A stretch of DNA of 64,000 nucleotides, taken from contig CM068831.1 in the NCBI GenBank assembly GCA_028554795.2, positions 38,956,903 through 39,020,902 on the forward strand. Reading direction: 5' to 3'. Source of the stretch: Sinohyriopsis cumingii (taxonomy: Eukaryota > Mollusca > Bivalvia > Unionida > Unionidae). Positions 1-64,000 of this stretch are shown in pieces (the stretch's first letter is position 1; every line of letters begins with the position of its first letter). The translations under genes and the position numbers were made by a program. The notes below the pieces were generated by a model, which was not told the DNA's origin, made no database searches, and saw nothing but the letters and a program-made list of their open reading frames with translations.

Positions 1-422
1 AATGGCCATTAGTGAAACTGAAGCCACTGAAGTTCATGTCTGTTATTTCATTAAAAATGGAAGTCTTATTAGAAAATGGATACCTGCAAATGGAACACAT
101 AAGCATGATATAGCTTGAATTGTTCCTCAGAGGTGGCATTGTTTGTTAGTGCTTTATAATCAGAGACAAGACGAATGCATATTGTAATGTTTTGTATTGA
201 ACTGTAGTTCCGAAGTTTTACAGACAGGAAATACTTTGTCTGGCCCATGAAACTCATTTGGCTGGTCATTTTGGGATTAATAAGACTTATCAGAATATCT
301 TGACTCACTTTTATTGGCCAAAAATCAAAAATGATGTTTGTAAATACTGTTGATATTGTCATACTTATTAAATGGTAGGAAAATACAATCAGAAGATATT
401 TATGGCTCCTATTCATGCACTG
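1..422 (+). mobile_element. Ty3/Gypsy relic, integrase zinc-binding part (5' side cut by window start)
   Basis: Right-hand part of a decayed Ty3/Gypsy pol. The linker reads YFIKNGSLIRKW just before 80, and the H2C2 zinc-binding domain of integrase follows at about 205-420. That domain shows AHE, AGHFG, FYWPKI and a C-x2-C pair, the usual His/His/Cys/Cys pattern. A stop interrupts the cysteine region near 350 and another lies near 370. A 100-bp foreign segment (94-193) separates linker and zinc finger. No DDE catalytic core is recognisable after 422. The full left part is visible in the next copy (from 20076). Confidence 0.85.
94..193 (+). repeat. 100-bp inverted-repeat arm (right arm)
   Basis: This 100-bp segment is the exact reverse complement of 19973-20072, and corresponds to 20728-20827 in the next copy. 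It sits inside the Gypsy reading frame, after the K-W-I-P-A-N-G linker and before V-V-P-K-F-Y, where related Gypsy proteins have only a few residues. I read it as an insertion. The reverse strand encodes N-A-T-S-E-E-Q-F-K-L, also seen from the 31-bp core at 19688-19718. Confidence 0.9.
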
Positions 423-2153
423 TAAGTTGCACGACTGATTCCACTGGGAGTTGATGTCTGGGGTCTAAGAAAGGGAATGTATTTGATACATTCACTAACA
501 AATATGGCACTTGATGATATTCTGTCTTTTGCCTAATTCGATGGCATCGACGACATGCATTAGTCCACAACTACAAATTTAAACGACGTTTGGAGCGATG
601 CTCAAAGAAAGGCAACTTAAGATAATATATGGCTCGTGTATTCTGTATTGATACTGTGATTGTATCCTACGATTATTTTGAATATTATCTGCCATGAAAA
701 TACAAATTAACAGGTCACAAACATTTAAGAAAACTAAAACTGCTTTAGCTGACAACTGATATCGTAATATATTGTTGGATATATGATCCAACGACTGAAA
801 TGAGCTAATGCAGCTATAAATTCGATACAGTACACATAAATCCCTCTTGGCTTGCTTCACATCCCGACCCAGTTAGGTCACGCATTTAAAATGAAATAAT
901 CCGATAGACGAATGAAAAGCATTCTAGACGAGATGAAAATGTTGACAAAATATATGCACACTTGTATAGAAAACAAAGTCGAAAATAATATTTATTAAGG
1001 CACGCTGAAACAAGTCCACAAGTAACGACAAGGCACCAAACATGTATGCACTAGTAATGTTTGAAAGTTTAACTCTGCATTAGTCTAATGTCGTTATTTG
1101 TCCGTAAACAATTTTATTGTTAGTATTCTTGAGGCTTCAATTTGTATCAGATTATGAGCAATATTTATTTATAAGCTTTTATTGCAAAGTCATCAAAGAC
1201 GAACAATAAACGACTAATAAATATGCACAATCACTAGACTTTATATAGTCTGACTGGCAAGGCATCCTTTCTCTCCTTAGGTTGTATTTCAAACATGATT
1301 GCAATTTTATTAGTGTGGCTCATTTGACAAACTCTGTAATCTCCGTCATTATCAGTTGTATCAGTTGTCTATACATATAATCTTGAGCTTTAAGGACCAA
1401 ATTGTCGAGGACACTTAAGAGACGCTTTAGCATGAAAATACACGACTTTTATTAACCCTTTGGTCGTAAACGTGCGCTGTAACGAGCTACTAAACACGCT
1501 CATGGCATGACTTGAGATGGCTTCTTCCAGGGAAACTAACAAAGTTTGAATATTTCTTTCATTCGTCTTCGTGTGATTGTATTTACATTTTAGGGATAGG
1601 AAGGTAACAGGAAATATTAAGACAAAAGAGAAGTGTGCTTTCGAGAGCAAGATGTTTAAAGTACATGTGTTAATGTGTGTGCAAATTATAGACCAAATTC
1701 AATAATCTTCGGAACCATGGAGACAAAGGAAAAGCTGTTCAGTAATGAAGATGCTGTATAAGCAGAAACGGATAGCCATAATTATGAAGACTTTTTTTTA
1801 AAAAAATCTGAATGTATTAAACATTAAAAGCATCATCCTTGATTCATCCTGCAATCAGATCAGAAGTGTTTGAAAAAGCGATAATAAACAATGAAAGCAC
1901 ATTTTCTCATTACCTTCAATAGGTGGAATGTAGGAAAATATTGTGGGAAAACCCGCCAAGCAAGCAAGTCAAACTTTAATTCTCTGGCAACTTGATCAGT
2001 AGACGCCCGGATAAAATAATTTAATTAGTATCATAATGTATATTTTATGAAAAATTACTTGGTTGGAGTAAGATGTTGAATTTGTTACCTTATCGAGACT
2101 AAAAATGTGTGTGTGGTTTGTATTTCAGAAGTAGAGTTACTAATTGTTCAGTC
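423..2153. other. Unassigned AT-rich DNA between Gypsy and LINE relics
   Basis: I see no recognisable gene. Short minus-strand open frames (579-860 and 1390-1650) have no motif, signal peptide or neighbour support and look like chance frames in AT-rich DNA. A T-run/A-run pair near 1792-1807 varies in length among copies. The stretch may contain the degraded remainder of the Gypsy element, but no integrase core signature was found. Confidence 0.6.
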
Positions 2154-2155
2154 AT

Positions 2156-2186
<31 letters not shown>

Positions 2187-2196
2187 TAATAATAAT
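2154..2196. repeat. (TAA)n microsatellite at LINE 3' end
   Basis: A 43-bp TAA/AAT tract with one CAA interruption. It abuts the 3' end of the minus-strand LINE, whose last bases (minus strand) read gcgctatacaaagtcatt followed by ATT repeats. A 3' microsatellite tail of this kind is usual for L2/CR1-group LINEs. The length is 43 bp in the three copies that include it. Confidence 0.9.
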
Positions 2197-5100
2197 GACT
2201 TTGTATAGCGCCTAATTTTTAGAAGCTCTAAGCGCTTTACAACATTAGATAACACATACAAGATTTTAAAAAAACATAATGATATGATTAACACAAACAC
2301 CATAAAATTAGAAAACATAGAAAAAACATGCGGAGAATATTTAAGGTAGCAAACATTATTAGGTCTTTAAGTTTAATCTTGCAGTCGAAATAAGTGTTTT
2401 GAGAGCACTATTGAATGTGATCACTGTGTCTTTGTGTCTAAGTTCATTGGGCAATTCATTCCACGTTGCTGGGCCCTGGTATGCAAAAGAACGCTGTCCA
2501 TATGACTTTGTTTTCATAGCGGGAATAACGAGTATACGATTGTCAGAAGAGGAGCGTAAGTATCTTGCTGGTGTGTACACATGGGTGAGGTCGCATAGGT
2601 ATGTTGGACTAGAGTCCGTCAGTGAAAAGAAGCACAGAGAACAATTTTGTGTTTGATTCTGGATCGAATGGATAGCCAGTGTAGGGTACAGAGCAGCGGG
2701 GAGGTGTGCTGTGATCGTGGTACTCTAAGTATGATCCGAGCAGCTGTGTTTTGAACTTTTTGAAATTTTTGAAATAGATATTGTGATGAACCAGACAGAA
2801 CTGAGTTACAATAATCCAGTCTTGAAAGTACTAATGAACACACAAGTGTTTTAGTGGCATCAACTGAAAGATATTTGCGAATGGAGCTGATGCGTCTCAG
2901 CTCAAGATATGCAGCCTTGCATATGTTCATGACATGTTGGTGCAATGTGAGAGTACTGTCCAGAGTAACACCTAGGTTTCGTACTGATTGTGTGAATTTA
3001 ATGTTGGTGTTGCTGATATTTATTGTTTGAGGTAAAGGATGTGAATGAGAACGTCTTTGTGTTGTAATCAGAATGGCCTCAGTTTTATCATCATTCATCT
3101 GCAGCTCGTTACATGTCATTCATGATTTCATATCAGAAATGCACCTCTCTACACCTTGGATGGTAGCATCAACTTCAGTTGGGTGGCTAGATTTTTATAT
3201 TTGGGTGTCATCAGCGTACAATTGGTGAGATACTGGATGATGATCTATGACACTTGAGAGCGGAAGAGTGTATAAAATGAAGATAACAGTTCCCTTGTGG
3301 AACACCACAACATGGATCAACTGTGCATGGGGTGTATTCCATTTGCAGACACAATTTGTGTCCTGTTGACCAAGTAGGACTTGAACCACGGTAAGGATGT
3401 TATCATGAATGCCAAATACATGCTGAAGACCGTGAAGTAAAATATCATGGTCTATTGTGTCAAATATTGTAGAAGTGTTCTCCATGGTATAGCAGTGTTG
3501 GGGACCAGCTTCGCACTGCTAAAAATCAAGGAGGGTGAGAACTGTAATCTTTCTGCTATCCAAAGCAGAGAGAATGTCATTAACTACTTTTAGAAGAGTA
3601 GTTTCAGTACTGTGGCAAGGGAGATATGCAGATTGTACATTGCTAAGAAGACTATTTTGAAGTCAGATGAGAACCAAGCTGGGATAGAACAACCTTTTCT
3701 AAGATTTTTGATATGAATGGGAGATTAGAATCTGGGCGATAGTTCTTTAAATCGTTATGGTCTAGTGTTGGTTTCTTCAGCAGAGGCTTTACAATGGCAG
3801 TTTTGAAAAATGATGGGTATTCCCCTGATGAGAGAGAGGTATTAATAACATCAGTAACATCTAAGCACTAAAGCCCCAGTGATGTTGGAATTGGATCAAG
3901 TTCACATGACTTAGGTGCACTCGTCATCAGGATTGTACGTACGAAATCCATAGAGACAGGTTCACATGCCGTTAATGGTTGCCGCTCAAATTCTGTATCG
4001 CAACTGTATGGTGACGACGAGTCAATTGAAATTGTGGTGTAAAGTTTATCTCTAATGGTTTGTACTTTGTCACGGAAGAAATTTGCAAAGAGAGAAGGTA
4101 TTTGGAAGTGGTGTAGATTTGTTCCTCTGCCATTAGCTTCTTAGTAATCTCGATGAGCTCTTTGCAGTTGGAACTTTCCATGATCTTAGTAGTGTAGTGG
4201 GCTGATTTCGCTGCATGGACTATATTTGTGACATTCTTCTCTTTTAGCAGTGCGAAGCTGGTCCCCAACACTGCTATACCATGGAGAACACTTCTGAATT
4301 GATACTCTGCACTTGGTAGCTGGGGCATGTTTGTCGAGCAATGAACGCAGACAGTTATCGAGTTGTTCTGCGGTAGGAGGTAAGCAAGTTGTGAGGTTAG
4401 CTTGGATGTCGTGCATTAGTTTGGTTCTATTTATCATACAGAGATTTCTCTTAGTAGCAGATAAAGGTGGAGGGTTAGGGACTGATACGTCAAGATGGCA
4501 TATAATGCAGAGGTGATGTGATGCAAAGTTCATAGGATACCAGGGAGGACCGTAGAATGTTATCATCAGGTCTATGAAGAATCCAGTCTAAAATGTGACC
4601 ATGTTTATGGGTGGGTTGGTTAACTGGGTGGGTTGGTTAACTGACTGTTTGAGATTGAAGCCATTAATGGAATCTATGAGTTTTGATGTGTTTGGGTTCC
4701 CGGAACAGTCAAAGTGAAAATTGAAATCTCCAAGAATAATCAGGTTGCCACCTATAGAATTTCCATACTCCAGAAGATTCGGAAACTGCTCCAAAAAGTG
4801 AGATTCAGTCATCTTGTTTTTTCTACTAGGAGGAGGGCAGTATAGGCAGAAAATATGGACTGACCTTTGCTCCAGTGTGAGTGTGGTTTGGACTAGTTCC
4901 AACAATGTGTGGTCGAAATTGAATGTTGTGGTGTGGTTAAGACGTTTGATCATGGAGTTCTTTGTGATGATAGCAATTCCAATTACGCATGAGTTACGTG
5001 GAAACGACCTGATGGAGTAACCAGTGGGTGTTAGATCCGCACACTTGGGCTCATTTCCTGATGTTTTTAGCCATGTTTCTGTCAGGAAAAAGACGTCAAT

Positions 5101-5700
5101 ATTCTGGTCGTTGATAAAATTAACTATTCTGTGCGCTTTTGCGGTGGTCCTACTTTTCGGGCATTGAACAATGCAATTCGCAGAGGTATCTCTCGGATAG
5201 TTGACACGAAGGTTGACGAATTAATAGGGATTTTAATTAGGTTATCTAAATTAACAGTCGAATTTTTAAATTGTCGAGCCGGAAAGGGCATAAGGGAGAT
5301 AACTGGAATACTTCTTCCTGTTCTACGCCGGCCAACTTTGAAACAACTTTTCTCTTTTCGCTTCTTTTTACATTTAGGTAATGATGGATGCAGTCCCAGT
5401 TCGTTTAGTCTAGAGCACAATGTAGTGTGGAGAGCCAAGGAGTGGTCATTTAAAGCAATTAATGAGGGTCCATCAAAGCATAAACGGGTTGACTGGTGAG
5501 TATCACGTGATGGCGGTTTGTTCAAATGGAAGTTGTAGTAGTGGAGCAAGACAGCTGAGAAAAAGTCTAATTGTTCTCGTTTCCAAAACAAGGAGATGAA
5601 GAAACACATACGAACTGAACAGCCAATACATAATGAACACAGAAACGCAGACGAAGACAGCCACCGAGCACAAATATCATGAAAACGGCACAAAAACGGA
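2197..5700 (-). mobile_element. Decayed L2/CR1-like non-LTR retrotransposon (LINE)
   Basis: Read on the minus strand. The endonuclease (EEP/APE family) starts with A-L-F-N-A-R near 5150-5180, then F-L-T-E-T-W-L near 5069-5092, then L-G-D-F-N-F-H-F-D near 4708-4736. The catalytic S-D-H is degraded to S-H-H at about 4513-4521. A linker contains K-H-A-P-A-T-K and P-W-Y-S (about 4250-4330). Reverse transcriptase follows: N-Y-R-P near 3735, F-D-T-I-D-H-D near 3440-3465, Y-A-D-D-T-Q-I at 3195-3215. The C-terminal region (L-D-Y-C-N-S-V-L-S-G) lies within 2619-3119 and the last coding block is 2359-2580. Frames shift repeatedly and stops are present, so it is dead. The 5' end is approximate; upstream sequence merges with a SINE. 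L2 versus CR1 or Rex1 needs a phylogeny. Confidence 0.9.
3471..3524. repeat. 54-bp inverted copy of LINE segment 4242-4295
   Basis: 3471-3524 is the exact reverse complement of 4242-4295, which on the minus strand encodes C-S-P-W-Y-S-S-V-G-D-Q-L-R-T-A-K of the LINE. The inverted copy sits between the reverse transcriptase blocks V-L-T-L-L-D and T-I-F-D-T-I-D-H-D, where related LINEs have only a few residues. It looks like a templated insertion or replacement that broke the frame. The arms are 717 bp apart. Confidence 0.92.
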
Positions 5701-5739
5701 ACAGCTGCATCAAGCCGGTTAAGCAATAGCGGCCATCTT

Positions 5740-6022
5740 TGTGATATCACTAATATGTATACAGCATGACAGTTTATCGTGTTATCTAGCATTGGGGCAT
5801 CATGCCACAGACATGTATTATGTCCCACCCAGTCACATTATCCTGACACCAGACCAACCAGTCCTAACACTAACTTCTTAACGCTGAGCATCTTGCAGGG
5901 CAGATGCTAGTACCGTCTCTGCTAGTACCGTATCTGGTATGACTCGGCCGCAATTCCAACTCACGACCTCCGGCGCCGAGGAGGACGCTCTAACCACAAT
6001 GCCACCGGAGAGGTCCCCGAGA
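5740..6022 (-). mobile_element. tRNA-derived SINE, fused to LINE 5' side
   Basis: On the minus strand a tRNA-like head starts near 6015. An A-box-like tggcattgtgg is the complement of 5994-6004, and a B-box-like gttggaattgcgg is the complement of 5948-5960, about 34 nt apart as in tRNAs. The body downstream contains ggactggttggtctggtgtc and gtgactgggtggga (about 5815-5870), which resemble a conserved SINE central domain seen in mollusc genomes (recollection, not searched). A short duplication, gctagtaccgt, occurs twice near 5908-5935. The 3' boundary with the LINE is not sharp; no target-site duplication was found. It is not a functional tRNA gene. Confidence 0.6.
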
Positions 6023-6376
6023 GTAAATAAGTCACTATATATAATGGGCAGTTCTATAGATCTATGGTTAAAATAATGCAATGATAGCACGTCATCACTG
6101 GGTGGATGTCTTTATCGATGAATTCGACAGCCAGGGTGGAAGGCCTCCAAAATGAGCTTCATGACCAGGGCGTCACAAATAATATCGGTGGACTTCGGCT
6201 GTGATCATCCAGTCAGGAGTGGAATGAACTCCTCCAGGCTGTATCTTGCCCTTAACACACCACGTGAAGACATCTAGCATATCGGATCGGTCACATCCCG
6301 GGTCAGCAGTGACCTCACCTGCCGCTGCACACCAGGACGAAAGTGACAAGCATGGTGCACCCACTGTCAAATTCAA

Positions 6377-8335
6377 TGGAGAGACAACATCATTATCGGT
6401 ACATGGAACGTTTGAACAGTGAGAGATATGGAAAATTAGAAAAGACTTAGACATGAGTTAGAAAAGGCACTACTGTATCATTATTGGTCTCTGCTACGTG
6501 GCTAGATTAAAACTTTGGCGAAATAAGAACAGAAGAAGGACATAAGCTTCGCTTCAGCCGATGAGGGACAAACACAATCATGGCGTTGTATTTCTTGTGA
6601 ACAGCATAATGTGTTGCTGCCCAGTCTCAAACAGACTTATTACCATCCGTCCGAGGGCGGCTCCCTTTTAATATCACAATTATATTGTGTACCGACGCCT
6701 AACTATGATGAAAGCGAACTGTAGAATGTTATAATCAACTGCAAGATGTCATTGACAAATCGCCCCCCAAAAAAAGATTCGGTTTGTACAAGGAGACTGG
6801 AATGCAAAGGTAGGAGTTGATTCACAGACAAACTGGCAAAGGATTTGTGGACCCTTCTGCAATGTAGAGACAAATGAAAGTGGACTCAGGCTTTTGGACA
6901 TTGCCGCCTACAACAATCTTGTGCTAACCATCACGTTCGGCCCTCACAAAGGATATTGAAGATGGGCCTGGCACGGTCCAAACGGACAATATCACAACCA
7001 GACCGACTCCATCTTGGTGACAAGACGATTCAGCACGGGACTGAATATCGCAATAACGCAACGTTTCCCATGAGCAGATATTGGAATTGATCATGATATA
7101 TTAAAAGTGATCAAAACGCCGTACCAACCAAGAATAACCAATAAGTACGAGAAAAGCACAGGAGTCTAGATAGAAAGACAATGCTTTGAAATCCAAGACA
7201 GTCAAAGCAGAGACGTTAGCACGATGGATACCAGCTGGTGAAAGATCTCACATATCTTAAACAAGTACCACCATCCAAGACAAGTCAGGAAAATGGCCCA
7301 CAGAAGATCAAGAGATCCTCAAACAATTGGCAGAATACTGCTCACAATTTTACAATTATAAAACCCAAGGAGACCCAACAGTATTAAAGCACCTTCCAGC
7401 AAAATAAATTGATGACAACACCATTCTTCGTGAGCAAGGAGAAACTGCAGTTAGGTCAGTAAAGACAGAAAATTCAGCTGGCGTTGACAACATGCCAGCA
7501 GAACTCATTCAAATAGGAAGAGAAAAGATAGTCACTGTCCTAAAAACAATCTGCAACAAGTTATTGCAGACAGTAGAATGACCCAAAACATGTACTCAAC
7601 CTTTGGTCATCGTGCTCCCCAAGAAAGGAAACCTGCAGTTATTTCAAAACCACAACACCGTCAGTCTGATCAGCCGCCCAAGCGAAGTCATGCTGAAGAC
7701 GAAAGACTCAAGCAGAGACTTTTTTGCTGAAGAGCAAGCAGGTTTTCGAGAAATAAGGAGCATAAAGAAACAAATATTCAATATCAGACTCCTTTGAGAG
7801 AAACACTTTTAGCATCAGCAAAATCTGTACCATGCCATCAAAGCTTTCAAGAAGGTCGAACAACAGTTGGAAGTCAAACAGGGTTGCATACTGCCACATA
7901 CACTCCTCAGCAATGTTTTGGAAAGGATCGGAGGAAGAACAACCACCAAACTTCGCTTTACAGATGATAGTGATGGATTAACAGGAGATAAAAAAGAAGT
8001 ACTTTCTGACTTGGGTGACAAACAACACCAATGGTACCAGTGCAGAAATAAAAGTACTTAGACAGAAGCTGGAAACAGTCACAAGTTTCAGGTACTTGTG
8101 AGCTATTATGAAAGATGAGGACTCAAAACTAGAATTACTTAGCAGGATTGCCCGGACAACAGCAGCAATAACAAGCTTGAGGCCAATATGGAAGGATACA
8201 AACATTGCTATTGCTTCCATTGACACTCACATCAGATCTACAGAACAGGATTCATTGAAATGAGATGCTTCCGCAAGATCTTCGGAATCGCATACATTGA
8301 CCATGTATCTAACGCTCAGATAGGCAGAAAATAAA
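6377..8335 (+). mobile_element. Decayed RTE/BovB-like non-LTR retrotransposon (LINE)
   Basis: Endonuclease blocks are I-I-G-T-W-N-V (6392-6412), Y-C-V-P-T-P-N near 6690, G-D-W-N-A-K-V-G (6792-6815) and N-Q-T-D-S-I-L-V near 6995-7020. Reverse transcriptase blocks are V-L-P-K-K-G-N near 7611, A-E-E-Q-A-G-F-R near 7725-7750, V-K-Q-G-C-I-L-P near 7873-7897, and the catalytic box as F-T-D-D at 7957-7968 (usually F-A-D-D). C-terminal blocks T-S-F-R-Y-L (about 8080) and M-R-C-F-R-K-I (about 8259) follow. It ends in an A-rich tail near 8325-8345. At under 2 kb it is much shorter than the usual 3 kb, so internal deletions are present, with many stops. Leader sequence may start upstream, near 6100. Clade assignment rests on motif resemblance. 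Confidence 0.88.
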
Positions 8336-9061
8336 AAAAATAAAAAATCTCGCGCCAAATTAGTAAGGTATCGATTTATATTGAACAAAATCACGGCCAT
8401 TTTTACAAAGGCGTATATAAGGAAATGTTTGTTTGGCTGAATGACATAAGTGCATAATGTGGTGTATTGAATGCATAGTTTTGGCTATAAAATATAATTA
8501 AATTTTGCTAGTACACTTTGGAGTGCGATAATCACTAGTATTAAGCAGAAGTGAATGCCTCAGGACTACCTTCTTTCTTACAATTTACTACTGTTTGCAT
8601 AATATTCAGGAATACAATATTCCTTAAGAAAATTATATTAGATATTTATACCGGAAATGTTGTTATCCACGTTTTCTAACATGAGACATTACAGAAAATT
8701 CTCAGATAGTATTGACAGATTGTGTTATGTAAGAGCTATATTCAATTCATATAGGATGAATCTCTCAATAATAATATTTGGCGAATTCAACCGCATTTTC
8801 TAAAGAAAATGCTAGGCACCACAAACTGCACGTTCCTTGGTGAATACATAATGATACACATTTCCTGAAACAACGTAGATGTTACGTATTTTATACTACG
8901 GGATTAGTTAGATCTAGACTGGGGATAAACTATAGTTTTCTTAATACATAATATTTCCTTAGGTGCGATCACTTCTAAATATTATGCGAATTTGTTTCAA
9001 TAAAAAAAACGAAATTCGAAATTGCTTTGTCTATTTGTCTTAACCAAAACATCAGGAAATA
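8336..9061. other. Unassigned AT-rich DNA
   Basis: Begins with the A-rich tail of the RTE-like LINE, then AT-rich sequence with no recognisable coding motif. Small palindromes occur, for example gcattttct/agaaaatgc near 8791-8812. Nothing else supportable was seen. Confidence 0.55.
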
Positions 9062-9241
9062 GTACTACTATGGCTACTGATACAACTGCTACGACAACTA
9101 CCACTATTATAACTCAAAGTGCATTAGAAAATGCTACTTCTACTACAGTTGCTAAATTCCTAAATCATGCACTCATGCTACCATTACTGCAGCGACTACT
9201 ACTGCTGCAACAATCAATATTAATAATACTAATATTACTAT
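9062..9241. repeat. ACT/ACA-rich degenerate trinucleotide tract
   Basis: Interrupted ACT, ACA and GCT trinucleotides dominate. They produce a spurious Thr- then Leu-rich open frame (9022-9243, +) with no domain. I call it simple-sequence DNA, not a gene. Confidence 0.7.
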
Positions 9242-9631
9242 AAGCAAACACATAAAATATTGCACGTTATATTTATTCATGTGTTCAGAAATATATTCCA
9301 GGTTTTCTCTTTGGAATATTCATATCTTGTTTACACTGTGTTAGGAGATTAGATCATGTTCAATATAGTGGCATTTTGCAACACCAGATTAAATAATAAG
9401 TTCAAAATATATATATACACAATATTAAATTTTATAATTGTCTTTACTTTATATAATTTATGTTTGATTTTTTTCAGACGTAATGTCTTTATTATCAGAA
9501 TATAATGGTAAAATACGACATTTTACGTTTTCTTTGTTTATTGTATCACCCAATGAGTACTGATTTTTATTTTCAAATACACGAAATATTGCATTAAATT
9601 CAGTCCAATTCATTTGTAATTAGTAGCACTT

Positions 9632-9745
9632 GAATAATAATAATAATAATAATACTAACAAAAATAATAATAATAATAATAAAACAGCATTAAAAGTACT
9701 ACTACTACTATTGGTACTACTGCTACTACTGTTACTAATAATAAT
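9632..9745. repeat. AAT and ACT trinucleotide microsatellite cluster
   Basis: Two AAT runs (about 9633-9653 and 9663-9681) are followed by an ACT/GCT-rich run to about 9745. On the minus strand this yields a Leu/Ser homopolymer-like open frame (9620-9946) that I do not consider a gene. Confidence 0.85.
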
Positions 9746-11652
9746 ATTATCTAAGAAGATAGTTAATAGTCTTGCAGTGGAACCACTATATATGTGATCA
9801 GCAAAATCTCCAGGATTAGTGAATACATAAAACAGACGTACACTGCACCAAAAATGTGCACCAAATACACAGCTCATTAAAATATTTGTAGAGTTATAAT
9901 TTTGCAGAAGACTAAATATTAAGTGCTGGCTTATAATCGTTTCCATTTAACTGTACTAGTTCAAGCCAACTATTTTCCTAACATAGTACTGTAGCGTCAT
10001 ATGCGGTAGTTAGTTTTATACTCAATATTTATAACATCATATGCCGTATTTCCACTATGATGCTGATAAAAGTAATTGATATATTTCCTGAAATCCTTGA
10101 TCCCAAATCAGATTAAGATACAAAAAAATGAATAGGTTTCCCGAAATCTTTGATTCCCAAACATGTATGTATATTTCAATTTTTTTTAATAAAAAAATCC
10201 AATGCAAACAAATGCCGATAATTCAGCGCAACTAGTTTCGCATTTTATGTATGTATCTTCAGGCACAACATCTTTTGAAATAAATAGATGACGTCTTTAT
10301 ATTTTAAAATATGGTCACATTCTATCAAAATAACAGTAGTAACGGGAGAGTTATTATCACTTCCAAACGAGCAATAGAAACAACAGAAGTCGGACTTAGG
10401 CGCACATATAAATTTAGCCAGTTAAAGCTGATGTTGTAATGTCTATAAGTGTGTCAAAACAAATACCTTCACGTCCTTTTCTGGGTCTTTAGTATCTGTT
10501 AGAAAAGAAACACTACTCAGTGATTGCCAAATTATGTTAAACCATACATTCATTTCCCCAACGGTCGATGGTTTGTGTGTTTGAGTGTGTTTAAGTAACG
10601 TATCCATAATATGAGAAAATAAGACAGATGGACACATAAGTTTCCTTGGAATAGTTTCCTTTGAATCACAATGCAAATGTCATAACACATCACCAAATTC
10701 CATTTTGTCTTTCTTATAATGTCTGTCTCTACCTTTCATTCTCTTCGCATGCATTTTATTCCCTCTTCATTCTCTTTCTGTTACCTTAACGTCTTGTGTC
10801 TAAGACGGGTTTGTATCTTTCTGTTTCTAATTTTGAAGAGTTCTCAACTTCTCGCTTCTTGTGCTTCTTTTTAATAAGCCTTTCAGAAGACCAGTGTCCT
10901 GTAACCTGACAATGATAATACATATTTCTACCTTTGTTCAATTTTCTCTTGTTCTTTCTTTTCATTCAGATGTCGCATCTATTGTGACATTTGCTTCCAG
11001 AGCCCGATGTCAGATCTCGCATCAATCGTGACTTTTATTTCCAGACGAATTGTCCGTATTCTTATTTTAAGTATTCTTCGAATAACTATCTGTAAATCAT
11101 AGAGGGTCGACTTAATTTCACTCTTCCATATTTTCCTTCTTCACAGTCGGAACGCAGATTTAATGTATCTGAGGCAACAGAAAGAGAATTTCACCAGCCA
11201 AAATTCCTAAAACTTGTATTAATCTATCCACACTCACGGTAGTCAGTTGTCAGCAGTATCAAACAACAATGACTACCAAAGCAACATCAACCGGTAATGA
11301 AATTGGACTTAGCTTGAGACATTTATAGCTAATAATACCAAGTCAATAAGTATATAAAGTGTGTTTTTCATGCATAGAAGATGTGAGTGCGTGCGTATAA
11401 ATTAGTCAAATATAATGTTGTAATCAAATTAAAATGATCTCCATAGTCCAGCGAGATCGTGGACGTAGATGCCAAGTGGTGACATAGACGACGACTTTCC
11501 TTGTTTTTGTCCCACGTGCTAACTAAATGTTTAACGCAAGAACATGCCAGCGATGTCGACGATGTGGTGCGTGAAATGAATCAACGTACACTACCTCCTC
11601 GGCCACAAGACAAAGAGAATCCTGATCCAGCAAAGATAAAGTCGCTCAGAAA
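9746..11652. other. Unassigned DNA with two imperfect short direct repeats
   Basis: No gene recognised. One imperfect direct repeat pair of about 27 bp (10084-10110 and 10137-10163) shares tttcc-gaaatc-ttgat-cccaaa. A second pair of 29 bp (10973-11001 and 11017-11045) shares tcgcatc...gtgac...ttccaga. Polypyrimidine-rich DNA fills 10690-10980. A short frame at 11501-11701 overlaps the start of the polymerase relic and may contain its decayed N-terminal part. Confidence 0.6.
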
Positions 11653-12554
11653 CTCCAGAAAATTATTATCATATTTGATAGAGATGCAAAACCTGACCTG
11701 ACCTGCAGCTAAATTTGACCTGCATCAAATGTGCACCAATGCTTACACCTACAAGATGAAATTTGCAAGAGGTCTTATTCATGTCTGAAGTGCCACCCTA
11801 GAAAACAGCAGATTTAATTACAGACTTGTGTGAATCCATCTTAGTTACAACAAAATTGCAGTGCCAAGCTAAAGAGGCCAACCCGGGTTTTTCCTCCACC
11901 ATTAATACTGGCCGCTATGTGTGCTAAAATATGGCGTTAAACCCTACAACAACAACAACAACAACTAAAGAGGCCAATTGTTTGAGAATCTCCATCCAGT
12001 TTAAAGTCTCCAATTTAGTAGACATGCATAAATCACACGGTTCAAAATAATTACATACTTCAACACATTCAACAAACCAGTGACAAGTTTAACATGACCG
12101 ACGGAACCATTACGCTTTGCATGACCCACGCTTCACCTCCTAGAGAGACTGGGGCACCTCGCAAGACGAGAACTATACCGCATAATAGAAAACATCATTC
12201 ACGTTTTCAATTTCTCCGTTGATCATGGGGCTTGTGAAACTTTAATACTGAAAGCAATTTTTTCCACTGTCTCTTTCCGATTTTAGACTCCACCGACGAT
12301 ATTGGCGCGAAGAGGAAGGATATGTAGCCTTACAAAGACAGCCGTAAGGATGCTACAATCATTGCTCACAATTTCTCTTGATACGACGGAATGTTTCCTT
12401 CTGAATCTATTCAAACGATCGCACCGATTATGGTTGGAGCCAGTCTAGTCGAAGTGAAATCGCGACAAATGCATTTTAAAGATTTCATGAATTATTTGGC
12501 AATGTGTTTGAAAAAAATGACTAAAATATTTGGAATGACACATGGACAGAAGTT
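11653..12554 (+). pseudogene. Relic of protein-primed family B DNA polymerase (Maverick/Polinton type)
   Basis: Fragments match the exonuclease half of protein-primed type B DNA polymerases (DNA_pol_B_2 family), the replicative enzyme of Polinton/Maverick and related virus-like elements. A possible Exo I site reads I-I-I-F-D-R-D-A-K at about 11662-11690. Exo II reads T-I-I-A-H-N-F-S-stop-Y-D from about 12355, with TGA at 12379-12381 inside the motif. It continues in frame through a block with F-K-D-F-M-N-Y-L (usual form F-x-D-S) and K-M-T-K-I-F-G-M-T-H to about 12550. The next conserved block, K-G-[YF]-F-P-H, and the polymerase palm are not found. A SINE tail (11882-11964) splits the relic. 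Exo II to F-G is convincing; Exo I is an inference. Confidence 0.75.
11882..11964 (+). mobile_element. 5'-truncated SINE/retroposon tail with 13-bp target-site duplication
   Basis: The 83-bp insert runs from cccgggtttttcctcc to a 3' tail ending gcgttaaaccctacaac plus ACA repeats. It is flanked by exact 13-bp direct repeats, ctaaagaggccaa, at 11869-11881 and 11965-11977, the expected target-site duplication of a retroposon. The gcgttaaaccc-type end resembles SINE 3' ends common in molluscs and other marine invertebrates (recollection). It lies inside the polymerase relic, so it postdates it. Confidence 0.82.
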
Positions 12555-14153
12555 TCTTTCTTTTCTTTTCTTTTTCTATACCTACTTGGTTCCCTCAATC
12601 ACAATCTGAAATGTTCTTTTTTAGATTTTACCATGGAGGAGTTGTACGAGCAAACATACAGACGACGCCCGAGGTTAGACAGACACAGATACTTCTGAAT
12701 CCACTAGACAATTTCTTTGTATAAAGAACCAATGCAACGCGCTTGCCATGCGATGAGGACGAATTTCGAAGAAAAGAAATCAAATACATCCATGTTTGTT
12801 CTTTGTATCTTTGAATACTTGGATAGTAAAATACAACGTGACCGTCTAGTTTGTAAAGCTTCAGATTAACGCAAATAATAATAATTGCGTCCAAACGAAC
12901 ATACCGCACCAGAGGTCTCAAAGTGGTCGATTTTATCAATCGTCATTTTTCAGTAAACCATCTCACAGGGTCTTTGACTGTATGATTCATAGCTACATTG
13001 TTTGCATGCTTTGTAGCACTCTTGAAAGTGAAGACTTATACCAGATTGAATCAATACGTTTAAACACAACCTGGTTTGACACCTACGACAACACCCCTTA
13101 ACGATGGGTGTAACATCAGTTAAAGAAATTAATATTTCCTTCAGATTTCTCTGTCGGATATCGTTTGTCTGTCGATTTCACTATTCGCTCAAAGAACAAA
13201 GAAAACAAAGGTATTTCTATGAATGACTAGTTTAGAATTCGGAATTTACCAATTCTGCTAACTGCACGCATTTGCAGAGAGTTTGTCAAGATACAAGTGA
13301 AACATCATTTGAGGAATTTTTCTATAATTGCTATTTCCACAGTAGATGAAAAGTTATTCTTGGCAAATACTATCACAGACAGAAAACAACAACGTGAATA
13401 TGAAGTTTACCACGCTACGGCTTTTGTCCTCACTGTTGCAATAAATTCAGTGGAAGGAAGTCAATGACAGTGTTGAGTTATTAGAGTATCAAGAACCGTT
13501 AACAGAACTGATTCCATCCACGTCTATTCCATTATAGTTTGGACGACGGGTAATTTGCGTTTTAATGACGGCATTTTCGTCGGATTTCGGTTATCGAAGC
13601 GTAATAATTCCAAATTTATTTTCGTAAGTAAGATACGTTGTGTTAAAATAGCGATGAGCAAACGTTTTCATGCCCATGTTAAGAATACATTCGTCGATCA
13701 TTAGTTCCGCTTTATACTTATCAAGATGCGTGTATATGCAGTTGTTTATACCAGCAACTTTTCCATTGGGAAGATGTACATGACAGGAAATTTTCTGGTG
13801 TCGATGCATGGAAGCAAGAAGGAGTTAACTTACAAACACTGAGAGGTGAACATGAGATAATGATAAAAGCCGTAGTAGAAAACCCGAAACAGGATCTATT
13901 ACAAATCCACGAAAGTAATTTCGTACAAATATAAAGGAAATGAGAAGAAAGACAATACCGGAGAAATTAGAGACACTAAATTTGTATAAATATAAGAAGA
14001 CGACCATAGCTTGCACATACATTTAATGGGACAGACATTAAATCACGAACGGAATAATATATGCCGTATGTGTTTTAAATCTTCGAAAGAAAAATGTTTT
14101 CTTGTGTTTTGACACCAATATTAGAAATGTTAGTCTAGCTTCAGATGTATTAA
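12555..14153. other. Unassigned DNA between polymerase and ATPase relics
   Basis: A pyrimidine-rich stretch 12552-12624 ending in ttttttag resembles an intron 3' end but does not lead into a recognisable polymerase block. Minus-strand open frames at 12628-12939, 13591-13809 and 13825-14022 carry no motif I recognise. The missing polymerase C-terminal half could be here in unrecognisable form. Confidence 0.5.
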
Positions 14154-14815
14154 ATGTATTTTGCATTTGATAATCTTTTCAGCATTCTCAACGTGTTACT
14201 ATCGCTGCCTCGTCCTTCAATTCCTCTAGTATCAAACGATAGACAAACATTTAGAAAACGTTGGGAGTCCTTGCATATTCGCAATTTCTTTAAAATGTTG
14301 ATTTATATATCGAGTGGTTCAAACAAACTAGAGCGTTTCATCGAATACAAATCGCATTTGTCTGATTGTCAAGCGTAAAATACCATGCGTTGTTACAAGG
14401 TGAGGTTTGCACTTTCTTTAAATTTCTTTCAATTAAATCGATTTTGTTTACAGAAGTCATTTTTCGTGAAGATTTTGGAATCGTGTTTGACTTCAGTCAA
14501 ACCACATCGTGTCATCTTCGAGGAGATGTTAGAATAAGACGTAGAAGAATAAACCTTGGTTTAAACGCCACGGACACCATTGTAATGCCAGCACAACAGT
14601 TATTTCAAGCACATCCCAAAATCAGTCCCAATGCTCATTATGTGCTATTGTTCAAATATGGAAGAAACAGATCACAGGTACATATGTTAGCCAAACAATT
14701 GAACCCTATGACTGATCTATGACATTGCAACACCAATGCTTATTTACGCATCGATTTAGAACCAACCAATTCGCTATTATTTGAGACTACTTTGTACCAA
14801 TTAGTTACACGTTAA
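14154..14815 (+). pseudogene. Relic of packaging ATPase (A32/FtsK-HerA type, Maverick/Polinton-like)
   Basis: The best-preserved block is I-V-M-P-A-Q-Q-L-F-Q, then I-S-P-N-A-H-Y-V-L-L-F-K and S-Q-V-H-M-L-A-K-Q-L-N-P (about 14583-14710). It has the form of the C-terminal half of genome-packaging ATPases of Polinton/adintovirus/poxvirus A32 type. Y-L-R-I-D-L-E-P-T follows in another frame at about 14740-14767, as expected at the end of the protein. Upstream, I-V-F-D-F near 14478 may be the Walker B strand, and S-S-G-S-N-K near 14312 a degraded Walker A (usual G-x-x-G-x-G-K-T). Frameshifts and stops occur between blocks. It lies about 1.6 kb downstream of the polymerase relic on the same strand, which supports a common parent element. 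Confidence 0.66.
14400..14453 (+). other. Intron-like 54-nt segment in ATPase relic
   Basis: The segment begins AAG|GTGAGG and ends with a pyrimidine-rich ttttgtttacag. It matches spliceosomal donor and acceptor consensus and lies between the presumed Walker A and Walker B regions. Its length is a multiple of three, so it can also be read through. Whether it was ever spliced is unknown. Confidence 0.35.
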
Positions 14816-17800
14816 GTGTTAATAATGATGTCCTGTTATTTACATTTCTCCTTTCGCATCATTCGGAAGAAAGGAAGAAAATTTAAAATCATCCTACACT
14901 TCTTTTTTTTTTTTCTTCTTCAAACGGTAGCCCACACGACCTCCTTTCAATCGCATTCTCCTGCCAAATTGTGTCGTAGTCCGTATGCCATCCGTTGCAT
15001 TGAAGGTTCTTGCGCATTTATTAGAAGCTGGTTTCAAGTGTTACGACTGTTTACTTTGAGATCACGTCAATTACTTTAAAACATAATCAACATACCCAAA
15101 CTAACAAACCCATTTTGAAGAAAAAACAAAACAAAAAAAAAACAATATGCAAACCAAAAATCAATTCATTTTTAACTGATGGATGTAATTGTTTATGAGG
15201 TGTCATTATTTTGTCCCCTTATATATAGAATCTTAAAAGAAAAAGCTAAATGAAGAAAAATATGAAAGGTCGCCAAAAAAGGCAACATCCCCACAAACAA
15301 AAGAATTGCCGCAGAAAGAAGAAAAGCTCCACGAAGAAAAGGGATAAAACAAATATCTTGACATAAAAGAGACGTGATGTTGCTACGTCGTGAAAGCACT
15401 ATAAAACAAACGACGGCATTGACTGATTGTGTCTCCTCCTGCAAGATGTATTTCATCTTCTCCGTTCATGATCATGCCTGCCAAATCTAATCTAATATCA
15501 TTGTCCATTGGATGGGAAAATAAAAATTCATTTCTAAATGAACTATTTCTACGGCAGCGACGACGTCTACTACTGTTCTAGCGGCTGCAAAGGTGGCCTT
15601 CTCTAAGACAAACGAAGATAAAGGGCAAGTGCACTACAATGTTTTACAAGAAATGTCACTCCTTTTCTCAACACGAGTTTGTAACAATGATTTGCTACAC
15701 TTAAAAAATTTGTCAAAAGCAAAATGTTTACTATCAATATAAGCTATGTGAAGTGAATTTTCAAACTTACCCACTTATCAACTTTATGTTTTATGTTATA
15801 CGAGATGTTTGCCGTTTATCACACACATATACCTACAACTTTACCAGAAACCATAACTATATACAATCCCCCATTTTAAATAGCTTGAAAAAATGGTCAC
15901 AGAATCTAGCAACCCTTCCTTGCATAACTACCTCGGTGTGTGTATGCAAAAATGAGTAAGTGACAAACATTGTCGGTTTGGAAACGCAAACCATCAATGT
16001 TACAATGCACGATTTCATAACATGATTGTAAATTCACTATAGTATGTTCTGTAATTGTTGAAAATCAGATCATATGCATTAGGTTTCCACACTGCCTGTC
16101 GACAATCAAGAAGGAAACAAACATTTACGTTACTCGTTTTGAGTGATTTCATTGCTTTACATGCTATTTACACAGTGAGAGAGTTAGAGGAGGTTTTCTT
16201 TTCCAGGTCCTTATTCGTTTGAAAAAGGAAAACAACGTCCAACCAAAGTTGTTTTCGATGCAAACTGTGTCAGTAATATGTTAAAATACGTAACGGAATG
16301 TTTGGATAGCTTTGGTTAGAACTTACGTACTGTTTTCACAATCCATCGTGGACCTTTCTAGGAGCAGACAAGCACGTGATCTTCTGTTTAGGTCACTGGT
16401 CATGGAGTCACGTGCCTCGTCAGTATACATTGTCCCCGATGTTGCCCCCAACACGTGCGATTGTGACTTTGAGGTGTTTTTAAAAGCCAATTTCATGGCT
16501 GTTGACGTACTCTTTTTACAGCCACTTAACGTCGGAGGTACCAACCTGATTGTTTTAGACTACCTCCCGATCCGCCTTTGTTTTATAATGAATATTGTCC
16601 TCGCTAACCACAAGCAGTGCCGCGTCTTTCTGAGAGTATCTACTGGCATAATAGATATGGCCACGGCAAGATAGTTTCTAAACTAAGCGGCAACTCACAG
16701 ATATGTCACTTCAAGCAGTGTGCCGGGCGTCGGGCCTACAGCACTTCTATGGACCAGTAAGTGAAATAAATGACGGTCAGCTGCTGGCCCAGCAGATGAA
16801 ATCAATGAGTACTGATATATGAGTTGGACAAAAGTAGATGGTAATCAGTCTTATGAAAGCGGCGCTTAAAGAAACGCATATTCTTTACATGTTTATAATG
16901 TCTTCTGTGGCCTTAAAACTCTGCACCGATAGCCATTACGTGGTTGTTGAGAAGGTTCAGTTATGTGAATGATCGGCAATAGATGTACAGACTCGATTTC
17001 CGCTTGGTACTGCCATATAGCAACCGTGAAACATCTCTGATCCATGTGTGGTGTTGATTGTCATCGTAAACAAAGTATCCGCAGTTTGATGGTTTTAGCC
17101 TGACTTGTATCGGAGATGCACACAGGGTAGAGAGCATGAATTCAAGTCATTCATGTTCACCGCGATGGTATGGTTGAGGTCATCACTTTTGTCAGAGATC
17201 CTCATTGGAAACTTCAGTTTGTCAAAGAGAAAGGAATGTCTCATTCAAAATATCCGATGTCGAGTTCATAAGAACGGATCTGTTGGAAATCAACTAAATT
17301 TGGTGGTGTTAAAGTCATTTGCCATGAAACGGCTTGTACAGCGAAATTATTTTGCTAGGCCGCTAGCCTAAGTATTTGTTTAAAACTTTTCTATTCGATC
17401 AACAATCTTAGCGATTGTCATGATCATGCTTCAGTATCAGGTCGTCAAGGTCACCAGCCAACTTCATTATACTTTGCTGGCAGATATGTAAGCGAGCATG
17501 TAACCTTAAAGCTAAGGTTAAAGATGACGTCCTTCTTTCAAAAACCCATCCATCAACGACAACTAGGATCAAAGTAAGCTTATTGCTGCGTGAATTATTC
17601 AAATGTAATGCATAGCGGCCTCAAACTCCGAGTCACTCTTAATGTGATACATTGTATGACTCTGTCTAATTATGTTTTTAATGATGCGAATAAACCACTT
17701 CTACATATATTAAGTTTATGGAGTGCTATTTCATACCAAACAAAGACATTTTGATCATGATTTAATGTTTCAAAACTGTAGAATAAATATGTATTTAGCA

Positions 17801-19687
17801 ACGTCAAAATGCTAAGAGTTAAAGACGCCCTTAAGTTTCTACACGTTGTTTTTCAAATCACTTTAGACACTCCTAGAACTAATTGGTCCTGATGCACAAA
17901 CAAAGTTAAAGTCTAAAAGGATAGTGAATGTAAGAATTCAAAGAATTCGAGTGTATACAATCGTTATTGTTGCTTCTCCTTTATAATATTTGTACATTGC
18001 AGGTAGGAATATAATAAAATGCCGCGGAAGTGTATTACGATTTATATATGCACAGTAGAGACAGATGTACCAACCGCAGATCAGCAACGAAATGATAATT
18101 CTAAAACTCGTACGTTGATAGTGTTTGTGCTTTAGCGCAACCCTCACCTAGAATTATGTTGTGCAGTCAAGTTTCATGATAAGAAATACACAGTCCGATG
18201 ACACTTCTTTGTGCAGACAAAATGCGCTAATATCTAGTTTGGAGTTCTATTTTTCGACGTACATGGATATTGTCAATTTGTTGCATAATGCATGCCATAA
18301 CTAATAGTACATTGTACAGTGCTGTGCTTAAAACAGAAGTATACTAAAAGATGTAACGTTTCGTATTCAGCCGATAATGTGGAGAAATTAAAAAAAAAAA
18401 AAAGCACTGTTGAATCTGAATCTAATGTTATGCATTCTGTCGCACACACACATACATTCTAAAATACAGCTTGATATTATCTACAAATTAAAAAAAAGGT
18501 CAGGCATTGGTCTTCTTCCAGTTTTAATAGTATTACCGTTGAAAAATAAAATGGCCCTATTTTGTACAATCGTGGAGTGCGCCAGCCAAGAATCGATTTC
18601 ACGTGCATTTTGCAATAACCACTTTGTCTGCTGCAAAAAAAAATGTTTACATCTAAACTCCTCTCACCAAAAACTAAGATCCATAATTTTTAAACCATAT
18701 TGCAAGTGTCCGCTTGAAACAGCAATTGAATTGTGCGCATCGAACTCATGATGAACAGATTATCCTAAGTTTTAAAATCGATCAGGTCAAACATCTTATT
18801 TTATTCAACTTTATACAAGATTATTAATTTAAAAAAAGTTCAAAATGTTATTATCAGTTTAGCGAATAACTTATGGATACATAGTATAAATGAGCAATAC
18901 GTAGTAAAGATGAAAACAATGCATTCTCTTCTTTGATAACCAGCACGTAAAGAGAAAACTTGTATCGGAAATCATATCACCTCTAATGGTTAATACATAC
19001 AGAAAATCGGAGAAAAGGGATGAAATTGTCTCAAAATTAATATAGCATTTTGTTCATATTGTATAATGTATAATTTCATTTCAGATTAATACAGTGCAAT
19101 ATTCATTATCATTTACAAGTGTGACAACTAAATAAATCTTATTGATAATTTTTCTTTAAAAAGTAGGAAACCTTTCCTCACGGAAAATACATTATTAATT
19201 AAATACGTATTTATTAAAAATGGAATCAAAATGTTATATTTTTTCAATAAGTAACATAATGCTTTTCCTGAAAAGTGTTCCATGCCGAATATGTAGAGAT
19301 CGAAGAACACAAGATTACAAAACACAAGATTACAGATAAGTTACTAAACATATTGGGTAATAGCAAAGTTATCATACAGAACGAAACTGGAAACATGACA
19401 ATTGTTTTTCTTATTCCATGTATTCGACATCGAACTAGATCATCAGCCAATACATGTAGTTGTTGTAGAATAACGATGAATACGACAGGTTACATAATAT
19501 AACAAACTTAGGTATAGTGGATATCATCGTCATGGATATCGGACTACACATTTTGAACTGTTATCGTGGACACAGAGTGATTTAAGTTCACATAACTTTT
19601 CCAATTACAACTAATGTGTATGGCATGAGTGACTCACCCATACTACATTCTTCAAGGTTTCGCATTTGTGGGCTTCATAGAAGAAAA
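14816..19687. other. Unassigned ~4.9-kb AT-rich stretch
   Basis: No motif is recognised here. A plus-strand Lys/Arg-rich stretch at about 15235-15360 could be a decayed small basic protein; its complement gives a spurious hydrophobic frame (15193-15456, -). Frames at 16312-16674, 17105-17371 and 18410-18751 (+) are open but match nothing I know. A homopolymer A-run near 18390-18403 varies in length among copies and changes an apparent frame start in copy B. Other Polinton genes (capsid proteins, protease, integrase) could lie here in unrecognisable form, but I found no diagnostic residues. Confidence 0.5.
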
Positions 19688-19718
19688 GCTTGAATTGTTC
19701 CTCAGAGGTGGCATTGTG
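19688..19718 (+). repeat. 31-bp core related to the 100-bp inverted-repeat arms
   Basis: The sequence agcttgaattgttcctcaga plus the next 11 bases is identical to the central part of the 100-bp arm (20745-20775), then diverges on both sides. On the minus strand it reads N-A-T-S-E-E-Q-F-K-L inside an open frame of roughly 65 codons (about 19630-19830) with no start codon and no recognised family. Confidence 0.85.
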
Positions 19719-19972
19719 GCGTATCACCTTAGATATACGGTCAAGGACTTTGATGAGTTTCGTTTTGGCCAAGACGAATATTTCGTCCTGTCTTTCAAAT
19801 AATTGAGCTTTGACAAGTAATAAAATTTCCAGTCACATAAACCAGATTGCATCCTAAAGCAGTTTTGCATGATGGCTGCAAATCTTCCGCCAGATCATTA
19901 ATATTTGGGTACAGCTATATATTATAATTCCTCTATGGAGTATTATGAACCATTCATGTCGAAGCTATGATA

Positions 19973-20072
19973 AAAACATTACAATATGCATTCGTCTTGT
20001 CTCTGATTATAAAGCACTAACAAACAATGCCACCTCTGAGGAACAATTCAAGCTATATCATGCTTATGTGTT
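19973..20072 (-). repeat. 100-bp inverted-repeat arm (left arm)
   Basis: Exact reverse complement of 20728-20827. The arms are separated by 655 bp that hold the Gypsy protease/linker fragment, whose readable part starts 4 bp after this arm ends. The pair could form a long foldback. Confidence 0.95.
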
Positions 20073-20075
20073 TTG

Positions 20076-21056
20076 GCCAATCCCGTCCCTATAAATAATT
20101 TAAGTGACACAGGAGCTTCTGAGAGTCTTTATTATCAGGTACTTCTTCTAATGAGTGTTCTTATTCAGGGAGAAAAGTGCGGCTTTGTTAATATTCACTC
20201 TATTGTGTAATTTTGTCATCAGACTTAGTCTTCGGACCCGTGACAGTCGGAACAGTGTTTTACCCGTTGAGGGCATTTGTTTATCACTTGGCAACGACCC
20301 AGCTAGACAAAAGGTTGTGGTTAATTCACTTGTAATTGACAAGACTTGTTTGGATCAGAAAGTCGATCCAACTGAAAAAGAATTCTCTGTTTTATACCCA
20401 GCTTGTGCAGTTACCAGAGAAGAAAGCTTTTGAGAATGATATTGATAAGGAAAGTATTTCTTTATCTGACACATGTATTGATAAGGCTTTTGATGAGGTC
20501 ACTTCACTCCTTGTTTGGATCAATCAAAAGGTATTGATCCCAGTTAAACTACTCATTTTCTTTTCTAAAAAGGGTGACAAACGACAATCACGGGTCATCG
20601 AATACGAAAAAGATCATAAGATCTTTTTGTTTCAAATGGCCATTAGTGAAACTGAAGCCACTGAAGTTCATGTCTGTTATTTCATTAAAAATGGAAGTCT
20701 TATTAGAAAATGGATACCTGCAAATGGAACACATAAGCATGATATAGCTTGAATTGTTCCTCAGAGGTGGCATTGTTTGTTAGTGCTTTATAATCAGAGA
20801 CAAGACGAATGCATATTGTAATGTTTTGTATTGAACTGTAGTTCCGAAGTTTTACAGACAGGAAATACTTTGTCTGGCCCATGAAACTCATTTGGCTGGT
20901 CATTTTGGGATTAATAAGACTTATCAGAATATCTTGACTCACTTTTATTGGCCAAAAATCAAAAATGATGTTTGTAAATACTGTTGATATTGTCATACTT
21001 ATTAAATGGTAGGAAAATACAATCAGAAGATATTTATGGCTCCTATTCATGCACTG
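20076..21056 (+). mobile_element. Ty3/Gypsy relic: protease to integrase zinc finger, no reverse transcriptase between (Gmr1-like order)
   Basis: The aspartic protease motif S-D-T-G-A-S-E-S-L is at 20103-20129. Then comes L-P-V-E-G-I-C-L-S-L-G-N-D in a second frame (about 20263-20300), and a linker with V-D-P-T-E-K-E and L-Y-P-A-C-A-V-T-R, typical of the protease-integrase junction of one Gypsy group. Y-F-I-K-N-G-S-L-I-R-K-W follows in a third frame (about 20683-20715). After the 100-bp insertion the H2C2 zinc domain runs from about 20838 to 21056. Protease directly followed by integrase, without reverse transcriptase, matches the Gmr1 group of Ty3/Gypsy elements, in which integrase precedes reverse transcriptase. 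An internal deletion of a standard element is the alternative. Frameshifts and stops make it dead. The relic crosses the arbitrary copy A/B border. Confidence 0.85.
20728..20827 (+). repeat. 100-bp inverted-repeat arm (right arm), copy B
   Basis: Perfect inverted partner of 19973-20072. It interrupts the Gypsy frame between K-W-I-P-A-N-G and V-V-P-K-F-Y. Confidence 0.95.
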
Positions 21057-22787
21057 TAAGTTGCACGACTGATTCCACTGGGAGTTGATGTCTGGGGTCT
21101 AAGAAAGGGAATGTATTTGATACATTCACTAACAAATATGGCACTTGATGATATTCTGTCTTTTGCCTAATTCGATGGCATCGACGACATGCATTAGTCC
21201 ACAACTACAAATTTAAACGACGTTTGGAGCGATGCTCAAAGAAAGGCAACTTAAGATAATATATGGCTCGTGTATTCTGTATTGATACTGTGATTGTATC
21301 CTACGATTATTTTGAATATTATCTGCCATGAAAATACAAATTAACAGGTCACAAACATTTAAGAAAACTAAAACTGCTTTAGCTGACAACTGATATCGTA
21401 ATATATTGTTGGATATATGATCCAACGACTGAAATGAGCTAATGCAGCTATAAATTCGATACAGTACACATAAATCCCTCTTGGCTTGCTTCACATCCCG
21501 ACCCAGTTAGGTCACGCATTTAAAATGAAATAATCCGATAGACGAATGAAAAGCATTCTAGACGAGATGAAAATGTTGACAAAATATATGCACACTTGTA
21601 TAGAAAACAAAGTCGAAAATAATATTTATTAAGGCACGCTGAAACAAGTCCACAAGTAACGACAAGGCACCAAACATGTATGCACTAGTAATGTTTGAAA
21701 GTTTAACTCTGCATTAGTCTAATGTCGTTATTTGTCCGTAAACAATTTTATTGTTAGTATTCTTGAGGCTTCAATTTGTATCAGATTATGAGCAATATTT
21801 ATTTATAAGCTTTTATTGCAAAGTCATCAAAGACGAACAATAAACGACTAATAAATATGCACAATCACTAGACTTTATATAGTCTGACTGGCAAGGCATC
21901 CTTTCTCTCCTTAGGTTGTATTTCAAACATGATTGCAATTTTATTAGTGTGGCTCATTTGACAAACTCTGTAATCTCCGTCATTATCAGTTGTATCAGTT
22001 GTCTATACATATAATCTTGAGCTTTAAGGACCAAATTGTCGAGGACACTTAAGAGACGCTTTAGCATGAAAATACACGACTTTTATTAACCCTTTGGTCG
22101 TAAACGTGCGCTGTAACGAGCTACTAAACACGCTCATGGCATGACTTGAGATGGCTTCTTCCAGGGAAACTAACAAAGTTTGAATATTTCTTTCATTCGT
22201 CTTCGTGTGATTGTATTTACATTTTAGGGATAGGAAGGTAACAGGAAATATTAAGACAAAAGAGAAGTGTGCTTTCGAGAGCAAGATGTTTAAAGTACAT
22301 GTGTTAATGTGTGTGCAAATTATAGACCAAATTCAATAATCTTCGGAACCATGGAGACAAAGGAAAAGCTGTTCAGTAATGAAGATGCTGTATAAGCAGA
22401 AACGGATAGCCATAATTATGAAGACTTTTTTTTAAAAAAATCTGAATGTATTAAACATTAAAAGCATCATCCTTGATTCATCCTGCAATCAGATCAGAAG
22501 TGTTTGAAAAAGCGATAATAAACAATGAAAGCACATTTTCTCATTACCTTCAATAGGTGGAATGTAGGAAAATATTGTGGGAAAACCCGCCAAGCAAGCA
22601 AGTCAAACTTTAATTCTCTGGCAACTTGATCAGTAGACGCCCGGATAAAATAATTTAATTAGTATCATAATGTATATTTTATGAAAAATTACTTGGTTGG
22701 AGTAAGATGTTGAATTTGTTACCTTATCGAGACTAAAAATGTGTGTGTGGTTTGTATTTCAGAAGTAGAGTTACTAATTGTTCAGTC
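21057..22787. other. Unassigned AT-rich DNA, copy B
   Basis: Counterpart of 423-2153. Essentially identical to copy A here, and nothing coding was recognised. Confidence 0.6.
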
Positions 22788-22789
22788 AT

Positions 22790-22820
<31 letters not shown>

Positions 22821-22830
22821 TAATAATAAT
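22788..22830. repeat. (TAA)n microsatellite, copy B
   Basis: Same 43-bp length and interruption as in copy A. The nearby A-run (from about 22901) is two bases longer than in copy A. Confidence 0.9.
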
Positions 22831-25800
22831 GACTTTGTATAGCGCCTAATTTTTAGAAGCTCTAAGCGCTTTACAACATTAGATAACACATACAAGATTT
22901 TAAAAAAAAACATAATGATATGATTAACACAAACACCATAAAATTAGAAAACATAGAAAAAACATGCGGAGAATATTTAAGGTAGCAAACATTATTAGGT
23001 CTTTAAGTTTAATCTTGCAGTCGAAATAAGTGTTTTGAGAGCACTATTGAATGTGATCACTGTGTCTTTGTGTCTAAGTTCATTGGGCAATTCATTCCAC
23101 GTTGCTGGGCCCTGGTATGCAAAAGAACGCTGTCCATATGACTTTGTTTTCATAGCGGGAATAACGAGTATACGATTGTCAGAAGAGGAGCGTAAGTATC
23201 TTGCTGGTGTGTACACATGGGTGAGGTCGCATAGGTATGTTGGACTAGAGTCCGTCAGTGAAAAGAAGCACAGAGAACAATTTTGTGTTTGATTCTGGAT
23301 CGAATGGATAGCCAGTGTAGGGTACAGAGCAGCGGGGAGGTGTGCTGTGATCGTGGTACTCTAAGTATGATCCGAGCAGCTGTGTTTTGAACTTTTTGAA
23401 ATTTTTGAAATAGATATTGTGATGAACCAGACAGAACTGAGTTACAATAATCCAGTCTTGAAAGTACTAATGAACACACAAGTGTTTTAGTGGCATCAAC
23501 TGAAAGATATTTGCGAATGGAGCTGATGCGTCTCAGCTCAAGATATGCAGCCTTGCATATGTTCATGACATGTTGGTGCAATGTGAGAGTACTGTCCAGA
23601 GTAACACCTAGGTTTCGTACTGATTGTGTGAATTTAATGTTGGTGTTGCTGATATTTATTGTTTGAGGTAAAGGATGTGAATGAGAACGTCTTTGTGTTG
23701 TAATCAGAATGGCCTCAGTTTTATCATCATTCATCTGCAGCTCGTTACATGTCATTCATGATTTCATATCAGAAATGCACCTCTCTACACCTTGGATGGT
23801 AGCATCAACTTCAGTTGGGTGGCTAGATTTTTATATTTGGGTGTCATCAGCGTACAATTGGTGAGATACTGGATGATGATCTATGACACTTGAGAGCGGA
23901 AGAGTGTATAAAATGAAGATAACAGTTCCCTTGTGGAACACCACAACATGGATCAACTGTGCATGGGGTGTATTCCATTTGCAGACACAATTTGTGTCCT
24001 GTTGACCAAGTAGGACTTGAACCACGGTAAGGATGTTATCATGAATGCCAAATACATGCTGAAGACCGTGAAGTAAAATATCATGGTCTATTGTGTCAAA
24101 TATTGTAGAAGTGTTCTCCATGGTATAGCAGTGTTGGGGACCAGCTTCGCACTGCTAAAAATCAAGGAGGGTGAGAACTGTAATCTTTCTGCTATCCAAA
24201 GCAGAGAGAATGTCATTAACTACTTTTAGAAGAGTAGTTTCAGTACTGTGGCAAGGGAGATATGCAGATTGTACATTGCTAAGAAGACTATTTTGAAGTC
24301 AGATGAGAACCAAGCTGGGATAGAACAACCTTTTCTAAGATTTTTGATATGAATGGGAGATTAGAATCTGGGCGATAGTTCTTTAAATCGTTATGGTCTA
24401 GTGTTGGTTTCTTCAGCAGAGGCTTTACAATGGCAGTTTTGAAAAATGATGGGTATTCCCCTGATGAGAGAGAGGTATTAATAACATCAGTAACATCTAA
24501 GCACTAAAGCCCCAGTGATGTTGGAATTGGATCAAGTTCACATGACTTAGGTGCACTCGTCATCAGGATTGTACGTACGAAATCCATAGAGACAGGTTCA
24601 CATGCTGTTAATGGTTGCCGCTCAAATTCTGTATCGCAACTGTATGGTGACGACGAGTCAATTGAAATTGTGGTGTAAAGTTTATCTCTAATGGTTTGTA
24701 CTTTGTCACGGAAGAAATTTGCAAAGAGAGAAGGTATTTGGAAGTGGTGTAGATTTGTTCCTCTGCCATTAGCTTCTTAGTAATCTCGATGAGCTCTTTG
24801 CAGTTGGAACTTTCCATGATCTTAGTAGTGTAGTGGGCTGATTTCGCTGCATGGACTATATTTGTGACATTCTTCTCTTTTAGCAGTGCGAAGCTGGTCC
24901 CCAACACTGCTATACCATGGAGAACACTTCTGAATTGATACTCTGCACTTGGTAGCTGGGGCATGTTTGTCGAGCAATGAACGCAGACAGTTATCGAGTT
25001 GTTCTGCGGTAGGAGGTAAGCAAGTTGTGAGGTTAGCTTGGATGTCGTGCATTAGTTTGGTTCTATTTATCATACAGAGATTTCTCTTAGTAGCAGATAA
25101 AGGTGGAGGGTTAGGGACTGATACGTCAAGATGGCATATAATGCAGAGGTGATGTGATGCAAAGTTCATAGGATACCAGGGAGGACCGTAGAATGTTATC
25201 ATCAGGTCTATGAAGAATCCAGTCTAAAATGTGACCATGTTTATGGGTGGGTTGGTTAACTGGGTGGGTTGGTTAACTGACTGTTTGAGATTGAAGCCAT
25301 TAATGGAATCTATGAGTTTTGATGTGTTTGGGTTCCCGGAACAGTCAAAGTGAAAATTGAAATCTCCAAGAATAATCAGGTTGCCACCTATAGAATTTCC
25401 ATACTCCAGAAGATTCGGAAACTGCTCCAAAAAGTGAGATTCAGTCATCTTGTTTTTTCTACTAGGAGGAGGGCAGTATAGGCAGAAAATATGGACTGAC
25501 CTTTGCTCCAGTGTGAGTGTGGTTTGGACTAGTTCCAACAATGTGTGGTCGAAATTGAATGTTGTGGTGTGGTTAAGACGTTTGATCATGGAGTTCTTTG
25601 TGATGATAGCAATTCCAATTACGCATGAGTTACGTGGAAACGACCTGATGGAGTAACCAGTGGGTGTTAGATCCGCACACTTGGGCTCATTGCCTGATGT
25701 TTTTAGCCATGTTTCTGTCAGGAAAAAGACGTCAATATTCTGGTCGTTGATAAAATTAACTATTCTGTGCGCTTTTGCGGTGGTCCTACTTTTCGGGCAT

Positions 25801-26336
25801 TGAACAATGCAATTCGCAGAGGTATCTCTCGGATAGTTGACACGAAGGTTGACGAATTAATAGGGATTTTAATTAGGTTATCTAAATTAACAGTCGAATT
25901 TTTAAATTGTCGAGCCGGAAAGGGCATAAGGGAGATAACTGGAATACTTCTTCCTGTTCTACGCCGGCCAACTTTGAAACAACTTTTCTCTTTTCGCTTC
26001 TTTTTACATTTAGGTAATGATGGATGCAGTCCCAGTTCGTTTAGTCTAGAGCACAATGTAGTGTGGAGAGCCAAGGAGTGGTCATTTAAAGCAATTAATG
26101 AGGGTCCATCAAAGCATAAACGGGTTGACTGGTGAGTATCACGTGATGGCGGTTTGTTCAAATGGAAGTTGTAGTAGTGGAGCAAGACAGCTGAGAAAAA
26201 GTCTAATTGTTCTCGTTTCCAAAACAAGGAGATGAAGAAACACATACGAACTGAACAGCCAATACATAATGAACACAGAAACGCAGACGAAGACAGCCAC
26301 CGAGCACAAATATCATGAAAACGGCACAAAAACGGA
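22831..26336 (-). mobile_element. L2/CR1-like LINE relic, copy B
   Basis: Carries the same frameshifts and the same S-H-H endonuclease lesion as copy A. Y-A-D-D-T-Q-I is at 23831-23851. At 25692 it has G where copy A has T (5056), and copy C also has G. Confidence 0.9.
24107..24160. repeat. 54-bp inverted LINE segment, copy B
   Basis: Exact reverse complement of 24878-24931, in the same place within the reverse transcriptase as in copy A, so the event predates the 20.6-kb amplification. Confidence 0.92.
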
Positions 26337-26375
26337 ACAGCTGCATCAAGCCGGTTAAGCAATAGCGGCCATCTT

Positions 26376-26658
26376 TGTGATATCACTAATATGTATACAG
26401 CATGACAGTTTATCGTGTTATCTAGCATTGGGGCATCATGCCACAGACATGTATTATGTCCCACCCAGTCACATTATCCTGACACCAGACCAACCAGTCC
26501 TAACACTAACTTCTTAACGCTGAGCATCTTGCAGGGCAGATGCTAGTACCGTCTCTGCTAGTACCGTATCTGGTATGACTCGGCCGCAATTCCAACTCAC
26601 GACCTCCGGCGCCGAGGAGGACGCTCTAACCACAATGCCACCGGAGAGGTCCCCGAGA
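26376..26658 (-). mobile_element. tRNA-derived SINE, copy B
   Basis: No difference from copy A noticed. The A-box complement is at 26630-26640 and the B-box complement at 26584-26596. Confidence 0.6.
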
Positions 26659-27012
26659 GTAAATAAGTCACTATATATAATGGGCAGTTCTATAGATCTA
26701 TGGTTAAAATAATGCAATGATAGCACGTCATCACTGGGTGGATGTCTTTATCGATGAATTCGACAGCCAGGGTGGAAGGCCTCCAAAATGAGCTTCATGA
26801 CCAGGGCGTCACAAATAATATCGGTGGACTTCGGCTGTGATCATCCAGTCAGGAGTGGAATGAACTCCTCCAGGCTGTATCTTGCCCTTAACACACCACG
26901 TGAAGACATCTAGCATATCGGATCGGTCACATCCCGGGTCAGCAGTGACCTCACCTGCCGCTGCACACCAGGACGAAAGTGACAAGCATGGTGCACCCAC
27001 TGTCAAATTCAA

Positions 27013-28971
27013 TGGAGAGACAACATCATTATCGGTACATGGAACGTTTGAACAGTGAGAGATATGGAAAATTAGAAAAGACTTAGACATGAGTTAGAAA
27101 AGGCACTACTGTATCATTATTGGTCTCTGCTACGTGGCTAGATTAAAACTTTGGCGAAATAAGAACAGAAGAAGGACATAAGCTTCGCTTCAGCCGATGA
27201 GGGACAAACACAATCATGGCGTTGTATTTCTTGTGAACAGCATAATGTGTTGCTGCCCAGTCTCAAACAGACTTATTACCATCCGTCCGAGGGCGGCTCC
27301 CTTTTAATATCACAATTATATTGTGTACCGACGCCTAACTATGATGAAAGCGAACTGTAGAATGTTATAATCAACTGCAAGATGTCATTGACAAATCGCC
27401 CCCCAAAAAAAGATTCGGTTTGTACAAGGAGACTGGAATGCAAAGGTAGGAGTTGATTCACAGACAAACTGGCAAAGGATTTGTGGACCCTTCTGCAATG
27501 TAGAGACAAATGAAAGTGGACTCAGGCTTTTGGACATTGCCGCCTACAATAATCTTGTGCTAACCATCACGTTCGGCCCTCACAAAGGATATTGAAGATG
27601 GGCCTGGCACGGTCCAAACGGACAATATCACAACCAGACCGACTCCATCTTGGTGACAAGACGATTCAGCACGGGACTGAATATCGCAATAACGCAACGT
27701 TTCCCATGAGCAGATATTGGAATTGATCATGATATATTAAAAGTGATCAAAACGCCGTACCAACCAAGAATAACCAATAAGTACGAGAAAAGCACAGGAG
27801 TCTAGATAGAAAGACAATGCTTTGAAATCCAAGACAGTCAAAGCAGAAACGTTAGCACGATGGATACCAGCTGGTGAAAGATCTCACATATCTTAAACAA
27901 GTACCACCATCCAAGACAAGTCAGGAAAATGGCCCACAGAAGATCAAGAGATCCTCAAACAATTGGCAGAATACTGCTCACAATTTTACAATTATAAAAC
28001 CCAAGGAGACCCAACAGTATTAAAGCACCTTCCAGCAAAATAAATTGATGACAACACCATTCTTCGTGAGCAAGGAGAAACTGCAGTTAGGTCAGTAAAG
28101 ACAGAAAATTCAGCTGGCGTTGACAACATGCCAGCAGAACTCATTCAAATAGGAAGAGAAAAGATAGTCACTGTCCTAAAAACAATCTGCAACAAGTTAT
28201 TGCAGACAGTAGAATGACCCAAAACATGTACTCAACCTTTGGTCATCGTGCTCCCCAAGAAAGGAAACCTGCAGTTATTTCAAAACCACAACACCGTCAG
28301 TCTGATCAGCCGCCCAAGCGAAGTCATGCTGAAGACGAAAGACTCAAGCAGAGACTTTTTTGCTGAAGAGCAAGCAGGTTTTCGAGAAATAAGGAGCATA
28401 AAGAAACAAATATTCAATATCAGACTCCTTTGAGAGAAACACTTTTAGCATCAGCAAAATCTGTACCATGCCATCAAAGCTTTCAAGAAGGTCGAACAAC
28501 AGTTGGAAGTCAAACAGGGTTGCATACTGCCACATACACTCCTCAGCAATGTTTTGGAAAGGATCGGAGGAAGAACAACCACCAAACTTCGCTTTACAGA
28601 TGATAGTGATGGATTAACAGGAGATAAAAAAGAAGTACTTTCTGACTTGGGTGACAAACAACACCAATGGTACCAGTGCAGAAATAAAAGTACTTAGACA
28701 GAAGCTGGAAACAGTCACAAGTTTCAGGTACTTGTGAGCTATTATGAAAGATGAGGACTCAAAACTAGAATTACTTAGCAGGATTGCCCGGACAACAGCA
28801 GCAATAACAAGCTTGAGGCCAATATGGAAGGATACAAACATTGCTATTGCTTCCATTGACACTCACATCAGATCTACAGAACAGGATTCATTGAAATGAG
28901 ATGCTTCCGCAAGATCTTCGGAATCGCATACATTGACCATGTATCTAACGCTCAGATAGGCAGAAAATAAA
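27013..28971 (+). mobile_element. RTE/BovB-like LINE relic, copy B
   Basis: Same lesions as copy A. It differs at 27550 (T; A and C have C) and at 27848 (A, shared with C; copy A has G), a local sign of mosaicism. The F-T-D-D box is at 28593-28604. Confidence 0.88.
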
Positions 28972-30267
28972 AAAAATAAAAAATCTCGCGCCAAATTAGT
29001 AAGGTATCGATTTATATTGAACAAAATCACGGCCATTTTTACAAAGGCGTATATAAGGAAATGTTTGTTTGGCTGAATGACATAAGTGCATAATGTGGTG
29101 TATTGAATGCATAGTTTTGGCTATAAAATATAATTAAATTTTGCTAGTACACTTTGGAGTGCGATAATCACTAGTATTAAGCAGAAGTGAATGCCTCAGG
29201 ACTACCTTCTTTCTTACAATTTACTACTGTTTGCATAATATTCAGGAATACAATATTCCTTAAGAAAATTATATTAGATATTTATACCGGAAATGTTGTT
29301 ATCCACGTTTTCTAACATGAGACATTACAGAAAATTCTCAGATAGTATTGACAGATTGTGTTATGTAAGAGCTATATTCAATTCATATAGGATGAATCTC
29401 TCAATAATAATATTTGGCGAATTCAACCGCATTTTCTAAAGAAAATGCTAGGCACCACAAACTGCACGTTCCTTGGTGAATACATAATGATACACATTTC
29501 CTGAAACAACGTAGATGTTACGTATTTTATACTACGGGATTAGTTAGATCTAGACTGGGGATAAACTATAGTTTTCTTAATACATAATATTTCCTTAGGT
29601 GCGATCACTTCTAAATATTATGCGAATTTGTTTCAATAAAAAAAACGAAATTCGAAATTGCTTTGTCTATTTGTCTTAACCAAAACATCAGGAAATAGTA
29701 CTACTATGGCTACTGATACAACTGCTACGACAACTACCACTATTATAACTCAAAGTGCATTAGAAAATGCTACTTCTACTACAGTTGCTAAATTCCTAAA
29801 TCATGCACTCATGCTACCATTACTGCAGCGACTACTACTGCTGCAACAATCAATATTAATAATACTAATATTACTATAAGCAAACACATAAAATATTGCA
29901 CGTTATATTTATTCATGTGTTCAGAAATATATTCCAGGTTTTCTCTTTGGAATATTCATATCTTGTTTACACTGTGTTAGGAGATTAGATCATGTTCAAT
30001 ATAGTGGCATTTTGCAACACCAGATTAAATAATAAGTTCAAAATATATATATACACAATATTAAATTTTATAATTGTCTTTACTTTATATAATTTATGTT
30101 TGATTTTTTTCAGACGTAATGTCTTTATTATCAGAATATAATGGTAAAATACGACATTTTACGTTTTCTTTGTTTATTGTATCACCCAATGAGTACTGAT
30201 TTTTATTTTCAAATACACGAAATATTGCATTAAATTCAGTCCAATTCATTTGTAATTAGTAGCACTT
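28972..30267. other. Unassigned DNA including the ACT-rich tract, copy B
   Basis: Counterpart of 8336-9631. The ACT/ACA tract lies at 29698-29877. No coding evidence. Confidence 0.55.
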
Positions 30268-30381
30268 GAATAATAATAATAATAATAATACTAACAAAAA
30301 TAATAATAATAATAATAAAACAGCATTAAAAGTACTACTACTACTATTGGTACTACTGCTACTACTGTTACTAATAATAAT
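30268..30381. repeat. AAT/ACT microsatellite cluster, copy B
   Basis: Same repeat numbers as copy A as far as I can count, which is notable for a microsatellite and points to a recent common origin of the copies. Confidence 0.85.
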
Positions 30382-32301
30382 ATTATCTAAGAAGATAGTT
30401 AATAGTCTTGCAGTGGAACCACTATATATGTGATCAGCAAAATCTCCAGGATTAGTGAATACATAAAACAGACGTACACTGCACCAAAAATGTGCACCAA
30501 ATACACAGCTCATTAAAATATTTGTAGAGTTATAATTTTGCAGAAGACTAAATATTAAGTGCTGGCTTATAATCGTTTCCATTTAACTGTACTAGTTCAA
30601 GCCAACTATTTTCCTAACATAGTACTGTAGCGTCATATGCGGTAGTTAGTTTTATACTCAATATTTATAACATCATATGCCGTATTTCCACTATGATGCT
30701 GATAAAAGTAATTGATATATTTCCTGAAATCCTTGATCCCAAATCAGATTAAGATACAAAAAAATGAATAGGTTTCCCGAAATCTTTGATTCCCAAACAT
30801 GTATGTATATTTCAATTTTTTTTAATAAAAAAATCCAATGCAAACAAATGCCGATAATTCAGCGCAACTAGTTTCGCATTTTATGTATGTATCTTCAGGC
30901 ACAACATCTTTTGAAATAAATAGATGACGTCTTTATATTTTAAAATAACAATCCATGGTCACATTCTATCAAAATAACAGTAGTAACGGGAGAGTTATTA
31001 TCACTTCCAAACGAGCAATAGAAACAACAGAAGTCGGACTTAGGCGCACATATAAATTTAGCCAGTTAAAGCTGATGTTGTAAAGTCTATAAATGTGTCA
31101 AAACAAACACCTTCACGTCCTTTTCTGGGTCTTTAGTATCTGTTAGAAAAGAAACACTACTCAGTGATTGCCAAATTATGTTAAACCATACATTCATTTC
31201 CCCAACGGTCGATGGTTTATGTGTTTGAGTGTGTTTAAGTAACGTATCCATAATATGAGAAAATAAGACAGATGGACACATAAGTTTCCTTGGAATAGTC
31301 TCCTTTGAATCACAATGCAAATGTCATAACACATCACCAAATTCCATTTTGTCTTTCTTATAATGTCTGTCTCTACCTTTCATTCTCTTCGCATGCATTT
31401 TATTCCCTCTTCATTCTCTTTCTGTTACCTTAACGTCTTGTGTCTAAGACGGGTTTGTATCTTTCTGTTTCTAATTTTGAAGAGTTCTCAACTTCTCGCT
31501 TCTTGTGCTTCTTTTTAATAAGCCTTTCAGAAGACCAGTGTCCTGTAACCTGACAATGATAATACATATTTCTACCTTTGTTCAATTTTCTCTTGTTCTT
31601 TCTTTTCATTCAGATGTCGCATCTATTGTGACATTTGCTTCCAGAGCCCGATGTCAGATCTCGCATCAATCGTGACTTTTATTTCCAGACGAATTGTCCG
31701 TATTCTTATTTTAAGTATTCTTCGAATAACTATCTGTAAATCTCTAACCAGAGGGTCGACTTAATTTCACTCTTCCATATTTTCCTTCTTCACAGTCGGA
31801 ACGCAGATTTAATGTATCTGAGGCAACAGAAAGAGAATTTCACCAGCTAAAATTCCTAAAACTTGTATTAATCTATCCACACTCACGGTAGTCAGTTGTC
31901 AGCAGTATCAAACAGCAATGACTACCAAAGCAACATCAACCGGTAATGAAATTGGACTTAGCTTGAGACATTTATAGCTAATAATACCAAGTCAATAAGT
32001 ATATAAAGTGTGTTTTTCATGCATAGAAGATGTGAGTGCGTGCGTATAAATTAGTCAAATATAATGTTGTAATCAAATTAAAATGATATCCATAGTCCAG
32101 CGAGATCGTGGACGTAGATGCCAAGTGGTGACATAGACGACGACTTTCCTTGTTTTTGTCCCACGTGCTAACTAAATGTTTAACGCAAGAACATGCCAGC
32201 GATGTCGACGATGTGGTGCGTGAAATGAATCAACGTACACTACCTCCTCGGCCACAAGACAAAGAGAATCCTGATCCAGCAAAGATAAAGTCGCTCAGAA
32301 A
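30382..32301. other. Unassigned DNA with copy-specific indels, copy B
   Basis: Counterpart of 9746-11652. Contains the private 8-bp insertion acaatcca near 30948, and a replacement near 31742 (tctaacca in place of a 3-bp cat-type stretch). Several substitutions between 31084 and 32088 are shared by neither A nor C. Confidence 0.6.
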
Positions 32302-33194
32302 CTCCAGAAAATTATTATCATATTTGATAGAGATGCAAAACCTGACCTGACCTGCAGCTAAATTTGACCTGCATCAAATGTGCACCAATGCTTACACCTA
32401 CAAGATGAAATTTGCAAGAGGTCTTATTCATGTCTGAAGTGCCACCCTAGAAAACAGCAGATTTAATTACAGACTTGTGTGAATCCATCTTAGTTACAAC
32501 AAAATTGCAGTGCCAAGCTAAAGAGGCCAACCCGGGTTTTTCCTCCACCATTAATACTGGCCGCTATGTGTGCTAAAATATGGCGTTAAACCCTACAACA
32601 ACAACTAAAGAGGCCAATTGTTTGAGAATCTCCATCCAGTTTAAAGTCTCCAATTTAGTAGACATGCATAAATCACACGGTTCAAAATAATTACATACTT
32701 CAACACATTCAACAAACCAGTGACAAGTTTAACATGACCGACGGAACCATTACGCTTTGCATGACCCACGCTTCACCTCCTAGAGAGACTGGGGCACCTC
32801 GCAAGACGAGAACTATACCGCATAATAGAAAACATCATTCATGTTTTCAATTTCTCCGTTGATCATGGGGCTTGTGAAACTTTAATACTGGAAGCAATTT
32901 TTTCCACTGTCTCTTTCCGATTTTAGACTCCACCGACGATATTGGCGCGAAGAGGAAGGATATGTAGCCTTACAAAGACAGCTACAAGGATGCTACAATC
33001 ATTGCTCACAATTTCTCTTGATACGACGGAATGTTTCCTTCTGAATCTATTCAAACGATCGCACCGATTATGGTTGGAGCCAGTCTAGTCGAAGTGAAAT
33101 CGCGACAAATGCATTTTAAAGATTTCATGAATTATTTGGCCATGTGTTTGAAAAAAATGACTAAAATATTTGGAATGACACATGGACAGAAGTT
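32302..33194 (+). pseudogene. Family B DNA polymerase relic, copy B
   Basis: The same in-motif TGA is present at 33019-33021. Just upstream this copy reads agctacaaggat where A and C read agccgtaaggat, giving D-S-Y-K-D-A-T rather than D-S-R-K-D-A-T. Another private change lies at about 33141 (ggccatg for ggcaatg). Confidence 0.74.
32531..32604 (+). mobile_element. SINE tail with target-site duplication, copy B
   Basis: 74 bp: three ACA units fewer than in A and C, consistent with slippage in the 3' tail. The 13-bp duplications are at 32518-32530 and 32605-32617. Confidence 0.82.
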
Positions 33195-34793
33195 TCTTTC
33201 TTTTCTTTTCTTTTTCTATACCTACTTGGTTCCCTCAATCACAATCTGAAATGTTCTTTTTTAGATTTTACCATGGAGGAGTTGTACGAGCAAACATACA
33301 GACGACGCCCGAGGTTAGACAGACACAAATACTTCTGAATCCACTAGACAATTTCTTTGTATAAAGAACCAATGCAACGCGCTTGCCATGCGATGAGGAC
33401 GAATTTCGAAGAAAAGAAATCAAATACATCCATGTTTGTTCTTTGTATCTTTGAATACTTGGATAGTAAAATACAACGTGACCGTCTAGTTTGTAAAGCT
33501 TCAGATTAACGCAAATAATAATAATTGCGTCCAAACGAACATACCGCACCAGAGGTCTCAAAGTGGTCGATTTTATCAATCGTCATTTTTCAATAAACCA
33601 TCTCACAGGGTCTTTGACTGTATGATTCATAGCTACATTGTTTGCATGCTTTGTAGCACTCTTGAAAGTGAAGACTTATACCAGATTGAATCAATACGTT
33701 TAAACACAACCTGGTTTGACACCTACGACAACACCCTTTAACGATGGGTGTAACATCAGTTAAAGAAATTAATATTTCCTTCAGATTTCTCTGTCGGATA
33801 TCGTTTGTCTGTCGATTTCACTATTCGCTCAAAGAACAAAGAAAACAAAGGTATTTCTATGAATGACTAGTTTAGAATTCGGAATTTACCAATTCTGCTA
33901 ACTGCACGCATTTGCAGAGAGTTTGTCAAGATACAAGGGAAACATCATTTGAGGAATTTTTCTATAATTGCTATTTCCACAGTAGATGAAAAGTTATTCT
34001 TGGCAAATACTATCACAGACAGAAAACAACAACGTGAATATGAAGTTTACCACGCTACGGCTTTTGTCCTCACTGTTGCAATAAATTCAGTGGAAGGAAG
34101 TCAATGACAGTGTTGAGTTATTAGAGTATCAAGAACCGTTAACAGAACTGATTCCATCCACGTCTATTCCATTATAGTTTGGACGACGGGTAATTTGCGT
34201 TTTAATGACGGCATTTTCGTCGGATTTCGGTTATCGAAGCGTAATAATTCCAAATTTATTTTCGTAAGTAAGATACGTTGTGTTAAAATAGCGATGAGCA
34301 AACGTTTTCATGCCCATGTTAAGAATACATTCGTCGATCATTAGTTCCGCTTTATACTTATCAAGATGCGTGTATATGCAGTTGTTTATACCAGCAACTT
34401 TTCCATTGGGAAGATGAACATGACAGGAAATTTTCTGGTGTCGATGCATGGAAGCAAGAAGGAGTTAACTTACAAACACTGAGAGGTGAACATGAGATAA
34501 TGATAAAAGCCGTAGTAGAAAACCCGAAACAGGATCTATTACAAATCCACGAAAGTAATTTCGTACAAATATAAAGGAAATGAGAAGAAAGACAATACCG
34601 GAGAAATTAGAGACACTAAATTTGTATAAATATAAGAAGACGACCATAGCTTGCACATGCATTTAATGGGACAGACATTAAATCACGAACGGAATAATAT
34701 ATGCCGTATGTGTTTTAAATCTTCGAAAGAAAAATGTTTTCTTGTGTTTTGACACCAATATTAGAAATGTTAGTCTAGCTTCAGATGTATTAA
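33195..34793. other. Unassigned DNA between relics, copy B
   Basis: Counterpart of 12555-14153. Base 33593 (A) is shared with copy C but not A, while 34417 (A) is private to B. No gene recognised. Confidence 0.5.
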
Positions 34794-35455
34794 ATGTATT
34801 TTGCATTTGATAATCTTTTCAGCATTCTTAACGTGTTACTATCGCTGCCTCGTCCTTCAATTCCTCTAGTATCAAACGATAGACAAACATTTAGAAAACG
34901 TTGGGAGTCCTTGCATATTCGCAATTTCTTTAAAATGTTGATTTATATATCGAGTGGTTCAAACAAACTAGAGCGTTTCATCGAATACAAATCGCATTTG
35001 TCTGATTGTCAAGCGTAAAATACCATGCGTTGTTACAAGGTGAGGTTTGCACTTTCTTTAAATTTCTTTCAATTAAATCGATTTTGTTTACAGAAGTCAT
35101 TTTTCGTGAAGATTTTGGAATCGTGTTTGACTTCAGTCAAACCACATCGTGTCATCTTCGAGGAGATGTTAGAATAAGACGTAGAAGAATAAACCTTGGT
35201 TTAAACGCCACGGACACCATTGTAATGCCAGCACAACAGTTATTTCAAGCACATCCCAAAATCAGTCCCAATGCTCATTATGTGCTATTGTTCAAATATG
35301 GAAGAAACAGATCACAGGTACATATGTTAGCCAAACAATTGAACCCTATGACTGATCTATGACATTGCAACACCAATGCTTATTTACGCATCGATTTAGA
35401 ACCAACCAATTCGCTATTATTTGAGACTACTTTGTACCAATTAGTTACACGTTAA
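34794..35455 (+). pseudogene. Packaging ATPase relic, copy B
   Basis: N-A-H-Y-V-L-L-F-K block at about 35270-35296. Frameshifts are identical to copy A. The intron-like segment is at 35040-35093. Confidence 0.65.
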
Positions 35456-38400
35456 GTGTTAATAATAATGTCCTGTTATTTACATTTCTCCTTTCGCATC
35501 ATTCGGAAGAAAGGAAGAAAATTTAAAATCATCCTACACTTCTTTTTTTTTTTTTCTTCTTCAAATGGTAGCCCACACGACCTCCTTTCAATCACATTCT
35601 CCTGCCAAATTGTGTCGTAGTCCGTATGCCATCCGTTGCATTGAATGTTCTTGCGCATTTATTATAAGCTGGTTTCAAGTGTTACGACTGTTTACTTTGA
35701 GATCACGTCAATTACTTTAAAACATAATCAACATACCCAAACTAACAAACCCATTTTGAAGAAAAAACAAAACAAAAAAAAAACAATATGCAAACCAAAA
35801 ATCAATTCATTTTTAACTGATGGATGTAATTGTTTATGAGGTGTCATTATTTTGTCCCCTTATATATAGAATCTTAAAAGAAAAAGCTAAATGAAGAAAA
35901 ATATGAAAGGTCGCCAGAAAAGGCAACATCCCCACAAAGAAAAGAATTGCCGCAGAAAGAAGAAAAGCTCCACGAAGAAAAGGGATAAAACAAATATCTT
36001 GACATAAAAGAGACGTGATGTTGCTACGTCGTGAAAGCACTATAAAACAAACGACGGCATTGACTGATTGTGTCTCCTCCTGCAAGATGTATTTCATCTT
36101 CTCCGTTCATGATCATGCCTGCCAAATCTAATCTAATATCATTGTCCATTGGATGGGAAAATAAAAATTCATTTCTAAATGAACTATTTCTACGGCAGCG
36201 ACGACGTCTACTACTGTTCTAGCGGCTGCAAAGGTGGCCTTCTCTAAGACAAACGAAGATAAAGGGCAAGTGCACTACAATGTTTTACAAGAAATGTCAC
36301 TCCTTTTCTCAACACGAGTTTGTAACAATGATTTGCTACACTTAAAAAATTTGTCAAAAGCAAAATGTTTACTATCAATATAAGCTATGTGAAGTGAATT
36401 TTCAAACTTACCCACTTATCAACTTTATGTTTTATGTTATACGAGATGTTTGCCGTTTATCACACACATATGCCTACAACTTTACCAGAAACCATAACTA
36501 TATACAATCCCCCATTTTAAATAGCTTGAAAAAATGGTCACAGAATCTATCAACCCTTCCTTGCATAACTACCTCGGTGTGTGTATGCAAAAATGAGTAA
36601 GTGACAAACATTGTCGGTTTGGAAACGCAAACCATCAATGTTACAATGCACGATTTCATAACATGATTGTAAATTCACTATAGTATGTTCTGTAATTGTT
36701 GAAAATCAGATCATATGCATTAGGTTTCCACACTGCCTGTCGACAATCAAGAAGGAAACAAACATTTACGTTACTCGTTTTGAGTGATTTCATTGCTTTA
36801 CATGCTATTTACACAGTGAGAGAGTTAGAGGAGGTTTTCTTTTCCAGGTCCTTATTCGTTTGAAAAAGGAAAACAACGTCCAACCAAAGTTGTTTTCGAT
36901 GCAAACTGTGTCAGTAATATGTTAAAATACGTAACGGAATGTTTGGATAGCTTTGGTTAGAACTTACGTACTGTTTTCACAATCCATCGTGGACCTTTCT
37001 AGGAGCAGACAAGCACGTGATCTTCTGTTTAGGTCACTGGTCATGGAGTCACGTGCCTCGTCAGTATACATTGTCCCCGATGTTGCCCCCAACACGTGCG
37101 ATTGTGACTTTGAGGTGTTTTTAAAAGCCAATTTCATGGCTGTTGACGTACTCTTTTTACAGCCACTTAACGTCGGAGGTACCAACCTGATTGTTTTAGA
37201 CTACCTCCCGATCCGCCTTTGTTTTATAATGAATATTGTCCTCGCTAACCACAAGCAGTGCCGCGTCTTTCTGAGAGTATCTACTGGCATAATAGATATG
37301 GCCACGGCAAGATAGTTTCTAAACTAAGCGGCAACTCACAGATATGTCACTTCAAGCAGTGTGCCGGGCGTCGGGCCTACAGCACTTCTATGGACCAGTA
37401 AGTGAAATAAATGACGGTCAGCTGCTGGCCCAGCAGATGAAATCAATGAGTACTGATATATGAGTTGGACAAAAGTAGATGGTAATCAGTCTTATGAAAG
37501 CGGCGCTTAAAGAAACGCATATTCTTTACATGTTTATAATGTCTTCTGTGGCCTTAAAACTCTGCACCGATAGCCATTACGTGGTTGTTGAGAAGGTTCA
37601 GTTATGTGAATGATCGGCAATAGATGTACAGACTCGATTTCCGCTTGGTACTGCCATATAGCAACCGTGAAACATCTCTGATCCATGTGTGGTGTTGATT
37701 GTCATCGTAAACAAAGTATCCGCAGTTTGATGGTTTTAGCCTGACTTGTATCGGAGATGCACACAGGGTAGAGAGCATGAATTCAAGTCATTCATGTTCA
37801 CCGCGATGGTATGGTTGAGGTCATCACTTTTGTCAGAGATCCTCATTGGAAACTTCAGTTTGTCAAAGAGAAAGGAATGTCTCATTCAAAATATCCGATG
37901 TCGAGTTCATAAGAACGGATCTGTTGGAAATCAACTAAATTTGGTGGTGTTAAAGTCATTTGCCATGAAACGGCTTGTACAGCGAAATTATTTTGCTAGG
38001 CCGCTAGCCTAAGTATTTGTTTAAAACTTTTCTATTCGATCAACAATCTTAGCGATTGTCATGATCATGCTTCAGTATCAGGTCGTCAAGGTCACCAGCC
38101 AACTTCATTATACTTTGCTGGCAGATATGTAAGCGAGCATGTAACCTTAAAGCTAAGGTTAAAGATGACGTCCTTCTTTCAAAAACCCATCCATCAACGA
38201 CAACTAGGATCAAAGTAAGCTTATTGCTGCGTGAATTATTCAAATGTAATGCATAGCGGCCTCAAACTCCGAGTCACTCTTAATGTGATACATTGTATGA
38301 CTCTGTCTAATTATGTTTTTAATGATGCGAATAAACCACTTCTACATATATTAAGTTTATGGAGTGCTATTTCATACCAAACAAAGACATTTTGATCATG

Positions 38401-40318
38401 ATTTAATGTTTCAAAACTGTAGAATAAATATGTATTTAGCAACGTCAAAATGCTAAGAGTTAAAGACGCCCTTAAGTTTCTACACGTTGTTTTTCAAATC
38501 ACTTTAGACACTCCTAGAACTAATTGGTCCTGATGCACAAACAAAGTTAAAGTCTAAAAGGATAGTGAATGTAAGAATTCAAAGAATTCGAGTGTATACA
38601 ATCGTTATTGTTGCTTCTCCTTTATAATATTTGTACATTGCAGGTAGGAATATAATAAAATGCCGCGGAAGTGTATTACGATTTATATATGCACAGTAGA
38701 GACAGATGTACCAACCGCAGATCAGCAACGAAATGATAATTCTAAAACTCGTACGTTGATAGTGTTTGTGCTTTAGCGCAACCCTCACCTAGAATTATGT
38801 TGTGCAGTCAAGTTTCATGATAAGAAATACACAGTCCGATGACACTTCTTTGTGCAGACAAAATGCGCTAATATCTAGTTTGGAGTTCTATTTTTCGACG
38901 TACATGGATATTGTCAATTTGTTGCATAATGCATGCCATAACTAATAGTACATTGTACAGTGCTGTGCTTAAAACAGAAGTATACTAAAAGATGTAACGT
39001 TTCGTATTCAGCCGATAATGTGGAGAAATTAAAAAAAAAAAAAGCACTGTTGAATCTGAATCTAATGTTATGCATTCTGTCGCACACACACATACATTCT
39101 AAAATACAGCTTGATATTATCTACAAATTAAAAAAAAGGTCAGGCATTGGTCTTCTTCCAGTTTTAATAGTATTACCGTTGAAAAATAAAATGGCCCTAT
39201 TTTGTACAATCGTGGAGTGCGCCAGCCAAGAATCGATTTCACGTGCATTTTGCAATAACCACTTTGTCTGCTGCAAAAAAAAATGTTTACATCTAAACTC
39301 CTCTCACCAAAAACTAAGATCCATAATTTTTAAACCATATTGCAAGTGTCCGCTTGAAACAGCAATTGAATTGTGCGCATCGAACTCATGATGAACAGAT
39401 TATCCTAAGTTTTAAAATCGATCAGGTCAAACATCTTATTTTATTCAACTTTATACAAGATTATTAATTTAAAAAAAGTTCAAAATGTTATTATCAGTTT
39501 AGCGAATAACTTATGGATACATAGTATAAATGAGCAATACGTAGTAAAGATGAAAACAATGCATTCTCTTCTTTGATAACCAGCACGTAAAGAGAAAACT
39601 TGTATCGGAAATCATATCACCTCTAATGGATAATACATCGGAGAAAAGGGATGAAATTGTCTCAAAATTAATATAGCATTTTGTTCATATTGTATAATGT
39701 ATAATTTCATTTCAGATTAGTACAGTGCAATATTCATTATCATTTACAAGTGTGACAACTAAATAAATCTTATTGATAATTTTTCTTTAAAAAGTAGGAA
39801 ACCTTTCCTCACGGAAAATACATTATTAATTAAATACGTATTTATTAAAAATGGAATCAAAATGTTATATTTTTTCAATAAGTAACATAATGCTTTTCCT
39901 GAAAAGTGTTCCATGCCGAATATGTAGAGATCGAAGAACACAAGATTACAAAACACAAGATTACAGATAAGTTACTAAACATATTGGGTAATAGCAAAGT
40001 TATCATACAGAACGAAACTGGAGACATGACAATTGTTTTTCTTATTCCATGTATTCGACATCGAACTAGATCATCAGCCAATACATGTAGTTGTTGTAGA
40101 ATAACGATGAATACGACAGGTTACATAATATAACAAACTTAGGTATAGTGGATATCATCGTCATGGATATCGGACTACACATTTTGAACTGTTATCGTGG
40201 ACACAGAGTGATTTAAGTTCACATAACTTTTCCAATTACAACTAATGTGTATGGCATGAGTGACGCACCCATACTACATTCTTCAAGGTTTCGCATTTGT
40301 GGGCTTCATAGAAGAAAA
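35456..40318. other. Unassigned AT-rich stretch, copy B
   Basis: Counterpart of 14816-19687. One extra T in the T-run near 35541, one A fewer near 39030, and a private 9-bp loss near 39629 (atacatcgg for atacatacagaaaatcgg). The A-run change opens an apparent longer frame at 38960-39391, which shows how unreliable frames are here. Confidence 0.5.
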
Positions 40319-40349
40319 GCTTGAATTGTTCCTCAGAGGTGGCATTGTG
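40319..40349 (+). repeat. 31-bp core, copy B
   Basis: Identical to 19688-19718. Confidence 0.85.
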
Positions 40350-40603
40350 GCGTATCACCTTAGATATACGGTCAAGGACTTTGATGAGTTTCGTTTTGGC
40401 CAAGACGAATATTTCGTCCTGTCTTTCAAATAATTGAGCTTTGACAAGTAATAAAATTTCCAGTCACATAAACCAGATTGCATCCTAAAGCAGTTTTGCA
40501 TGATGGATGCAAATCTTCCGCCAGATCATTAATATTTGGGTACAGCTATATATTATAATTCCTCTATGGAGTATTATGAACCATTCATGTCGAAGCTATG
40601 ATA

Positions 40604-40703
40604 AAAACATTACAATATGCATTCGTCTTGTCTCTGATTATAAAGCACTAACAAACAATGCCACCTCTGAGGAACAATTCAAGCTATATCATGCTTATGT
40701 GTT
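40604..40703 (-). repeat. 100-bp left inverted-repeat arm, copy B
   Basis: Exact inverted partner of 41360-41459, so arm identity is conserved in this pair as well. Confidence 0.95.
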
Positions 40704-40706
40704 TTG

Positions 40707-41688
40707 GCCAATCCCGTCCCTATAAATAATTTAAGTGACACAGGAGCTTCTGAGAGTCTTTATTATCAGGTACTTCTTCTAATGAGTGTTCTTATTCAGG
40801 GAGAAAAGTGCGGCTTTGTTAATATTCACTCTATTGTGTAAATTTGTCATCAGACTTAGTCTTCGGACCCGTGACAGTCGGAACAGTGTTTTACCCGTTG
40901 AGGGCATTTGTTTATCACTTGGCAACGACCCAGCTAGACAAAAGGTTGTGGTTAATTCACTTGTAATTGACAAGACTTGTTTGGATCAGAAAGTCGATCC
41001 AACTGAAAAAGAATTCTCTGTTTTATACCCAGCTTGTGCAGTTACCAGAGAAGAAAGCTTTTGAGAATGATATTGATAAGGAAAGTATTTCTTTATCTGA
41101 CACATGTATTGATAAGGCTTTTGATGAGGTCACTTTCACCCCTTGTTTGGATCAATCAAAAGGTATTGATCCCAGTTAAACTACTCATTTTCTTTTCTAA
41201 AACGGGTGACAAACGACAATCACGGGTCATCGAATACGAAAAAGATCATAAGATCTTTTTGTTTCAAATGGCCATTAGTGAAACTGAAGCCACTGAAGTT
41301 CATGTCTGTTATTTCATTAAAAATGGAAGTCTTATTAGAAAATGGATACCTGCAAATGGAACACATAAGCATGATATAGCTTGAATTGTTCCTCAGAGGT
41401 GGCATTGTTTGTTAGTGCTTTATAATCAGAGACAAGACGAATGCATATTGTAATGTTTTGTATTGAACTGTAGTTCCGAAATTTTACAGACAGGAAATAC
41501 TTTGTCTGGCCCATGAAACTCATTTGGCTGGTCATTTTGGGATTAATAAGACTTATCAGAATATCTTGACTCACTTTTATTGGCCAAAAATCAAAAATGA
41601 TGTTTGTAAATACTGTTGATATTGTCATTCTTATTAAATGGTAGGAAAATACAATCAGAAGATATTTATGGCTCCTATTCATGCACTG
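40707..41688 (+). mobile_element. Gypsy protease-integrase relic at the B/C border
   Basis: Protease motif at 40734-40760. One extra base near 41136 (cactttcacccc for cacttcactcc) breaks the frame that is open in the other copies. Further private changes lie at 41203 (aaaacggg) and 41481. The zinc-finger block ends at about 41688. Confidence 0.84.
41360..41459 (+). repeat. 100-bp right inverted-repeat arm, copy C
   Basis: Identical to 20728-20827 even though the flanking Gypsy sequence carries private substitutions in this copy. Confidence 0.95.
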
Positions 41689-43419
41689 TAAGTTGCACAA
41701 CTGATTCCACTGGGAGTTGATGTCTGGGGTCTAAGAAAGGGAATGTATTTGATACATTCACTAACAAATATGGCACTTGATGATATTCTGTCTTTTGCCT
41801 AATTCGATGGCATCGACGACATGCATTAGTCCACAACTACAAATTTAAACGACGTTTGGAGCGATGCTCAAAGAAAGGCAACTTAAGATAATATATGGCT
41901 CGTGTATTCTGTATTGATACTGTGATTGTATCCTACGATTATTTTGAATATTATCTGCCATGAAAATACAAATTAACAGGTCACAAACATTTAAGAAAAC
42001 TAAAACTGCTTTAGCTGACAACTGATATCGTAATATATTGTTGGATATATGATCCAACGACTGAAATGAGCTAATGCAGCTATAAATTCGATACAGTACA
42101 CATAAATCCCTCTTGGCTTGCTTCACATCCCGACCCAGTTAGGTCACGCATTTAAAATGAAATAATCCGATAGGCAAATGAAAAGCATTCTAGACGAGAT
42201 GAAAATGTTGACAAAATATATGCACACTTGTATAGAAAACAAAGTCGAAAATAATATTTATTAAGGCACGCTGAAACAAGTCCACAAGTAACGACAAGGC
42301 ACCAAACATGTATGCACTAGTAATGTTTGAAAGTTTAACTCTGCATTAGTCTAATGTCGTTATTTGTCCGTAAACAATTTTATTGTTAGTATTCTTGAGG
42401 CTTCAATTTGTATCAGATTATGAGCAATATTTATTTATAAGCTTTTATTGCAAAGTCATCAAAGACGAACAATAAACGACTAATAAATATGCACAATCAC
42501 TAGACTTTATATAGTCTGACTGGCAAGGCATCCTTTCTCTCCTTAGGTTGTATTTCAAACATGATTGCAATTTTATTAGTGTGGCTCATTTGACAACCTC
42601 TGTAATCTCCGTCATTATCAGTTGTATCAGTTGTCTATACATATAATCTTGAGCTTTAAGGACCAAATTGTCGAGGACACTTAAGAGACGCTTTAGCATG
42701 AAAATACACGACTTTTATTAACCCTTTGGTCGTAAACGTGCGCTATAACGAGCTACTAAACACGCTCATGGCATGACTTGAGATGGCTTCTTCCAGGGAA
42801 ACTAACAAAGTTTGAATATTTCTTTCATTCGTCTTCGTGTGATTGTATTTACATTTTAGGGATAGGAAGGTAACAGGAAATATTAAGACAAAAGAGAAGT
42901 GTGCTTTCGAGAGCAAGATGTTTAAAGTACATGTGTTAATGTGTGTGCAAATTATAGACCAAATTCAATAATCTTCGGAACCATGGAGACAAAGGAAAAG
43001 CTGTTCAGTAATGAAGATGCTGTATAAGCAGAAACGGATAGCCATAATTATGAAGACTTTTTTTAAAAAAAATCTGAATGTATTAAACATTAAAAGCATC
43101 ATCCTTGATTCATCCTGCAATCAGATCAGAAGTGTTTGAAAAAGCGATAATAAACAATGAAAGCACATTTTCTCATTACCTTCAATAGGTGGAATGTAGG
43201 AAAATATTGTGGGAAAACCCGCCAAGCAAGCAAGTCAAACTTTAATTCTCTGGCAACTTGATCAGTAGACGCCCGGATAAAATAATTTAATTAGTATCAT
43301 AATGTATATTTTATGAAAAATTACTTGGTTGGAGTAAGATGTTGAATTTGTTACCTTATCGAGACTAAAAATGTGTGTGTGGTTTGTATTTCAGAAGTAG
43401 AGTTACTAATTGTTCAGTC
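41689..43419. other. Unassigned AT-rich DNA, copy C
   Basis: Counterpart of 423-2153 with private changes near 41700, 42173-42176, 42597 and 42745. No gene recognised. Confidence 0.6.
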
Positions 43420-43421
43420 AT

Positions 43422-43452
<31 letters not shown>

Positions 43453-43462
43453 TAATAATAAT
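43420..43462. repeat. (TAA)n microsatellite, copy C
   Basis: 43 bp, as in A and B. Confidence 0.9.
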
Positions 43463-46400
43463 GACTTTGTATAGCGCCTAATTTTTAGAAGCTCTAAGCG
43501 CTTTACAACATTAGATAACACATACAAGATTTTAAAAAAAACATAATGATATGATTAACACAAACACCATAAAATTAGAAAACATAGAAAAAACATGCGG
43601 AGAATATTTAAGGTAGCAAACATTATTAGGTCTTTAAGTTTAATCTTGCAGTCGAAATAAGTGTTTTGAGAGCACTATTGAATGTGATCACTGTGTCTTT
43701 GTGTCTAAGTTCATTGGGCAATTCATTCCACGTTGCTGGGCCCTGGTATGCAAAAGAACGCTGTCCATATGACTTTGTTTTCATAGCGGGAATAACGAGT
43801 ATACGATTGTCAGAAGAGGAGCGTAAGTATCTTGCTGGTGTGTACACATGGGTGAGGTCGCATAGGTATGTTGGACTAGAGTCCGTCAGTGAAAAGAAGC
43901 ACAGAGAACAATTTTGTGTTTGATTCTGGATCGAATGGATAGCCAGTGTAGGGTACAGAGCAGCGGGGAGGTGTGCTGTGATCGTGGTACTCTAAGTATG
44001 ATCCGAGCAGCTGTGTTTTGAACTTTTTGAAATTTTTGAAATAGATATTGTGATGAACCAGACAGAACTGAGTTACAATAATCCAGTCTTGAAAGTACTA
44101 ATGAACACACAAGTGTTTTAGTGGCATCAACTGAAAGATATTTGCGAATGGAGCTGATGCGTCTCAGCTCAAGATATGCAGCCTTGCATATGTTCATGAC
44201 ATGTTGGTGCAATGTGAGAGTACTGTCCAGAGTAACACCTAGGTTTCGTACTGATTGTGTGAATTTAATGTTGGTGTTGCTGATATTTATTGTTTGAGGT
44301 AAAGGATGTGAATGAGAACGTCTTTGTGTTGTAATCAGAATGGCCTCAGTTTTATCATCATTCATCTGCAGCTCGTTACATGTCATTCATGATTTCATAT
44401 CAGAAATGCACCTCTCTACACCTTGGATGGTAGCATCAACTTCAGTTGGGTGGCTAGATTTTTATATTTGGGTGTCATCAGCGTACAATTGGTGAGATAC
44501 TGGATGATGATCTATGACACTTGAGAGCGGAAGAGTGTATAAAATGAAGATAACAGTTCCCTTGTGGAACACCACAACATGGATCAACTGTGCATGGGGT
44601 GTATTCCATTTGCAGACACAATTTGTGTCCTGTTGACCAAGTAGGACTTGAACCACGGTAAGGATGTTATCATGAATGCCAAATACATGCTGAAGACCGT
44701 GAAGTAAAATATCATGGTCTATTGTGTCAAATATTGTAGAAGTGTTCTCCATGGTATAGCAGTGTTGGGGACCAGCTTCGCACTGCTAAAAATCAAGGAG
44801 GGTGAGAACTGTAATCTTTCTGCTATCCAAAGTAGAGAGAATGTCATTAACTACTTTTAGAAGAGTAGTTTCAGTACTGTGGCAAGGGAGATATGCAGAT
44901 TGTACATTGCTAAGAAGACTATTTTGAAGTCAGATGAGAACCAAGCTGGGATAGAACAACCTTTTCTAAGATTTTTGATATGAATGGGAGATTAGAATCT
45001 GGGCGATAGTTCTTTAAATCGTTATGGTCTAGTGTTGGTTTCTTCAGCAGAGGCTTTACAATGGCAGTTTTGAAAAATGATGGGTATTCCCCTGATGAGA
45101 GAGAGGTATTAATAACATCAGTAACATCTAAGCACTAAAGCCCCAGTGATGTTGGAATTGGATCAAGTTCACATGACTTAGGTGCACTCGTCATCAGGAT
45201 TGTACGTACGAAATCCATAGAGACAGGTTCACATGCTGTTAATGGTTGCCGCTCAAATTCTGTATCGCAACTGTATGGTGACGACGAGTCAATTGAAATT
45301 GTGGTGTAAAGTTTATCTCTAATGGTTTGTACTTTGTCACGGAAGAAATTTGCAAAGAGAGAAGGTATTTGGAAGTGGTGTAGATTTGTTCCTCTGCCAT
45401 TAGCTTCTTAGTAATCTCGATGAGCTCTTTGCAGTTGGAACTTTCCATGATCTTAGTAGTGTAGTGGGCTGATTTCGCTGCATGGACTATATTTGTGACA
45501 TTCTTCTCTTTTAGCAGTGCGAAGCTGGTCCCCAACACTGCTATACCATGGAGAACACTTCTGAATTGATACTCTGCACTTGGTAGCTGGGGCATGTTTG
45601 TCGAGCAATGAACGCAGACAGTTATCGAGTTGTTCTGCGGTAGGAGGTAAGCAAGTTGTGAGGTTAGCTTGGATGTCGTGCATTAGTTTGGTTCTATTTA
45701 TCATACAGAGATTTCTCTTAGTAGCAGATAAAGGTGGAGGGTTAGGGACTGATACGTCAAGATGGCATATAATGCAGAGGTGATGTGATGCAAAGTTCAT
45801 AGGATACCAGGGAGGACCGTAGAATGTTATCATCAGGTCTATGAAGAATCCAGTCTAAAATGTGACCATGTTTATGGGTGGGTTGGTTAACTGGGTGGGT
45901 TGGTTAACTGACTGTTTGAGATTGAAGCCATTAATGGAATCTATGAGTTTTGATGTGTTTGGGTTCCCGGAACAGTCAAAGTGAAAATTGAAATCTCCAA
46001 GAATAATCAGGTTGCCACCTATAGAATTTCCATACTCCAGAAGATTCGGAAACTGCTCCAAAAAGTGAGATTCAGTCATCTTGTTTTTTCTACTAGGAGG
46101 AGGGCAGTATAGGCAGAAAATATGGACTGACCTTTGCTCCAGTGTGAGTGTGGTTTGGACTAGTTCCAACAATGTGTGGTCGAAATTGAATGTTGTGGTG
46201 TGGTTAAGACGTTTGATCATGGAGTTCTTTGTGATGATAGCAATTCCAATTACGCATGAGTTACGTGGAAACGACCTGATGGAGTAACCAGTGGGTGTTA
46301 GATCCGCACACTTGGGCTCATTGCCTGATGTTTTTAGCCATGTTTCTGTCAGGAAAAAGACGTCAATATTCTGGTCGTTGATAAAATTAACTATTCTGTG

Positions 46401-46967
46401 CGCTTTTGCGGTGGTCCTACTTTTCGGGCATTGAACAATGCAATTCGCAGAGGTATCTCTCGGATAGTTGACACGAAGGTTGACGAATTAATAGGGATTT
46501 TAATTAGGTTATCTAAATTAACAGTCGAATTTTTAAATTGTCGAGCCGGAAAGGGCATAAGGGAGATAACTGGAATACTTCTTCCTGTTCTACGCCGGCC
46601 AACTTTGAAACAACTTTTCTCTTTTCGCTTCTTTTTACATTTAGGTAATGATGGATGCAGTCCCAGTTCGTTTAGTCTAGAGCACAATGTAGTGTGGAGA
46701 GCCAAGGAGTGGTCATTTAAAGCAATTAATGAGGGTCCATCAAAGCATAAACGGGTTGACTGGTGAGTATCACGTGATGGCGGTTTGTTCAAATGGAAGT
46801 TGTAGTAGTGGAGCAAGACAGCTGAGAAAAAGTCTAATTGTTCTCGTTTCCAAAACAAGGAGATGAAGAAACACATACGAACTGAACAGCCAATACATAA
46901 TGAACACAGAAACGCAGACGAAGACAGCCACCGAGCACAAATATCATGAAAACGGCACAAAAACGGA
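43463..46967 (-). mobile_element. L2/CR1-like LINE relic, copy C
   Basis: Y-A-D-D-T-Q-I at 44462-44482. A private T occurs near 44832 (aaagtagag). G at 46323 is shared with B against A. Confidence 0.9.
44738..44791. repeat. 54-bp inverted LINE segment, copy C
   Basis: Exact reverse complement of 45509-45562. Confidence 0.92.
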
Positions 46968-47006
46968 ACAGCTGCATCAAGCCGGTTAAGCAATAGCGGC
47001 CATCTT

Positions 47007-47289
47007 TGTGATATCACTAATATGTATACAGCATGACAGTTTATCGTGTTATCTAGCATTGGGGCATCATGCCACAGACATGTATTATGTCCCACCCAGT
47101 CACATTATCCTGACACCAGACCAACCAGTCCTAACACTAACTTCTTAACGCTGAGCATCTTGCAGGGCAGATGCTAGTACCGTCTCTGCTAGTACCGTAT
47201 CTGGTATGACTCGGCCGCAATTCCAACTCACGACCTCCGGCGCCGAGGAGGACGCTCTAACCACAATGCCACCGGAGAGGTCCCCGAGA
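47007..47289 (-). mobile_element. tRNA-derived SINE, copy C
   Basis: Same head, box positions (47215-47227 and 47261-47271) and LINE junction as in the other copies. Confidence 0.6.
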
Positions 47290-47643
47290 GTAAATAAGTC
47301 ACTATATATAATGGGCAGTTCTATAGATCTATGGTTAAAATAATGCAATGATAGCACGTCATCACTGGGTGGATGTCTTTATCGATGAATTCGACAGCCA
47401 GGGTGGAAGGCCTCCAAAATGAGCTTCATGACCAGGGCGTCACAAATAATATCGGTGGACTTCGGCTGTGATCATCCAGTCAGGAGTGGAATGAACTCCT
47501 CCAGGCTGTATCTTGCCCTTAACACACCACGTGAAGACATCTAGCATATCGGATCGGTCACATCCCGGGTCAGCAGTGACCTCACCTGCCGCTGCACACC
47601 AGGACGAAAGTGACAAGCATGGTGCACCCACTGTCAAATTCAA

Positions 47644-49602
47644 TGGAGAGACAACATCATTATCGGTACATGGAACGTTTGAACAGTGAGAGATATGGAA
47701 AATTAGAAAAGACTTAGACATGAGTTAGAAAAGGCACTACTGTATCATTATTGGTCTCTGCTACGTGGCTAGATTAAAACTTTGGCGAAATAAGAACAGA
47801 AGAAGGACATAAGCTTCGCTTCAGCCGATGAGGGACAAACACAATCATGGCGTTGTATTTCTTGTGAACAGCATAATGTGTTGCTGCCCAGTCTCAAACA
47901 GACTTATTACCATCCGTCCGAGGGCGGCTCCCTTTTAATATCACAATTATATTGTGTACCGACGCCTAACTATGATGAAAGCGAACTGTAGAATGTTATA
48001 ATCAACTGCAAGATGTCATTGACAAATCGCCCCCCAAAAAAAGATTCGGTTTGTACAAGGAGACTGGAATGCAAAGGTAGGAGTTGATTCACAGACAAAC
48101 TGGCAAAGGATTTGTGGACCCTTCTGCAATGTAGAGACAAATGAAAGTGGACTCAGGCTTTTGGACATTGCCGCCTACAACAATCTTGTGCTAACCATCA
48201 CGTTCGGCCCTCACAAAGGATATTGAAGATGGGCCTGGCACGGTCCAAACGGACAATATCACAACCAGACCGACTCCATCTTGGTGACAAGACGATTCAG
48301 CACGGGACTGAATATCGCAATAACGCAACGTTTCCCATGAGCAGATATTGGAATTGATCATGATATATTAAAAGTGATCAAAACGCCGTACCAACCAAGA
48401 ATAACCAATAAGTACGAGAAAAGCACAGGAGTCTAGATAGAAAGACAATGCTTTGAAATCCAAGACAGTCAAAGCAGAAACGTTAGCACGATGGATACCA
48501 GCTGGTGAAAGATCTCACATATCTTAAACAAGTACCACCATCCAAGACAAGTCAGGAAAATGGCCCACAGAAGATCAAGAGATCCTCAAACAATTGGCAG
48601 AATACTGCTCACAATTTTACAATTATAAAACCCAAGGAGACCCAACAGTATTAAAGCACCTTCCAGCAAAATAAATTGATGACAACACCATTCTTCGTGA
48701 GCAAGGAGAAACTGCAGTTAGGTCAGTAAAGACAGAAAATTCAGCTGGCGTTGACAACATGCCAGCAGAACTCATTCAAATAGGAAGAGAAAAGATAGTC
48801 ACTGTCCTAAAAACAATCTGCAACAAGTTATTGCAGACAGTAGAATGACCCAAAACATGTACTCAACCTTTGGTCATCGTGCTCCCCAAGAAAGGAAACC
48901 TGCAGTTATTTCAAAACCACAACACCGTCAGTCTGATCAGCCGCCCAAGCGAAGTCATGCTGAAGACGAAAGACTCAAGCAGAGACTTTTTTGCTGAAGA
49001 GCAAGCAGGTTTTCGAGAAATAAGGAGCATAAAGAAACAAATATTCAATATCAGACTCCTTTGAGAGAAACACTTTTAGCATCAGCAAAATCTGTACCAT
49101 GCCATCAAAGCTTTCAAGAAGGTCGAACAACAGTTGGAAGTCAAACAGGGTTGCATACTGCCACATACACTCCTCAGCAATGTTTTGGAAAGGATCGGAG
49201 GAAGAACAACCACCAAACTTCGCTTTACAGATGATAGTGATGGATTAACAGGAGATAAAAAAGAAGTACTTTCTGACTTGGGTGACAAACAACACCAATG
49301 GTACCAGTGCAGAAATAAAAGTACTTAGACAGAAGCTGGAAACAGTCACAAGTTTCAGGTACTTGTGAGCTATTATGAAAGATGAGGACTCAAAACTAGA
49401 ATTACTTAGCAGGATTGCCCGGACAACAGCAGCAATAACAAGCTTGAGGCCAATATGGAAGGATACAAACATTGCTATTGCTTCCATTGACACTCACATC
49501 AGATCTACAGAACAGGATTCATTGAAATGAGATGCTTCCGCAAGATCTTCGGAATCGCATACATTGACCATGTATCTAACGCTCAGATAGGCAGAAAATA
49601 AA
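47644..49602 (+). mobile_element. RTE/BovB-like LINE relic, copy C
   Basis: At 48181 it has C like copy A, yet at 48479 it has A like copy B, 298 bp away. F-T-D-D is at 49224-49235. Confidence 0.88.
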
Positions 49603-50898
49603 AAAAATAAAAAATCTCGCGCCAAATTAGTAAGGTATCGATTTATATTGAACAAAATCACGGCCATTTTTACAAAGGCGTATATAAGGAAATGTTTGTT
49701 TGGCTGAATGACATAAGTGCATAATGTGGTGTATTGAATGCATAGTTTTGGCTATAAAATATAATTAAATTTTGCTAGTACACTTTGGAGTGCGATAATC
49801 ACTAGTATTAAGCAGAAGTGAATGCCTCAGGACTACCTTCTTTCTTACAATTTACTACTGTTTGCATAATATTCAGGAATACAATATTCCTTAAGAAAAT
49901 TATATTAGATATTTATACCGGAAATGTTGTTATCCACGTTTTCTAACATGAGACATTACAGAAAATTCTCAGATAGTATTGACAGATTGTGTTATGTAAG
50001 AGCTATATTCAATTCATATAGGATGAATCACTCAATAATAATATTTGGCGAATTCAACCGCATTTTCTAAAGAAAATGCTAGGCACCACAAACTGCACGT
50101 TCCTTGGTGAATACATAATGATACACATTTCCTGAAACAACGTAGATGTTACGTATTTTATACTACGGGATTAGTTAGATCTAGACTGGGGATAAACTAT
50201 AGTTTTCTTAATACATAATATTTCCTTAGGTGCGATCACTTCTAAATATTTTGCGAATTTGTTTCAATAAAAAAAACGAAATTCGAAATTGCTTTGTCTA
50301 TTTGTCTTAACCAAAACATCAGGAAATAGTACTACTATGGCTACTGATACAACTGCTACGACAACTACCACTATTATAACTCAAAGTGCATTAGAAAATG
50401 CTACTTCTACTACAGTTGCTAAATTCCTAAATCATGCACTCATGCTACCATTACTGCAGCGACTACTACTGCTGCAACAATCAATATTAATAATACTAAT
50501 ATTACTATAAGCAAACACATAAAATATTGCACGTTATATTTATTAATGTGTTCAGAAATATATTCCAGGTTTTCTCTTTGGAATATTCATATCTTGTTTA
50601 CACTGTGTTAGGAGATTAGATCATGTTCAATATAGTGGCATTTTGCAACACCAGATTAAATAATAAGTTCAAAATATATATATACACAATATTAAATTTT
50701 ATAATTGTCTTTACTTTATATAATTTATGTTTGATTTTTTTCAGACGTAATGTCTTTATTATCAGAATATAATGGTAAAATACGACATTTTACGTTTTCT
50801 TTGTTTATTGTATCACCCAATGAGTACTGATTTTTATTTTCAAATACACGAAATATTGCATTAAATTCAGTCCAATTCATTTGTAATTAGTAGCACTT
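49603..50898. other. Unassigned DNA including the ACT-rich tract, copy C
   Basis: Private changes at about 50029 (gaatcactc), 50250 (atattttgcg) and 50545 (attaatgtg). The ACT tract lies at 50329-50508. Confidence 0.55.
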
Positions 50899-51012
50899 GA
50901 ATAATAATAATAATAATAATACTAACAAAAATAATAATAATAATAATAAAACAGCATTAAAAGTACTACTACTACTATTGGTACTACTGCTACTACTGTT
51001 ACTAATAATAAT
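50899..51012. repeat. AAT/ACT microsatellite cluster, copy C
   Basis: Same composition and apparent repeat number as the other copies. Confidence 0.85.
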
Positions 51013-52894
51013 ATTATCTAAGAAGATAGTTAATAGTCTTGCAGTGGAACCACTATATATGTGATCAGCAAAATCTCCAGGATTAGTGAATACATAAAAC
51101 AGACGTACACTGCACCAAAAATGTGCACCAAATACACAGCTCATTAAAATATTTGTAGAGTTATAATTTTGCAGAAGACTAAATATTAAGTGCTGGCTTA
51201 TAATCGTTTCCATTTAACTGTACTAGTTCAAGCCAACTATTTTCCTAACATAGTACTGTAGCGTCATATGCGGTAGTTAGTTTTATACTCAATATTTATA
51301 ACATCATATGCCGTATTTCCACTATGATGCTGATAAAAGTAATTGATATATTTCCTGAAATCCTTGATCCCAAATCAGATTAAGATACAAAAAAATGACC
51401 AAACATGTATGTATATTTCAATTTTTTTTAATAAAAAAATCCAATGCAAACAAATGCCGATAATTCAGCGCAACTAGTTTCGCATTTTATGTATGTATCT
51501 TCAGGCACAACATCTTTTGAAATAAATAGATGACGTCTTTATATTTTAAAATATGGTCACATTCTATCAAAATAACAGTAGTAACGGGAGAGTTATTATC
51601 ACTTCCAAACGAGCAATAGAAACAACAGAAGTCGGACTTAGGCGCACATATAAATTTAGCCAGTTAAAGCTGATGTTGTAATGTCTATAAGTGTGTCAAA
51701 ACAAATACCTTCACGTCCTTTTCTGGGTCTTTAGTATCTGTTAGAAAAGAAACACTACTCAGTGATTGCCAAATTATGTTAAACCATACATTCATTTCCC
51801 CAACGGTCGATGGTTTGTGTGTTTGAGTGTGTTTAAGTAACGTATCCATAATATGAGAAAATAAGACAGATGGACACATAAGTTTCCTTGGAATAGTTTC
51901 CTTTGAATCACAATGCAAATGTCATAACACATCACCAAATTCCATTTTGTCTTTCTTATAATGTCTGTCTCTACCTTTCATTCTCTTCGCATGCATTTTA
52001 TTCCCTCTTCATTCTCTTTCTGTTACCTTAACGTCTTGTGTCTAAGACGGGTTTGTATCTTTCTGTTTCTAATTTTGAAGAGTTCTCAACTTCTCGCTTC
52101 TTGTGCTTCTTTTTAATAAGCCTTTCAGAAGACCAGTGTCCTGTAACCTGACAATGATAATACATATTTCTACCTTTGTTCAATTTTCTCTTGTTCTTTC
52201 TTTTCATTCAGATGTCGCATCTATTGTGACATTTGCTTCCAGAGCCCGATGTCAGATCTCGCATCAATCGTGACTTTTATTTCCAGACGAATTGTCCGTA
52301 TTCTTATTTTAAGTATTCTTCGAATAACTATCTGTAAATCATAGAGGGTCGACTTAATTTCACTCTTCCATATTTTCCTTCTTCACAGTCGGAACGCAGA
52401 TTTAATGTATCTGAGGCAACAGAAAGAGAATTTCACCAGCCAAAATTCCTAAAACTTGTATTAATCTATCCACACTCACGGTAGTCAGTTGTCAGCAGTA
52501 TCAAACAACAATGACTACCAAAGCAACATCAACCGGTAATGAAATTGGACTTAGCTTGAGACATTTATAGCTAATAATACCAAGTCAATAAGTATATAAA
52601 GTGTGTTTTTCATGCATAGAAGATGTGAGTGCGTGCGTATAAATTAGTCAAATATAATGTTGTAATCAAATTAAAATGATCTCCATAGTCCAGCGAGATC
52701 GTGGACGTAGATGCCAAGTGGTGACATAGACGACGACTTTCCTTGTTTTTGTCCCACGTGCTAACTAAATGTTTAACGCAAGAACATGCCAGCGATGTCG
52801 ACGATGTGGTGCGTGAAATGAATCAACGTACACTACCTCCTCGGCCACAAGACAAAGAGAATCCTGATCCAGCAAAGATAAAGTCGCTCAGAAA
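51013..52894. other. Unassigned DNA with 25-bp deletion, copy C
   Basis: A 25-bp segment present in A (about 10132-10156) and B is missing at about 51398, removing most of the second member of the 27-bp imperfect direct repeat. The rest follows copy A, lacking B's 8-bp insertion. Confidence 0.6.
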
Positions 52895-53796
52895 CTCCAG
52901 AAAATTATTATCATATTTGATAGAGATGCAAAACCTGACCTGACCTGCAGCTAAATTTGACCTGCATCAAATGTGCACCAATGCTTACACCTACAAGATG
53001 AAATTTGCAAGAGGTCTTATTCATGTCTGAAGTGCCACCCTAGAAAACAGCAGATTTAATTACAGACTTGTGTGAATCCATCTTAGTTACAACAAAATTG
53101 CAGTGCCAAGCTAAAGAGGCCAACCCGGGTTTTTCCTCCACCATTAATACTGGCCGCTATGTGTGCTAAAATATGGCGTTAAACCCTACAACAACAACAA
53201 CAACAACTAAAGAGGCCAATTGTTTGAGAATCTCCATCCAGTTTAAAGTCTCCAATTTAGTAGACATGCATAAATCACACGGTTCAAAATAATTACATAC
53301 TTCAACACATTCAACAAACCAGTGACAAGTTTAACATGACCGACGGAACCATTACGCTTTGCATGACCCACGCTTCACCTCCTAGAGAGACTGGGGCACC
53401 TCGCAAGACGAGAACTATACCGCATAATAGAAAACATCATTCACGTTTTCAATTTCTCCGTTGATCATGGGGCTTGTGAAACTTTAATACTGAAAGCAAT
53501 TTTTTCCACTGTCTCTTTCCGATTTTAGACTCCACCGACGATATTGGCGCGAAGAGGAAGGATATGTAGCCTTACAAAGACAGCCGTAAGGATGCTACAA
53601 TCATTGCTCACAATTTCTCTTGATACGACGGAATGTTTCCTTCTGAATCTATTCAAACGATCGCACCGATTATGGTTGGAGCCAGTCTAGTCGAAGTGAA
53701 ATCGCGACAAATGCATTTTAAAGATTTCATGAATTATTTGGCAATGTGTTTGAAAAAAATGACTAAAATATTTGGAATGACACATGGACAGAAGTT
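52895..53796 (+). pseudogene. Family B DNA polymerase relic, copy C
   Basis: In-motif TGA at 53621-53623. This copy matches A at the sites where B differs. Confidence 0.75.
53124..53206 (+). mobile_element. SINE tail with target-site duplication, copy C
   Basis: 83 bp, as in copy A. Duplications are at 53111-53123 and 53207-53219. Confidence 0.82.
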
Positions 53797-55395
53797 TCTT
53801 TCTTTTCTTTTCTTTTTCTATACCTACTTGGTTCCCTCAATCACAATCTGAAATGTTCTTTTTTAGATTTTACCATGGAGGAGTTGTACGAGCAAACATA
53901 CAGACGACGCCCGAGGTTAGACAGACACAGATACTTCTGAATCCACTAGACAATTTCTTTGTATAAAGAACCAATGCAACGCGCTTGCCATGCGATGAGG
54001 ACGAATTTCGAAGAAAAGAAATCAAATACATCCATGTTTGTTCTTTGTATCTTTGAATACTTGGATAGTAAAATACAACGTGACCGTCTAGTTTGTAAAG
54101 CTTCAGATTAACGCAAATAATAATAATTGCGTCCAAACGAACATACCGCACCAGAGGTCTCAAAGTGGTCGATTTTATCAATCGTCATTTTTCAATAAAC
54201 CATCTCACAGGGTCTTTGACTGTATGATTCATAGCTACATTGTTTGCATGCTTTGTAGCACTCTTGAAAGTGAAGACTTATACCAGATTGAATCAATACG
54301 TTTAAACACAACCTGGTTTGACACCTACGACAACACCCCTTAACGATGGGTGTAACATCAGTTAAAGAAATTAATATTTCCTTCAGATTTCTCTGTCGGA
54401 TATCGTTTGTCTGTCGATTTCACTATTCGCTCAAAGAACAAAGAAAACAAAGGTATTTCTATGAATGACTAGTTTAGAATTCGGAATTTACCAATTCTGC
54501 TAACTGCACGCATTTGCAGAGAGTTTGTCAAGATACAAGTGAAACATCATTTGAGGAATTTTTCTATAATTGCTATTTCCACAGTAGATGAAAAGTTATT
54601 CTTGGCAAATACTATCACAGACAGAAAACAACAACGTGAATATGAAGTTTACCACGCTACGGCTTTTGTCCTCACTGTTGCAATAAATTCAGTGGAAGGA
54701 AGTCAATGACAGTGTTGAGTTATTAGAGTATCAAGAACCGTTAACAGAACTGATTCCATCCACGTCTATTCCATTATAGTTTGGACGACGGGTAATTTGC
54801 GTTTTAATGACGGCATTTTCGTCGGATTTCGGTTATCGAAGCGTAATAATTCCAAATTTATTTTCGTAAGTAAGATACGTTGTGTTAAAATAGCGATGAG
54901 CAAACGTTTTCATGCCCATGTTAAGAATACATTCGTCGATCATTAGTTCCGCTTTATACTTATCAAGATGCGTGTATATGCAGTTGTTTATACCAGCAAC
55001 TTTTCCATTGGGAAGATGTACATGACAGGAAATTTTCTGGTGTCGATGCATGGAAGCAAGAAGGAGTTAACTTACAAACACTGAGAGGTGAACATGAGAT
55101 AATGATAAAAGCCGTAGTAGAAAACCCGAAACAGGATCTATTACAAATCCACGAAAGTAATTTCGTACAAATATAAAGGAAATGAGAAGAAAGACAATAC
55201 CGGAGAAATTAGAGACACTAAATTTGTATAAATATAAGAAGACGACCATAGCTTGCACATACATTTAATGGGACAGACATTAAATCACGAACGGAATAAT
55301 ATATGCCGTATGTGTTTTAAATCTTCGAAAGAAAAATGTTTTCTTGTGTTTTGACACCAATATTAGAAATGTTAGTCTAGCTTCAGATGTATTAA
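53797..55395. other. Unassigned DNA between relics, copy C
   Basis: Base 54195 (A) matches B, while 55019 (T) matches A. No gene recognised. Confidence 0.5.
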
Positions 55396-56057
55396 ATGTA
55401 TTTTGCATTTGATAATCTTTTCAGCATTCTCAACGTGTTACTATCGCTGCCTCGTCCTTCAATTCCTCTAGTATCAAACGATAGACAAACATTTAGAAAA
55501 CGTTGGGAGTCCTTGCATATTCGCAATTTCTTTAAAATGTTGATTTATATATCGAGTGGTTCAAACAAACTAGAGCGTTTCATCGAATACAAATCGCATT
55601 TGTCTGATTGTCAAGCGTAAAATACCATGCGTTGTTACAAGGTGAGGTTTGCACTTTCTTTAAATTTCTTTCAATTAAATCGATTTTGTTTACAGAAGTC
55701 ATTTTTCGTGAAGATTTTGGAATCGTGTTTGACTTCAGTCAAACCACATCGTGTCATCTTCGAGGAGATGTTAGAATAAGACGTAGAAGAATAAACCTTG
55801 GTTTAAACGCCACGGACACCATTGTAATGCCAGCACAACAGTTATTTCAAGCACATCCCAAAATCAGTCCCAATGCTCATTATGTGCTATTGTTCAAATA
55901 TGGAAGAAACAGATCACAGGTACATATGTTAGCCAAACAATTGAACCCTATGACTGATCTATGACATTGCAACACCAATGCTTATTTACGCATCGATTTA
56001 GAACCAACCAATTCGCTATTATTTGAGACTACTTTGTACCAATTAGTTACACGTTAA
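55396..56057 (+). pseudogene. Packaging ATPase relic, copy C
   Basis: Blocks and frameshifts are as in copy A. N-A-H-Y block at about 55872-55898; intron-like segment at 55642-55695. Confidence 0.65.
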
Positions 56058-59000
56058 GTGTTAATAATGATGTCCTGTTATTTACATTTCTCCTTTCGCA
56101 TCATTCGGAAGAAAGGAAGAAAATTTAAAATCATCCTACACTTCTTTTTTTTTTTTCTTCTTCAAACGGTAGCCCACACGACCTCCTTTCAATCGCATTC
56201 TCCTGCCAAATTGTGTCGTAGTCCGTATGCCATCCGTTGCATTGAAGGTTCTTGCGCATTTATTAGAAGCTGGTTTCAAGTGTTACGACTGTTTACTTTG
56301 AGATCACGTCAATTACTTTAAAACATAATCAACATACCCAAACTAACAAACCCATTTTGAAGAAAAAACAAAACAAAAAAAAAACAATATGCAAACCAAA
56401 AATCAATTCATTTTTAACTGATGGATGTAATTGTTTATGAGGTGTCATTATTTTGTCCCCTTATATATAGAATCTTAAAAGAAAAAGCTAAATGAAGAAA
56501 AATATGAAAGGTCGCCAAAAAAGGCAACATCCCCACAAACAAAAGAATTGCCGCAGAAAGAAGAAAAGCTCCACGAAGAAAAGGGATAAAACAAATATCT
56601 TGACATAAAAGAGACGTGATGTTGCTACGTCGTGAAAGCACTATAAAACAAACGACGGCATTGACTGATTGTGTCTCCTCCTGCAAGATGTATTTCATCT
56701 TCTCCGTTCATGATCATGCCTGCCAAATCTAATCTAATATCATTGTCCATTGGATGGGAAAATAAAAATTCATTTCTAAATGAACTATTTCTACGGCAGC
56801 GACGACGTCTACTACTGTTCTAGCGGCTGCTAAGACAAACGAAGATAAAGGGCAAGTGCACTACAATGTTTTACAAGAAATGTCACTCCTTTTCTCAACA
56901 CGAGTTTGTAACAATGATTTGCTACACTTAAAAAATTTGTCAAAAGCAAAATGTTTACTATCAATATAAGCTATGTGAAGTGAATTTTCAAACTTACCCA
57001 CTTATCAACTTTATGTTTTATGTTATACGAGATGTTTGCCGTTTATCACACACATATACCTACAACTTTACCAGAAACCATAACTATATACAATCCCCCA
57101 TTTTAAATAGCTTGAAAAAATGGTCACAGAATCTAGCAACCCTTCCTTGCATAACTACCTCGGTGTGTGTATGCAAAAATGAGTAAGTGACAAACATTGT
57201 CGGTTTGGAAACGCAAACCATCAATGTTACAATGCACGATTTCATAACATGATTGTAAATTCACTATAGTATGTTCTGTAATTGTTGAAAATCAGATCAT
57301 ATGCATTAGGTTTCCACACTGCCTGTCGACAATCAAGAAGGAAACAAACATTTACGTTACTCGTTTTGAGTGATTTCATTGCTTTACATGCTATTTACAC
57401 AGTGAGAGAGTTAGAGGAGGTTTTCTTTTCCAGGTCCTTATTCGTTTGAAAAAGGAAAACAACGTCCAACCAAAGTTGTTTTCGATGCAAACTGTGTCAG
57501 TAATATGTTAAAATACGTAACGGAATGTTTGGATAGCTTTGGTTAGAACTTACGTACTGTTTTCACAATCCATCGTGGACCTTTCTAGGAGCAGACAAGC
57601 ACGTGATCTTCTGTTTAGGTCACTGGTCATGGAGTCACGTGCCTCGTCAGTATACATTGTCCCCGATGTTGCCCCCAACACGTGCGATTGTGACTTTGAG
57701 GTGTTTTTAAAAGCCAATTTCATGGCTGTTGACGTACTCTTTTTACAGCCACTTAACGTCGGAGGTACCAACCTGATTGTTTTAGACTACCTCCCGATCC
57801 GCCTTTGTTTTATAATGAATATTGTCCTCGCTAACCACAAGCAGTGCCGCGTCTTTCTGAGAGTATCTACTGGCATAATAGATATGGCCACGGCAAGATA
57901 GTTTCTAAACTAAGCGGCAACTCACAGATATGTCACTTCAAGCAGTGTGCCGGGCGTCGGGCCTACAGCACTTCTATGGACCAGTAAGTGAAATAAATGA
58001 CGGTCAGCTGCTGGCCCAGCAGATGAAATCAATGAGTACTGATATATGAGTTGGACAAAAGTAGATGGTAATCAGTCTTATGAAAGCGGCGCTTAAAGAA
58101 ACGCATATTCTTTACATGTTTATAATGTCTTCTGTGGCCTTAAAACTCTGCACCGATAGCCATTACGTGGTTGTTGAGAAGGTTCAGTTATGTGAATGAT
58201 CGGCAATAGATGTACAGACTCGATTTCCGCTTGGTACTGCCATATAGCAACCGTGAAACATCTCTGATCCATGTGTGGTGTTGATTGTCATCGTAAACAA
58301 AGTATCCGCAGTTTGATGGTTTTAGCCTGACTTGTATCGGAGATGCACACAGGGTAGAGAGCATGAATTCAAGTCATTCATGTTCACCGCGATGGTATGG
58401 TTGAGGTCATCACTTTTGTCAGAGATCCTCATTGGAAACTTCAGTTTGTCAAAGAGAAAGGAATGTCTCATTCAAAATATCCGATGTCGAGTTCATAAGA
58501 ACGGATCTGTTGGAAATCAACTAAATTTGGTGGTGTTAAAGTCATTTGCCATGAAACGGCTTGTACAGCGAAATTATTTTGCTAGGCCGCTAGCCTAAGT
58601 ATTTGTTTAAAACTTTTCTATTCGATCAACAATCTTAGCGATTGTCATGATCATGCTTCAGTATCAGGTCGTCAAGGTCACCAGCCAACTTCATTATACT
58701 TTGCTGGCAGATATGTAAGCGAGCATGTAACCTTAAAGCTAAGGTTAAAGATGACGTCCTTCTTTCAAAAACCCATCCATCAACGACAACTAGGATCAAA
58801 GTAAGCTTATTGCTGCGTGAATTATTCAAATGTAATGCATAGCGGCCTCAAACTCCGAGTCACTCTTAATGTGATACATTGTATGACTCTGTCTAATTAT
58901 GTTTTTAATGATGCGAATAAACCACTTCTACATATATTAAGTTTATGGAGTGCTATTTCATACCAAACAAAGACATTTTGATCATGATTTAATGTTTCAA

Positions 59001-60914
59001 AACTGTAGAATAAATATGTATTTAGCAACGTCAAAATGCTAAGAGTTAAAGACGCCCTTAAGTTTCTACACGTTGTTTTTCAAATCACTTTAGACACTCC
59101 TAGAACTAATTGGTCCTGATGCACAAACAAAGTTAAAGTCTAAAAGGATAGTGAATGTAAGAATTCAAAGAATTCGAGTGTATACAATCGTTATTGTTGC
59201 TTCTCCTTTATAATATTTGTACATTGCAGGTAGGAATATAATAAAATGCCGCGGAAGTGTATTACGATTTATATATGCACAGTAGAGACAGATGTACCAA
59301 CCGCAGATCAGCAACGAAATGATAATTCTAAAACTCGTACGTTGATAGTGTTTGTGCTTTAGCGCAACCCTCACCTAGAATTATGTTGTGCAGTCAAGTT
59401 TCATGATAAGAAATACACAGTCCGATGACACTTCTTTGTGCAGACAAAATGCGCTAATATCTAGTTTGGAGTTCTATTTTTCGACGTACATGGATATTGT
59501 CAATTTGTTGCATAATGCATGCCATAACTAATAGTACATTGTACAGTGCTGTGCTTAAAACAGAAGTATACTAAAAGATGTAACGTTTCGTATTCAGCCG
59601 ATAATGTGGAGAAATTAAAAAAAAAAAAAAGCACTGTTGAATCTGAATCTAATGTTATGCATTCTGTCGCACACACACATACATTCTAAAATACAGCTTG
59701 ATATTATCTACAAATTAAAAAAAAGGTCAGGCATTGGTCTTCTTCCAGTTTTAATAGTATTACCGTTGAAAAATAAAATGGCCCTATTTTGTACAATCGT
59801 GGAGTGCGCCAGCCAAGAATCGATTTCACGTGCATTTTGCAATAACCACTTTGTCTGCTGCAAAAAAAAATGTTTACATCTAAACTCCTCTCACCAAAAA
59901 CTAAGATCCATAATTTTTAAACCATATTGCAAGTGTCCGCTTGAAACAGCAATTGAATTGTGCGCATCGAACTCATGATGAACAGATTATCCTAAGTTTT
60001 AAAATCGATCAGGTCAAACATCTTATTTTATTCAACTTTATACAAGATTATTAATTTAAAAAAAGTTCAAAATGTTATTATCAGTTTAGCGAATAACTTA
60101 TGGATACATAGTATAAATGAGCAATACGTAGTAAAGATGAAAACAATGCATTCTCTTCTTTGATAACCAGCACGTAAAGAGAAAACTTGTATCGGAAATC
60201 ATATCACCTCTAATGGTTAATACATACAGAAAATCGGAGAAAAGGGATGAAATTGTCTCAAAATTAATATAGCATTTTGTTCATATTGTATAATGTATAA
60301 TTTCATTTCAGATTAGTACAGTGCAATATTCATTATCATTTACAAGTGTGACAACTAAATAAATCTTATTGATAATTTTTCTTTAAAAAGTAGGAAACCT
60401 TTCCTCACGGAAAATACATTATTAATTAAATACGTATTTATTAAAAATGGAATCAAAATGTTATATTTTTTCAATAAGTAACATAATGCTTTTCCTGAAA
60501 AGTGTTCCATGCCGAATATGTAGAGATCGAAGAACACAAGATTACAAAACACAAGATTACAGATAAGTTACTAAACATATTGGGTAATAGCAAAGTTATC
60601 ATACAGAACGAAACTGGAAACATGACAATTGTTTTTCTTATTCCATGTATTCGACATCGAACTAGATCATCAGCCAATACATGTAGTTGTTGTAGAATAA
60701 CGATGAATACGACAGGTTACATAATATAACAAACTTAGGTATAGTGGATATCATCGTCATGGATATCGGACTACACATTTTGAACTGTTATCGTGGACAC
60801 AGAGTGATTTAAGTTCACATAACTTTTCCAATTACAACTAATGTGTATGGCATGAGTGACTCACCCATACTACATTCTTCAAGGTTTCGCATTTGTGGGC
60901 TTCATAGAAGAAAA
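56058..60914. other. Unassigned AT-rich stretch with 15-bp deletion, copy C
   Basis: 15 bp (aaggtggccttctct-type) present in A and B are missing at about 56829. The rest follows copy A, including retention of the segment that B lacks near 39629. At about 60315 it has the G seen in B rather than A's A. No gene recognised. Confidence 0.5.
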
Positions 60915-60945
60915 GCTTGAATTGTTCCTCAGAGGTGGCATTGTG
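60915..60945 (+). repeat. 31-bp core, copy C
   Basis: Identical to 19688-19718. Confidence 0.85.
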
Positions 60946-61199
60946 GCGTATCACCTTAGATATACGGTCAAGGACTTTGATGAGTTTCGTTTTGGCCAAG
61001 ACGAATATTTCGTCCTGTCTTTCAAATAATTGAGCTTTGACAAGTAATAAAATTTCCAGTCACATAAACCAGATTGCATCCTAAAGCAGTTTTGCATGAT
61101 GGCTGCAAATCTTCCGCCAGATCATTAATATTTGGGTACAGCTATATATTATAATTCCTCTATGGAGTATTATGAACCATTCATGTCGAAGCTATGATA

Positions 61200-61299
61200 A
61201 AAACATTACAATATGCATTCGTCTTGTCTCTGATTATAAAGCACTAACAAACAATGCCACCTCTGAGGAACAATTCAAGCTATATCATGCTTATGTGTT
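61200..61299 (-). repeat. 100-bp left inverted-repeat arm, copy C
   Basis: Exact inverted partner of 61955-62054. Confidence 0.95.
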
Positions 61300-61302
61300 T
61301 TG

Positions 61303-62283
61303 GCCAATCCCGTCCCTATAAATAATTTAAGTGACACAGGAGCTTCTGAGAGTCTTTATTATCAGGTACTTCTTCTAATGAGTGTTCTTATTCAGGGAGA
61401 AAAGTGCGGCTTTGTTAATATTCACTCTATTGTGTAATTTTGTCATCAGACTTAGTCTTCGGACCCGTGACAGTCGGAACAGTGTTTTACCCGTTGAGGG
61501 CATTTGTTTATCACTTGGCAACGACCCAGCTAGACAAAAGGTTGTGGTTAATTCACTTGTAATTGACAAGACTTGTTTGGATCAGAAAGTCGATCCAACT
61601 GAAAAAGAATTCTCTGTTTTATACCCAGCTTGTGCAGTTACCAGAGAAGAAAGCTTTTGAGAATGATATTGATAAGGAAAGTATTTCTTTATCTGACACA
61701 TGTATTGATAAGGCTTTTGATGAGGTCACTTCACTCCTTGTTTGGATCAATCAAAAGGTATTGATCCCAGTTAAACTACTCATTTTCTTTTCTAAAAAGG
61801 GTGACAAACGACAATCACGGGTCATCGAATACGAAAAAGATCATAAGATCTTTTTGTTTCAAATGGCCATTAGTGAAACTGAAGCCACTGAAGTTCATGT
61901 CTGTTATTTCATTAAAAATGGAAGTCTTATTAGAAAATGGATACCTGCAAATGGAACACATAAGCATGATATAGCTTGAATTGTTCCTCAGAGGTGGCAT
62001 TGTTTGTTAGTGCTTTATAATCAGAGACAAGACGAATGCATATTGTAATGTTTTGTATTGAACTGTAGTTCCGAAGTTTTACAGACAGGAAATACTTTGT
62101 CTGGCCCATGAAACTCATTTGGCTGGTCATTTTGGGATTAATAAGACTTATCAGAATATCTTGACTCACTTTTATTGGCCAAAAATCAAAAATGATGTTT
62201 GTAAATACTGTTGATATTGTCATACTTATTAAATGGTAGGAAAATACAATCAGAAGATATTTATGGCTCCTATTCATGCACTG
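61303..62283 (+). mobile_element. Gypsy protease-integrase relic at the C/D border
   Basis: Protease motif at 61330-61356. It matches the 20076-21056 relic and lacks the extra base and substitutions of the 40707-41688 relic. Confidence 0.85.
61955..62054 (+). repeat. 100-bp right inverted-repeat arm, copy D
   Basis: Identical to the other right arms. Confidence 0.95.
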
Positions 62284-64000
62284 TAAGTTGCACGACTGAT
62301 TCCACTGGGAGTTGATGTCTGGGGTCTAAGAAAGGGAATGTATTTGATACATTCACTAACAAATATGGCACTTGATGATATTCTGTCTTTTGCCTAATTC
62401 GATGGCATCGACGACATGCATTAGTCCACAACTACAAATTTAAACGACGTTTGGAGCGATGCTCAAAGAAAGGCAACTTAAGATAATATATGGCTCGTGT
62501 ATTCTGTATTGATACTGTGATTGTATCCTACGATTATTTTGAATATTATCTGCCATGAAAATACAAATTAACAGGTCACAAACATTTAAGAAAACTAAAA
62601 CTGCTTTAGCTGACAACTGATATCGTAATATATTGTTGGATATATGATCCAACGACTGAAATGAGCTAATGCAGCTATAAATTCGATACAGTACACATAA
62701 ATCCCTCTTGGCTTGCTTCACATCCCGACCCAGTTAGGTCACGCATTTAAAATGAAATAATCCGATAGACGAATGAAAAGCATTCTAGACGAGATGAAAA
62801 TGTTGACAAAATATATGCACACTTGTATAGAAAACAAAGTCGAAAATAATATTTATTAAGGCACGCTGAAACAAGTCCACAAGTAACGACAAGGCACCAA
62901 ACATGTATGCACTAGTAATGTTTGAAAGTTTAACTCTGCATTAGTCTAATGTCGTTATTTGTCCGTAAACAATTTTATTGTTAGTATTCTTGAGGCTTCA
63001 ATTTGTATCAGATTATGAGCAATATTTATTTATAAGCTTTTATTGCAAAGTCATCAAAGACGAACAATAAACGACTAATAAATATGCACAATCACTAGAC
63101 TTTATATAGTCTGACTGGCAAGGCATCCTTTCTCTCCTTAGGTTGTATTTCAAACATGATTGCAATTTTATTAGTGTGGCTCATTTGACAAACTCTGTAA
63201 TCTCCGTCATTATCAGTTGTATCAGTTGTCTATACATATAATCTTGAGCTTTAAGGACCAAATTGTCGAGGACACTTAAGAGACGCTTTAGCATGAAAAT
63301 ACACGACTTTTATTAACCCTTTGGTCGTAAACGTGCGCTGTAACGAGCTACTAAACACGCTCATGGCATGACTTGAGATGGCTTCTTCCAGGGAAACTAA
63401 CAAAGTTTGAATATTTCTTTCATTCGTCTTCGTGTGATTGTATTTACATTTTAGGGATAGGAAGGTAACAGGAAATATTAAGACAAAAGAGAAGTGTGCT
63501 TTCGAGAGCAAGATGTTTAAAGTACATGTGTTAATGTGTGTGCAAATTATAGACCAAATTCAATAATCTTCGGAACCATGGAGACAAAGGAAAAGCTGTT
63601 CAGTAATGAAGATGCTGTATAAGCAGAAACGGATAGCCATAATTATGAAGACTTTTTTTAAAAAAAATCTGAATGTATTAAACATTAAAAGCATCATCCT
63701 TGATTCATCCTGCAATCAGATCAGAAGTGTTTGAAAAAGCGATAATAAACAATGAAAGCACATTTTCTCATTACCTTCAATAGGTGGAATGTAGGAAAAT
63801 ATTGTGGGAAAACCCGCCAAGCAAGCAAGTCAAACTTTAATTCTCTGGCAACTTGATCAGTAGACGCCCGGATAAAATAATTTAATTAGTATCATAATGT
63901 ATATTTTATGAAAAATTACTTGGTTGGAGTAAGATGTTGAATTTGTTACCTTATCGAGACTAAAAATGTGTGTGTGGTTTGTATTTCAGAAGTAGAGTTA
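62284..64000. other. Unassigned AT-rich DNA, copy D (cut by window end)
   Basis: Counterpart of 423-2139. No gene recognised. The window ends about 15 bp before the expected (TAA)n tract. Confidence 0.6.

Follow-up and report, generated by a model that had tools for sequence, protein, structure and literature searches.

The systems closest to the locus described here are known from the human genome, where a survey, in the excerpted text, classes 17 arrays as gene-free, transposon-bearing megasatellites, presumes unequal crossing over to be the cause of their expansion and, among large arrays of all classes, records some units that reach 40 kb (PMC2588610). Against these figures, the initial annotation of the present locus overstated the case in calling its unit size and identity uncommon. 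The likeness to the human gene-free arrays lies in large head-to-tail units, transposons at the same place in each unit and an absence of genes (here as far as Pfam reaches), but the organism is a different one, probably an invertebrate, and the gene-free examples given in that text, with units of 1.9, 2.5, 3, 3.5, 5.4 and about 6 kb, are smaller than the 20.6 kb found here (PMC2588610). The human 12-kb array at 8q21.2 also combines a large unit with a long array that is poorly resolved in the reference assembly, although, as the excerpt describes it, each unit carries one gene, whereas no gene was recognized in the unit analyzed here (PMC2588610). A second related system is the conversion of "transposon graveyards" to satellites, reported in the excerpted source to include shuffled loci in the bivalve Crassostrea gigas (PMC12628747). 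There, as here, decayed transposon DNA has become tandem, and both unequal crossing over and rolling circles are discussed; in that text, however, the satellites derive from transposon parts such as Helitron components, whereas the present unit is a whole segment with several elements (PMC12628747).

The window, by which we mean the whole 64,000-nt stretch analyzed, consists of head-to-tail copies of one 20.6-kb segment, with no spacer between copies and no unique flank inside its limits. Units start at positions 1, 20635, 41267 and 61862, giving exact periods of 20634, 20632 and 20595 bp. Unit 1 (1..20634, plus strand) has its phase from the initial annotation, and the true founding junction may lie elsewhere; units 2 (20635..41266, plus strand) and 3 (41267..61861, plus strand) were delimited by k-mer periodicity, copy starts and unit alignment, and the 2139 bp that form the start of unit 4 (61862..64000, plus strand) by copy starts and unit alignment. 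When the window is broken into distinct 24-mers, 17,417 of these are present three times, 1,938 four times and 1,368 once, and k-mers recur chiefly at distances of about 20.6, 41.2 and 61.9 kb. Tandem repetition by chance is excluded. The k-mer distances, exact copy starts and unit alignment bear out the head-to-tail macrosatellite proposed in the initial annotation, whose three unit lengths, partial fourth unit and lack of spacers and of unique flanks in the window were exact. Tandem units above 2 kb arranged head to tail without spacers, as in a megasatellite, are thus what the window contains, and its base counts give a G+C content of 36.8%.

Part of the unit can be assigned to transposons. 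A LINE relic on the minus strand (2156..5840, also found in units 2 and 3) gave matches above cut-off to Pfam PF03372 and PF14529; its borders are approximate, the 5′ border and the 3′ end having been placed by reading, the latter at an AAT repeat. Of 80 candidates compared with its endonuclease ORF (4588-5220), 32 are homologues at E 0.001 or better, the one from Patella caerulea with 42% identity over 77% of the query, and for a further LINE ORF (2619-3119) 1314 of 1336 candidates are homologues. This Patella homologue and the kinds of element present tentatively suggest a mollusc or some other invertebrate as the source. A Ty3/gypsy-like pol fragment on the plus strand (20096..21034, borders by reading) crosses the drawn border between units 1 and 2 and carries an integrase zinc-binding domain (PF17921, E 1.6e-16, plus strand, unit positions 207-374), together with a stretch that we take to be protease-like. 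For the gypsy-like ORF at 20336-20752, no homologue was found among 16 candidates. From its peptides we presume a second LINE-like relic at 6430..8330 (plus strand, approximate borders), three ORFs of which gave no fitting Pfam match. Likewise, 5830..6030 on the minus strand is presumably a tRNA-derived SINE-like stretch, in which ARAGORN found no tRNA gene and Rfam gave no match, and we assume a SINE-like tail near 11.9 kb. The AAT microsatellite (2156-2196), where the LINE relic has its 3′ end, reads like a LINE tail, and another microsatellite, of the TACTACTGC type, lies at 9633-9737.

The three larger relics, of which two have domain matches and one is presumed from its peptides, add up to 6,525 bp within borders that are approximate; once the other presumed elements are counted, assignments cover about a third of the unit, and most of 8.3-20.1 kb is without assignment. 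The initial description of the unit as made of nested transposon relics therefore stands for the LINE and Ty3/gypsy-like fragments, which have domain matches, but does not extend to the roughly 12 kb left without assignment. CpG observed/expected is 0.56 in the three larger relics versus 0.92 over 13,400 bp without assignment, a contrast that would fit old, once-methylated elements within a young array. The relics occupy equal places in every full unit, as judged from the domains in unit 1 and a gap-poor alignment, which argues that their insertion preceded the amplification.

Short inverted repeats also recur with the unit. An exact 100-bp inverted repeat has its arms at 19973-20072 and 20728-20827 (span 19973..20827, 655 bp between the arms), with full pairs again in each period, and its 31-bp core is also present at 19687-19717; exact repeats in five random sequences of equal first-order make-up were at most 20 bp long. 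One possibility is that the repeat and its core represent a chain of short copied insertions. By reading, one arm of the repeat breaks into the gypsy-like fragment. Inside the LINE relic are exact 54-bp inverted copies at 3471-3524 and 4242-4295, present in units 2 and 3 as well, of which the second fits the LINE frame by reading and the first interrupts it. Measured between centres, the two copies lie about 771 bp apart, a distance similar to the 755 bp of the 100-bp repeat.

In six frames of unit 1, Pfam returned only the LINE endonuclease and integrase zinc-binding domains above cut-off and no host domain, a search that short exons and domainless genes escape; the initial claim that no host gene is present is supported as far as Pfam on these frames and Rfam reach. 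We set aside a hidden host gene, for which there were only matches below the Pfam cut-off (e.g. DUF7577, E 0.0036, and DUF3817, E 0.0093). No Rfam family at gathering score and no tRNA gene by ARAGORN were found in the window, and an array of RNA genes, ribosomal or other, was rejected on these grounds. Pfam on the same six frames found no Helitron Rep or helicase domain. Plasmid DNA (unit 1, "near" mode) and phage DNA (12001-20000, "distant" mode) were also considered and gave no match.

Within the unassigned part, two plus-strand ORF pieces (12382-12609 and 14366-14722) resemble, on our assumption, the type-B DNA polymerase and packaging ATPase of Maverick/Polinton-like elements, and CpG observed/expected is 1.12-1.17 per kb across 12-15 kb. 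The two stretches (about 12.4 and 14.5 kb) had no support from Pfam. Against solved structures, one search gave no match and another gave 13, the best with E 0.39 and most of them replication protein A; tblastn of the 14.5-kb ORF against phages gave no support. In IMG/VR, 6 and 12 stretches fit the two patterns with no tblastn relative among them, and a further search found none. Looser patterns matched 6 and 10 loci, several of which are copies of one another. When 408 ORFs of the unit were compared with these 16 pattern loci by tblastn, three weak alignments were obtained (E 0.003-0.007), none from either Maverick-like stretch, and stop codons lie in the reading frame at the pattern match in 16 of 16 loci. 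These two results indicate that the pattern matches are due to chance. The motifs near 12.4 and 14.5 kb mark at most a candidate relic of a Maverick/Polinton-like element.

An array of this kind might be retained for a function, for instance as a source of anti-transposon small RNAs or as a chromosomal domain. The sole point in the window that favors such a role is that transposon relics lie on both strands, and piRNA clusters are described in the excerpted source as rich in such relics (PMC12628747). Nothing observed, however, indicates a promoter, an RNA gene or selection; the Rfam count is zero and 12 kb of the unit have no assignment. We regard retention for function as highly improbable, and the array presumably has no sequence-specific function.

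The full units differ by substitutions at 0.08-0.25% of aligned positions (44 of 20,615 between units 1 and 2, 17 of 20,594 between units 1 and 3, and 51 of 20,576 between units 2 and 3) and align without a gap above 25 bp. The partial unit 4 has one difference from unit 1, one from unit 2 and seven from unit 3 over its 2139 bp. The three-unit alignment has 11 indel groups and 56 substitutions; of the latter, 39 are found in unit 2 alone, 12 in unit 3 alone and five in unit 1 alone. The five private to unit 1 are four transitions and one transversion, none in a homopolymer. Since any two full units are separated by 17 to 51 substitutions, a concatemer of one extrachromosomal circle, whose units should be identical apart from errors, was rejected as a simple reading. 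Among the bases for the array offered in the initial annotation, the linear concatemer of a single circle accordingly fits poorly, and unequal crossing over best fits the patchy divergence described below.

The substitutions are strongly clustered. Fifty of the 56 fall in a divergent block at about 30.8-51.5 kb, one unit in length and set between near-identical units; its limits (outer 30792..51553, inner 30947 and 51398) were taken from alignment columns and defined after the data were seen. Every one of the 12 substitutions private to unit 3 falls within columns 215-9280, and 38 of the 39 private to unit 2 fall within columns 10450-20588, the single exception in the left part lying outside homopolymers. 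A separation this clean occurred in none of 200,000 uniform draws, in a test picked after seeing the data. Inside the block, tracts with limits likewise chosen from the data contain 31 substitutions in 5613 columns, 0 in 3080, 7 in 1646, 8 in 1799, 1 in 6965 and 3 in 1394, so that the block is a mosaic of tracts with 0.2-0.55% divergence and difference-free tracts of 5.2 and 3.1 kb. The largest gap between substitutions is 5197 alignment columns and the second 3081; none of 20,000 uniform draws attained either this largest gap or the sum of squared gaps. The 6965-column tract is able to vary, as four of the six other substitutions (columns 3972, 5058, 6916 and 7214) lie inside it. None of these six substitutions outside the block is in a homopolymer.

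The patchy divergence can be read as the trace of exchange or conversion among lineages of units that differ by about 0.4-0.5%, and, going by the alignment, the patches would have been made by exchange between units. We therefore consider it likely, with good though not full confidence, that the window, which is animal-like DNA, represents part of a young megasatellite, free of recognizable genes, that arose from a segment of decayed transposons and was enlarged and homogenized by unequal exchange and gene conversion. On this reading a segment of about 20.6 kb would have gathered transposons that decayed in place, the transposon-bearing segment would then have been duplicated head to tail, and the array would have grown while unequal exchange and gene conversion between units kept it homogeneous.

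The same patchiness could be produced by switching between two haplotype arrays during assembly, in which case, or if the array is really shorter, the unit number and the divergent block would be artefacts. Such a fault would agree with the start and stop of the block at nearly one phase (columns 10158-10313) and with the 0.4-0.55% difference in the divergent tracts, which is of allelic size. Four of the 11 indel groups (columns 2268, 2269, 14918 and 18406) consist of A or T runs of unequal length and may be errors, and assembly errors are reported for several such human arrays in the excerpted survey (PMC2588610). Yet among the three full units there are three distinct sequences in either half of the period, which exceeds what one single-copy diploid locus can give and speaks against one circle or one such locus having been assembled repeatedly, although a pooled sample, or two haplotype arrays joined together, might also yield units as distinct and patchy as these. 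Moreover, a substitution occurs every 3.5 kb or less, the longest identical runs being 3098 bp (units 1 and 2), 3486 bp (units 1 and 3) and 3347 bp (units 2 and 3), so that ordinary long reads could separate the units. Overall, we judge an assembly fault to be unlikely, and growth by exchange between units remains our preferred reading.

The borders of the block bear on a further explanation, in which extrachromosomal circles of one unit return to the array through homologous recombination, or in which the window itself is a mix of them. The block left by a single crossover of a circle would be exactly one period long and would begin and end at one phase, and the two borders observed share a unit phase within about 155 bp. 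Chance agreement of this kind has a probability of roughly 1-10%, a rough, uncomputed estimate that depends on the tract ends counted. The shared phase may point to the entry of a complete unit, for example as a circle, or to an assembly switch, but it demonstrates neither of the two. Since the block is itself patchy, earlier exchange would be needed too, and we give circle re-entry or a mixture of circles only a slim chance. The specific event, in which a divergent 20.6-kb circle would have integrated through a single homologous crossover near unit phase 10.16-10.31 kb, seems just as doubtful. The indels nearest the borders, an 8-bp insertion at 30947 in unit 2 and a 25-bp deletion at 51398 in unit 3, share almost one unit phase (columns 10134-10320), and a diverged short direct repeat can be read near this phase, at 10085 and 10138.

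The kind of array has already been described in human, and from its sequence the window appears to match the features of gene-free, transposon-bearing megasatellites, the absence of genes holding as far as Pfam reaches. The understanding of such arrays would stay as before. If circle re-entry were true, the sequence alone would record the circle-mediated growth of a megasatellite. If long reads confirm the array, it would be a further large-unit, transposon-bearing megasatellite without recognizable genes, outside the human examples, with variants dense enough to trace exchange between units on single long reads.
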